Below are positions 1 to 64,000 of a stretch of DNA of 64,000 nt, piece after piece. The notes below the pieces were generated by a model. It was given only the letters and a program-made list of their open reading frames with translations, was not told the DNA's origin and did not search any database. The stretch is from Eledone cirrhosa (taxonomy: Eukaryota > Mollusca > Cephalopoda > Octopoda > Eledonidae). The stretch spans positions 39,742,485 to 39,806,484 of the forward strand of contig OZ024758.1 of the NCBI GenBank assembly GCA_964016885.1, written 5' to 3'. The stretch's first letter is position 1. Each line of letters begins with the position of its first letter. The translations under genes and the position numbers were made by a program.

Positions 1-305
1 GTATATATATTTATATATATATTTATATACATATATATGTATATATATTTATATATATATTTATATACATATATATGTATATATATATATACATATATAT
101 GTATATATATATATACATATATATGTATATATACATATATATGTATATATATATATATATACATATATATGTATATATATATATACATATATATGTATAT
201 ATATATATATATACATATATATGTATATATATATATATATACATATATATGTATATATATATATATATACATATATATGTATATATATATATATATACAT
301 ATATA

Positions 306-337
<32 letters not shown>

Positions 338-341
338 CATA

Positions 342-380
<39 letters not shown>
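1..380. repeat. TA-rich microsatellite with interspersed ACATATATATG
   Basis: This is pure A/T with occasional C and G, a short motif of the form TATATACATATATATG repeated with variable spacing. It reads open in several frames as Tyr/Ile/Met-rich peptides, which is an artefact of composition and not coding. The block runs directly into the left arm of the palindrome at 381. Confidence 0.95.
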
Positions 381-388
<8 letters not shown>

Positions 389-721
389 AGATCAAAAGAT
401 GGTTAAAGGAGTTCCATGTATTTTATTATGCGCATTTCAAAAACAAACATCATCATGCAATAATATTTGTGTTTTCATCAGATAAAACAGGAGAACATGA
501 TATGAAGGCTAAAAAACACTTGTGGATAGTGCAGTTTTAAATCAACATATCATATGTTGATTTAAAACTGCACTATCCACAAGTGTTTTTTAGTCTTCAT
601 ATCATGTTCTCCTGTTTTATCTGATGAAAACACAAATATTATTGCATGATGATGTTTGTTTTTGAAATGCGCATAATAAAATACATGGAACTCCTTTAAC
701 CATCTTTTGATCTTATATTAT
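381..721. repeat. 341-bp near-perfect palindrome (170-bp arms, 1-nt centre)
   Basis: Positions 381-550 are the reverse complement of 552-721, centred on 551. I see one mismatch, 508 G opposite 594 T, which in RNA would be a G-U wobble. The arms begin and end sharply: 380 and 722 do not pair. The arm content matches no family I recognise and holds no ORF. It could be a fold-back element, an inverted duplication, or a fold-back sequencing or assembly artefact. A transcript would form an almost unbroken 170-bp duplex. Confidence 0.93.
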
Positions 722-808
722 GTATACTCCAGTCCTACAAACTGTAGAGTGCTTCTTAACCGATATCTGCATTGCTTTATTGTACTACAATAAAACTCAC
801 CTCCTACA
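722..808. other. Short non-repetitive stretch, no gene
   Basis: There is no coding potential. An AATAAA hexamer lies at 789-794 just before the next TA microsatellite. It is compatible with the 3' end of an unidentified element but is not evidence on its own. Confidence 0.4.
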
Positions 809-809
809 T

Positions 810-883
<74 letters not shown>

Positions 884-889
884 TATATT
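809..889. repeat. (TA)n microsatellite
   Basis: An almost uninterrupted AT dinucleotide run with a few GT/AC interruptions. Confidence 0.95.
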
Positions 890-1302
890 TATTCAGGTAT
901 GAGGTTCACCACTGTATAGAGCTGGTCTATTCCGTATGGTCAATCGTAATGCAATAATATAGAGAGTACTCAACGTGAAGCAGTTCAACTGTCTTTGTTT
1001 TACGGAGTTAAATATTATAATGAAATGACAGGAGGCTGGATTTGTGTAAATCCTTGAAAGGTTTATTATACTATGATCATTTCAATGACCGGGTTCCGTA
1101 TGAATCCGGTGATATCATCAGGTATTCGAAATATAATACGTGAATGTAATAGGTAAAATCCATGGGGCTGAAAATCGAGACCCGAGGGCGACCGCTATTC
1201 TGTTCCTTCAACCTCAGCCGGTCGCCCTGGAGTGACGTGGCTAAATTTTATAGTATGCTACTACCGGTCAGATAAATGAAAACAAAAAGGGATGGGAGCA
1301 TA
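890..1302. other. Non-coding stretch, no recognised gene
   Basis: No frame of useful length and no family match. The one structure seen is a 10-bp inverted repeat, 1185-1194 (AGGGCGACCG) against 1219-1228, with a 24-nt loop. I looked here for a hammerhead ribozyme because Penelope-like elements often carry one, and found no convincing core. Confidence 0.4.
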
Positions 1303-1360
1303 AGTACTTTCTACTTCCCTTATTCGGACTTTTACTCGCGTGTGCCCTTAGCACACGTCA
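1303..1360 (+). repeat. 58-bp direct repeat, copy 1
   Basis: A segment with the core TTATTCGGACTTTTACTCGC followed by CCCTTAGCACACG recurs at 1533-1590 with a few substitutions. The copies lie 230 bp apart, just upstream of the Penelope-like fragment. They may be part of that element's terminal (pLTR-like) region or an older local duplication. Confidence 0.8.
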
Positions 1361-1532
1361 CTGGAATATCTCCCCCTGGGAACATAAATACCGCAACCTG
1401 AACTATATTGTATTTCTCCTGCGTCTTGAACTCTACATTTACTAGACAACGACTATTGTTTGTTTATCTATATCTTCACATCTTTGTTTGCTGTATTAAT
1501 GTCTTTCCACGTACTCTACCTCTATACATCCA

Positions 1533-1590
1533 TGTACTTTTTACTCCCCTTATTCGGACTTTTACTCGCGTGCACCCTTAGCACACGACA
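1533..1590 (+). repeat. 58-bp direct repeat, copy 2
   Basis: Second copy of the segment at 1303-1360, ending just 14 bp before the inverted repeat at 1604. Confidence 0.8.
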
Positions 1591-1603
1591 CAGGATTGCC
1601 TTA

Positions 1604-1767
1604 ATTTCTTATCTATACATGAGGGTCTTTGGAACGGGTATGTCTTGCTAATAAGTGTTTTGCTAATAAGTGTTTTTACGGAGGTACCTGGTACCTCCGT
1701 ACCTCCGTAAAAACACTTATTAGCAAGACATACCCGTTCCAAAGACCCTCATGTATAGATAAGAAAT
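1604..1767. repeat. Inverted repeat at the 5' joint of the Penelope-like fragment
   Basis: The sequence 1693-1767 is coding DNA of the Penelope-like element. Its reverse complement precedes it from 1604. The left arm holds an extra 16-bp tandem copy (TGCTAATAAGTGTTTT twice, from 1647). The tip, around 1678-1700, is ACGGAGGTACC, one base, then its complement, followed by a repeated ACCTCCGT. This is the geometry expected of a 5' inversion formed during target-primed reverse transcription. Confidence 0.85.
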
Positions 1768-2135
1768 GTATAACCTGTAAAATAAGCCCCCATATTAACT
1801 GTAAAACTAGAAATGTAGTGTATAGCATAAGATGTACTGAAGGACAATGTAGAAACAAAAATATAGTGTACATAGGTGAGACAGCTCGTAGTATAGGGGA
1901 ACGGATAAATGAACACTGGCGAGACCTTCAAGATAATAAAGAATCATCTGTACTCTACCAACATGCTAAGATAGAACACAAGGGTAAATTAGAGAACATA
2001 GAAATAAAAATAGAATCTACACACAGAAAAGATGCAATGTTTAGACAAATTACAGAGGCAACAAACATAAAAGAATTACAACCAAAATTAAATAGAAAAT
2101 ATGAGTGGAACAGCATCATCACAACTTACAATTAA
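1693..2135 (+). pseudogene. Penelope-like element, C-terminal GIY-YIG endonuclease fragment
   Basis: The open frame runs from 1629, where it starts at TTG inside the inverted repeat, to the stop at 2135 (168 codons). Only the part from about 1693 is genuine element sequence. By residue number in that frame, a zinc-knuckle-like set Cys42, Cys47, Cys50, Cys58 precedes a GIY-YIG domain with VVYSI at 63-67 and VYIGET at 80-85. Arg87 and Arg92 follow in the first helix, an Ala/His-rich segment (QHAKIEH) at 111-117, and a plausible catalytic Glu143. In Penelope-like retroelements this endonuclease sits after the reverse transcriptase and nicks the target for priming. The whole RT is missing, so this is a 5'-truncated relic. 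It ends naturally in YEWN and a short tail. Identification of the family is strong; clade is not resolved. Confidence 0.85.
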
Positions 2136-2350
2136 GGACAAAATGAAAACACACACACACATAGAACAAACAACCAACCAACAACATGTAAATAAATAAA
2201 CAAATAGATAAATGAACACAAACACACACAGACACCCGGATGTGGCGCATGCGCAAACTGAGCACACAACACACACACAGAAAGATCTTTATGACATCCA
2301 TGTACAAAAAATTGATGTTAGCGAAGCTTGCTTTCTCTGTTATAATATAG

Positions 2351-2381
<31 letters not shown>

Positions 2382-2406
2382 CACACATGAGAATGGTGAG
2401 GATGTC
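2136..2406 (+). other. Probable 3' non-coding tail of the Penelope-like fragment, with CA and GT/TA microsatellites
   Basis: A-rich sequence with (AC)n runs near 2146-2162 and 2260-2278, and (GT)n(TA)n(CA)n at 2351-2386. There is no gene. A GCGCATGCGC palindrome at 2245-2254 resembles an NRF1 site, but nothing else suggests a promoter. Confidence 0.55.
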
Positions 2407-3592
2407 TCTGAACATTAATCAGTATACACTGAGGATGAAAAACTCAGAGCTGTACGGGAGCATCCCAAAAGTCAGCTCAAAAGTGACACAAAAGAGACTG
2501 AGGTTAGCTGGACATGCTCACCGACATCCAGAGTTGACACTGCACTCAGTGCTCCTGTGGGAGCCCCAGCATGGACACACTGGAAGAGGGAGACTGAGGT
2601 TAGCTGGACATGCTCACCGACATCTAGAGTTGACATTGCACTCAGTGTTCCTGTGGGAGCCCCTGCATGGACACACTGGAAGAGGGAGACTGAGGTTAGC
2701 TGGACATGCTCACCGACATCCAGAGGTAACACTGCATTCAGTGCTCCTGTGGGAGCCCCTACATGGACACACTAGAAAAGGGAGACTGAGGTTAGCTGGA
2801 CATGCTCACCGACATCCAGAGTTGACACTGCACTCAGTGCTCCTGTGGGAGCCCCTACATGGACACACTGGAAGAGGGAGACTGAGGTTAGCTGGACATG
2901 CTCACCGACATCTAGAGTTGACATTGCACTCAGTGTTCCTGTGGGAGCCCCTACATGGACACACTGGAAGAGGGAGACTGAGGTTAGCTGGACATGCTCA
3001 CCGACATCCAGAGGTAACACTGCATTCAGTGCTCCTGTGGGAGCCCCTACATGGACACACTAGAAAAGGGAGACTGAGGTTAGCTGGACATGCTCACCGA
3101 CATCCAGAGTTGACACTGCACTCAGTGCTACTGTGGGAGCCCCTGCATGGACACACTGGAAGAGGGAGACTGAGGTTAGCTGGACATGCTCACCGACATC
3201 CAGAGGTAACACTGCATTCAGTGCTCCTGTGGGAGCCCCTACATGGACACACTGGAAGAGGAAGACTGAGGTTAACTGGACATGCTCACCGAGATCCAGA
3301 GTTTACATTGCATTCAGTGCTCCTTTGGGAGCCCCTACATAGACACACTGGAAGAGGGAGACTGAGGTTAGCTGGACATGCTCACCGGCATCCAGAGTTG
3401 ACATTGCACTCAGTGTTCCTGTGGGAGCCCCTACATGGACACACAGGAAGAGGAAGACCAAGGTTAACGTATGTTGATGCCCTAAGGACAGACACTGGTC
3501 TGTTGGAGACGCAAGGCATGGCAGCGATAATGAGGGACAGAGACCGCTGGAGAGAACTCGTCCATGGATCTCGGGAATTTTACCCACCCTAG
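2407..3592 (+). pseudogene. LINE reverse-transcriptase C-terminal tail with in-frame 96-bp expansion
   Basis: One open frame covers the block; it extends upstream only through microsatellite to a GTG at 2351. It begins with a short LINE-like lead (NSELYGSIPKVSSKV). The segment RLRLAGHAHRHPE..LLWEPLHGHTGRG is then repeated ten times, and the usual end follows: GRGRPRLTYVDALRTDTG, then RDRDRWRELVHGSRE. In the non-LTR retrotransposons I recognise, this segment occurs once at the extreme C-terminus, downstream of the palm and thumb. The frame survives because the repeat is 96 bp, a multiple of three. RT and endonuclease are absent, so no enzyme is encoded. It probably belongs to a LINE different from the pair at 53-59 kb, whose C-terminus does not show this motif. 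Confidence 0.8.
2494..3453 (+). repeat. Ten tandem copies of a 96-bp LINE-derived unit, partly in 288-bp triplets
   Basis: Each unit starts AGACTGAGGTTAGCTGGACA. Units 1-3 (2494-2781) and 4-6 (2782-3069) match as a three-unit block, including the paired variants HLE..VF in the second and PEV..TRKG in the third. Later units 7-10 are more varied: unit 9 carries TGHAHRDPEF. This indicates one duplication of a three-unit block after the basic unit had already multiplied. Confidence 0.93.
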
Positions 3593-3736
3593 ATATATAT
3601 ATACATATACGTGGTCTATATTTGGTTATCTTCAACTTTCCCACGTTAAATTATTTTTTATTTTTCTAAATAAGCTGAAAAGTAAATAAGAAACCTCAAT
3701 TCTAATATTCCAAAGTATCTATTATACATCATAATA
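3593..3736. other. Short A/T-rich stretch, no gene
   Basis: Begins with a brief TATATACATATAC run after the LINE stop codon, then plain A/T-rich sequence. No feature seen. Confidence 0.4.
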
Positions 3737-3954
3737 ATGTTGTATCTATAATTGTTTCTACTTTAGGCACAAGGCCAGCAATTACCCAGTGCATTACTGG
3801 TACTTTATTTTATCGACCCCGTAAAGATGAAAGGCAAAGTCAACCTCGGCGGGATTTGAACTCAGATCGTAAAGGGACGTAACTATGCTGGAAAGCATGG
3901 CGTCCGACCCTCTACCGATACTGCCAATCCACCGCCCTATGTTGTATCTATAAT
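3737..3954 (-). mobile_element. tRNA-derived SINE (octopus OK/OR type) with 16-bp target-site duplication
   Basis: The body, 3753-3938, lies on the minus strand and is flanked by identical copies of ATGTTGTATCTATAAT at 3737-3752 and 3939-3954. Read on the minus strand, the head starts AGGGCGGTGG. An A-box-like TGGCAGTATCGG is at 3926-3915 and a B-box-like GAGTTCAAATCCC at 3863-3851, which together make the RNA polymerase III promoter. The tail contains GGGGTCGATAAAATAAAG, a signature I associate with octopus SINEs. The intact duplication marks a complete retroposition event. A second, less well bounded copy lies at 53122-53307 in the same orientation. Confidence 0.9.
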
Positions 3955-4098
3955 ATTACTGAAGATGTTTTCTTCAATAGCTTGGCACCAAAGGATTTCC
4001 ACAACGCAAGTGCCAAAAAGTGCATCGTTTGTTCGTCTCACGGTTCAGAATTTCACTTTGTAAAGCCCCCAGCTGCCCTCCACAGGGTTTCTGTGGAT
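3955..4098. other. Non-coding stretch, no gene
   Basis: No ORF, repeat or family recognised. It ends where the (GAT)-tailed module begins, at AAATGAGATCGTGTAGG. Confidence 0.4.
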
Positions 4099-4911
4099 AA
4101 ATGAGATCGTGTAGGTGTCACGACAAAAAAAAACACAGAGTCCACGCTGTAAATGTGGCTGTGTAGGCAACACGGTAAAAACCACCCAGCCCCACACTGT
4201 AAATGTGGTTGGTGTTAGGGAGGGCATCCAGCTGTAGAAAACCCGCCAGACAGTCCACGCTGTAATGTGGCCGTGTAGGCAACACGGTAAAAACCTCCCA
4301 GCCCCACACTGTAAATGTGGTTCGTGTTAGGAAGGGCATCCAGCTGTAGAAAACCCGCCAGACAGTCCACGCTGTAATGTGGCCGTGTAGGCAACACGGT
4401 AAAAACCTCCCAGCCCCACACTGTAAATGTGGTTGGTGTTAGGAAGGGCATCCAGCTGTAGAAAACCCGCCAGACAGTCCACGCTGTAATGTGGCCGTGT
4501 AGGCAACACGGTAAAAACCTCCCAGCCCCACACTGTAAATGTGGTTCGTGTTAGGAAGGGCATCCAGCTGTAGAAAACCTGCCAGACAGTCCACGCTGTA
4601 ATGTGGCCGTGTAGGCAACACGGTAGAAACCTCCCAGCCCCACACTGTAAATGTGGTTGGTGTTAGGAAGGGCATCCAGCTGTAGAAAACCCGCCAGACA
4701 GTCCACGCTGTAATGTGGCCGTGTAGGTAACACGGTAAAAACCTCCCAGCCCCACACTGTAAATGTGGTTGGTGTTAGGAAGGGCATCCAGCCGTAGAAA
4801 ACCCGCCAGACAGTCCTATGCGAGCAAGACAACCACTCTTGCCTCAAGTGGGAAAACCCCCGTCCAAACCCATGCAAGCGTGGAACACGGACGCTAAACC
4901 TGATGATGATG
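4099..4911 (+). mobile_element. (GAT)-tailed LINE 3' end or SINE, internally expanded
   Basis: The module opens with AAATGAGATCGTGTAGGTGT and an A-run with CACA, continues through the 112-bp unit described separately, and ends with a TGGGAAAACCCCCGTCCAAA region, GGACGCTAAAC and a short (GAT)n. The same module, with one unit instead of six, is joined to the 3' ends of both LINE copies at 53365-53627 (minus) and 58941-59204 (plus). It is therefore either the 3' untranslated end of that LINE, here 5'-truncated, or a SINE sharing its tail. No coding capacity. Confidence 0.75.
4139..4814 (+). repeat. Six tandem copies of a 112-bp unit
   Basis: Units begin at GTCCACGCTG, about 4139, 4254, 4366, 4478, 4590 and 4702. 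Each contains three small hairpin-forming motifs: CCAC..GTGG, CGTGTAGGCAACACG and CCACACTGTAAATGTGG. Units 1-5 alternate TTGGTGTT and TTCGTGTT, which suggests a 224-bp two-unit duplication step. The other copies of the module in the window have a single unit, so the expansion is specific to this copy. Confidence 0.93.
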
Positions 4912-5262
4912 TGGGGTGTTTGAGGTCGACAAAGTTGTAACTATGGTTTACCATGGTACGGGAGGCTATGACTGCTATCGGTTACAATACGAGTACCTGG
5001 TCCTACAGAGAAACCCTAAACTTCTACCATCATGTTTCCTATACATAAATTTAGATCCATCTCTCTCAACTGTCTGTCCCGGGCAACTCATCTCTACAGG
5101 ATGATCGATCAAGTATTGAGTTCAAATGTCACAAATGAAATTTTAATTATGAATATGAAAATGAAACTACTGAATCAATAAAATTTGGCACTACAACGCT
5201 GTCAGTCGAAAGCAGTCGTTTAAAGCAAAACATCATTTATTTCCGTATTACTACCACGCGAA
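4912..5262. other. Non-coding stretch, no recognised gene
   Basis: Mixed-composition sequence with one 62-codon frame that resembles nothing known to me. It is possibly the last single-copy DNA before the array. Confidence 0.4.
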
Positions 5263-5285
5263 AGTGGAGTTAAATAAATGAAATT
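5263..5285 (+). repeat. Degenerate partial 54-bp unit (outlying copy 1)
   Basis: AGTGGAGTTAAATAAATGAA reproduces the two ends of the satellite unit (AGTGGAGTTA and TAAATGAA) without the middle 21 or so bases. It lies 230 bp before the array. Confidence 0.5.
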
Positions 5286-5335
5286 TTTTTTTTTCACACG
5301 TTTTTTAATATTTTTTATTAAAGCATATCGATGTA

Positions 5336-5360
5336 AGTGGAGTTACTTAAATGAAATTAT
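5336..5360 (+). repeat. Degenerate partial 54-bp unit (outlying copy 2)
   Basis: AGTGGAGTTACTTAAATGAA joins AGTGGAGTTAC directly to TTAAATGAA. In full satellite units the TTCTGACAGC..CATGAAC segment separates the two parts. The spacing from the other partial copy is 73 bp. Confidence 0.6.
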
Positions 5361-5364
5361 CGGT

Positions 5365-5380
5365 GGCCCTTAAAAGGGCC
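5365..5380 (-). promoter_or_regulatory. Histone-mRNA-type stem-loop look-alike
   Basis: On the minus strand this reads GGCCCTTTTAAGGGCC followed by ACC. It has a 6-bp stem with the invariant outer GG/CC pairs and a four-base TTTA loop, like the 3' stem-loop of replication-dependent histone mRNAs. No histone gene lies upstream on that strand, where the satellite array sits. No clear purine-rich downstream element follows. It may be the relic of a histone 3' end or simply a palindrome. Confidence 0.3.
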
Positions 5381-5492
5381 AAATTAGAAAACAAATTTAA
5401 GTTAATTAGAAAACAAGTCATGGTTATCAAATAAATTGGATTTAATCATATTTTCATAGTCATGGTTATCAATGTAGAAAACAAGTCATTTC
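5381..5492. repeat. Array lead-in with short direct repeats
   Basis: AGAAAACAAGTCAT and AGTCATGGTTATCAA each occur twice between about 5407 and 5490. The second copy runs straight into the first full 54-bp unit at about 5493, so slippage-type duplication also affected the edge of the array. Confidence 0.65.
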
Positions 5493-6005
5493 CACCAACA
5501 GTGGAGTTACTTCTGACAGCTAGTAACATGAACTTAAATGAATTCTCACCAACATTGGAGTTACTTCTGACAGCTAATACCATGAACTTAAATGAATTCT
5601 CTCCAACATTGGAGTTACTTCTGACAGCTAGTACCATGAACTTAAATGAATTCTCACCAACAGTGGAGTTACTTCTGACAGCTAATACCATGAACTTAAA
5701 TGAATTCTCACCAACAGTGGAGTTAATTCTGACAGCTAGTACCATGAACTTAAATGAATTCTCACCAACAGTGGAGTTACTTCTGACAGCTAGTACCATG
5801 AACTTAAATGAATTCTCACCAACATTGGAGTTACTTCTGACAGCTAGTTCCATGAACTTAAATGAATTCTCACCAACAGTGGAGTTACTTCTGACAGCTA
5901 ATACCATGAACTTAAATGAATTCTCACCAACAGTGGAGTTCCTTCTGACAGCTAGTACCATGAACTTAAATGAATTCTCACCAACATTGGAGTTACTTCT
6001 GACAA

Positions 6006-9000
6006 CTAATACCATGACTTAAATGAATTCTCACCAACAGTGGAGTTACTTCTGACAACTAATACCATGAACTTAAATGAATTCTCACCAACAGTGGAGT
6101 TACTTCTGACAGCTAGTACCATGAACTTAAATGAATTCTCACCAACAGTGGAGTTACTTCTGACAGCTAATACCATGAACTTAAATGAATTCTCACCAAC
6201 AGTGGAGTTACTTCTGACAGCTAATACCATGAACTTAAATGAATTCTCACCAACATTGGAGTTACTTCTGACAGCTAGTACCATGAACTTAAATGAATTC
6301 TCACCAACAGTGGAGTTACTTCTGACAGCTAATACCATGAACTTAAATGAATTCTCACCAACAGTGGAGTTGCTTCTGACAGCTAATACCATGAACTTAA
6401 ATGAATTCTCACCAACAGTGGAGTTACTTCTGACAGCTAGTACCATGACTTAAATGAATTCTCACCAACATTGGAGTTACTTCTGACAGCTAATACCATG
6501 AACTTAAATGAATTCTCACCAACAGTGGAGTTCCTTCTGACAGCTAGTACCATGAACTTAAATGAATTCTCACCAACAGTGGAGTTACTTCTGACAGCTA
6601 GTACCATGAACTTAAATGTATTCTCACCAACAGTGGAGTTACTTCTGACAGCTAATACCATGAACTTAAATGAATTCTCACCAACAGTAGAGTTCCTTCT
6701 GACAGCTAATACCATGAACTTAAATGAATTCTCACCAACAGTGGAGTTACTTCTGACAGCTAGTACCATGACTTAAATGAATTCTCACCAACAATGGAGT
6801 TACTTCTGACAGCTAATACCATGACTTAAATGAATTCTCACCAACAGTGGAGTTACTTCTGACAGCTAATACCATGAACTTAAATGAATTCTCACCAACA
6901 GTGGAGTTACTTCTGACAGCTAGTACCATGAACTTAAATGAATTCTCACCAACATTGGAGTTACTTCTGACAGCTAGTACCATGAACTTAAATGAATTCT
7001 CACCAACAGTGGAGTTCCTTCTGACAGCTAATACCATGAACTTAACTGAATTCTCACCAACATTGGAGTTAATTCTGACAGCTAGTACCATGACTCAAAT
7101 GAATTCTCACCAACATTGGAGTTACTTCTGACAGCTAATACCATGACTTAAATGAATTCTCACCAACAGTGGAGTTACTTCTGACAGCTAGTAACATGAA
7201 CTTAAATGAATTCTCACCAACATTGGAGTTACTTCTGACAGCTAATACCATGAACTTAAATGAATTCTCTCCAACATTGGAGTTACTTCTGACAGCTAGT
7301 ACCATGAACTTAAATGAATTCTCACCAACAGTGGAGTTACTTCTGACAGCTAATACCATGAACTTAAATGAATTCTCACCAACAGTGGAGTTAATTCTGA
7401 CAGCTAGTACCATGAACTTAAATGAATTCTCACCAACAGTGGAGTTACTTCTGACAGCTAGTACCATGAACTTAAATGAATTCTCACCAACATTGGAGTT
7501 ACTTCTGACAGCTAGTACCATGAACTTAAATGAATTCTCACCAACAGTGGAGTTACTTCTGACAGCTAATACCATGAACTTAAATGAATTCTCACCAACA
7601 GTGGAGTTCCTTCTGACAGCTAGTACCATGAACTTAAATGAATTCTCACCAACAGTGGAGTTACTTCTGACAGCTAGTACCATGAACTTAAATGAATTCT
7701 CACCAACAGTGGAGTTACTTCTGACAACTAATACCATGAACTTAAATGAATTCTCACCAACAGTGGAGTTCCTTCTGACAGCTAGTACCATGAACTTAAA
7801 TGAATTCTCACCAACAGTGGAGTTACTTCTGACAGCTAGTACCATGAACTTAAATGAATTCTCACCAACATTGGAGTTACTTCTGACAGCTAATACCATG
7901 ACTTAAATGAATTCTCACCAACAGTGGAGTTACTTCTGACAGCTAATACCATGAACTTAAATGAATTCTCACCAACAGTGGAGTTACTTCTGACAGCTAG
8001 AAACATGAACTTAAATGAATTCTCACCAACATTGGAGTTACTTCTGACAACTAATACCATGACTTAAATGAATTCTCACCAACAGTGGAGTTACTTCTGA
8101 CAACTAATACCATGAACTTAAATGAATTCTCACCAACAGTGGAGTTACTTCTGACAGCTAGTACCATGAACTTAAATGAATTCTCACCAACAGTGGAGTT
8201 ACTTCTGACAGCTAATACCATGAACTTAAATGAATTCTCACCAACAGTGGAGTTACTTCTGACAGCTAATACCATGAACTTAAATGAATTCTCACCAACA
8301 TTGGAGTTACTTCTGACAGCTAGTACCATGAACTTAAATGAATTCTCACCAACAGTGGAGTTACTTCTGACAGCTAATACCATGAACTTAAATGAATTCT
8401 CACCAACAGTGGAGTTGCTTCTGACAGCTAATACCATGAACTTAAATGAATTCTCACCAACAGTGGAGTTACTTCTGACAGCTAGTACCATGACTTAAAT
8501 GAATTCTCACCAACATTGGAGTTACTTCTGACAGCTAATACCATGAACTTAAATGAATTCTCACCAACAGTGGAGTTCCTTCTGACAGCTAGTACCATGA
8601 ACTTAAATGAATTCTCACCAACAGTGGAGTTACTTCTGACAGCTAGTACCATGAACTTAAATGTATTCTCACCAACAGTGGAGTTACTTCTGACAGCTAA
8701 TACCATGAACTTAAATGAATTCTCACCAACAGTAGAGTTCCTTCTGACAGCTAATACCATGAACTTAAATGAATTCTCACCAACAGTGGAGTTACTTCTG
8801 ACAGCTAGTACCATGACTTAAATGAATTCTCACCAACAATGGAGTTACTTCTGACAGCTAATACCATGACTTAAATGAATTCTCACCAACAGTGGAGTTA
8901 CTTCTGACAGCTAATACCATGAACTTAAATGAATTCTCACCAACAGTGGAGTTACTTCTGACAGCTAGTACCATGAACTTAAATGAATTCTCACCAACAT

Positions 9001-9190
9001 TGGAGTTACTTCTGACAGCTAGTACCATGAACTTAAATGAATTCTTACCAACAGTGGAGTTACTTCTGACAGCTAATACCATGAACTTAAATGAATTCTC
9101 ACCAACAGTGGAGTTCCTTCTGACAGCTAATACCATGAACTTAACTGAATTCTCACCAACATTGGAGTTAATTCTGACAGCTAGTACCAT
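6006..9190. repeat. Multi-unit duplication, 2045-bp offset
   Basis: The blocks near 6006-7091 and 8051-9190 match, including the private variant AAATGTATTC at 6614 and 8659, exactly 2045 bp apart. One extra unit is present in the second copy near 9040. An overlapping older duplication at 1668 bp is marked by TAGTAACATG at 5521 and 7189. Confidence 0.85.
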
Positions 9191-12100
9191 GACTCAAATG
9201 AATTCTCAGCAACATTGGAGTTACTTCTGACAGCTAATACCATGACTTAAATGAATTCTCACCAACAGTGGAGTTACTTCTGACAGCTAATACAATGAAC
9301 TTAAATGAATTCTCACCAACAGTGGAGTTGCTTCTGACAGCTAGTACCATGACTTAAATGAATTCTCACCAACAGTGGAGTTACTTCTGACAACTAATAC
9401 CATGAACTTAAATGAATTCTCACCAACATTGGAGTTACTTCTGACAGCTAATACCATGACTTAAATGAATTCTCACCAACAGTGGAGTTACTTCTGACAG
9501 CTAGTACCATGAACTTAAATGAATTCTCACCAACAGTGGAGTTACTTCTGACAACTAATACCATGAACTTAAATGAATTCTCACCAACATTGGAGTTACT
9601 TCTGACAGCTAATACCATGACTTAAATGAATTCTCACCAACAGTGGAGTTACTTCTGACAGCTAATACCATGAACTTAAATGAATTCTCACCAACAGTGG
9701 AGTTCCTTCTGACAGCTAGTACCATGAACTTAAATGAATTCTCACCAACATTGGAGTTACTTCTGAGAGCTAGTACCATGACTTAAATGAATTCTCACCA
9801 ACATTGGAGTTACTTCTGACAGCTAATAACATGACTTAAATGAATTCTCACCAACAGTGGAGTTACTTCTGACAGCTAATACCATGAACTTAAATGAATT
9901 CTCACCAACAGTGGAGTTACTTCTAAAAGCTAGTACCATGAACTTAAATGAATTCTCACCAACATTGGAGTTACTTCTGACAACTAATACCATGACTTAA
10001 ATGAATTCTCACCAACAGTGGAGTTACTTCTGACAGCTAATACCATGAACTTAAATGAATTCTCACCAACAGTGGAGTTACTTCTGACAGCTAGTACCAT
10101 GAACTTAAATGAATTCTCACCAACATTGGAGTTACTTCTGACAACTAATACCATGACTTAAATGAATTCTCACCAACAGTGGAGTTACTTCTGACAAACT
10201 AATACCATGAACTTAAATGAATTCTCACCAACAGTGGAGTTACTTCTGACAGCTAGTACCATGAACTTAAATGAATTCTCACCAACATTGGAGTTACTTC
10301 TGACAACTAATACCATGATTTAAATGAATTCTCACCAACAGTGGAGTTACTTCTGACAACTAACACCATGAACTTAACTGAATTCTCACCAACAGTGGAG
10401 TTACTTCTGACAGCTAGTACCATGAACTTAAATGAATTCTCACCAACAGTGGAGTTACTTCTGACAGCTAGTACCATGAACTTAAATGAATTCTTACCAA
10501 CAGTGGAGTTACTTCTGACAGCTAATACCATGAACTTAAATGAATTCTCACCAACAGTGGACTTCCTTCTGACAGCTAATACCATGAACTTAACTGAATT
10601 CTCACCAACATTGGAGTTAATTCTGACAGCTAGTAACATGACTCAAATGAATTCTCACCAACATTGGAGTTACTTCTGACAGCTAATACCATGACTTAAA
10701 TGAATTCTCACCAACAGTGGAGTTACTTCTGACAGCTAATACCATGAACTTAAATGAATTCTCACCAACAGTGGAGTTACTTCTGACAGCTAGTACCATG
10801 AACTTAAATGAATTCTCACCAACATTGGAGTTACTTCTGACAACTAATACCATGACTTAAATGAATTCTCACCAACAGTGGAGTTACTTCTGACAAACTA
10901 ATACCATGAACTTAAATGAATTCTCACCAACAGTGGAGTTACTTCTGACAGCTAATACCATGAACTTAAATGAATTCTCACCAACATTGGAGTTACTTCT
11001 GACAGCTAGTACCATTACTTAAATGAATTCTCACCAACATTGGAGTTACTTCTGACAACTAATACCATGACTTAAATGAATTCTCACCAACAGTGGAGTT
11101 ACTTCTGACAAACTAATACCATGAACTTAAATGAATTCTCACCAACAGTGGAGTTACTTCTGACAGCTAATACCATGAACTTAAATGAATTCTCACCAAC
11201 AGTAGAGTTCCTTCTGACAGCTAATACCATGAACTTAAATGAATTCTCACCAACAGTGGAGTTACTTCTGACAGCTAGTACCATGACTTAAATGAATTCT
11301 CACCAACAGTGGAGTTACTTCTGACAGCTAATACCATGAACTTAAATGAATTCTCACCAACAGTGGAGTTACTTCTGACAGCTAGTACCATGAACTTAAA
11401 TGAATTCTCACCAACATTGGAGTTACTTCTGACAGCTAGTACCATGAACTTAAATGAATTCTTACCAACAGTGGAGTTACTTCTGACAGCTAATACCATG
11501 AACTTAAATGAATTCTCACCAACAGTGGAGTTCCTTCTGACAGCTAATACCATGAACTTAACTGAATTCTCACCAACATTGGAGTTAATTCTGACAGCTA
11601 GTACCATGACTCAAATGAATTCTCACCAACATTGGAGTTACTTCTGACAGCTAATACCATGACTTAAATGAATTCTCACCAACAGTGGAGTTACTTCTGA
11701 CAGCTAATACAATGAACTTAAATGAATTCTCACCAACAGTGGAGTTGCTTCTGACAGCTAGTACCATGACTTAAATGAATTCTCACCAACAGTGGAGTTA
11801 CTTCTGACAACTAATACCATGAACTTAAATGAATTCTCACCAACATTGGAGTTACTTCTGACAGCTAATACCATGACTTAAATGAATTCTCACCAACAGT
11901 GGAGTTACTTCTGACAGCTAGTACCATGAACTTAAATGAATTCTCACCAACAGTGGAGTTACTTCTGACAACTAATACCATGAACTTAAATGAATTCTCA
12001 CCAACATTGGAGTTACTTCTGACAGCTAATACCATGACTTAAATGAATTCTCACCAACAGTGGAGTTACTTCTGACAGCTAATACCATGAACTTAAATGA

Positions 12101-13190
12101 ATTCTCACCAACAGTGGAGTTCCTTCTGACAGCTAGTACCATGAACTTAAATGAATTCTCACCAACATTGGAGTTACTTCTGAGAGCTAGTACCATGACT
12201 TAAATGAATTCTCACCAACATTGGAGTTACTTCTGACAGCTAATACCATGACTTAAATGAATTCTCACCAACAGTGGAGTTACTTCTGACAGCTAATACC
12301 ATGAACTTAAATGAATTCTCACCAACAGTGGAGTTACTTCTAACAGCTAGTACCATGAACTTAAATGAATTCTCACCAACATTGGAGTTACTTCTGACAA
12401 CTAATACCATGACTTAAATGAATTCTCACCAACAGTGGAGTTACTTCTGACAGCTAATACCATGAACTTAAATGAATTCTCACCAACAGTGGAGTTACTT
12501 CTGACAGCTAGTACCATGAACTTAAATGAATTCTCACCAACATTGGAGTTACTTCTGACAACTAATACCATGACTTAAATGAATTCTCACCAACAGTGGA
12601 GTTACTTCTGACAAACTAATACCATGAACGTAAATGAATTCTCACCAACAGTGGAGTTACTTCTGACAGCTAGTACCATGAACTTAAATGAATTCTCACC
12701 AACATTGGAGTTACTTCTGACAACTAATACCATGATTTAAATGAATTCTCACCAACAGTGGAGTTACTTCTGACAACTAACACCATGAACTTAACTGAAT
12801 TCTCACCAACAGTGGAGTTACTTCTGACAGCTAGTACCATGAACTTAAATGAATTCTCACCAACAGTGGAGTTACTTCTGACAGCTAGTACCATGAACTT
12901 AAATGAATTCTTACCAACAGTGGAGTTACTTCTGACAGCTAATACCATGAACTTAAATGAATTCTCACCAACAGTGGACTTCCTTCTGACAGCTAATACC
13001 ATGAACTTAACTGAATTCTCACCAACATTGGAGTTAATTCTGACAGCTAGTACCATGACTCAAATGAATTCTCACCAACATTGGAGTTACTTCTGACAGC
13101 TAATACGATGACTTAAATGAATTCTCACCAACAGTGGAGTTACTTCTGACAGCTAATACCATGAACTTAAATGAATTCTCACCAACAGTG
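8858..13190. repeat. Multi-unit tandem duplication, 2417-bp offset
   Basis: The block from about 8858 to 10770 recurs from 11275 to about 13190. The private change GTGGACTTCC is at 10557 and 12974, 2417 bp apart. A third occurrence at 14964 (offset 1990) shows a further copying event. Confidence 0.87.
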
Positions 13191-16113
13191 GAGTTTCTTC
13201 TGACAGCTAGTACGATGACTTAAATGAATTCTCACCAACAATGGAGTTACTTCTGACAGATAATACCATGACTTAAATGAATTCTCACCAACAGTGGAGT
13301 TACTTCTGACAGCTAATACCATGAACTTAAATGAATTCTCACCAACAGTGGAGTTACTTCTGACAGCTAGAACCATGAACCTAAATGAATTCTCACCAAC
13401 ATTGGAGTTACTTCTGACAACTAATACCATGACTTAAATGAATTCTCACCAACAGTGGAGTTACTTCTGACAACTAATACCATGAACTTAAATGAATTCT
13501 CACCAACAGCGGAGTTACTTCTGACAACTAGTACCATGAACTTAAATGAATTCTCACCAACAGTGGAGTTACTTCTGACAGCTAATACCATGAACTTAAA
13601 TGAATTCTCACCAACAGTGGAGTTCCTTCTGACAGCTAATACCATGAACTTAAATGAATTCTCACCAACATTGGAGTTACTTCTGACAGCTAGTACCATG
13701 AACTTAAATGAATTCTCACCAACAGTGGAGTTACTTCTGACAGCTAATACCATGAACTTAAATGAATTCTCACCAACAGTGGAGTTACTTCTGACAGCTA
13801 ATACCATGAACTTAAATGAATTCTCACCAACATTGGAGTGACTTCTGACAGCTAATACCATGAACTTAAATGAATTCTCACCAACATTGGGGTTACTTCT
13901 GACAGCTAGTACCATGAACTTAAATGAATTCTCACCAACAGTGGAGTTACTTCTGACAGCTAATACCATGAACTTAAATGAATTCTCACCAACAGTGGAG
14001 TTACTTCTGACAGCTAGTACCATGAACTTAAATGAATTCTCACCAACAGTGGAGTTCCTTCTGACAGCTAATACCATGAACTTAAATGAATTCTCACCAA
14101 CAGTGGAGTTACTTCTGACAGCTAGTACCATGAACTTAAATGAATTCTCACCAACAGTGGAGTTACTTCTGACAGCTAGTACCATGAACTTAAATGAATT
14201 CTTACCAACAGTGGAGTTACTTCTGACAGCTAATACCATGAACTTAAATGAATTCTCACTAACAGTGGAGTTCCTTCTGACAGCTAATACCATGAACTTA
14301 ACTGAATTCTCACCAACATTGGAGTTAATTCTGACAGCTAGTACCATGACTCAAATGAATTCTCACCAACATTGGAGTTACTTCTGACAGCTAATACCAT
14401 GAACTTAAATGAATTCTCACCAACAGTGGAGTTCCTTCTGACAGCTAGTACCATGAACTTAAATGAATTCTCACCAACAGTGGAGTTACTTCTGAGAGCT
14501 AGTACCATGACTTAAATGAATTCTCACCAACATTGGAGTTACTTCTGACAGCTAATACCATGACTTAAATGAATTCTCACCAACAGTGGAGTTACTTCTG
14601 ACAAACTAATACCATGAACTTAAATGAATTCTCACCAACAGTGGAGTTACTTCTGACAGCTAGTACCATGAACTTAAATGAATTCTCACCAACATTGGAG
14701 TTACTTCTGACAACTAGTACCATGATTTAAATGAATTCTCACCAACAGTGGAGTTACTTCTGACAACTAACACCATGAACTTAACTGAATTCTCACCAAC
14801 AGTGGAGTTACTTCTGACAGCTAGTACCATGAACTTAAATGAATTCTCACCAACAGTGGAGTTACTTCTGACAGCTAGTACCATGAACTTAAATGAATTC
14901 TTACCAACAGTGGAGTTACTTCTGACAGCTAATACCATGAACTTAAATGAATTCTCACCAACAGTGGACTTCCTTCTGACAGCTAATACCATGAACTTAA
15001 CTGAATTCTCACCAACATTGGAGTTAATTCTGACAGCTAGTACCATGACTCAAATGAATTCTCACCAACATTGGAGTTACTTCTGACAGCTAATACCATG
15101 ACTTAAATGAATTCTCACCAACAGTGGAGTTACTTCTGACAGCTAATACCATGAACTTAAATGAATTCTCACCAACAGTGGAGTTACTTCTGACAGCTAG
15201 TACCATGAACTTAAATGAATTCTCACCAACATTGGAGTTACTTCTGACAACTAATACCATGACTTAAATGAATTCTCACCAACAGTGGAGTTACTTCTGA
15301 CAAACTAATACCATGAACTTAAATGAATTCTCACCAACAGTGGAGTTACTTCTGACAGCTAATACCATGAACTTAAATGAATTCTCACCAACAGTGGAGT
15401 TACTTCTGACAGCTAATACCATGAACTTAAATGAATTCTCACCAACAGTGGAGTTCCTTCTGACAGCTAATACCATGAACTTAAATGAATTCTCACCAAC
15501 ATTGGAGTTACTTCTGACAGCTAGTACCATGAACTTAAATGAATTCTCACCAACAGTGGAGTTACTTCTGACAGCTAATACCATGAACTTAAATGAATTC
15601 TCACCAACATTGGGGTTACTTCTGACAGCTAGTACCATGAACTTAAATGAATTCTCACCAACAGTGGAGTTACTTCTGACAGCTAATACCATGAACTTAA
15701 ATGAATTCTCACCAACAGTGGAGTTACTTCTGACAGCTAGTACCATGAACTTAAATGAATTCTCACCAACAGTGGAGTTACTTCTGACAGCTAATACCAT
15801 GAACTTAAATGAATTCTCACCAACATTGGAGTTACTTTTGACAGCTAATACCATGAACTTAAATGAATTCTCACCAACATTGGAGTTACTTCTGACAGCT
15901 AGTACCATGAACTTAAATGAATTCTCACCAACAGTGGAGTTACTTCTGACAGCTAGTACCATGAACTTAAATGAATTCTCACCAACAGTGGAGTTACTTC
16001 TGACAGCTAGTACCATGACTTAAATGAATTCTCACCAACAGTGGAGTTACTTCTGACAGCTAATACCATGAACTTAAATGAATTCTCACCAACATTGGAG
16101 TTACTTCTGACAA

Positions 16114-19100
16114 CTAATACCAAGACTTAAATGAATTCTCACCAACAGTGGAGTTCCTTCTGACAGCTAATACCATGAACTTAAATGAATTCTCACCAAC
16201 ATTGGAGTTACTTCTGACAGCTAATACCATGAACTTAAATGTATTCTCACCAACATTGGAGTTACTTCTGACAGCTAGTACCATGAACTTAAATGAATTC
16301 TCACCAACAGTGGAGTTACTTCTGACAGCTAGTACCATGAACTTAAATGAATTCTCACCAACATTGGAGTTACTTCTGACAACTAACACCAAGACTTAAA
16401 TGAATTCTCACCAACAGTGGAGTTCCTTCTGACAGCTAATACCATGAACTTAAATGAATTCTCACCAACAGTGGAGTTACTTCTGACAGCTAATACCATG
16501 AACTTAAATGAATTCTCACCAACAGTGGAGTTACTTCTGACAGCTAATACCATGAACTTAAATGAATTCTCACCAACATTGGAGTGACTTCTGACAGCTA
16601 ATACCATGAACTTAAATGAATTCTCACCAACATTGGGGTTATTTCTGACAGCTAGTACCATGAACTTAAATGAATTCTCACCAACAGTGGAGTGACTTCT
16701 GACAGCTAATACCATGAACTTAAATGAATTCTCACCAACATTGGGGTTACTTCTGACAGCTAGTACCATGAACTTAAATGAATTCTCACCAACAGTGGAG
16801 TTACTTCTGACAGCTAATACCATGAACTTAAATGAATTCTCACCAACATTGGAGTGACTTCTGACAGCTAATACCATGAACTTAAATGAATTCTCACCAA
16901 CATTGGGCTTACTTCTGACAGCTAGTACCATGAACTTAAATGAATTCTCACCAACAGTGGAGTTACTTCTGACAGCTAATACCATGAACTTAAATGAATT
17001 CTCACCAACATTGGAGTTACTTCTGACAGCTAGTACCATGAACTTAAATGAATTCTCACCAACAGTGGAGTTACTTCTGACAGCTTGTACCATGAACTTA
17101 AATGAATTCTCACCAACATTGGAGTTACTTCTGACAACTAATACCAAGACTTAAATGAATTCTCACCAACAGTGGAGTTCCTTCTGACAGCTAATACCAT
17201 GAACTTAAATGAATTCTCACCAACATTGGAGTTACTTCTGACAGCTAGTACCATGAACTTAAATGAATTCTCACCAACATTGGAGTTACTTCTGACAGCT
17301 AGTACCATGAACTTAAATGAATTCTCACCAACAGTGGAGTTCCTTCTGACAGCTAATACCATGAACTTAAATGAATTCTCACCAACATTGGAGTTACTTC
17401 TGACAGCTAGTACCATGACTTAAATGAATTCTCACCAACATTGGAGTTACTTCTGACAACTAATACCATGACTTAAATGAATTCTCACCAACAGTGGAGT
17501 TACTTCTGACGAACTAATACCATGAATTTAAATGAATTCTTACCAACAGTGGAGTTACTTCTGACAGCTAATACCATGAACTTAAATGAATTCTCACCAA
17601 CAGTGGAGTTACTTCTGGCAGCTAGTACCATGACTTAAATGAATTCTCACCAACAATGGAGTTACTTCTGACAGCTAATACCATGACTTAAATGAATTCT
17701 CACCAACAGTGGAGTTACTTCTGACAGCTAATACCATGAACTTAAATGATTTCTCACCAACAGTGGAGTTACTTCTGACAGCTAGAACCATGAACTTAAA
17801 TGAATTCTCACCAACATTGGAGTTACTTCTGACAACTAATACCATGACTTAAATGAATTCTCACCAACAGTGGAGTTACTTCTGACAGCTAATACCATGA
17901 ACTTAAATGAATTCTCACCAACAGTGGAGTTACTTCTGACAACTAGTACCATGAACTTAAATGAATTCTCACCAACAGTGGAGTTACTTCTGACAGCTAA
18001 TACCATGAACTTAAATGAATTCTCACCAACAGTGGAGTTCCTTCTGACAGCTAATACCATGAACTTAAATGAATTCTCACCAACAGTGGAGTTACTTCTG
18101 ACAGCTAATACCATGAACTTAAATGAATTCTCACCAACAGTGGCGTTCCTTCTGACAGCTAATACCATGAACTTAAATGAATTCTCACCAACAGTGGAGT
18201 TACTTCTGACAGCTAGTACCATGACTTAAATGAATTCTCACCAACATTGGAGTTCCTTCTGACAGCTAATACCATGAACTTAAATGAATTCTCACCAACA
18301 GTGGAGTTACTTCTGACAGCTAATACCATGAACTTAAATGAATTCTCACCAACATTGGAGTTACTTTTGACAGCTAATATCATGAACTTAAATGAATTCT
18401 CACCAACATTGGAGTTACTTCTGACAGCTAGTACCATGAACTTAAATGAATTCTCACCAACAGTGGAGTTACTTCTGACAGCTAGTACCATGAACTTAAA
18501 TGAATTCTCACCAACAGTGGAGTTACTTCTGACAGCTAGTACCATGACTTAAATGAATTCTCACCAACAGTGGAGTTACTTCTGACAGCTAATACCATGA
18601 ACTTAAATGAATTCTCACCAACATTGGAGTTACTTCTGACAACTAATACCAAGACTTAAATGAATTCTCACCAACAGTGGAGTTCCTTCTGACAGCTAAT
18701 ACCATGAACTTAAATGAATTCTCACCAACATTGGAGTTACTTCTGACAGCTAATACCATGAACTTAAATGAATTCTCACCAACATTGGAGTTACTTCTGA
18801 CAGCTAGTACCATGAACTTAAATGAATTCTCACCAACAGTGGAGTTACTTCTGACAGCTAGTACCATGAACTTAAATGAATTCTCACCAACATTGGAGTT
18901 ACTTCTGAGAACTAACACCAAGACTTAAATGAATTCTCACCAACAGTGGAGTTCCTTCTGACAGCTAATACCATGAACTTAAATGAATTCTCACCAACAG
19001 TGGAGTTACTTCTGACAGCTAATACCATGAACTTAAATGAATTCTCACCAACAGTGGAGTTATTTCTGACAGCTAATACCATGAACTTAAATGAATTCTC

Positions 19101-19676
19101 ACCAACATTGGAGTGACTTCTGACAGCTAATACCATGAACTTAAATGAATTCTCACCAACATTGGGGTTACTTCTGACAGCTAGTACCATGAACTTAAAT
19201 GAATTCTCACCAACAGTGGAGTGACTTCTGACAGCTAATACCATGAACTTAAATGAATTCTCACCAACATTGGGGTTACTTCTGACAGCTAGTACCATGA
19301 ACTTAAATGAATTCTCACCAACAGTGGAGTTACTTCTGACAGCTAATACCATGAACTTAAATGAATTCTCACCAACATTGGAGTGACTTCTGACAGCTAA
19401 TACCATGAACTTAAATGAATTCTCACCAACATTGGGGTTACTTCTGACAGCTAGTACCATGAACTTAAATGAATTCTCACCAACAGTGGAGTTACTTCTG
19501 ACAGCTAATACCATGAACTTAAATGAATTCTCACCAACAGTGGAGTTACTTCTGACAGCTAGTACCATGAACTTAAATGAATTCTCACCAACAGTGGAGT
19601 TACTTCTGACAGCTAATACCATGAACTTAAATGAATTCTCACCAACAGTGGAGTTACTTCTGACAGCTAGTACCAT
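16114..19676. repeat. Multi-unit duplication, 2529-bp offset
   Basis: The pattern of variants and 53-bp units at 16114-17147 recurs at 18643-19676 with several point differences. This is older or less homogenised than the other blocks. Confidence 0.75.
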
Positions 19677-20419
19677 GACTTAAATGAATTCTCACCAACA
19701 TTGGAGTTCCTTCTGACAGCTAATACCATGAACTTAAATGAATTCTCACCAACAGTGGAGTTACTTCTGACAGCTAATAGCATGAACTTAAATGAATTCT
19801 CACCAACATTGGAGTTACTTCTGACAGCTAATACCATGACTTAAATGAATTCTCACCAACAGTGGAGTTCCTTCTGACAGCTAATACCATGAACTTAAAT
19901 GAATTCTCACCAACATTGGAGTTACTTCTGACAGCTAGTACCATGAACTTAAATGAATTCTCACCAACAGTGGAGTTCCTTCTGACAGCTAATACCATGA
20001 ACTTAAATGAATTCTCACCAACATTGGAGTTACTTCTGACAGCTAGTACCATGACTTAAATGAATTCTCACCAACATTGGAGTTACTTCTGACAACTAAT
20101 ACCATGACTTAAATGAATTCTCACCAACAGTGGAGTTACTTCTGACGAACTAATACCATGAACTTAAATGAATTCTTACCAACAGTGGAGTTACTTCTGA
20201 CAGCTAGTACCATGAACTTAAATGAATTCTCACCAACAGTGGAGTTCCTTCTGACAGCTAATACCATGAACTTAAATGAATTCTCACCAACAGTGGAGTT
20301 ACTTCTGACAGCTAATACCATGAACGTAAATGAATTCTCACCAACAGTGGAGTTACTTCTGACAGCTAATACCATGAACATAAATGAATTCTCACCAACA
20401 TTGGAGTTACTTCTGACAG

Positions 20420-23400
20420 CTAGTACCATGACTTAAATGAATTCTCACCAACATTGGAGTTCCTTCTGACAGCTAATACCATGAACTTAAATGAATTCTC
20501 ACCAACAGTGGAGTTACTTCTGACAGCTAATACCATGAACTTAAATGAATTCTCACCAAAAGTGGAGTTACTTCTGACAGCTAATACCATGAACTTAAAT
20601 GAATTCTCACCAACAGTGGAGTTACTTCTGACAGCTAGTACCATGAACTTAAATGAATTCTCACCAACATTGGAGTTACCTCTGACAACTAACACCAAGA
20701 CTTAAATGAATTCTCACCAACAGTGGAGTTCCTTCTGACAGCTAATACCATGAACTTAAATGAATTCTCACCAACAGTGGAGTTACTTCTGACAGCTAAT
20801 ACCATGAACTTAAATGAATTCTCACCAACAGTGGAGTTACTTCTGACAGCTAATACCATGAACTTAAATGAATTCTCACCAACATTGGAGTGACTTCTGA
20901 CAGCTAATACCATGAACTTAAATGAATTCTCACCAACATTGGGGTTACTTCTGACAGCTAGTACCATGAACTTAAATGAATTCTCACCAACAGTGGAGTG
21001 ACTTCTGACAGCTAATACCATGAACTTAAATGAATTCTCACCAACATTGGGGTTACTTCTGACAGCTAGTACCATGAACTTAAATGAATTCTCACCAACA
21101 GTGGAGTTACTTCTGACAGCTAATACCATGAACTTAAATGAATTCTCACCAACATTGGAGTGACTTCTGACAGCTAATACCATGAACTTAAATGAATTCT
21201 CACCAACATTGGGGTTACTTCTGACAGCTAGTACCATGAACTTAAATGAATTCTCACCAACAGTGGAGTTACTTCTGACAGCTAATACCATGAACTTAAA
21301 TGAATTCTCACCAACAGTGGAGTTACTTCTGACAGCTAGTACCATGAACTTAAATGAATTCTCACCAACAGTGGAGTTACTTCTGACAGCTAATACCATG
21401 AACTTAAATGAATTCTCACCAACATTGGAGTTACTTCTGACAGCTAGTACCATGAACTTAAATGAATTCTCACCAACAGTGGAGTTACTTCTGACAGCTA
21501 GTACCATGAACTTAAATGAATTCTCACCAACATTGGAGTTACTTCTGACAACTAATACCAAGACTTAAATGAATTCTCACCAACAGTGGAGTTCTTTCTG
21601 ACAGCTAATACCATGAACTTAAATGAATTCTCACCAACATTGGAGTTACTTCTGACAGCTAGTACCATGAACTTAAATGAATTCTCACCAACAGTGGAGT
21701 TACTTCTGACAGCTAATACCATGAACTTAAATGAATTCTCACCAACAGTGGCGTTCCTTCTGACAGCTAATACCATGAACTTAAATGAATTCTCACCAAC
21801 AGTGGAGTTACTTCTGACAGCTAGTACCATGACTTAAATGAATTCTCACCAACATTGGAGTTCCTTCTGACAGCTAATACCATGAACTTAAATGAATTCT
21901 CACCAACAGTGGAGTTACTTCTGACAGCTAATACCATGAACTTAAATGAATTCTCACCAACAGTGGAGTTACTTCTGACAGCTAATACCATGAACTTAAA
22001 TGAATTCTCACCAACATTGGAGTTACTTCTGACAGCTAGTACCATGACTTAAATGAATTCTCACCAACATTGGAGTTCCTTCTGACAGCTAATACCATGA
22101 ACTTAAATGAATTCTCACCAACAGTGGAGTTACTTCTGACAGCTAATACCATGAACTTAAATGAATTCTCACCAAAAGTGGAGTTACTTCTGACAGCTAA
22201 TACCATGAACTTAAATGAATTCTCACCAACAGTGGAGTTACTTCTGACAGCTAGTACCATGAACTTAAATGAATTCTCACCAACATTGGAGTTACTTCTG
22301 ACAACTAACACCAAGACTTAAATGAATTCTCACCAACAGTGGAGTTCCTTCTGACAGCTAATACCATGAACTTAAATGAATTCTCACCAACAGTGGAGTT
22401 ACTTCTGACAGCTAATACCATGAACTTAAATGAATTCTCACCAACAGTGGAGTTACTTCTGACAGCTAATACCATGAACTTAAATGAATTCTCACCAACA
22501 TTGGAGTGACTTCTGACAGCTAATACCATGAACTTAAATGAATTCTCACCAACATTGGGGTTACTTCTGACAGCTAGTACCATGAACTTAAATGAATTCT
22601 CACCAACAGTGGAGTGACTTCTGACAGCTAATACCATGAACTTAAATGAATTCTCACCAACATTGGGGTTACTTCTGACAGCTAGTACCATGAACTTAAA
22701 TGAATTCTCACCAACAGTGGAGTTACTTCTGACAGCTAATACCATGAACTTAAATGAATTCTCACCAACATTGGAGTGACTTCTGACAGCTAATACCATG
22801 AACTTAAATGAATTCTCACCAACATTGGGGTTACTTCTGACAGCTAGTACCATGAACTTAAATGAATTCTCACCAACAGTGGAGTTACTTCTGACAGCTA
22901 ATACCATGGACTTAAATGAATTCTCACCAACAGTGGAGTTACTTCTGACAGCTAGTACCATGAACTTAAATGAATTCTCACCAACAGTGGAGTTACTTCT
23001 GACAGCTAGTACCATGAACTTAAATGAATTCTCACCAACAGTGGAGTTACTTCTGACAGCTAATACCATGAACTTAAATGAATTCTCACCAACAGTGGCG
23101 TTCCTTCTGACAGCTAATACCATGAACTTAAATGAATTCTCACCAACAGTGGAGTTACTTCTGACAGCTAGTACCATGACTTAAATGAATTCTCACCAAC
23201 ATTGGAGTTCCTTCTGACAGCTAATACCATGAACTTAAATGAATTCTCACCAACAGTGGAGTTACTTCTGACAGCTAATACCATGAACTTAAATGAATTC
23301 TCACCAACAGTGGAGTTACTTCTGACAGCTAATACCATGAACTTAAATGAATTCTCACCAACATTGGAGTTACTTCTGACAGCTAGTACCATGACTTAAA

Positions 23401-24792
23401 TGAATTCTCACCAACATTGGAGTTCCTTCTGACAGCTAATACCATGAACTTAAATGAATTCTCACCAACAGTGGAGTTACTTCTGACAGCTAATACCATG
23501 AACTTAAATGAATTCTCACCAAAAGTGGAGTTACTTCTGACAGCTAATACCATGAACTTAAATGAATTCTCACCAACAGTGGAGTTACTTCTGACAGCTA
23601 GTACCATGAACTTAAATGAATTCTCACCAACATTGGAGTTACTTCTGACAACTAACACCAAGACTTAAATGAATTCTCACCAACAGTGGAGTTCCTTCTG
23701 ACAGCTAATACCATGAACTTAAATGAATTCTCACCAACAGTGGAGTTACTTCTGACAGCTAATACCATGAACTTAAATGAATTCTCACCAACAGTGGAGT
23801 TACTTCTGACAGCTAATACCATGAACTTAAATGAATTCTCACCAACATTGGAGTGACTTCTGACAGCTAATACCATGAACTTAAATGAATTCTCACCAAC
23901 ATTGGGGTTACTTCTGACAGCTAGTACCATGAACTTAAATGAATTCTCACCAACAGTGGAGTGACTTCTGACAGCTAATACCATGAACTTAAATGAATTC
24001 TCACCAACATTGGGGTTACTTCTGACAGCTAGTACCATGAACTTAAATGAATTCTCACCAACAGTGGAGTTACTTCTGACAGCTAATACCATGAACTTAA
24101 ATGAATTCTCACCAACATTGGAGTGACTTCTGACAGCTAATACCATGAACTTAAATGAATTCTCACCAACATTGGGGTTACTTCTGACAGCTAGTACCAT
24201 GAACTTAAATGAATTCTCACCAACAGTGGAGTTACTTCTGACAGCTAATACCATGAACTTAAATGAATTCTCACCAACAGTGGAGTTACTTCTGACAGCT
24301 AGTACCATGAACTTAAATGAATTCTCACCAACAGTGGAGTTACTTCTGACAGCTAATACCATGAACTTAAATGAATTCTCACCAACATTGGAGTTACTTC
24401 TGACAGCTAGTACCACGAACTTAAATGAATTCTCACCAACAGTGGAGTTACTTCTGACAGCTAGTACCATGAACTTAAATGAATTCTCACCAACATTGGA
24501 GTTACTTCTGACAACTAATACCAAGACTTAAATGAATTCTCACCAACAGTGGAGTTCCTTCTGACAGCTAATACCATGAACTTAAATGAATTCTCACCAA
24601 CATTGGAGTTACTTCTGACAGCTAGTACCATGAACTTAAATGAATTCTCACCAACAGTGGAGTTACTTCTGACAGCTAATACCATGAACTTAAATGAATT
24701 CTCACCAACAGTGGCGTTCCTTCTGACAGCTAATACCATGAACTTAAATGAATTCTCACCAACAGTGGAGTTACTTCTGACAGCTAGTACCA
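20420..24792. repeat. Triplicated block, offsets 1616 and 1347 bp
   Basis: The private change CCAAAAGTGG occurs at 20558, 22174 and 23521, giving offsets of 1616 and 1347 bp. The flanking order of 53-bp units repeats with it. The shorter second period means that units were lost, or that the repeat joint moved. Confidence 0.87.
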
Positions 24793-27700
24793 TGACTTAA
24801 ATGAATTCTCACCAACATTGGAGTTCCTTCTGACAGCTAATACCATGAACTTAAATGAATTCTCACCAACAGTGGAGTTACTTCTGACAGCTAATACCAT
24901 GAACTTAAATGAATTCTCACCAACATTGGAGTTACTTCTGACAGCTAATACCATGACTTAAATGAATTCTCACCAACAGTGGAGTTCCTTCTGACAGCTA
25001 ATACCATGAACTTAAATGAATTCTCACCAACATTGGAGTTACTTCTGACAGCTAGTACCATGAACTTAAATGAATTCTCACCAACAGTGGAGTTCCTTCT
25101 GACAGCTAATACCATGAACTTAAATGAATTCTCACCAACATTGGAGTTACTTCTGACAACTAATACCATGACTTAAATGAATTCTCACCAACAGTGGAGT
25201 TACTTCTGACGAACTAATACCATGAACTTAAATGAATTCTTACCAACAGTGGAGTTACTTCTGACAGCTAGTACCATGAACTTAAATGAATTCTCACCAA
25301 CAGTGGAGTTCCTTCTGACAGCTAATACCATGAACTTAAATGAATTCTCACCAACAGTGGAGTTACTTCTGACAGCTAGTACCATGACTTAAATGAATTC
25401 TCACCAACAATGGAGTTACTTCTGACAGCTAATACCATGACTTAAATGAATTCTCACCAACAGTGGAGTTACTTCTGACAGCTAATACCATGAACTTAAA
25501 TGAATTCTCACCAACAGTGGAGTTACTTCTGACAGCTAGAACCATGAACTTAAATGAATTCTCACCAACATTGGAGTTACTTCTGACAACTAATACCATG
25601 ACTTAAATGAATTCTCACCAACAGTGGAGTTACTTCTGACAGCTAATACCATGAACTTAAATGAATTCTCACCAACAGTGGAGTTACTTCTGACAACTAG
25701 TACCATGAACTTAAATGAATTCTCACCAACAGTGGCGTTCCTTCTGACAGCTAATACCATGAACTTAAATGAATTCTCACCAACAGTGGAGTTACTTCTG
25801 ACAGCTAGTACCATGACTTAAATGAATTCTCACCAACATTGGAGTTCCTTCTGACAGCTAATACCATGAAATTAAATGAATTCTCACCAACAGTGGAGTT
25901 ACTTCTGACAGCTAATACCATGAACTTAAATGAATTCTCACCAACAGTGGAGTTACTTCTGACAGCTAATACCATGAACTTAAATGAATTCTCACCAACA
26001 GTGGAGTTACTTCTGACAGCTAATACCATGAACTTAAATGAATTCTCACCAACATTGGAGTGACTTCTGACAGCTAATACCATGAACTTAAATGAATTCT
26101 CACCAACATTGGGGTTACTTCTGACAGCTAGTACCATGAACTTAAATGAATTCTCACCAACAGTGGAGTGACTTCTGACAGCTAATACCATGAACTTAAA
26201 TGAATTCTCACCAACATTGGAGTGACTTCTGACAGCTAATACCATGAACTTAAATGAATTCTAACCAACATTGGGGTTACTTCTGACAGCTAGTACCATG
26301 AACTTAAATGAATTCTCACCAACAGTGGAGTTACTTCTGACAGCTAATACCATGAACTTAAATGAATTCTCACCAACAGTGGAGTTACTTCTGACAGCTA
26401 GTACCATGACTTAAATGAATTCTCACCAACATTGGAGTTCCTTCTGACAGCTAATACCATGAACTTAAATGAATTCTCACCAACAGTGGATTTACTTCTG
26501 ACAGCTAATACCATGAACTTAAATGAATTCTCACCAACAGTGGAGTTACTTCTGACAGCTAATACCATGAACTTAAATGAATTCTCACCAACAGTGGAGT
26601 TACTTCTGACAGCTAATACCATGAACTTAAATGAATTCTCACCAACATTGGAGTGACTTCTGACAGCTAATACCATGAACTTAAATGAATTCTCACCAAC
26701 ATTGGGGTTACTTCTGACAGCTAGTACCATGAACTTAAATGAATTCTCACCAACAGTGGAGTGACTTCTGACAGCTAATACCATGAACTTAAATGAATTC
26801 TCACCAACATTGGAGTGACTTCTGACAGCTAATACCATGACTTAAATGAATTCTCACCAACATTGGGGTTACTTCTGACAGCTAGTACCATGAACTTAAA
26901 TGAATTCTCACCAACAGTGGAGTTACTTCTGACAGCTAATACCATGAACTTAAATGAATTCTCACCAACAGTGTAGTTACTTCTGACAGCTAGTACCATG
27001 AACTTAAATGAATTCTCACCAACAGTGGAGTTACTTCTGACAGCTAATACCATGAACTTAAATGAATTCTCACCAACATTGGAGTTACTTCTGACAGCTA
27101 GTACCATGAACTTAAATGAATTCTCACCAACAGTGGAGTTACTTCTGACAGCTAGTACCATGAACTTAAATGAATTCTCACCAACATTGGAGTTACTTCT
27201 GACAACTAATACCAAGACTTAAATGAATTCTCACCAACAGTGGAGTTCCTTCTGACAGCTAATACCATGAACTTAAATGAATTCTCACCAACATTGGAGT
27301 TACTTCTGACAGCTAATACCATGAACTTAAATGAATTCTCACCAACATTGGAGTTACTTCTGACAGCTAGTACCATGAACTTAAATGAATTCTCACCAAC
27401 AGTGGAGTTACTTCTGACAGCTAGTACCATGAACTTAAATGAATTCTCACCAACATTGGAGTTACTTCTGACAACTAACACCAAGACTTAAATGAATTCT
27501 CACCAACAGTGGAGTTCCTTCTGACAGCTAATACCATGAACTTAAATGAATTCTCACCAACAGTGGAGTTACTTCTGACAGCTAATACCATGAACTTAAA
27601 TGAATTCTCACCAACAGTGGAGTTACTTCTGACAGCTAATACCATGAACTTAAATGAATTCTCACCAACATTGGAGTGACTTCTGACAGCTAATACCATG

Positions 27701-29682
27701 AACTTAAATGAATTCTCACCAACATTGGGGTTACTTCTGACAGCTAGTACCATGAACTTAAATGAATTCTCACCAACAGTGGAGTGACTTCTGACAGCTA
27801 ATACCATGAACTTAAATGAATTCTCACCAACATTGGAGTGACTTCTGACAGCTAATACCATGAACTTAAATGAATTCTCACCAACATTGGGGTTACTTCT
27901 GACAGCTAGTACCATGAACTTAAATGAATTCTCACCAACAGTGGAGTTACTTCTGACAGCTAATACCATGAACTTAAATGAATTCTCACCAACAGTGGAG
28001 TTACTTCTGACAGCTAGTAACATGAACTTAAATGAATTCTCACCAACAGTGGAGTTACTTCTGACAGCTAATACAATGAACTTAAATGAATTCTCACCAA
28101 CATTGGAGTTACTTCTGACAGCTAGTACCATGAACTTAAATGAATTCTCACCAACAGTGGAGTTACTTCTGACAGCTAGTACCATGAACTTAAATGAATT
28201 CTCACCAACATTGGAGTTACTTCTGACAACTAATACCAAGACTTAAATGAATTCTCACCAACAGTGGAGTTCCTTCTGACAGCTAATACCATGAACTTAA
28301 ATGAATTCTCACCAACATTGGAGTTACTTCTGACAGCTAATACCATGAACTTAAATGAATTCTCACCAACATTGGAGTTACTTCTGACAGCTAGTACCAT
28401 GAACTTAAATGAATTCTCACCAACAGTGGAGTTACTTCTGACAGCTAGTACCATGAACTTAAATGAATTCTCACCAACAGTGGAGTTACTTCTGACAGCT
28501 AATACCATGAACTTAAATGAATTCTAACCAACAGTGGAGTTACTTCTGACAGCTAGTACCATGACTTAAATGAATTCTCATCAACATTGGAGTTCCTTCT
28601 GACAGCTAATACCATGAACTTAAATGAATTCTCACCAACAGTGGAGTTACTTCTGACAGCTAATACCATGAACTTAAATGAATTCTCACCAACATTGGAT
28701 TTACTTCTGACAGCTAATACCATGACTTAAATGAATTCTCACCAACAGTGGAGTTCCTTGTGACAGCTAATACCATGAACTTAAATGAATTCTCACCAAC
28801 ATTAGAGTTACTTCTGACAGCTAGTACCATGAACTTAAATGAATTCTCACCAACAGTGGAGTTCCTTCTGACAGCTAATACCATGAACTTAAATGAATTC
28901 TCACCAACATTGGAGTTACTTCTGACAGCTAGTACCATGACTTAAATGAATTCTCACCAACATTGGAGTTACTTCTGACAACTAATACCATGACTTAAAT
29001 GAATTCTCACCAACAGTGGAGTTACTTCTGACGAACTGATACCATGAACTTAAATGAATTCTCACCAACAGTGGAGTTACTTCTGACAACTAGTACCATG
29101 AACTTAAATGAATTCTCACCAACAGTGGAGTTACTTCTGACAGCTAATACCATGAACTTAAATGAATTCTCACCAACAGTGGAGTTCCTTCTGACAGCTA
29201 ATACCATGAACTTAAATGAATTCTCACCAACAGTGGAGTTACTTCTGACAGCTAGTACCATGACTTAAATGAATTCTCACCAACATTGGAGTTCCTTCTG
29301 ACAGCTAATACCATGAACTTAAATGAATTCTCACCAACAGTGGAGTTACTTCTGACAGCTAATACCATGAACTTAAATGAATTCTCACCAACAGTGGAGT
29401 TGCTTCTGACAGCTAATACCATGAACTTAAACGAATTCTCACCAACAGTGGAGTTACTTCTGACAGCTAATACCATGAACTTAAATGAATTCTCACCAAC
29501 ATTGGAGTGACTTCTGACAGCTAATACCATGAACTTAAATGAATTATCACCAACATTGGGGTTACTTCTGACAGCTAGTACCATGCACTTAAATGAATTC
29601 TCACCAACAGTGGAGTGACTTCTAACAGCTAATACCATGAACTTAAATGAATTCTCACCAACATTGGAGTGACTTCTGACAG

Positions 29683-32600
29683 CTAACACCAAGACTTAAA
29701 TGAATTCTCACCAACAGTGGAGTTCCTTCTGACAGCTAATACCATGAACTTAAATGAATTCTCACCAACAGTGGAGTTACTTCTGACAGCTAATACCATG
29801 AACTTAAATGAATTCTCACCAACAGTGGAGTTACTTCTGACAGCTAATACCATGAACTTAAATGCATTCTCACCAACATTGGAGTGACTTCTGACAGCTA
29901 GTACCATGAACTTAAATGAATTCTCACCAACAGTGGAGTTACTTCTGACAGCTAATACCATGAACTTAAATGAATTCTCACCAACATTGGAGTTACTTCT
30001 GACAGCTAGTACCATGAACTTAAATGAATTCTCACCAACAGTGGAGTTACTTCTGGCAGCTAGTACCATGAACTTAAATGAATTCTCACCAACATTGGAG
30101 TTACTTCTGACAACTAATACCAAGACTTAAATGAATTCTCACCAACAGTGGAGTTCCTTCTGACAGCTAATACCATGAACTTAAATGAATTCTCACCAAC
30201 ATTGGAGTTACTTCTGACAGCTAATACCATGAACTTAAATGAATTCTCACCAACATTGGAGTTACTTCTGACAGCTAGTACCATGAACTTAAATGAATTC
30301 TCACCAACAGTGGAGTTACTTCTGACAGCTAGTACCATGAACTTAAATGAATTCTCACCAACATTGGAGTTACTTCTGACAACTAACACCAAGACTTAAA
30401 TGAATTCTCACCAACAGTGGAGTTCCTTCTGACAGCTAATACCATGAACTTAAATGAATTCTCACCAACAGTGGAGTTACTTCTGACAGCTAATACCATG
30501 AACTTAAATGAATTCTCACCAACAGTGGAGTGACTTCTGACAGCTAATACCATGAACTTAAATGAATTCTCACCAACAGTGGAGTTACTTCTGACAGCTA
30601 ATACCATGAACTTAAATGAATTCTCACCAACATTGGAGTGACTTCTGACAGCTAATACCATGAACTTAAATGAATTCTCACCAACATTGGGGTTACTTCT
30701 GACAGCTAGTACCATGAACTTAAATGAATTCTCACCAACAGTGGAGTGACTTCTGACAGCTAATACCATGAACTTAAATGAATTCTCACCAACATTGGAG
30801 TGACTACTGACAGCTAATACCATGAACTTAAATGAATTCTCACCAACATTGGGGTTACTTCTGACAGCTAGTACCATGAACTTAAATGAATTCTCACCAA
30901 CAGTGGAGTTACTTCTGACAGCTAATACCATGAACTTAAATGAATTCTCACCAACAGTGGAGTTACTTCTGACAGCTAGTACCATGAACTTAAATGAATT
31001 CTCACCAACAGTGGAGTTACTTCTGACAGCTAATACCATGAACTTAAATGAATTCTCACCAACATTGGAGTTACTTCTGACAGCTAGTACCATGAACTTA
31101 AATGAATTCTCACCAACAGTGGAGTTACTTCTGACAGCTAGTACCATGACCTTAAATGAATTCTCACCAACATTGGTGTTACTTCTGACAACTAATACCA
31201 AGACTTAAATGAATTCTCACCAACAGTGGAGTTCCTTCTGACAGCTAATACCATGAACTTAAATGAATTCTCACCAACATTGGAGTTACTTCTGACAGCT
31301 AATACCATGAACTTAAATGAATTCTCACCAACATTGGAGTGACTTCTGACAGCTAATACCATGAACTTAAATGAATTATCACCAACATTGGGGTTACTTC
31401 TGACAGCTAGTACCATGCACTTAAATGAATTCTCACCAACAGTGGAGTGACTTCTAACAGCTAATACCATGAACTTAAATGAATTCTCACCAACATTGGA
31501 GTGACTTCTGACAGCTAACACCAAGACTTAAATGAATTCTCACCAACAGTGGAGTTCCTTCTGACAGCTAATACCATGAACTTAAATGAATTCTCACCAA
31601 CAGTGGAGTTACTTCTGACAGCTAATACCATGAACTTAAATGAATTCTCACCAACAGTGGAGTTACTTCTGACAGCTAATACCATGAACTTAAATGCATT
31701 CTCACCAACATTGGAGTGACTTCTGACAGCTAGTACCATGAACTTAAATGAATTCTCACCAACAGTGGAGTTACTTCTGACAGCTAATACCATGAACTTA
31801 AATGAATTCTCACCAACATTGGAGTTACTTCTGACAGCTAGTACCATGAACTTAAATGAATTCTCACCAACAGTGGAGTTACTTCTGGCAGCTAGTACCA
31901 TGAACTTAAATGAATTCTCACCAACATTGGAGTTACTTCTGACAACTAATACCAAGACTTAAATGAATTCTCACCAACAGTGGAGTTCCTTCTGACAGCT
32001 AATACCATGAACTTAAATGAATTCTCACCAACATTGGAGTTACTTCTGACAGCTAATACCATGAACTTAAATGAATTCTCACCAACATTGGAGTTACTTC
32101 TGACAGCTAGTACCATGAACTTAAATGAATTCTCACCAACAGTGGAGTTACTTCTGACAGCTAGTACCATGAACTTAAATGAATTCTCACCAACATTGGA
32201 GTTACTTCTGACAACTAACACCAAGACTTAAATGAATTCTCACCAACAGTGGAGTTCCTTCTGACAGCTAATACCATGAACTTAAATGAATTCTCACCAA
32301 CAGTGGAGTTACTTCTGACAGCTAATACCATGAACTTAAATGAATTCTCACCAACAGTGGAGTGACTTCTGACAGCTAATACCATGAACTTAAATGAATT
32401 CTCACCAACAGTGGAGTTACTTCTGACAGCTAATACCATGAACTTAAATGAATTCTCACCAACATTGGAGTGACTTCTGACAGCTAATACCATGAACTTA
32501 AATGAATTCTCACCAACATTGGGGTTACTTCTGACAGCTAGTACCATGAACTTAAATGAATTCTCACCAACAGTGGAGTGACTTCTGACAGCTAATACCA

Positions 32601-35600
32601 TGAACTTAAATGAATTCTCACCAACATTGGAGTGACTACTGACAGCTAATACCATGAACTTAAATGAATTCTCACCAACATTGGGGTTACTTCTGACAGC
32701 TAGTACCATGAACTTAAATGAATTCTCACCAACAGTGGAGTTACTTCTGACAGCTAATACCATGAACTTAAATGAATTCTCACCAACAGTGGAGTTACTT
32801 CTGACAGCTAGTACCATGAACTTAAATGAATTCTCACCAACAGTGGAGTTACTTCTGACAGCTAATACCATGAACTTAAATGAATTCTCACCAACATTGG
32901 AGTTACTTCTGACAGCTAGTACCATGAACTTAAATGAATTCTCACCAACAGTGGAGTTACTTCTGACAGCTAGTACCATGACCTTAAATGAATTCTCACC
33001 AACATTGGTGTTACTTCTGACAACTAATACCAAGACTTAAATGAATTCTCACCAACAGTGGAGTTCCTTCTGACAGCTAATACCATGAACTTAAATGAAT
33101 TCTCACCAACATTGGAGTTACTTCTGACAGCTAATACCATGAACTTAAATGAATTCTCACCAACATTGGAGTTACTTCTGACAGCTAGTACCATGGACTT
33201 AAATGAATTCTCACCAACAGTGGAGTTACTTCTGACAGCTAGTACCATGAACTTAAATGAATTCTCACCAACATTGGAGTTACTTCTGACAGCTAATACC
33301 ATGAACTTAAATGAATTCTCACCAACAGTGGAGTTACTTCTGACAGCTAGTACCATGAACTTAAATGAATTCTCACCAACAGTGGAGTTACTTCTGACAG
33401 CTAATACCATGAACTTAAATGAATTCTCACCAACATTGGAGTTACTTCTGACAGCTAGTACCATGAACTTAAATGAATTCTCACCAACAGTGGAGTTACT
33501 TCTGACAGCTAGTACCATGACCTTAAATGAATTCTCACCAACATTGGTGTTACTTCTGACAACTAATACCAAGACTTAAATGAATTCTCACCAACAGTGG
33601 AGTTCCTTCTGACAGCTAATACCATGAACTTAAATGAATTCTCACCAACATTGGAGTTACTTCTGACAGCTAATACCATGAACTTAAATGAATTCTCACC
33701 AACATTGGAGTGACTTCTGACAGCTAATACCATGAACTTAAATGAATTATCACCAACATTGGGGTTACTTCTGACAGCTAGTACCATGCACTTAAATGAA
33801 TTCTCACCAACAGTGGAGTGACTTCTAACAGCTAATACCATGAACTTAAATGAATTCTCACCAACATTGGAGTGACTTCTGACAGCTAACACCAAGACTT
33901 AAATGAATTCTCACCAACAGTGGAGTTCCTTCTGACAGCTAATACCATGAACTTAAATGAATTCTCACCAACAGTGGAGTTACTTCTGACAGCTAATACC
34001 ATGAACTTAAATGAATTCTCACCAACAGTGGAGTTACTTCTGACAGCTAATACCATGAACTTAAATGCATTCTCACCAACATTGGAGTGACTTCTGACAG
34101 CTAGTACCATGAACTTAAATGAATTCTCACCAACAGTGGAGTTACTTCTGACAGCTAATACCATGAACTTAAATGAATTCTCACCAACATTGGAGTTACT
34201 TCTGACAGCTAGTACCATGAACTTAAATGAATTCTCACCAACAGTGGAGTTACTTCTGGCAGCTAGTACCATGAACTTAAATGAATTCTCACCAACATTG
34301 GAGTTACTTCTGACAACTAATACCAAGACTTAAATGAATTCTCACCAACAGTGGAGTTCCTTCTGACAGCTAATACCATGAACTTAAATGAATTCTCACC
34401 AACATTGGAGTTACTTCTGACAGCTAATACCATGAACTTAAATGAATTCTCACCAACATTGGAGTTACTTCTGACAGCTAGTACCATGAACTTAAATGAA
34501 TTCTCACCAACAGTGGAGTTACTTCTGACAGCTAGTACCATGAACTTAAATGAATTCTCACCAACATTGGAGTTACTTCTGACAACTAACACCAAGACTT
34601 AAATGAATTCTCACCAACAGTGGAGTTCCTTCTGACAGCTAATACCATGAACTTAAATGAATTCTCACCAACAGTGGAGTTACTTCTGACAGCTAATACC
34701 ATGAACTTAAATGAATTCTCACCAACAGTGGAGTGACTTCTGACAGCTAATACCATGAACTTAAATGAATTCTCACCAACAGTGGAGTTACTTCTGACAG
34801 CTAATACCATGAACTTAAATGAATTCTCACCAACATTGGAGTGACTTCTGACAGCTAATACCATGAACTTAAATGAATTCTCACCAACATTGGGGTTACT
34901 TCTGACAGCTAGTACCATGAACTTAAATGAATTCTCACCAACAGTGGAGTGACTTCTGACAGCTAATACCATGAACTTAAATGAATTCTCACCAACATTG
35001 GAGTGACTACTGACAGCTAATACCATGAACTTAAATGAATTCTCACCAACATTGGGGTTACTTCTGACAGCTAGTACCATGAACTTAAATGAATTCTCAC
35101 CAACAGTGGAGTTACTTCTGACAGCTAATACCATGAACTTAAATGAATTCTCACCAACAGTGGAGTTACTTCTGACAGCTAGTACCATGAACTTAAATGA
35201 ATTCTCACCAACAGTGGAGTTACTTCTGACAGCTAATACCATGAACTTAAATGAATTCTCACCAACATTGGAGTTACTTCTGACAGCTAGTACCATGAAC
35301 TTAAATGAATTCTCACCAACAGTGGAGTTACTTCTGACAGCTAGTACCATGACCTTAAATGAATTCTCACCAACATTGGTGTTACTTCTGACAACTAATA
35401 CCAAGACTTAAATGAATTCTCACCAACAGTGGAGTTCCTTCTGACAGCTAATACCATGAACTTAAATGAATTCTCACCAACATTGGAGTTACTTCTGACA
35501 GCTAATACCATGAACTTAAATGAATTCTCACCAACATTGGAGTTACTTCTGACAGCTAGTACCATGGACTTAAATGAATTCTCACCAACAGTGGAGTTAC

Positions 35601-35673
35601 TTCTGACAGCTAGTACCATGAACTTAAATGAATTCTCACCAACATTGGAGTTACTTCTGACAACTAACACCAA
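29683..35673. repeat. Triplicated block, offsets 1832 and 2371 bp
   Basis: The private change TTCTGGCAGC occurs at 30051, 31883 and 34254, offsets 1832 and 2371 bp. The second interval is 539 bp longer, equal to ten units less one base, so an extra ten-unit segment was gained there. Confidence 0.88.
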
Positions 35674-38600
35674 GACTTAAATGAATTCTCACCAACAGTG
35701 GAGTTACTTCTGACAGCTAATACCATGAACTTAAATGAATTCTCACCAACATTGGAGTTACTTCTGACAGCTAGTACCATGAACTTAAATGAATTCTCAC
35801 CAACAGTGGTGTTACTTCTGACAGCTAATACCATGAACTTAGATGAATTCTCACCAACAGTGGCGTTCCTTCTGACAGCTAATACCATGAACTTAAATGA
35901 ATTCTCACCAACAGTGGAGTTACTTCTGACAGCTAGTACCATGAATTAAATGAATTCTCACCAACATTGGAGTTCCTTCTGACAGCTAATACCATGAACT
36001 TAAATGAATTCTCACCAACAGTGGAGTTACTTCTGACAGCTAATACCATGAACTTAAATGAATTCTCACCAACATTGGATTTACTTCTGACAGCTAATAC
36101 CATGACTTAAAGGAATTCTCACCAACAGTGGAGTTCCTTGTGACAGCTAATACCATGAACTTAAATGAATTCTCACCAACATTAGAGTTACTTCTGACAG
36201 CTAGTACCATGAACTTAAATGAATTCTCACCAACAGTGGAGTTCCTTCTGACAGCTAATACCATGAACTTAAATGAATTCTCACCAACATTGGAGTTACT
36301 TCTGACAGCTAGTACCATGACTTAAATGAATTCTCACCAACATTGGAGTTACTTCTGACAACTAATACCATGACTTAAATGAATTCTCACCAACAGTGGA
36401 GTTACTTCTGACGAACTAATACCATGAACTTAAATGAATTCTCACCAACAGTGGAGTTACTTCTGACAACTAGTACCATGAACTTAAATGAATTCTCACC
36501 AACAGTGGAGTTACTTCTGACAGCTAATACCATGATCTTAAATGAATTCTCACCAACAGTGGAGTTCCTTCTGACAGCTAATACCATGAACTTAAATGAA
36601 TTCTCACCAACATTGGAGTTACTTCTGACAGCTAGTACCATGAACTTAAATGAATTCTCACCAACAGTGGAGTTACTTCTGACAGCTAATACCATGAACT
36701 TAAATGAATTCTCACCAACAGTGGCGTTCCTTCTGACAGCTAATACCATGAACTTAAATGAATTCTCACCAACAGTGGAGTTACTTCTGACAGCTAGTAC
36801 CATGACTTAAATGAATTCTCACCAACATTGGAGTTCCTTCTGACAGCTAATACCATGAACTTAAATGAATTCTCACCAACAGTGGAGTTACTTCTGACAG
36901 CTAATACCATGAACTTAAATGAATTCTCACCAACAGTGGAGTTGCTTCTGACAGCTAATACCATGAACTTAAACGAATTCTCACCAACAGTGGAGTTACT
37001 TCTGACAGCTAATACCATGAACTTAAATGAATTCTCACCAACATTGGAGTGACTTCTGACAGCTAATACCATGAACTTAAATGAATTCTCACCAACATTG
37101 GGGTTACTTCTGACAGCTGGTACCATGAACTTAAATGAATTCTCACCAACAGTGGAGTGACTTCTAACAGCTAATACCATGAACTTAAATGAATTCTCAC
37201 CAACATTGGAGTGACTTCTGACAGCTAATACCATGAACTTAAATGAATTCTCACCAACATTGGGGTTACTTCTGACAGCTAGTACCATGAACTTAAATGA
37301 ATTCTCACCAACATTGGAGTTACTTCTGACAACTAACACCAAGACTTAAATGAATTCTCACCAACAGTGGAGTTACTTCTGACAGCTAATACCATGAACT
37401 TAAATGAATTCTCACCAACATTGGAGTTACTTCTGACAGCTAGTACCATGAACTTAAATGAATTCTCACCAACAGTGGTGTTACTTCTGACAGCTAATAC
37501 CATGAACTTAGATGAATTCTCACCAACAGTGGCGTTCCTTCTGACAGCTAATACCATGAACTTAAATGAATTCTCACCAACAGTGGAGTTACTTCTGACA
37601 GCTAGTACCATGACTTAAATGAATTCTCACCAACATTGGAGTTCCTTCTGACAGCTAATACCATGAACTTAAATGAATTCTCACCAACAGTGGAGTTACT
37701 TCTGACAGCTAATACCATGAACTTAAATGAATTCTCACCAACATTGGATTTACTTCTGACAGCTAATACCATGACTTAAAGGAATTCTCACCAACAGTGG
37801 AGTTCCTTGTGACAGCTACTACCATGAACTTAAATGAATTCTCACCAACATTAGAGTTACTTCTGACAGCTAGTACCATGAACTTAAATGAATTCTCACC
37901 AACAGTGGAGTTCCTTCTGACAGCTAATACCATGAACTTAAATGAATTCTCACCAACATTGGAGTTACTTCTGACAGCTAGTACCATGACTTAAATGAAT
38001 TCTCACCAACATTGGAGTTACTTCTGACAACTAATACCATGACTTAAATGAATTCTCACCAACAGTGGAGTTACTTCTGACGAACTAATACCATGAACTT
38101 AAATGAATTCTCACCAACAGTGGAGTTACTTCTGACAACTAGTACAATGAACTTAAATGAATTCTCACCAACAGTGGAGTTACTTCTGACAGCTAATACC
38201 ATGAACTTAAATGAATTCTCACCAACAGTGGAGTTCCTTCTGACAGCTAATACCATGAACTTAAATGAATTCTCACCAACATTGGAGTTACTTCTGACAG
38301 CTAGTACCATGAACTTAAATGAATTCTCACCAACAGTGGAGTTACTTCTGACAGCTAATACCATGAACTTAAATGAATTCTCACCAACAGTGGCGTTCCT
38401 TCTGACAGCTAATACCATGAACTTAAATGAATTCTCACCAACAGTGGAGTTACTTCTAACAGCTAGTACCATGACTTAAATGAATTCTCACCAACATTGG
38501 AGTTCCTTCTGACAGCTAATACCATGAACTTAAATGAATTCTCACCAACAGTGGAGTTACTTCTGACAGCTAATACCATGAACTTAAATGAATTCTCACC

Positions 38601-39180
38601 AACAGTGGAGTTGCTTCTGACAGCTAATACCATGAACTTAAACGAATTCTCACCAACAGTGGAGTTACTTCTGACAGCTAATACCATGAACTTAAATGAA
38701 TTCTCACCAACATTGGAGTGACTTCTGACAGCTAATACCATGAACTTAAATGAATTCTCACCAACATTGGGGTTACTTCTGACAGCTAGTACCATGAACT
38801 TAAATGAATTCTCACCAACAGTGGAGTGACTTCTAACAGCTAATACCATGAACTTAAATGAATTCTCACCAACATTGGAGTGACTTCTGACAGCTAATAC
38901 CATGAACTTAAATGAATTCTCACCAACATTGGGGTTACTTCTGACAGCTAGTACCATGAACTTAAATGAATTCTCACCAACAGTGGAGTTACTTCTGACA
39001 GCTAATACCATGAACTTAAATGAATTCTCACCAACATTGGAGTTACTTCTGACAGCTAGTACCATGAACTTAAATGAATTCTCACCAACAGTGGAGTTAC
39101 TTCTGACAGCTAGTACCATGAACTTAAATGAATTCTCACCAACATTGGAGTTACTTCTGACAACTAATACCAAGACTTAA
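35664..39180. repeat. Multi-unit tandem duplication, 1669-bp offset
   Basis: The private change TTAAAGGAATTC occurs at about 36111 and 37780, and the order of 53-bp units at 35664-36803 recurs at 37333-38472, all offset by 1669 bp. Confidence 0.87.
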
Positions 39181-41265
39181 ATGAATTCTCACCAACAGTG
39201 GAGTTCCTTCTGACAGCTAATACCATGAACTTAAATGAATTCTCACCAACATTGGAGTTACTTCTGACAGCTAGTACCATGAACTTAAATGAATTCTCAC
39301 CAACAGTGGAGTTACTTCTGATAGCTAATACCATGAACTTAAATGAATTCTCACCAACAGTGGCGTTCCTTCTGACAGCTAATACCATGAACTTAAATGA
39401 ATTCTCACCAACAGTGGAGTTACTTCTGACAGCTAGTACCATGACTTAAATGAATTCTCACCAACATTGGAGTTCCTTCTGACAGGTAATACCATGAACT
39501 TAAATGAATTCTCACCAACAGTGGAGTTACTTCTGACAGCTAATACCATGAACTTAAATGAATTCTCACCAACAGTGGAGTTACTTCTGACAGCTAATAC
39601 CATGAACTTAAATGAATTCTCACCAACAGTGGAGTTACTTCTGACAGCTAATACCATGAACTTAAATGAATTCTCACCAACATTGGAGTGACTTCTGACA
39701 GCTAATACCATGAACTTAAATGAATTCTCAGCAACATTGGGGTTACTTCTGACAGCTAGTACCATGAACTTAAATGAATTCTCACCAACAGTGGAGTGAC
39801 TTCTGACAGCTAATACCATGAACTTAAATGAATTCTAACCAACATTGGAGTGACTTCTGACAGCTAATACCATGAACTTAAATGAATTCTCACCAACATT
39901 GGGGTTACTTCTGACAGCTAGTACCATAAACTTAAATGAATTCTCACCAACAGTGGAGTTACTTCTGACAGCTAGTACCATGAACTTAAATGAATTCTCA
40001 CCAACAGTGGAGTTACTTCTGACAGCTAATATCATGAACTTAAATGAATTCTTACCAACATTGGAGTTACTTCTGACAGCTAGTACCATGAACTTAAATG
40101 AATTCTCACCAACAGTGGAGTTACTTCTGACAACTAGTACCATGAACTTAAATGAATTCTCACCAACAGTGGAGTTACTTCTGACAGCTAATACCATGAA
40201 CTTAAATGAATTATCACCAACAGTGGAGTTCCTTCTGACAGCTAATACCATGAACTTAAATGAATTCTCACCAACATTGGAGTTACTTCTGACAGCTAGT
40301 ACCATGAACTTAAATGAATTCTCACCAACAGTGGAGTTACTTCTGACAGCTAATACCATGAACTTAAATGAATTCTCACCAACAGTGGCGTTCCTTCTGA
40401 CAGCTAATACCATGAACTTAAATGAATTCTCACCAACAGTGGAGTTACTTCTGACAGCTAGTACCATGACTTAAATTAATTCTCACCAACATTGGAGTTC
40501 CTTCTGACAGCTAATACCATGAACTTAAATGAATTCTCACCAACAGTGGAGTTACTTCTGACAGCTAATACCATGAACTTAAATGAATTCTCACCAACAG
40601 TGGAGTTGCTTCTGACAGCTAATACCATGAACTTAAATGAATTCTCACCAACAGTGGAGTTACTTCTGACAGCTAATACCATGAACTTAAATGAATTCTC
40701 ACCAACATTGGAGTGACTTCTGACAGCTAATACCATGAACTTAAATGAATTCTCACCAACATTGGGGTTACTTCTGACAGCTAGTACCATGAACTTAAAT
40801 GAATTCTCACCAACATTGGAGTTACTTCTGACAACTAACACCAAGACTTAAATGAATTCTCACCAACAGTGGAGTTACTTCTGACAGCTAATACCATGAA
40901 CTTAAACGAATTCTCACCAACAGTGGAGTTACTTCTGACAGCTAATACCATGAACTTAAATGAATTCTCACCAACATTGGAGTGACTTCTGACAGCTAAT
41001 ACCATGAACTTAAATGAATTCTCACCAACATTGGGGTTACTTCTGACAGCTAGTACCATGAACTTAAATGAATTCTCACCAACAGTGGAGTGACTTCTAA
41101 CAGCTAATACCATGAACTTAAATGAATTCTCACCAACATTGGAGTTCCTTCTGACAGCTAATACCATGAACTTAAATGAATTCTCACCAACAGTGGAGTT
41201 ACTTCTGACAGCTAATACCATGAACTTAAATGAATTCTCACCAACATTGGATTTACTTCTGACAG

Positions 41266-44200
41266 CTAATACCATGAATTAAATGAATTCTCACCAACAG
41301 TGGAGTTCCTTGTGACAGCTAATACCATGAACGTAAATGAATTCTCACCAACATTGGAGTTACTTCTGACAGCTAGTACCATGAACTTAAATGAATTCTC
41401 ACCAACAGTGGAGTTACTTCTGACAGCTAGTACCATGAACTTAAATGAATTCTCACCAACATTGGAGTTACTTCTGACAACTAATACCAAGACTTAAATG
41501 AATTCTCACCAACAGTGGAGTTCCTTCTGACAGCTAATACCATGAACTTAAATGAATTCTCACCAACATTGGAGTTACTTCTGACAGCTAGTACCATGAA
41601 CTTAAATGAATTCTCACCAACAGTGGAGTTACTTCTGATAGCTAATACCATGAACTTAAATGAATTCTCACCAACAGTGGCGTTCCTTCTGACAGCTAAT
41701 ACCATGAACTTAAATGAATTCTCACCAACAGTGGAGTTACTTCTGACAGCTAGTACCATGACTTAAATGAATTCTCACCAACATTGGAGTTCCTTCTGAC
41801 AGGTAATACCATGAACTTAAATGAATTCTCACCAACAGTGGAGTTACTTCTGACAGCTAATACCATGAACTTAAATGAATTCTCACCAACAGTGGAGTTA
41901 CTTCTGACAGCTAATACCATGAACTTAAATGAATTCTCACCAACAGTGGAGTTACTTCTGACAGCTAATACCATGAACTTAAATGAATTCTCACCAACAT
42001 TGGAGTGACTTCTGACAGCTAATACCATGAACTTAAATGAATTCTCAGCAACATTGGGGTTACTTCTGACAGCTAGTACCATGAACTTAAATGAATTCTC
42101 ACCAACAGTGGAGTGACTTCTGACAGCTAATACCATGAACTGAAATGAATTCTCACCAACATTGGAGTGACTTCTGACAGCTAATACCATGAACTTAAAT
42201 GAATTCTCACCAACATTGGGGTTACTTCTGACAGCTAGTACCATAAACTTAAATGAATTCTCACCAACAGTGGAGTTACTTCTGACAGCTAGTACCATGA
42301 ACTTAAATGAATTCTCACCAACAGTGGAGTTACTTCTGACAGCTAATATCATGAACTTAAATGAATTCTTACCAACATTGGAGTTACTTCTGACAGCTAG
42401 TACCATGAACTTAAATGAATTCTCACCAACAGCGGAGTTACTTCTGACAACTAGTACCATGAACTTAAATGAATTCTCACCAACAGTGGAGTTACTTCTG
42501 ACAGCTAATACCATGAACTTAAATGAATTATCACCAACAGTGGAGTTCCTTCTGACAGCTAATACCATGAACTTAAATGAATTCTCACCAACAGTGGAGT
42601 TACTTCTGACAGCTAATACCATGAACTTAAATGAATTCTCACCAACAGTGGAGTTCCTTCTGACAGCTAATACCATGAACTTAAATGAATTCTCACCAAC
42701 ATTGGAGTTACTTCTGACAGCTAGTACCATGAACTTAAATGAATTCTCACCAACAGTGGAGTTACTTCTGACAGCTAATACCATGAACTTAAATGAATTC
42801 TCACCAACAGTGGCGTTCCTTCTGACAGCTAATACCATGAACTTAAATGAATTCTCACCAACAGTGGAGTTACTTCTGACAGCTAGTACCATGACTTAAA
42901 TGAATTCTCACCAACATTGGAGTTCCTTCTGACAGCTAATACCATGAACTTAAATGAATTCTCACCAACAGTGGAGTTACTTCTGACAGCTAATACCATG
43001 AACTTAAATGAATTCTCACCAACAGTGGAGTTGCTTCTGACAGCTAATACCATGAACTTAAATGAATTCTCACCAACAGTGGAGTTACTTCTGACAGCTA
43101 ATACCATGAACTTAAATGAATTCTCACCAACATTGGAGTGACTTCTGACAGCTAATACCATGAACTTAAATGAATTCTCACCAACATTGGGGTTACTTCT
43201 GACAGCTAGTACCATGAACTTAAATGAATTCTCACCAACATTGGAGTTACTTCTGACAACTAACACCAAGACTTAAATGAATTCTCACCAACAGTGGAGT
43301 TACTTCTGACAGCTAATACCATGAACTTAAACGAATTCTCACCAACAGTGGAGTTACTTCTGACAGCTAATACCATGAACTTAAATGAATTCTCACCAAC
43401 ATTGGAGTGACTTCTGACAGCTAATACCATGAACTTAAATGAATTCTCACCAACATTGGGGTTACTTCTGACAGCTAGTACCATGAACTTAAATGAATTC
43501 TCACCAACAGTGGAGTGACTTCTAACAGCTAATACCATGAACTTAAATGAATTCTCACCAACAGTTAAGTTCCTTCTGACAGCTAATACCATGAACTTAA
43601 ATGAATTCTCACCAACATTGGAGTTACTTCTGACAGCTAGTACCATGAACTTAAATGAATTCTCACCAACAGTGGAGTTACTTCTGACAGCTAATACCAT
43701 GAACTTAAATGAATTCTCACCAACAGTGGCGTTCCTTCTGACAGCTAATACCATGAACTTAAATGAATTCTCACCAACAGTGGAGTTACTTCTGACAGCT
43801 AGTACCATGACTTAAATGAATTCTCACCAACATTGGAGTTCCTTCTGACAGCTAATACCATGAACTTAAATGAATTCTCACCAACAGTGGAGTTACTTCT
43901 GACAGCTAATACCATGAACTTAAATGAATTCTCACCAACAGTGGAGTTGCTTCTGACAGCTAATACCATGAACTTAAATGAATTCTCACCAACAGTGGAG
44001 TTACTTCTGACAGCTAATACCATGAACTTAAATGAATTCTCACCAACATTGGAGTGACTTCTGACAGCTAATACCATGAACTTAAATGAATTCTCACCAA
44101 CATTGGGGTTACTTCTGACAGCTAGTACCATGAACTTAAATGAATTCTCACCAACATTGGAGTTACTTCTGACAACTAACACCAAGACTTAAATGAATTC

Positions 44201-47200
44201 TCACCAACAGTGGAGTTACTTCTGACAGCTAATACCATGAACTTAAACGAATTCTCACCAACAGTGGAGTTACTTCTGACAGCTAATACCATGAACTTAA
44301 ATGAATTCTCACCAACATTGGAGTGACTTCTGACAGCTAATACCATGAACTTAAATGAATTCTCACCAACATTGGGGTTACTTCTGACAGCTAGTACCAT
44401 GAACTTAAATGAATTCTCACCAACAGTGGAGTGACTTCTAACAGCTAATACCATGAACTTAAATGAATTCTCACCAACATTGGAGTTCCTTCTGACAGCT
44501 AATACCATGAACTTAAATGAATTCTCACCAACAGTGGAGTTACTTCTGACAGCTAATACCATGAACTTAAATGAATTCTCACCAACATTGGATTTACTTC
44601 TGACAGCTAATACCATGAATTAAATGAATTCTCACCAACAGTGGAGTTCCTTGTGACAGCTAATACCATGAACGTAAATGAATTCTCACCAACATTGGAG
44701 TTACTTCTGACAGCTAGTACCATGAACTTAAATGAATTCTCACCAACAGTGGAGTTACTTCTGACAGCTAGTACCATGAACTTAAATGAATTCTCACCAA
44801 CATTGGAGTTACTTCTGACAACTAATACCAAGACTTAAATGAATTCTCACCAACAGTGGAGTTCCTTCTGACAGCTAATACCATGAACTTAAATGAATTC
44901 TCACCAACATTGGAGTTACTTCTGACAGCTAGTACCATGAACTTAAATGAATTCTCACCAACAGTGGAGTTACTTCTGACAGCTAATACCATGAACTTAA
45001 ATGAATTCTCACCAACATTGGATTTACTTCTGACAGCTAATACCATGAATTAAATGAATTCTCACCAACAGTGGAGTTCCTTGTGACAGCTAATACCATG
45101 AACGTAAATGAATTCTCACCAACATTGGAGTTACTTCTGACAGCTAGTACCATGAACTTAAATGAATTCTCACCAACAGTGGAGTTACTTCTGACAGCTA
45201 GTACCATGAACTTAAATGAATTCTCACCAACATTGGAGTTACTTCTGACAACTAATACCAAGACTTAAATGAATTCTCACCAACAGTGGAGTTCCTTCTG
45301 ACAGCTAATACCATGAACTTAAATGAATTCTCACCAACATTGGAGTTACTTCTGACAGCTAGTACCATGAACTTAAATGAATTCTCACCAACAGTGGAGT
45401 TACTTCTGATAGCTAATACCATGAACTTAAATGAATTCTCACCAACAGTGGCGTTCCTTCTGACAGCTAATACCATGAACTTAAATGAATTCTCACCAAC
45501 AGTGGAGTTACTTCTGACAGCTAGTACCATGACTTAAATGAATTCTCACCAACATTGGAGTTCCTTCTGACAGGTAATACCATGAACTTAAATGAATTCT
45601 CACCAACAGTGGAGTTACTTCTGACAGCTAATACCATGAACTTAAATGAATTCTCACCAACAGTGGAGTTACTTCTGACAGCTAATACCATGAACTTAAA
45701 TGAATTCTCACCAACAGTGGAGTTACTTCTGACAGCTAATACCATGAACTTAAATGAATTCTCACCAACATTGGAGTGACTTCTGACAGCTAATACCATG
45801 AACTTAAATGAATTCTCAGCAACATTGGGGTTACTTCTGACAGCTAGTACCATGAACTTAAATGAATTCTCACCAACAGTGGAGTGACTTCTGACAGCTA
45901 ATACCATGAACTGAAATGAATTCTCACCAACATTGGAGTGACTTCTGACAGCTAATACCATGAACTTAAATGAATTCTCACCAACATTGGGGTTACTTCT
46001 GACAGCTAGTACCATAAACTTAAATGAATTCTCACCAACAGTGGAGTTACTTCTGACAGCTAGTACCATGAACTTAAATGAATTCTCACCAACAGTGGAG
46101 TTACTTCTGACAGCTAATATCATGAACTTAAATGAATTCTTACCAACATTGGAGTTACTTCTGACAGCTAGTACCATGAACTTAAATGAATTCTCACCAA
46201 CAGCGGAGTTACTTCTGACAACTAGTACCATGAACTTAAATGAATTCTCACCAACAGTGGAGTTACTTCTGACAGCTAATACCATGAACTTAAATGAATT
46301 ATCACCAACAGTGGAGTTCCTTCTGACAGCTAATACCATGAACTTAAATGAATTCTCACCAACAGTGGAGTTACTTCTGACAGCTAATACCATGAACTTA
46401 AATGAATTCTCACCAACAGTGGAGTTCCTTCTGACAGCTAATACCATGAACTTAAATGAATTCTCACCAACATTGGAGTTACTTCTGACAGCTAGTACCA
46501 TGAACTTAAATGAATTCTCACCAACAGTGGAGTTACTTCTGACAGCTAATACCATGAACTTAAATGAATTCTCACCAACAGTGGCGTTCCTTCTGACAGC
46601 TAATACCATGAACTTAAATGAATTCTCACCAACAGTGGAGTTACTTCTGACAGCTAGTACCATGACTTAAATGAATTCTCACCAACATTGGAGTTCCTTC
46701 TGACAGCTAATACCATGAACTTAAATGAATTCTCACCAACAGTGGAGTTACTTCTGACAGCTAATACCATGAACTTAAATGAATTCTCACCAACAGTGGA
46801 GTTGCTTCTGACAGCTAATACCATGAACTTAAATGAATTCTCACCAACAGTGGAGTTACTTCTGACAGCTAATACCATGAACTTAAATGAATTCTCACCA
46901 ACATTGGAGTGACTTCTGACAGCTAATACCATGAACTTAAATGAATTCTCACCAACATTGGGGTTACTTCTGACAGCTAGTACCATGAACTTAAATGAAT
47001 TCTCACCAACATTGGAGTTACTTCTGACAACTAACACCAAGACTTAAATGAATTCTCACCAACAGTGGAGTTACTTCTGACAGCTAATACCATGAACTTA
47101 AACGAATTCTCACCAACAGTGGAGTTACTTCTGACAGCTAATACCATGAACTTAAATGAATTCTCACCAACATTGGAGTGACTTCTGACAGCTAATACCA

Positions 47201-48807
47201 TGAACTTAAATGAATTCTCACCAACATTGGGGTTACTTCTGACAGCTAGTACCATGAACTTAAATGAATTCTCACCAACAGTGGAGTGACTTCTAACAGC
47301 TAATACCATGAACTTAAATGAATTCTCACCAACAGTTAAGTTCCTTCTGACAGCTAATACCATGAACTTAAATGAATTCTCACCAACATTGGAGTTACTT
47401 CTGACAGCTAGTACCATGAACTTAAATGAATTCTCACCAACAGTGGAGTTACTTCTGACAGCTAATACCATGAACTTAAATGAATTCTCACCAACAGTGG
47501 CGTTCCTTCTGACAGCTAATACCATGAACTTAAATGAATTCTCACCAACAGTGGAGTTACTTCTGACAGCTAGTACCATGACTTAAATGAATTCTCACCA
47601 ACATTGGAGTTCCTTCTGACAGCTAATACCATGAACTTAAATGAATTCTCACCAACAGTGGAGTTACTTCTGACAGCTAATACCATGAACTTAAATGAAT
47701 TCTCACCAACAGTGGAGTTGCTTCTGACAGCTAATACCATGAACTTAAATGAATTCTCACCAACAGTGGAGTTACTTCTGACAGCTAATACCATGAACTT
47801 AAATGAATTCTCACCAACATTGGAGTGACTTCTGACAGCTAATACCATGAACTTAAATGAATTCTCACCAACATTGGGGTTACTTCTGACAGCTAGTACC
47901 ATGAACTTAAATGAATTCTCACCAACATTGGAGTTACTTCTGACAACTAACACCAAGACTTAAATGAATTCTCACCAACAGTGGAGTTACTTCTGACAGC
48001 TAATACCATGAACTTAAACGAATTCTCACCAACAGTGGAGTTACTTCTGACAGCTAATACCATGAACTTAAATGAATTCTCACCAACATTGGAGTGACTT
48101 CTGACAGCTAATACCATGAACTTAAATGAATTCTCACCAACATTGGGGTTACTTCTGACAGCTAGTACCATGAACTTAAATGAATTCTCACCAACAGTGG
48201 AGTGACTTCTAACAGCTAATACCATGAACTTAAATGAATTCTCACCAACATTGGAGTTCCTTCTGACAGCTAATACCATGAACTTAAATGAATTCTCACC
48301 AACAGTGGAGTTACTTCTGACAGCTAATACCATGAACTTAAATGAATTCTCACCAACATTGGATTTACTTCTGACAGCTAATACCATGAATTAAATGAAT
48401 TCTCACCAACAGTGGAGTTCCTTGTGACAGCTAATACCATGAACGTAAATGAATTCTCACCAACATTGGAGTTACTTCTGACAGCTAGTACCATGAACTT
48501 AAATGAATTCTCACCAACAGTGGAGTTACTTCTGACAGCTAGTACCATGAACTTAAATGAATTCTCACCAACATTGGAGTTACTTCTGACAACTAATACC
48601 AAGACTTAAATGAATTCTCACCAACAGTGGAGTTCCTTCTGACAGCTAATACCATGAACTTAAATGAATTCTCACCAACATTGGAGTTACTTCTGACAGC
48701 TAGTACCATGAACTTAAATGAATTCTCACCAACAGTGGAGTTACTTCTGATAGCTAATACCATGAACTTAAATGAATTCTCACCAACAGTGGCGTTCCTT
48801 CTGACAG
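41266..48807. repeat. 3771-bp tandem duplication, the largest recent block
   Basis: Blocks 41266-45036 and 45037-48807 match almost base for base. The private change CAGCGG (its AGCGG at 42431 and 46202) and the private AGTTAAG (43563 and 47334) are each 3771 bp apart. An inner 430-bp segment with TTCCTTGTGAC and AACGTAAATG occurs near 41250, 44591, 45021 and 48362, at spacings 3341, 430 and 3341. The joint therefore lies at the 430-bp segment. Confidence 0.92.
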
Positions 48808-50318
48808 CTAATACCATGAACTTAAATGAATTCTCACCAACAGTGGAGTTACTTCTGACAGCTAGTACCATGACTTAAATGAATTCTCACCAACATTGGA
48901 GTTCCTTCTGACAGGTAATACCATGAACTTAAATGAATTCTCACCAACAGTGGAGTTACTTCTGACAGCTAATACCATGAACTTAAATGAATTCTCACCA
49001 ACAGTGGAGTTACTTCTGACAGCTAATACCATGAACTTAAATGAATTCTCACCAACAGTGGAGTTACTTCTGACAGCTAATACCATGAACTTAAATGAAT
49101 TCTCACCAACATTGGAGTGACTTCTGACAGCTAATACCATGAACTTAAATGAATTCTCAGCAACATTGGGGTTACTTCTGACAGCTAGTACCATGAACTT
49201 AAATGAATTCTCACCAACAGTGGAGTGACTTCTGACAGCTAATACCATGAACTGAAATGAATTCTCACCAACATTGGAGTGACTTCTGACAGCTAATACC
49301 ATGAACTTAAATGAATTCTCACCAACATTGGGGTTACTTCTGACAGCTAGTACCATAAACTTAAATGAATTCTCACCAACAGTGGAGTTACTTCTGACAG
49401 CTAGTACCATTAACTTAAATGAATTCTCACCAACAGTGGAGTTACTTCTGACAGCTAATATCATGAACTTAAATGAATTCTTACCAACATTGGAGTTACT
49501 TCTGACAGCTAGTACCATGAACTTAAATGAATTCTCACCAACAGTGGAGTTACTTCTGACAGCTAATACCATGAACTTAAATGAATTATCACCAACAGTG
49601 GAGTTCCTTCTGACAGCTAATACCATGAACTTAAATGAATTCTCACCAACAGTGGAGTTACTTCTGACAGCTAATACCATGAACTTAAATGAATTCTCAC
49701 CAACAGTGGAGTTGCTTCTGACAGCTAATACCATGAACTTAAACGAATTCTCACCAACATTGGAGTGACTTCTGACAGCTAATACCATGAACTTAAATGA
49801 ATTCTCACCAACATTGGGGTTACTTCTGACAGCTAGTACCATGAACTTAAATGAATTCTCACCAACAGTGGAGTGACTTCTAACAGCTAATACCATGAAC
49901 TTAAATGAATTCTCACCAACATTGGAGTGACTTCTGACAGCTAATACCATGAACTTAAATGAATTCTCACCAACATTGGGGTTACTTCTGACAGCTAGTA
50001 CCATGAACTTAAATGAATTCTCACCAACAGTGGAGTTACTTCTGACAGCTAATACCATGAACTTAAATGAATTCTCACCAACAGTGGAGTTACTTCTGAC
50101 AGCTAGTACCATGAACTTAAATGAATTCTCACCAACAGTGGAGTTACTTCTGACAGCTAATACCATGAACTTAAATGAATTCTCACCAACATTGGAGTTA
50201 CTTCTGACAGCTAGTACCATGAACTTAAATGAATTCTCACCAACAGTGGAGTTACTTCTGACAGCTAGTACCATGAACTTAAATGAATTCTCACCAACAT
50301 TGGAGTTACTTCTGACAA

Positions 50319-51999
50319 CTAATACCAAGACTTAAATGAATTCTCACCAACAGTGGAGTTCCTTCTGACAGCTAATACCATGAACTTAAATGAATTCTCA
50401 CCAACATTGGAGTTACTTCTGACAGCTAGTACCATGAACTTAAATGAATTCTCACCAACAGTGGAGTTACTTCTGATAGCTAATACCATGAACTTAAATG
50501 AATTCTCACCAACAGTGGCGTTCCTTCTGACAGCTAATACCATGAACTTAAATGAATTCTCACCAACAGTGGAGTTACTTCTGACAGCTAGTACCATGAC
50601 TTAAATGAATTCTCACCAACATTGGAGTTCCTTCTGACAGGTAATACCATGAACTTAAATGAATTCTCACCAACAGTGGAGTTACGTCTGACAGCTAATA
50701 CCATGAACTTAAATGAATTCTCACCAACAGTGGAGTTACTTCTGACAGCTAATACCATGAACTTAAATGAATTCTCACCAACAGTGGAGTTACTTCTGAC
50801 AGCTAATACCATGAACTTAAATGAATTCTCACCAACATTGGAGTGACTTCTGACAGCTAATACCATGAACTTAAATGAATTCTCAGCAACATTGGGGTTA
50901 CTTCTGACAGCTAGTACCATGAACTTAAATGAATTCTCACCAACAGTGGAGTGACTTCTGACAGCTAATACCATGAACTTAAATGAATTCTAACCAACAT
51001 TGGAGTGACTTCTGACAGCTAATACCATGAACTTAAATGAATTCTCACCAACATTGGGGTTACTTCTGACAGCTAGTACCATAAACTTAAATGAATTCTC
51101 ACCAACAGTGGAGTTACTTCTGACAGCTAGTACCATGAACTTAAATGAATTCTCACCAACAGTGGAGTTACTTCTGACAGCTAATATCATGAACTTAAAT
51201 GAATTCTTCCCAACATTGGAGTTACTTCTGACAGCTAGTACCATGAACTTAAATGAATTCTCACCAACAGTGGAGTTACTTCTGACAACTAGTACCATGA
51301 ACTTAAATGAATTCTCACCAACAGTGGAGTTACTTCTGACAGCTAATACCATGAACTTAAATGAATTATCACCAACAGTGGAGTTCCTTCTGACAGCTAA
51401 TACCATGAACTTAAATGAATTCTCACCAACATTGGAGTTACTTCTGACAGCTAGTACCATGAACTTAAATGAATTCTCACCAACAGTGGAGTTACTTCTG
51501 ACAGCTAATACCATGAACTTAAATGAATTCTCACCAACAGTGGCGTTCCTTCTGACAGCTAATACCATGAACTTAAATGAATTCTCACCAACAGTGGAGT
51601 TACTTCTGACAGCTAGTACCATGACTTAAATGAATTCTCACCAACATTGGAGTTCCTTCTGACAGCTAATACCATGAACTTAAATGAATTCTCACCAACA
51701 GTGGAGTTACTTCTGACAGCTAATACCATGAACTTAAATGAATTCTCACCAACAGTGGAGTTGCTTCTGACAGCTAATACCATGAACTTAAATGAATTCT
51801 CACCAACAGTGGAGTTACTTCTGACAGCTAATACCATGAACTTAAATGAATTCTCACCAACATTGGAGTGACTTCTGACAGCTAATACCATGAACTTAAA
51901 TGAATTCTCACCAACATTGGGGTTACTTCTGACAGCTAGTACCATGAACTTAAATGAATTCTCACCAACATTGGAGTTACTTCTGACAACTAACACCAA
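50319..51999. repeat. 1.7-kb block duplicated from 39164-40844
   Basis: The same order of variants and of 53-bp units occurs at both places, 11155 bp apart over most of the length. Small private differences exist, for example TTCTTCCCAAC near 51207 against TTCTTACCAAC near 40052, so the copies are related but not identical. Confidence 0.8.
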
Positions 52000-52020
52000 G
52001 ACTTAAATGAATTCTCACCA

Positions 52021-52230
52021 TCTGGCTGTCTGCATTAGATAACGTTTTTCGAAATATTTACTTCTGCGTTCACAGACTGATATTTTTAGTTTCAGAAGAT
52101 CCCGTTAAGGGTGAAAGCAGCGATTCTTTGCTTAAACTTTAATCTGTTATTTTAATATATATATTCGTGTACAGATATTTTTGCATACACAAAAACAAAA
52201 ACCTATTTATTTCATGAAAGCACAGACGGC
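52021..52230. other. Right edge of the array, no gene
   Basis: The last satellite unit ends ..GAATTCTCACCA and is followed by TCTGGCTGTCTGC. A Helitron inserted between A and T would begin with TC, so this could be a 5' terminus, but no further support is visible. The rest is A/T-rich. Confidence 0.35.
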
Positions 52231-52806
52231 TTATCGTCATTGTTACTGTTCGAGGTTAGAGGACCACAGTCTTTCCAAGATCTGAGAACCATCAATGGCC
52301 ATCAATGTTCCACTTACTGTTAGGCTTGCCAGATGCGTGGTATGTTACATGATGACAGCCATTGACACCTCACCCTGCTAAATAGCTAAAGTCCCTTCTC
52401 AGCTGCGAAAACCTTTTGCTATTATGCTGCACAACTGCGATATCGCCGACCCTCTCGCACTGTGGAACAACCACTGCGAAAGTCTAGCTGAGGACATCCT
52501 CCACCGCACACGCAGACACAATCCAAACCTAACATACAATGTCGTTTTCAATGAGGCGCTCATTTGTCTTGAAAACAGAGTCCTGGAGAATGGTGGTCGG
52601 CCTCTAGGCCACTACAGCTTACCTGCTCCTGACAGGAGTGTCCAGAGGTCAACGTCTACAGAGCTTCTCTGCGAGACGAGCTACGAAATCAGTGATTCTC
52701 CCATGGTCAATTGTATGTAGGATGCTCTAGGGTTAGCTTACCAAACAATCTTTGCTCCGGAGGGCTGAACAAAAAATATTTTATACTCTGAGGCTCTAAC
52801 AATGTA
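52231..52806 (+). pseudogene. Helitron RepHel remnant (helicase N-part joined to extreme C-terminus)
   Basis: From 52231 one frame gives LLLFEVRGPQSFQDLRTING, which matches the region before the helicase in Helitron proteins. A stop and frame change follow, then the ATG frame 52424-52720 with LWNNHCESLAEDILHRTRR and FNEALICLENRVLENGGRPL. At about 52696 the frame shifts to FSHGQLYVGCSRVS, the last helicase motif, and then to FAPEG..TKNILYSEAL before TAA at 52804-52806. The Walker A and most helicase motifs are missing between the two parts, so the element has a large internal deletion as well as point damage. In Helitrons this protein nicks and unwinds DNA for rolling-circle-like transposition; this copy cannot. 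Confidence 0.8.
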
Positions 52807-53083
52807 ATTTAAATATTTTCTGTTAATTAGAATTTCCATTATGGTTGTACAAATTATTGTTTGTTAAAAAATGTGTTCTCTGTTCAGCCTTTATTGTTGT
52901 AACTATCAATTTTCTTTAACGTACTGGCTGCTGAAGTGGGGAATCTTAAAAACTATTGAAACCCAACACCAGAGCACATTAACCCCCAACCCCTCACTTA
53001 CTTGAGAGGGTATGCGGTATCTTTCCTGAAAAGATAAAATGCCGGTATACTTAGCCAGGCACCAGCCGGAAAGGCCAGCTAGT
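52807..53083 (+). mobile_element. Probable Helitron 3' non-coding end, terminus candidate CTAG at 53079-53082
   Basis: Helitrons end in CTRR a few hundred bases after the helicase stop and insert before a T. Here CTAG at 53079-53082 is followed by T, 275 bp after the stop codon. A hairpin TATCTTT/AAAGATA lies upstream near 53017-53035, farther from the end than usual. I did not find a good terminal hairpin right before CTAG, so the terminus is tentative. Confidence 0.4.
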
Positions 53084-53121
53084 AATATATATATATAATA
53101 AATATATAATATATATATAAT
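53084..53121. repeat. (TA)n-rich microsatellite
   Basis: TA/ATAA run between the Helitron end and the SINE. Confidence 0.85.
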
Positions 53122-53304
53122 TGTTTCTACTTTTGGCACAAGGCCAGCAATTACACAGTTCATTACTGGTACTTTATTTTATCGACCCGCTAAGGATGAA
53201 AGGCAAAGTTAACCTTGACGGGATTTGAACTCAGGCCGTAAAGGGACATAACTATGCTGGAAAGCATGGCGTCCGACCCTCTACCGATACTGCCAATTCA
53301 CCGC

Positions 53305-53307
<3 letters not shown>
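53122..53307 (-). mobile_element. tRNA-derived SINE, second copy
   Basis: Same family and orientation as the copy at 3753-3938. The B box lies at 53232-53220 and the A box at 53295-53284, read on the minus strand. It is flanked by TA microsatellites on both sides, so a target-site duplication cannot be told from the repeats. Confidence 0.88.

Positions 53308-53364
<57 letters not shown>
53308..53364. repeat. (TA)n microsatellite
   Basis: Pure AT dinucleotides running into the (CAT)n end of the minus-strand LINE tail. Confidence 0.95.
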
Positions 53365-53366
<2 letters not shown>

Positions 53367-53627
53367 TCATCATCATCATCATCATCAACGTTTAACGTCC
53401 GTGTTCCACGCTTGCATGGGTTTGGACGGGGGTAGTCCCACTTGAGGCAAGAGTGATTGTCTTGCTCGCATAGGACTGTCTGGCAGGTTTTCTACAGTTG
53501 GATGCCCTTCCTAACACCAACCACATTTACAGTGTGGGTCTGGGAGGTTTTTACCGTGTTGCCTACACGGCCACATTACAGCGTGGACTGTGTGTTTTTT
53601 TGTCGTGACACCTACACGATCTCATTT
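53365..53627 (-). repeat. (GAT)-tailed module at the 3' end of LINE copy 1
   Basis: Single-unit version of the module at 4099-4911: (GAT)n at the minus-strand 3' end, GGACGTTAAACG, GGGAC..CCGTCCAAACCCATG, the 112-bp unit core, and CGTGTAGGTGTCACGAC at its start. Confidence 0.88.
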
Positions 53628-53673
53628 GTTTCGGCCTGGATGGCGCGGCACCAACATAACTTTACATAGAACG

Positions 53674-53716
53674 GGGTGGTGTGGATGGGGTGGGGGTGGG
53701 GGTGGTGGGACGGGGT
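53674..53716 (+). other. G-rich tract with G-quadruplex potential
   Basis: Runs GGGG, GGGG, GGGGG, GGGGG, GGG and GGGG separated by one to seven bases, on the plus strand, within the 3' untranslated region of LINE copy 1 (C-rich in its transcript). Copy 2 has a less regular C-rich stretch at the equivalent place. Confidence 0.6.
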
Positions 53717-53764
53717 GTATTTTGTTAGAGATGCCTACTGGCTGGAGTAGGTTTTACTATATAT

Positions 53765-54544
53765 TTAGGTAAGGCGGGTCTTCTCTGTTACTGAGTACCG
53801 CCAAAGGTCTCGGTCCAGTGACATTGTCTTGGAGAGGTGTAAGTGTGTGATGTCGGAGTTTATCAGCTCGTCCCAGGTTTTTCTAGGTCTGCCTATTCCG
53901 TGACTACCGTCTATCTTTATTGCCCTGCACTTTGTTATACAGCTATCGACTTTCATGCGCATCACGTGTCCATACCAACGTAGCCTTCTCTCGAGTAAAC
54001 AACATCTGATCCCTCTTATCTCTAATTTTTTCCTTAGTTCGTTTATGCTTTGCCGTTCGAGTATATTACTGTTACACATCCAGCGGAGCATGCAAGCTTT
54101 GTTCCTCTCTAGTCTGCGTATATCCTCTGCACACAATGCCCAGGTCTCACTGCCATGCAACATTGCTGTTCGTATGCAGGCATCGTACAACCTGCCTTTC
54201 ATTTTTAGGGAGAACCCTTTAGCAGCTAATAGTGGTATAAGCTCTCTGAACTTTTTCCAACCAGTTCTGACTCTAGCTACAGTACTTTCAGAGCACCCTC
54301 CCCCACTGCTGATTTTATCGCCCAGGTAACGGAAGCTGTCCACTATTTCTATAGAACCCTCTGCGCAATTGAAAGAGCTAGTATTTTGTGGGCACTTGCT
54401 GCTACTTATTGCACCAGAACACCGGCCACATGTAAAATCTATGTTCTTAGTTAGCTTACCTGTGATCCCACTACATCTTTTATGCACCCATACTTTGCAT
54501 TTAGGACATAAAATGGAGTTTCTACCTACGCCTTTCCTACACAC
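53765..54544 (-). pseudogene. LINE copy 1: zinc finger and C-terminal domain
   Basis: The frame continues the RT after a one-base loss near 54565. It opens with Cys-rich CRKGVGRN, CPKCKVWVHKRCSGITG and FTCGRCSG. This is a Cys4-His-Cys3-like pattern of the PHD type, seen in some non-LTR RTs of this group between the RT and the C-terminal domain. The conserved LINE tail follows: ARVRTGWKKF, KGRLYDACIRTAMLHGSETW, LERNKACMLRWMCN and RRLRWYGHVMRM, then GRPRKTWDE near the end. The 259-codon frame has no internal stop. It ends at KTRLT, slightly earlier than the corresponding part of copy 2. Confidence 0.85.
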
Positions 54545-55527
54545 CGAGCACGACCATTTCCAGAAGGGACCGCCGCCTTGTTTTCTTTCCTACAAACTAG
54601 AACTTTGGTCTTAGCCAGGTTAATTTTAAGTCTTTTTGACTCTAGGCCGTGCTTCCATGTTTGGAATTTCTTCTCTAGCTCGGCCATTGATTCTGCTATG
54701 AGTGTCAGGTCGTCTGCGTATAGGAGTTCCCATGGGCAGCCTGTCTTGAACTCCTCTGTTATAGCCTGAAGGGCAATAATAAATAGTAGGGGGCTGAGAA
54801 CAGAGCCCTGATGGACGCCAACTTTTACGCTAAACTCTTCACTATATTCGTTGTTAATTCTAACCTTGCTGACTGTTTCTTTATACATGGCTTGTATAGC
54901 CCTCACAAGCCATTCGTCAACGCCTAGTTTTCTAAGAGCCCACCAGATAATGGAGCGGGGGACTCTGTCGAAGGCTTTCTCCAAGTCGACAAAAGCTAAG
55001 TAGAGCGGTTTACCTTTAGCTAGGTACTTCTCCTGTAGTTGTCGTACTATGAAAAGAGCGTCTGTAGTACCTTTGCCTGACACAAACCCGAACTGCATTT
55101 CATCTAGGTCAATTCTCTCTCTGATTAGTTGCGCTATTACTTTTTCCGTGACCTTCATGACCTGGTCGATTAATTTAATGCCTCTATAGTTACTCCTATC
55201 TAGGGCGTCTCCTTTATCCTTATAACAGTTAACGATGATGCTGCTATGCCAGTCCTTCGGAACAACCCCATTCTGTACGACTTGGTTAACTATGCAGGTG
55301 ACCATGGTGTGTCCCACCGTGCCAGATGCCTTCAGCATCTCAGCAACTATTTCCGAAGGCCCAGCCGCCTTACCCGTCTTCATATCCTTGATTGCCTTAC
55401 TTATTATACTCCCCTCGACTAACACTGCTGGTCCCTCTATTGGGTCGATATGGGGGAGACTGTCTTTCTCCCATTTATTCTCCTCATTTAGTAGCCTTTC
55501 ATAGTGACACTTCCAAGCTACCTTCAT
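54526..55527 (-). pseudogene. LINE copy 1: reverse transcriptase domain
   Basis: 333 codons with the non-LTR RT signatures in order: GPSEIVAEML, NYRGIKLIDQVMKVTEKV, QFGFVSGKGTTDAL, LYLAFVDLEKAFDRVPR with the first catalytic Asp, VGVHQGSVLSPLLF, and LLYADDLTLIAES with the intact ADD pair. A one-base loss, compared with copy 2, shifts the frame near 54565 so that the zinc finger falls in another frame. The catalytic residues are thus intact here but the protein is broken and lacks its endonuclease. The RT would copy the element RNA at a nicked target. The clade is uncertain; the layout recalls RTE-like or I-like LINEs. Confidence 0.9.
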
Positions 55528-55822
55528 ATATATATATATTTCTCACTCTTAGTGCGGCTGTTACTTAAATATAAGTATGTATACGTACATACATATATGT
55601 ATACAGGCGTACAGTAGTATGTATATATATATACATACATGCACACATATATATATGTACGTATGGCACTCAATGACAATGTCACAGATAAAGACAAATT
55701 CACCTCCTGCTGCAAGACGAGAATACAAGGACCCCTCTTTATTTCAGACACAGATGACCAACAAAATCCCGTCTCCCACACCCCTCCCTGTCCCTCCAAC
55801 CCATCCATCCCACCCTCCCAAC
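55526..55822. other. Gap between the two LINEs, microsatellite and probable 5' untranslated region of copy 2
   Basis: 55526-55665 is TA/TACATA-rich with short palindromic runs. From about 55665 the sequence becomes mixed and C-rich and leads in frame into the endonuclease of copy 2, so the true 5' end of that copy lies somewhere in this interval. Confidence 0.5.
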
Positions 55823-57126
55823 TTCAGAGTTGGTACCATGAACGTAGGCACATTGAAAGGTCGCTCAAATGAGGTTGTAGAGATGCTTGAACGTAAAGAA
55901 GTTGATGTTTGTTGTATTCAAGAGGCTAGGTGAGGAGGGGGATCTGCCAGATTCATCGTGGGTAAAGAACGATGCTATAAACTTTTCTGGGTGGGAAATG
56001 ACAACAGACAGGGTAGTGTAGGAATTATGTTAGCTGAAAAATGGGTAGATAAGGTAATGACGTAAATATAGTGAATGACAGAATAATTGAATTAAGACTA
56101 GTTCTAAATAGAATTACTGTGACAATAATATCTCCTTATGCACCCCAATCTGGTCTACCTGATGTTATAAAGGACAGGTTCTATTAGATGCTAATGCACA
56201 CTACCTCCCAAATAACCGAAAGTGACTACTTAATTATTGCTAGCGATCTAAACAGTCACGTTGGACAACATAGTGATGGCTATGATGGAATCCATGGAGG
56301 CTATGGGATTGGAAATAGAAATGAGGAGGGTTTCAGAATCCTAGAATTCAGTGATGCAAATAGCCTAACTATATGTAACACAAACTTAAAAAAACGTGAA
56401 TACCATTTAATCACCTATAGATCAGGGGAACACGCCAGCCAGATAGATTATATCCTTACTAGAAGACGGGACAAAATGTCTGTTGTAAACTCTAAATCCC
56501 TCCCCCGTGAAGAATGCACCTCGCAACATCGCTTAGTAGTTAGTGACCTCATAGACAGGAATAGACGTACTCGACGACAGAGGAGGCCTACCTTGAGGAG
56601 AAGAATATGGAAGTTGAAGGACCCCATAGCCAGTGACAAATTTAAAAGCTTATTATTTGTTGCCTTTGACAATAAGGAAGAGCAATTAGAGACGTGCAAT
56701 AGAGAGGAACAGTGGCAATTCTTGAAAGTGAACCTGCTGAAAGCAACGGATGAAATCTGTGGCTGGAGTAGACCTATTGGCAGGAGGAGAGTAACTTGGT
56801 GGTGGAACAGTGAGGTGGAAGAGACAATCAAGGCCAAAAAGCAGGCTTGGAAAGAATGGCAGGACGGGGGAAGTAGAGAGCACTATCAAGTGGCCAGGAG
56901 AGAAGCTAGGAGACAAGTGTACCTTGCAAAAAGGGTAGCAGAGGATAGAAAGTTCAAGCATGTTCTGCAACGTGAGGACCAAAAACGTGAGGTGTTCAGG
57001 ATTGCTAGACAATGTGTCAAGGAAAACCGTGATATTGTCGGGGAGAAGTGTGTCCGTAATGATAATGGTGTACTTGCGCTCACTGATACTGATAAGCCTG
57101 GAAGTGGCACTACGAGAGACTATTAA
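55823..57126 (+). pseudogene. LINE copy 2: apurinic-type endonuclease and linker
   Basis: The start keeps FRVGTMNVGTLKGR and VDVCCIQEAR, the first endonuclease motifs with Asn and the catalytic Glu. After two breaks, the frame 56188-57126 keeps DYLIIASDLNSHVGQH (Asp-x-Asn motif), a GYGIGNRNEEG segment, SQIDYILTRR and SQHRLVVSDL with the final His. A basic linker rich in Arg, Lys, Trp and Glu leads towards the RT. The enzyme nicks target DNA to prime reverse transcription. The breaks at 55931, about 56060, 56186 and about 57080 prevent a continuous product. Confidence 0.85.
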
Positions 57127-57173
57127 ATGAGAAGAATAAATGGGAAAAAGATAGTCTGCCCCAAATCGATCCA

Positions 57174-58571
57174 ATGGTGCAAGGTAAAGGTAGTATAATA
57201 AGTAAGGCAATCAAAGATATGAAGACAGGCAAGGCAGCTGGGCCTTCGGAGGTAGTTGCTAAGATGTTGAAGGCATCTGGTATGGCGGGACACACTATGG
57301 TCACCCGTATAGTTAACCAAGTAATACAGAATGGGGTCATACCGAAAGACTGGCGTAGCAGCATCATCATTAACTGCTACAAGGGTAAAGGGGATGCTCT
57401 AGATAGGGGAAACTATAGAGGCATTAAGTTAGTTGACCAGGTCATGAAGGTCACAGAAAGAGTAATAGCGCAACTAATCAGAGAGCGAATTGATCTAGAT
57501 GAAATGCAGTTTGGGTTTGTGTCAGGTAAAAGTACCACAGACGCTCTTTTCCTTGTACGACAACTACAAGAGAAGTACCTAGCTAAAAGAAAACCCCTCT
57601 ACTTAGCTTTTGTAGACCTGGAGAAAGCTTTTGACAGAGTCCCCCGCTCCATTATCTGGTGGGCTCTTAGAAAACTAGATGTAGATGAATGGCTGGTGAG
57701 AGCTATACAAGCTATGTATAATGAAACAGTCAGTAAGGTTAGCATTAACAATGAATATTGTGAAGAATTTAGTGTAAAAGTTGGCGTTCATCAAGGCTCT
57801 GTCCTTAGCCCCCTCTTATTTATTATTGCCCTTCAGGCTATAACAGAGGAGTTCAAGACCCGCTGCCCATGGGAACTCCTATACGCATATGATCTAACGC
57901 TCATAGTTGAATCAATGGCTGAACTAGAGAAGAAATTCGAAACATGGAAGCATGGCCTAGAATCAAAAGGCCATAAAGTTAACTTGTCTAAGACTAAAGT
58001 TCTAGTTTGTAGAAAGGAAAATAGGGCACAGGTGCCCTCAAGGAAATGGCCATGCTCAGTGTGTAGGAAAGGAGTAGGCAGAAATTCCATTTTATGTCCC
58101 AAATGCAAAGTATGGGTGCATAAAAGATGTAGTGGGATCACAGGTAAACTATCTAAGAACGTAGACTTTATATGTGGCCAATGCTCAGGTGCAATAAGTA
58201 GCAAGTGTCCAAAGGATACTAGCTCCTTCCATTGCCCAGATGGTTCTATAGAAAAAGCAGACACTTTCCGTTACCTGAGTGACGAAATCAACAGTGGTGG
58301 AGGGTGTTCTGAAAGTACAGTAGCCAGAGTCAGAACGGGATGGAAAAAGTTCAGAGCGCTTATACTGCTGTTGGCCACAAAAGGTTTCTCTCTAAAAATG
58401 AAAGGCAGATTGTATGATGCCTGTATACAAACAGCAATGCTACATGGCAGTGAGGCATGGGCATTACCTGCAGAGGACCTGTGTAGGCTGGAAAGGAACG
58501 AAGCATGCATGCTCCGTTGGATGTGTAATAGTAATATACGTGAACGGCAAAGCATAAATGAACTAAGTTAG
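57174..58571 (+). pseudogene. LINE copy 2: reverse transcriptase, zinc finger and C-terminal domain
   Basis: 465 codons, colinear with the two minus-strand pieces but here in one frame, which shows that RT and zinc finger belong to one protein. RT motifs include NYRGIKLVDQVMKV, LYLAFVDLEKAFDRVPR and VGVHQGSVLSPLLF. The catalytic box reads YAYD at 57882-57893: the first Asp codon is TAT, at 57888-57890. The finger CSVCRKGVGRN, CPKCKVWVHKRCSG and FICGQCSG follows, then the C-terminal domain up to a premature TAG at 58569-58571. The remaining C-terminus can be read on to about 58850 in the same frame, with a further stop near 58788. Since the ADD Asp pair binds the catalytic metals, this copy is inactive. 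Confidence 0.9.
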
Positions 58572-58940
58572 AAATTAGGAATAAGAGGGATCAGATGCTG
58601 TTTACTTGAGAGAAGACTACATTGGTATGGCCATGTGATGCGCATGAAAGACGACAGTTGTATAAAAAAGTGCAGGGCGATCAAAATTGATGGTAGTTAC
58701 GGAGTAGGTAGACCCAGAAAAACCTGGGATGATCTGATAAATTCTGACCTCACACACTTACATCTCTCTAAGACAATGTCTCTGGACTGAGATCTTTGGT
58801 GCTATGCAGTAATACAGAAGACCCGCCTTGCCTATGTACAAAGCGAAACCTACAGTCAGTAGGCACCTCTTAACCAAATATACATCCCAATAAACTACCC
58901 CTACCTTATCCTCCCACTCCCACCAACAGCATGAGAAAAT

Positions 58941-59204
58941 GAAATCGAGTTCGTGTAGGTGTCACGGAAAAAAAAACACACACAGTCCACGCTGTAATGT
59001 GGTCGTGTAGGTAACACGGTAAAAAGTTCCCAGTTCCACACTGTAAATGTGGTTGGTGTTAGGAAGGGCATCCAGCCGTAGAAAACCTGCCAGATAGTTC
59101 TATATGAGTGAGACACGGTCACCCGACCAGCCTTGCCTCAACTCCCGTCTAACCCATGCTAGCGTGGGAAATGGACGTTAAACGAAGATGATGATGATGA
59201 TGAT
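58941..59204 (+). repeat. (GAT)-tailed module at the 3' end of LINE copy 2
   Basis: Same module as 4099-4911 and 53365-53627, single unit. It begins GTGTAGGTGTCACGG, holds the 112-bp unit core and ends GGACGTTAAACGAA(GAT)n. It follows about 90 bp of 3' untranslated sequence that partly matches copy 1 (GACCCGCCTT, CAGTAGGCA). Confidence 0.87.
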
Positions 59205-59738
59205 ATATATAGGAAAATGTATGACCCCGACAGTAGAGCTCAAGCCGTTTCGACGGCTATTTCTGGACTAAATTAGAATTTTTAGCCTGGTAAATAAATA
59301 GCCGAACTTTTCAAGGGGTACTTCCTTATATGGGAAGATTGTAGCTGTCAAGAGGATTGGTCAAAAATTCCTGGTAAACACAATTAAGTCTATCATGGCA
59401 GTGGGTGGGAGGTGGGGATGGCTGAACTTGCCTGTAGAGCAATGAGGGAGTGGTGGAGCCGGTCAAGCGTTGAAAGTGAAATCTAAACAGCAAATTCTAA
59501 GGATTGTGTATGAAAGTAGGCCAACTTTCATACTTTCCACCATGGCGATTGGACTGCATACCCTGCTTTCCAGGTTACTCTTTGCCACTGATATATATAT
59601 ATTTATATATTGAGTACTCTGGTGCATTATGGTCCTTCTGGTTCCTTACCACACCTCCTTTGTTATATATATACAACGGCGGCAAAGATTGGAAACCGAA
59701 TCTGAGCTTTCCCGCCTCTGGGACAAGCCGTGGTAAGT
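59205..59738. other. Non-coding stretch between LINE and Gypsy element
   Basis: No gene. AGCCGTTTCGACGGCT at 59243-59258 forms a 6-bp stem with a TTCG tetraloop. Short TA runs lie at 59590-59610 and 59663-59671. The sequence immediately before 59739 shows no similarity to the DNA before the matching point in the 3' LTR, beyond a few bases. Confidence 0.45.
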
Positions 59739-60074
59739 TGTTTACGCTCAAGAGACTAACCCCTTGGGAGAGGCTAAACACAGGTCAGAGGTGTTTACGC
59801 CTGACAGAAAAGGTCAGAGAATATATCCATCTTTCTGAGTTGTTTACGCTTGGCAAACTAATCCCTTGGGAGACTCTAACCAAAGTTCAGAGGATATATC
59901 TATCCTTCTAACTTCAACTCTTATAAATACAGGGGTTGTTTACGCCCCGACAGAAAAGAAGTGATATACAGACAACACAAGTGGCCTTTACAAGCTCTCG
60001 TCACGAAATACACCAGTCCGTCACTAATTTCCTCTCCTGCCTGGCTGATCGATACAACCACATATTCCGTTACA
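59739..60074 (+). repeat. 5' LTR, carrying a 311-bp internal deletion
   Basis: 59739-60050 matches 63243-63551 of the 3' LTR, and 60051-60074 (..ACAACCACATATTCCGTTACA) matches 63863-63890. The intervening 311 bp of the 3' LTR are absent. The joint lies at a shared TCG triplet, which suggests a microhomology deletion. The LTR contains an imperfect duplication of about 100 bp (59739-59840 and 59841-59936) and four TGTTTACGC motifs at 59739, 59792, 59841 and 59937. Confidence 0.8.
59922..59929 (+). promoter_or_regulatory. LTR TATA box
   Basis: TATAAATA lies after the duplicated U3-like repeats. The equivalent place in the 3' LTR, 63426-63433, has TATAAAGA with the same surroundings. Transcription would start some 25-30 bp downstream. 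Confidence 0.6.
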
Positions 60075-60076
60075 AC

Positions 60077-60087
60077 TGGTGACCCCG
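60077..60087 (+). other. Primer-binding site, tRNA-Trp type
   Basis: TGGTGACCCCG starts two bases after the 5' LTR. TGG pairs with the CCA end of a tRNA. The 11 bases agree with the tRNA-Trp primer site reported for CsRn1-clade elements, and the following bases diverge. Confidence 0.7.
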
Positions 60088-60126
60088 TAAAACAGACACA
60101 CAACTTCTGATCATCCACTACAAACG

Positions 60127-60258
60127 ATGTCTCTAGCACACGACGATTCATCTACGGCAGAAATGGCAGTGAGGGCGGCATTTACATTAAGAATTCCACC
60201 ATTCTGGGTGCACGATCTAACACTGTGGTTCGCGCACATCCAAGCGCAGTTCGCATAA
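60127..60258 (+). pseudogene. Gag N-terminal stub
   Basis: The ATG at 60127 opens 43 codons, [19 protein letters not shown] and then [19 protein letters not shown] to a stop at 60256-60258. This matches the start of CsRn1-type Gag, the structural capsid protein. The rest of Gag, its zinc knuckle and the protease are deleted, and the next recognisable sequence is the start of the RT region in another frame. Confidence 0.75.
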
Positions 60259-62633
60259 TAACACACGGCCCACCTGTCGCTGCACGACCTAGAAGGCTAC
60301 CACCAGACCGGCTGAAGTCCGTCAAACAAGAATTTCAGCACATGCTGGATCTCGGCATCATACGTCCGTCCAGCAGCAACTGGTCCTCACCCATACACTG
60401 TGTACCCAAGAAGTCGTCGAACGACTGGCGAATCTGTGGCGACTACCGTGCACTGAACAACTGCACCGTTCCTAACTCTTATCCAGTGCCTCATCTACAG
60501 GACTTCTCTAGCTCGCTGCACGGGGCTCGCATATTTTCGAAGATCGATCTTGTGCGAGCTTACAATCAGATACCCGTTGAGCCCGCAGATATTCCAAAGA
60601 CCGCCGTCACAACACCCTTTGGAATGTTCGAATTTCTGCGTATGCCTTTCGGTTTGCGAAATGCAGCGCAGACATTCCAGCGATTCATCGATACAGTCAC
60701 CAGGGGTCTACCTTTTGTATACGCATACATTGACGACTTACTGGTGGCCAGCAGCTCCGATGAAGCACATGAGAAACACCTGGATCTCCTATTCACACGT
60801 TTGCGTGAATATGGAATTGTTATCAACCCCAGCAAATGTGAGTTCGGAGTTGCGTCCCTTCATTTTCTGGGACACATCATTGACAAAGATGGTATTCGCC
60901 CACTTAAGGAGAAATTCAAATCCATCATTGATTTTCCACAACCTATATCTCTCCGCAAACTGCGAGAATTTCTTGGCCTGGTAAACTTCTACAGAAGATG
61001 TATACCCCACTGTGCAGAGACAGCCCAACCAGTCACAGATTTGCTGCGGCAGCGTACAACCAAAAACGCAAACATCAAGCTCAGCGAAAAAGAATATACC
61101 GGTTTCGCTGAGTTGAAGAAAATGTTGTCCGAGGCTACAATGCTGAGTTACCCCAAACCTGACGCCCCAATGTGTTTATTGACTGATGCATCCGATTTCG
61201 GAGTTGGAGGTGTGCTTCAACAACTCTCTGGCGATATTTGGCGACCTGTATCTTTTTTCTCTAAGCAATTAAAACCCGCCGAAACTAAGTATAGCACATT
61301 TAGTCGTGAATTATTGGCAGCATACCTTGCTGTCAAGCATTTTCGACACATGCTAAAAGGTCGTGTGTTCTCTATATACACCGACCACAAACCACTAGTG
61401 TACGCGTTCAATGCCAAGCCTGACCGACACTCACCCAGGGAGGTCCGACATCTGGACTTCATTTCTCAGTACACTACTGATATTCGGTACATTAAGGGTG
61501 CCACCAACTCAGCAGCTTATGCCCTATCGCGCATGGAGCTTAACGCAATCCACACCACTGCCACTATCGACCACCAGAAGATTGCAGCGGATCAACAGAA
61601 TGACGAGGAACTGCTGCAACTCCGGAAATCATCCTTGAAATTGAAGGAATGCCTGCTGCCCTCTTCTTCGGGTTATATTTGGTGTGACATCTCCACAGGC
61701 CGCGAGCGCCCATACGTGCCCCGGAAACATCGACGCGACGTTTTCTCGACACTGCATGCTCTGGTACATCCTGGCGTCCGCGCCACGCAGAAACTGATGG
61801 TTGCCCGCTTTGTGTGGCCCAACATCAACAAGGACACCCGCGAATGGGCTAGGAACTGCATCGCGTGCCAGAAGGCGAAAATTCACCGGCACATCAAAGC
61901 CCCGATCGCAACACCTGATGCACGGTTCCAACATGTGCATATAGACATAGTTGGACCTTTGCCTCCTTCTCAAAACTACACTCATCTTCTCACCTGTGTC
62001 GACCGATTTTCTCGCTGGCCAGAAGCTTTTCCCCTGACGGATATTACTGCGGAAACTGTCGCCAAAACGTTAGTGTTTCACTGGGTTTCACGTTTCGGCA
62101 CACCCGCGACCATCACTACGGATAGAGGACGTCAGTTCGATTCGAATCTATTTACCGAGCTGACTCGTCTCCTCGGGTGCAAACACATCCGTACAACAGC
62201 GTATCACCCTGCCGCTAACGGCATGGTAGAACGCTTACACCGCCAGCTAAAGTCATCTATCAAGGCTTACGAAGACTCCACTAACTGGTTCGAATACCTC
62301 CCACTCATTCTTCTTGGTATTCGTTCCACTGTTAAAGAGGGAGTCGAACATTCTCCGGTTGAAATGGTGTATGGCACCGTACTCACTCTACCCGGACAAA
62401 TGATCACTCCTGTTTCGCCACAAGAACTTCCAGACCCTACAAAATATGTGCACCGTTTACGGTCATCAATGTCGCATCTGTCTCCTTCAGCCCCTAAACA
62501 GCACGTTACTTCACACATACCAAAAGACATCGATACATGGACGCATGTTTTCGTTAGAAATGACGGTATTCCATCGCAACTTCGTCCGCCGTATTCCGTC
62601 CGGGCCCTACAAGGTGATACAGAAATGCCCTAA
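60225..62633 (+). pseudogene. Gypsy Pol: reverse transcriptase, RNase H and integrase
   Basis: 802 codons without an internal stop. The frame starts at GTG inside gag, so the genuine Pol sequence begins near 60257 ([14 protein letters not shown]). [30 protein letters not shown] and YIDD at residues 168-171, intact. RNase H: TDAS at 320-323 and TDHKPL present, but the last catalytic position reads AAYALSR, Tyr at residue 432 (61518-61520) where Asp is usual. Integrase: a His-His-Cys-Cys finger ([19 protein letters not shown]), then Asp574, Asp633 and Glu669, a D,D35E core. The end is shifted by four extra bases at about 62598-62601, so the frame closes early in [10 protein letters not shown]. 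Pol would copy the RNA and insert the DNA. With no Gag or protease, this copy depends on others at best. Confidence 0.92.
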
Positions 62634-62886
62634 GTATTTCGTCCTCGACTTGAACGGGAAGCGAAATACCGTCTCCATTGATCGTTTAAAAAAAGCGTTC
62701 ATAGAACAGGAATTGCCACCAGTACCCACCGTTTCTACAGCAGACTCACCAACAATTTTGCCCGACACAAACACGGAAAATTCTGCACACCAAATCCGGA
62801 AGAACAGTCCGATGGCCCACGCCATGGGATACGTACAAGTTTATCGGGTAAGTACAAATTATGCATCTGGTCGACATTTTGGCTAA
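62602..62886 (+). pseudogene. Gypsy integrase C-terminal GPY/F module, frameshifted
   Basis: In the +1 frame relative to Pol, [20 protein letters not shown] and KRNTVSIDRLKKAFIEQ form the GPY/F module that follows the integrase core in many Gypsy elements. The frame ends SGRHFG, a usual C-terminus placed right before the 3' LTR. It is separated from the core only by the four-base break near 62600. Confidence 0.82.
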
Positions 62887-63242
62887 TTTGTACATTTCAA
62901 CGAATCGGCCAATTTCTGTGGTCATGAACTATTGCTACACACAAATCAATTAACTCTGTGCATCACCCACATCAAAAGAACAGACAAAAGAACATTTTTC
63001 TGTTTCTATGAAATGAACAAACTTTTAATCAACAAACTTTTCGTACGAACATTTTCAATATTATGTAACATCACAGTACATTTTCCTGAATGTAAATTTC
63101 TTTTGCTTTGCATGTTTTCTTCCATGTCTCCTGTTTGTAAATGACTTTCGTGTGTTTTTTTATTTTTACTGATTTTCTTCAACAACACACCTAGTCATAC
63201 CTATCTTTATTTCACATGCACCTAGATCGTTCAATCTTAACT
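62887..63242 (+). other. Start of the 3' LTR or 3' untranslated region
   Basis: The Pol frame ends at 62884-62886. A degraded polypurine position (CATTTTGG) precedes TGTACATTTC at 62889, which would suit an LTR start TG. If so the full LTR is about 1.0 kb, and the 5' copy has lost its first 354 bp as well. The other reading is that this is untranslated sequence and the LTR starts at 63243. No clean polypurine tract lies before 63243, which favours the first. Confidence 0.45.
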
Positions 63243-63688
63243 TGTTTACGCTCAAGAGACTAATCCCTTGGGAGAGGCTAAACGCAGATCAGAGGTGTTT
63301 ACGCCTGACAGAAAATAGGTCAGAGGATATATCCATCTTTATGACTTGTTTACGCTTGTCAAACTAATCCCTTGGGAGACTAACCAAAGTTTAGAGGATA
63401 TATCTATCCTTCTAAATTCTACTCTTATAAAGACAGGGATTGTTTACGCCAAAAACAGAAAAGAAGTGGGATACAGACAAGACAAGACGTTTTACAAGCT
63501 CTCGTCACGAAAAACCAGTCTATCACTTATTCTCACCTTCCTGGCTGATCGCTGACTCCTGCAATACAAATAAGTAAATATACTGATACGCCGCACACAC
63601 GCATTCATAGTGAGTCCAGCATTTGTACACGTATCATTCATTTCTGTTTACACGTATTATAATCGTATTCTGTGATATTTGAATTTAC

Positions 63689-63705
63689 GTGGCTCGAAGA
63701 GCCAC
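63689..63705 (+). other. Perfect 7-bp hairpin in the 3' LTR
   Basis: GTGGCTCGAAGAGCCAC: 7-bp stem with a GAA loop, 68 bp before the poly(A) signal, in the segment deleted from the 5' LTR. Confidence 0.7.
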
Positions 63706-63747
63706 CAAATTATTGTATGAATATTTTGTGTCAATTATTTTATCATT

Positions 63748-63768
63748 CAATATTCAAATTGAATATTG
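63748..63768. other. Perfect 21-bp palindrome in the 3' LTR
   Basis: CAATATTCAA and its complement TTGAATATTG around a single A at 63758, directly upstream of the poly(A) signal. Confidence 0.7.
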
Positions 63769-63772
63769 TTGT

Positions 63773-63778
63773 AATAAA
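63773..63778 (+). terminator. LTR poly(A) signal
   Basis: AATAAA lies about 340 bp after the LTR TATA box, in the segment of the 3' LTR that is missing from the 5' LTR. Confidence 0.6.
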
Positions 63779-63890
63779 ATAAACTTTGTAACAACACTCC
63801 TGGTATTTTTCTTTACACCGAAACCACCATACCAACAGTTACATCCATCCATCCACTTGTCGTTACAACCACACATAATATTCCGTTACA

Positions 63891-64000
63891 CCTCCGTCTA
63901 TATTTCAACCACTGGAACAACCTCACACAAGAAACAGTTGTCGCACCCTCAGTCAACATTTTAATGTCAAACATCGAAATAAATGTTATGAGTGTATATA
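63891..64000. other. DNA after the 3' LTR, no gene
   Basis: No repeat or coding signal seen. No copy of the bases before the 5' LTR is found right after 63890. Confidence 0.35.

Follow-up and report, generated by a model that had tools for sequence, protein, structure and literature searches.

A 46.5-kb array of a 54-bp unit on contig C19 of the octopod Eledone cirrhosa raises the question of what kind of repeat it is, where it came from and how it reached its size. The stretch that we analysed, called the window below, comprises 64,000 nucleotides at C19:39,742,485-39,806,484, in an assembly of 2.98 Gb and 1,582 contigs in which C19 measures 40.2 Mb. The array was recovered as one TRF call (period 54, 864.1 copies, 94% matches), and wrap-around alignment to the consensus resolved it into full head-to-tail units, 707 of them 54 bp, 145 of them 53 bp and 12 of them 55 bp long.

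5493..52020, + strand: the satellite, with 864 units that are 53-55 bp long, 848 of which have an EcoRI site (TRF and consensus alignment)

The 864 units comprised 123 distinct sequences, with a mean identity to the consensus of 96.8% and a minimum of 88.9%. GAATTC occurred 850 times in the whole window, and 848 of the 864 units contain it. Unit position 53 was C in 856 units, A in 8 and T in none. No sub-period was found inside the 54-bp unit; all rotations gave fewer than 22 of 54 matches, while the best match of shuffled units averaged 20.7 with a 95% point of 24. Along the array there was no fixed multi-unit higher-order period, and no lag dominated beyond single block duplications. A long, non-coding, head-to-tail array of near-identical units is what a satellite looks like. 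The initial annotation, made from the letters alone, had described a 46.5-kb array with a near-universal EcoRI site and no unrelated insertion, and both points were borne out; units of 53-55 bp fill 5493-52020. Its expected 54-bp EcoRI ladder survived in part. The predicted fragments below 200 bp (675 of 54 bp, 144 of 53, 15 of 108, 12 of 55 and 1 of 107) would give a main band at about 54 bp, with little above the dimer and no long ladder.

The arrangement of variant units within the array carried information on its growth. Identical neighbours made up 29 of 863 adjacent pairs, against 53.7 +/- 6.6 under shuffled unit order, and none of 2000 shuffles gave a count as low. Growth mainly by single-unit slippage is disfavoured, because slippage would yield identical neighbours and fewer than expected by chance were observed. 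Mean unit identity was flat with distance, at 0.946 one unit apart and 0.949-0.950 further apart. Exact block comparison revealed the following long duplications.

41185..48726, + strand: 70-unit exact tandem duplication of 3,771 bp, 41185-44955 being identical to 44956-48726
30949..35636, + strand: 43-unit exact duplication, 30949-33265 and 33320-35636
29494..33157, + strand: 34-unit exact tandem duplication, 29494-31325 and 31326-33157

Further exact runs of 22 and 19 units were present, against a longest run of 4-5 units in 20 shuffles of unit order. Exact runs of at least 8 units held 476 of the 864 units, and near-identical duplicate segments held 684 of 864. Some blocks had partly diverged; one of 40 units, for example, shows 2 mismatches. 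Each copy of the 70-unit block contains a duplication at a step of 17 units, exact over 16 units, which is therefore probably older than the 70-unit duplication. The entity duplicated is the multi-unit block rather than the single unit. This pattern points to expansion mainly by duplication of blocks of about 17-70 units instead of single-unit slippage, for which unequal exchange or recombination-dependent replication would be the presumed route. It fits the proposal of the initial annotation that the satellite is still evolving by local duplication.

We then estimated how much of this satellite the genome contains. A 29-bp core of the unit, held by 743 of the 864 window units, matched the assembly exactly 121,298 times (12,638 forward and 108,660 reverse) and its reversed control not once, a high genomic copy number as befits a satellite. 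Scaling the matches by 743/864 puts the total at roughly 141,000 units (7.6 Mb), provided that other arrays resemble that of the window. The window array is thus no isolated locus but a minor, outlying part of a satellite that totals several megabases. We infer that the GAATTC form is absent from C1-C18, because places are listed in contig order and the first 100 for the GAATTC-form core lie at C19:33.516-33.522 Mb. A DNA query of two units gave no genome match, in a search that skips very common words, so that this is no sign of absence. A unit 22-mer had no match in either the viral or the prokaryote contig collections, which is uninformative for an animal satellite.

Spot samples, which covered C19 (120-150 bp each) and C27, placed the satellite on C19 between 33.5 and 39.8 Mb and on C27. 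Among the first 20 samples of C19 the unit lay on the minus strand at 15 (33.6-38.8 Mb) and on the plus strand at 2 (39.2 and 39.6 Mb), and was not found at 3 (33.40, 33.51 and 35.40 Mb). More samples showed it on the minus strand at 35.48, 35.55, 35.62, 38.73, 39.0, 39.1 and 39.13 Mb and on the plus strand at 39.16, 39.18, 39.4 and 39.63 Mb, and it was not found at 35.43, 37.14, 37.17, 38.68, 39.665 and 39.70 Mb. Array orientation on C19 therefore switches between 39.13 and 39.16 Mb. On C27, plus-strand units were present at 13.26, 13.30, 13.40, 13.45 and 13.50 Mb and not found at 13.20 and 14.0 Mb. Five further samples read N and were uninformative. No 12-mers of the unit occurred in 215,000 called bases from the first 24 loci, taken near the window, at the high end of C19 and at the contig start. 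The high end of C19 is filled by another, pentamer-based satellite of about 166 kb.

The left edge of the window array proved to be informative. The sequence joined directly to the first unit is one TIR of a transposable element, and the TIR itself contains modules that resemble the unit.

4880..5186, + strand: DNA outside the element, copied along with the junction to C27 and to three other sites of C19
5187..5492, + strand: half-element TIR joined directly to the array, starting GGCACTACAAC (genome search, element copies)
5262..5285, + strand: TIR module AAGTGGAGTTAAATAAATGAAATT, which is similar to part of the 54-bp unit (comparison with the unit)
5335..5358, + strand: second unit-like TIR module, in which AA is followed by 13 bases that match the unit exactly

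A 13-base word was reached in 1 of 500 shuffles for the second module. For the left flank these first shuffle tests were weak, with 1 of 100 shuffles as good in one and 1 of 500 in the other, and a search of the assembly with 4880-5495 superseded them; it gave 155 matches, with 40 of 807 candidates scored. Besides itself, the 616-base query had four full-length matches, at 98%, located at C27:13.25 Mb and at C19:35.36, 37.10 and 38.63 Mb; the copies span 631 bases. Three of these edges, when read, matched the window exactly over 601, 301 and 321 bp, from flank or TIR into the first units. The three copies on C19 lie on the minus strand, spaced by about 1.5-1.7 Mb. From the four full-length matches and the three read edges that are identical into the first units, it follows that the TIR/array junction itself was copied. 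The other matches were partial, and among those listed began at query position of at least 277, mostly at least 297 (window position at least 5176). They were dispersed on many contigs, often as opposite-strand pairs.

These partial matches come from a dispersed foldback-like element with long TIRs, as judged from its inverted arms. The copies begin with GGCACTACAAC, matching window position 5187, and in all four element loci tested the arms were 189-238 nt long and 97-99% complementary. As for a target-site duplication, the 8-bp flanks compared by eye agreed in 7 or 8 letters at 6 of the 12 two-ended loci, and one of these six is a simple AT repeat. The 27 element loci that we read came from the top of the match ranking, in which 40 of 807 candidates had been scored, so that the proportions among them are not genome-wide. 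A 41-bp core of the satellite unit, allowing up to 5 mismatches, was present in 16 of the 27 loci as 31 instances and lacking in 11; the reversed core gave none. The core was followed in 23 of the 31 instances by a TATATTTTCATAG-like stretch, as part of an 87-bp sub-repeat, and by a TTAAATGAATTTT-like stretch in the other 8. The TIR thus contains tandem sub-repeats, namely 87-bp repeats and 54-bp tandem pairs, the latter at 8 of the 27 loci, on C1, C2, C3, C4 and C15. Complete 54-bp units in these pairs depart from the consensus of the satellite at 1-3 of their 54 positions. The 87-bp context of the core is absent from the window array.

One difference between the dispersed pairs and the satellite was consistent. 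All eight dispersed 54-bp pairs carry GAATTT where the satellite has GAATTC, and for this reason the EcoRI site looks like a private mutation of the founder copy. Among the loci read, none combined GAATTC with two TIRs in one element copy. Genome-wide, the GAATTT-form pattern had 439 matches against 121,298 for the GAATTC form. Of the first 100 GAATTT places listed, 62 fall in the array region of C19 and 38 on C1-C18; the latter are mostly far apart, except for seven at C2:164.21-164.37 Mb. GAATTC is therefore not perfectly diagnostic of the satellite, because GAATTT also occurs at a low level within the C19 arrays.

The right edge is of another kind. The array ends at the start of a second dispersed repeat.

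52021..52420, + strand: start of another dispersed repeat, which bounds the array at the right (genome copies)

Among 39 other listed copies of this repeat, 34 start exactly at the base corresponding to 52021 and 5 within four bases of it. At the array edge at C19:33.516 Mb the outside sequence differs from that at 52020, and the other half of the element was found neither there nor at the right edge of the window array. Because the left edge is common and the right edges differ, the arrays appear to descend from one junction, their right ends being set by later breaks or insertions. The sharp edges noted in the initial annotation call for qualification: the left one adjoins a transposon TIR that carries the same module, and the right one is the start of a different dispersed repeat.

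Taken together, the array is very probably an outlying fragment of a satellite that was born within a single TIR of a foldback-like, non-autonomous DNA transposon. Birth would have begun with a TIR holding the 41-bp core, which in some copies is followed by the TATATTTTCATAG-like stretch of the 87-bp sub-repeat and in others by the TTAAATGAATTTT-like stretch with another core behind it, giving a 54-bp tandem pair; both arrangements were seen in the loci read. Judging from the character states, which carry no date, one copy would have changed from GAATTT to GAATTC, and that copy would have expanded through the block duplications described above. According to the sampling, the junction and its outside flank were themselves copied, which gave the megabase-scale modules of C19, its orientation switch and the array of C27. 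Less in keeping with this origin are the 11 loci without the core, the GAATTT copies within the C19 arrays, and the failure to find a founder copy among the loci read or the second half of the element at the two array edges named above.

The near-identity of unit and element module is by itself directionless, and would equally be expected if an older satellite had existed and the transposon had captured monomers into its TIR and spread them. The low-level presence of the GAATTT form on C19 could be read the same way. This reverse direction is nevertheless very unlikely, as the eight dispersed pairs carry GAATTT even though some 120,000 GAATTC copies would have been the obvious source, and the GAATTC form, by the order of the listing, seems to be missing from C1-C18. 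The core also sits in an 87-bp sub-repeat context that the array lacks, and the TIR of the element abuts the array. Identical junctions and exact kilobase blocks might partly reflect assembly duplication. That the size of the array and its exact blocks are largely an artefact of assembly, through repeat expansion or duplicated haplotypes, is an unlikely explanation. It would account for the exact 3,771-bp block and for junctions identical across C19 and C27, but the blocks are nested and partly diverged, unlike a simple assembly duplication, and the array edge at 52020 is unlike that at C19:33.516 Mb. Origin within the TIR is the reading that we follow below.

Whether the array codes for protein was considered, since the consensus is open in plus frame 2 and minus frame 2 and could specify an 18-residue protein repeat, with one open frame per strand. 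Such a repeat deserves practically no credence. The frame is shifted by the 145 units of 53 bp and the 12 of 55 bp, and the longest spacing without a frame-shifting unit is 27 units. Synonymous variants amounted to 14 and 13 of 76 distinct variants in the two frames (18% and 17%), less than the 27% and 25% expected; stops accounted for 5 and 3 of the variants. Pfam assigned no family to the plus translation of the first ten units, and the four matches of the minus translation were all below curated cut-offs. A protein-coding repeat gene was rejected on the grounds of frame-shifting units and the lack of a synonymous excess; a coding gene with a conserved frame, which the initial annotation had named among the findings that would overturn its reading, is thus not supported. 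No unusual RNA fold was found in a 216-base stretch (z-score -0.16), and searches of the window with Rfam (gathering threshold) and ARAGORN found nothing.

As far as the DNA sequence can tell, the array is most likely a satellite with no sequence-specific job, passive repeat-rich DNA in the satellite-rich end of a contig. A heterochromatic neighbourhood is plausible, given the nearby pentamer satellite of about 166 kb. A chromosomal role, as the centromere of one chromosome or as heterochromatin of a sex or B chromosome, is a tentative and rather doubtful idea. The megabase amounts sampled on C19, the apparent absence from C1-C18 and the other satellite that fills the high end of C19 would agree with it, while the restriction to few contigs speaks against a general centromere sequence.

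No description of the 54-bp satellite was found among the papers listed, as judged by titles and the beginnings of abstracts. The word "satellite" had no word-start occurrence in the main text, as available, of a paper on Octopus vulgaris repeats (PMC13282606) or of a cuttlefish genome paper (PMC13218726). The closest known system is Tetris, a foldback transposon of Drosophila virilis whose TIR-internal tandem repeats, TIR-220, seeded satellite arrays (PMC4079207); the likeness meant here is one of mechanism. Both are non-coding elements with long, internally repetitive TIRs, and in both a TIR-internal tandem repeat expands to satellite arrays that adjoin TIR sequence. The present case differs from the published account of Tetris in its unit (54 bp versus about 220 bp in TIR-220), in its amount (an estimated 7.6 Mb versus kilobase-size TIR-220 arrays), in the founder mutation to GAATTC that separates the satellite from its dispersed ancestors, and in the duplication of the junction itself at megabase spacing. 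Long, internally repetitive TIRs are likewise described for Drosophila Galileo, which has been placed in the P superfamily, and for Foldback-like elements (PMC3573991, PMC4168063). Among molluscs, Helentron elements of the Pacific oyster are mobile elements that carry satellite-like tandem repeats; as reported in PMC7492417 they belong to another element class and form dispersed short arrays, with no single megabase-scale block. In higher-order repeats of primate alpha satellite, according to PMC8122249, multi-unit blocks are amplified together and are more alike than neighbouring units, as here, whereas the blocks of the present array are irregular in size and without a fixed period.

Transposon-born satellites are already known, and what this locus adds is an unusually complete record of a birth. 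The birth of a satellite is usually untraceable, and here probable ancestors, founder mutation and half-transposon edge share one assembly. The EcoRI site offers a simple assay that largely separates the amplified satellite from its dispersed ancestors, and duplications at kilobase and megabase scale in the same assembly allow direct tests of models of satellite birth and growth. For the biology of Eledone, it is conceivable, if doubtful, that a single mutated foldback-like copy recently became a multi-megabase satellite concentrated on one chromosome, with half-element plus array as its growing module, and that this satellite may now serve as a chromosome-specific centromere or as the heterochromatin of a B or sex chromosome.

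The 54-bp array is depleted of CpG: the observed/expected ratio was 0.03 within 5493–52020, in contrast to 0.68 in the flanks, and the consensus unit does not contain a single CpG. The sequence to the left of the array also carries repeats. A near-perfect palindrome lies at 376–726, with two 175-nt arms that are 99% complementary and separated by a 1-nt spacer, and a 112-bp unit is present in 6 copies, at 97% identity, at 4139–4816. Sequences resembling this unit were found, unexpanded, at 53458–53601 and 58972–59115. Also to the left of the array, an open frame of 413 codons (2351–3589) has at its core 10.1 copies of a 96-bp tandem repeat (2494–3466), whose unit length corresponds to 32 residues and keeps the frame. 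Another open frame, at 1629–2132, gave a GIY-YIG match barely over the Pfam cut-off.

Other tandem arrays were observed on the same 40.2-Mb contig, C19. Directly past the right end of the window, a 61-bp unit is repeated in 31 copies (91%; positions 3339–5232 of locus L002). The high end of the contig has about 166 kb of pentamer satellite composed of TTAGC, TTAGG, and ATAGC, with at least 13 kb more located farther inward (together loci L006–L022, L024, and the start of L003). In 160 kb, the three pentamers were counted 14,734, 8,205, and 7,823 times, respectively, and TTAGGG is nearly absent. The letters are telomere-like, but the motif differs from TTAGGG, which is cited for an octopus in PMC13218726.

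To the right of the array, two mutually inverted copies of a reverse-transcriptase element with PHD-like fingers occupy 53369–59204, their arms being 84–90% alike across about 2 kb. An LTR-retrotransposon-like element follows at 59734–63551, with direct repeats about 3.5 kb apart and an open frame (60225–62630) containing RT, RNase H, and integrase domains. The dispersed repeat that bounds the array (52021–52420) has, among the matches listed, several copies of 100% identity on each of three other contigs of the assembly, C27, C20, and C16, which suggests that it was recently duplicated between contigs.
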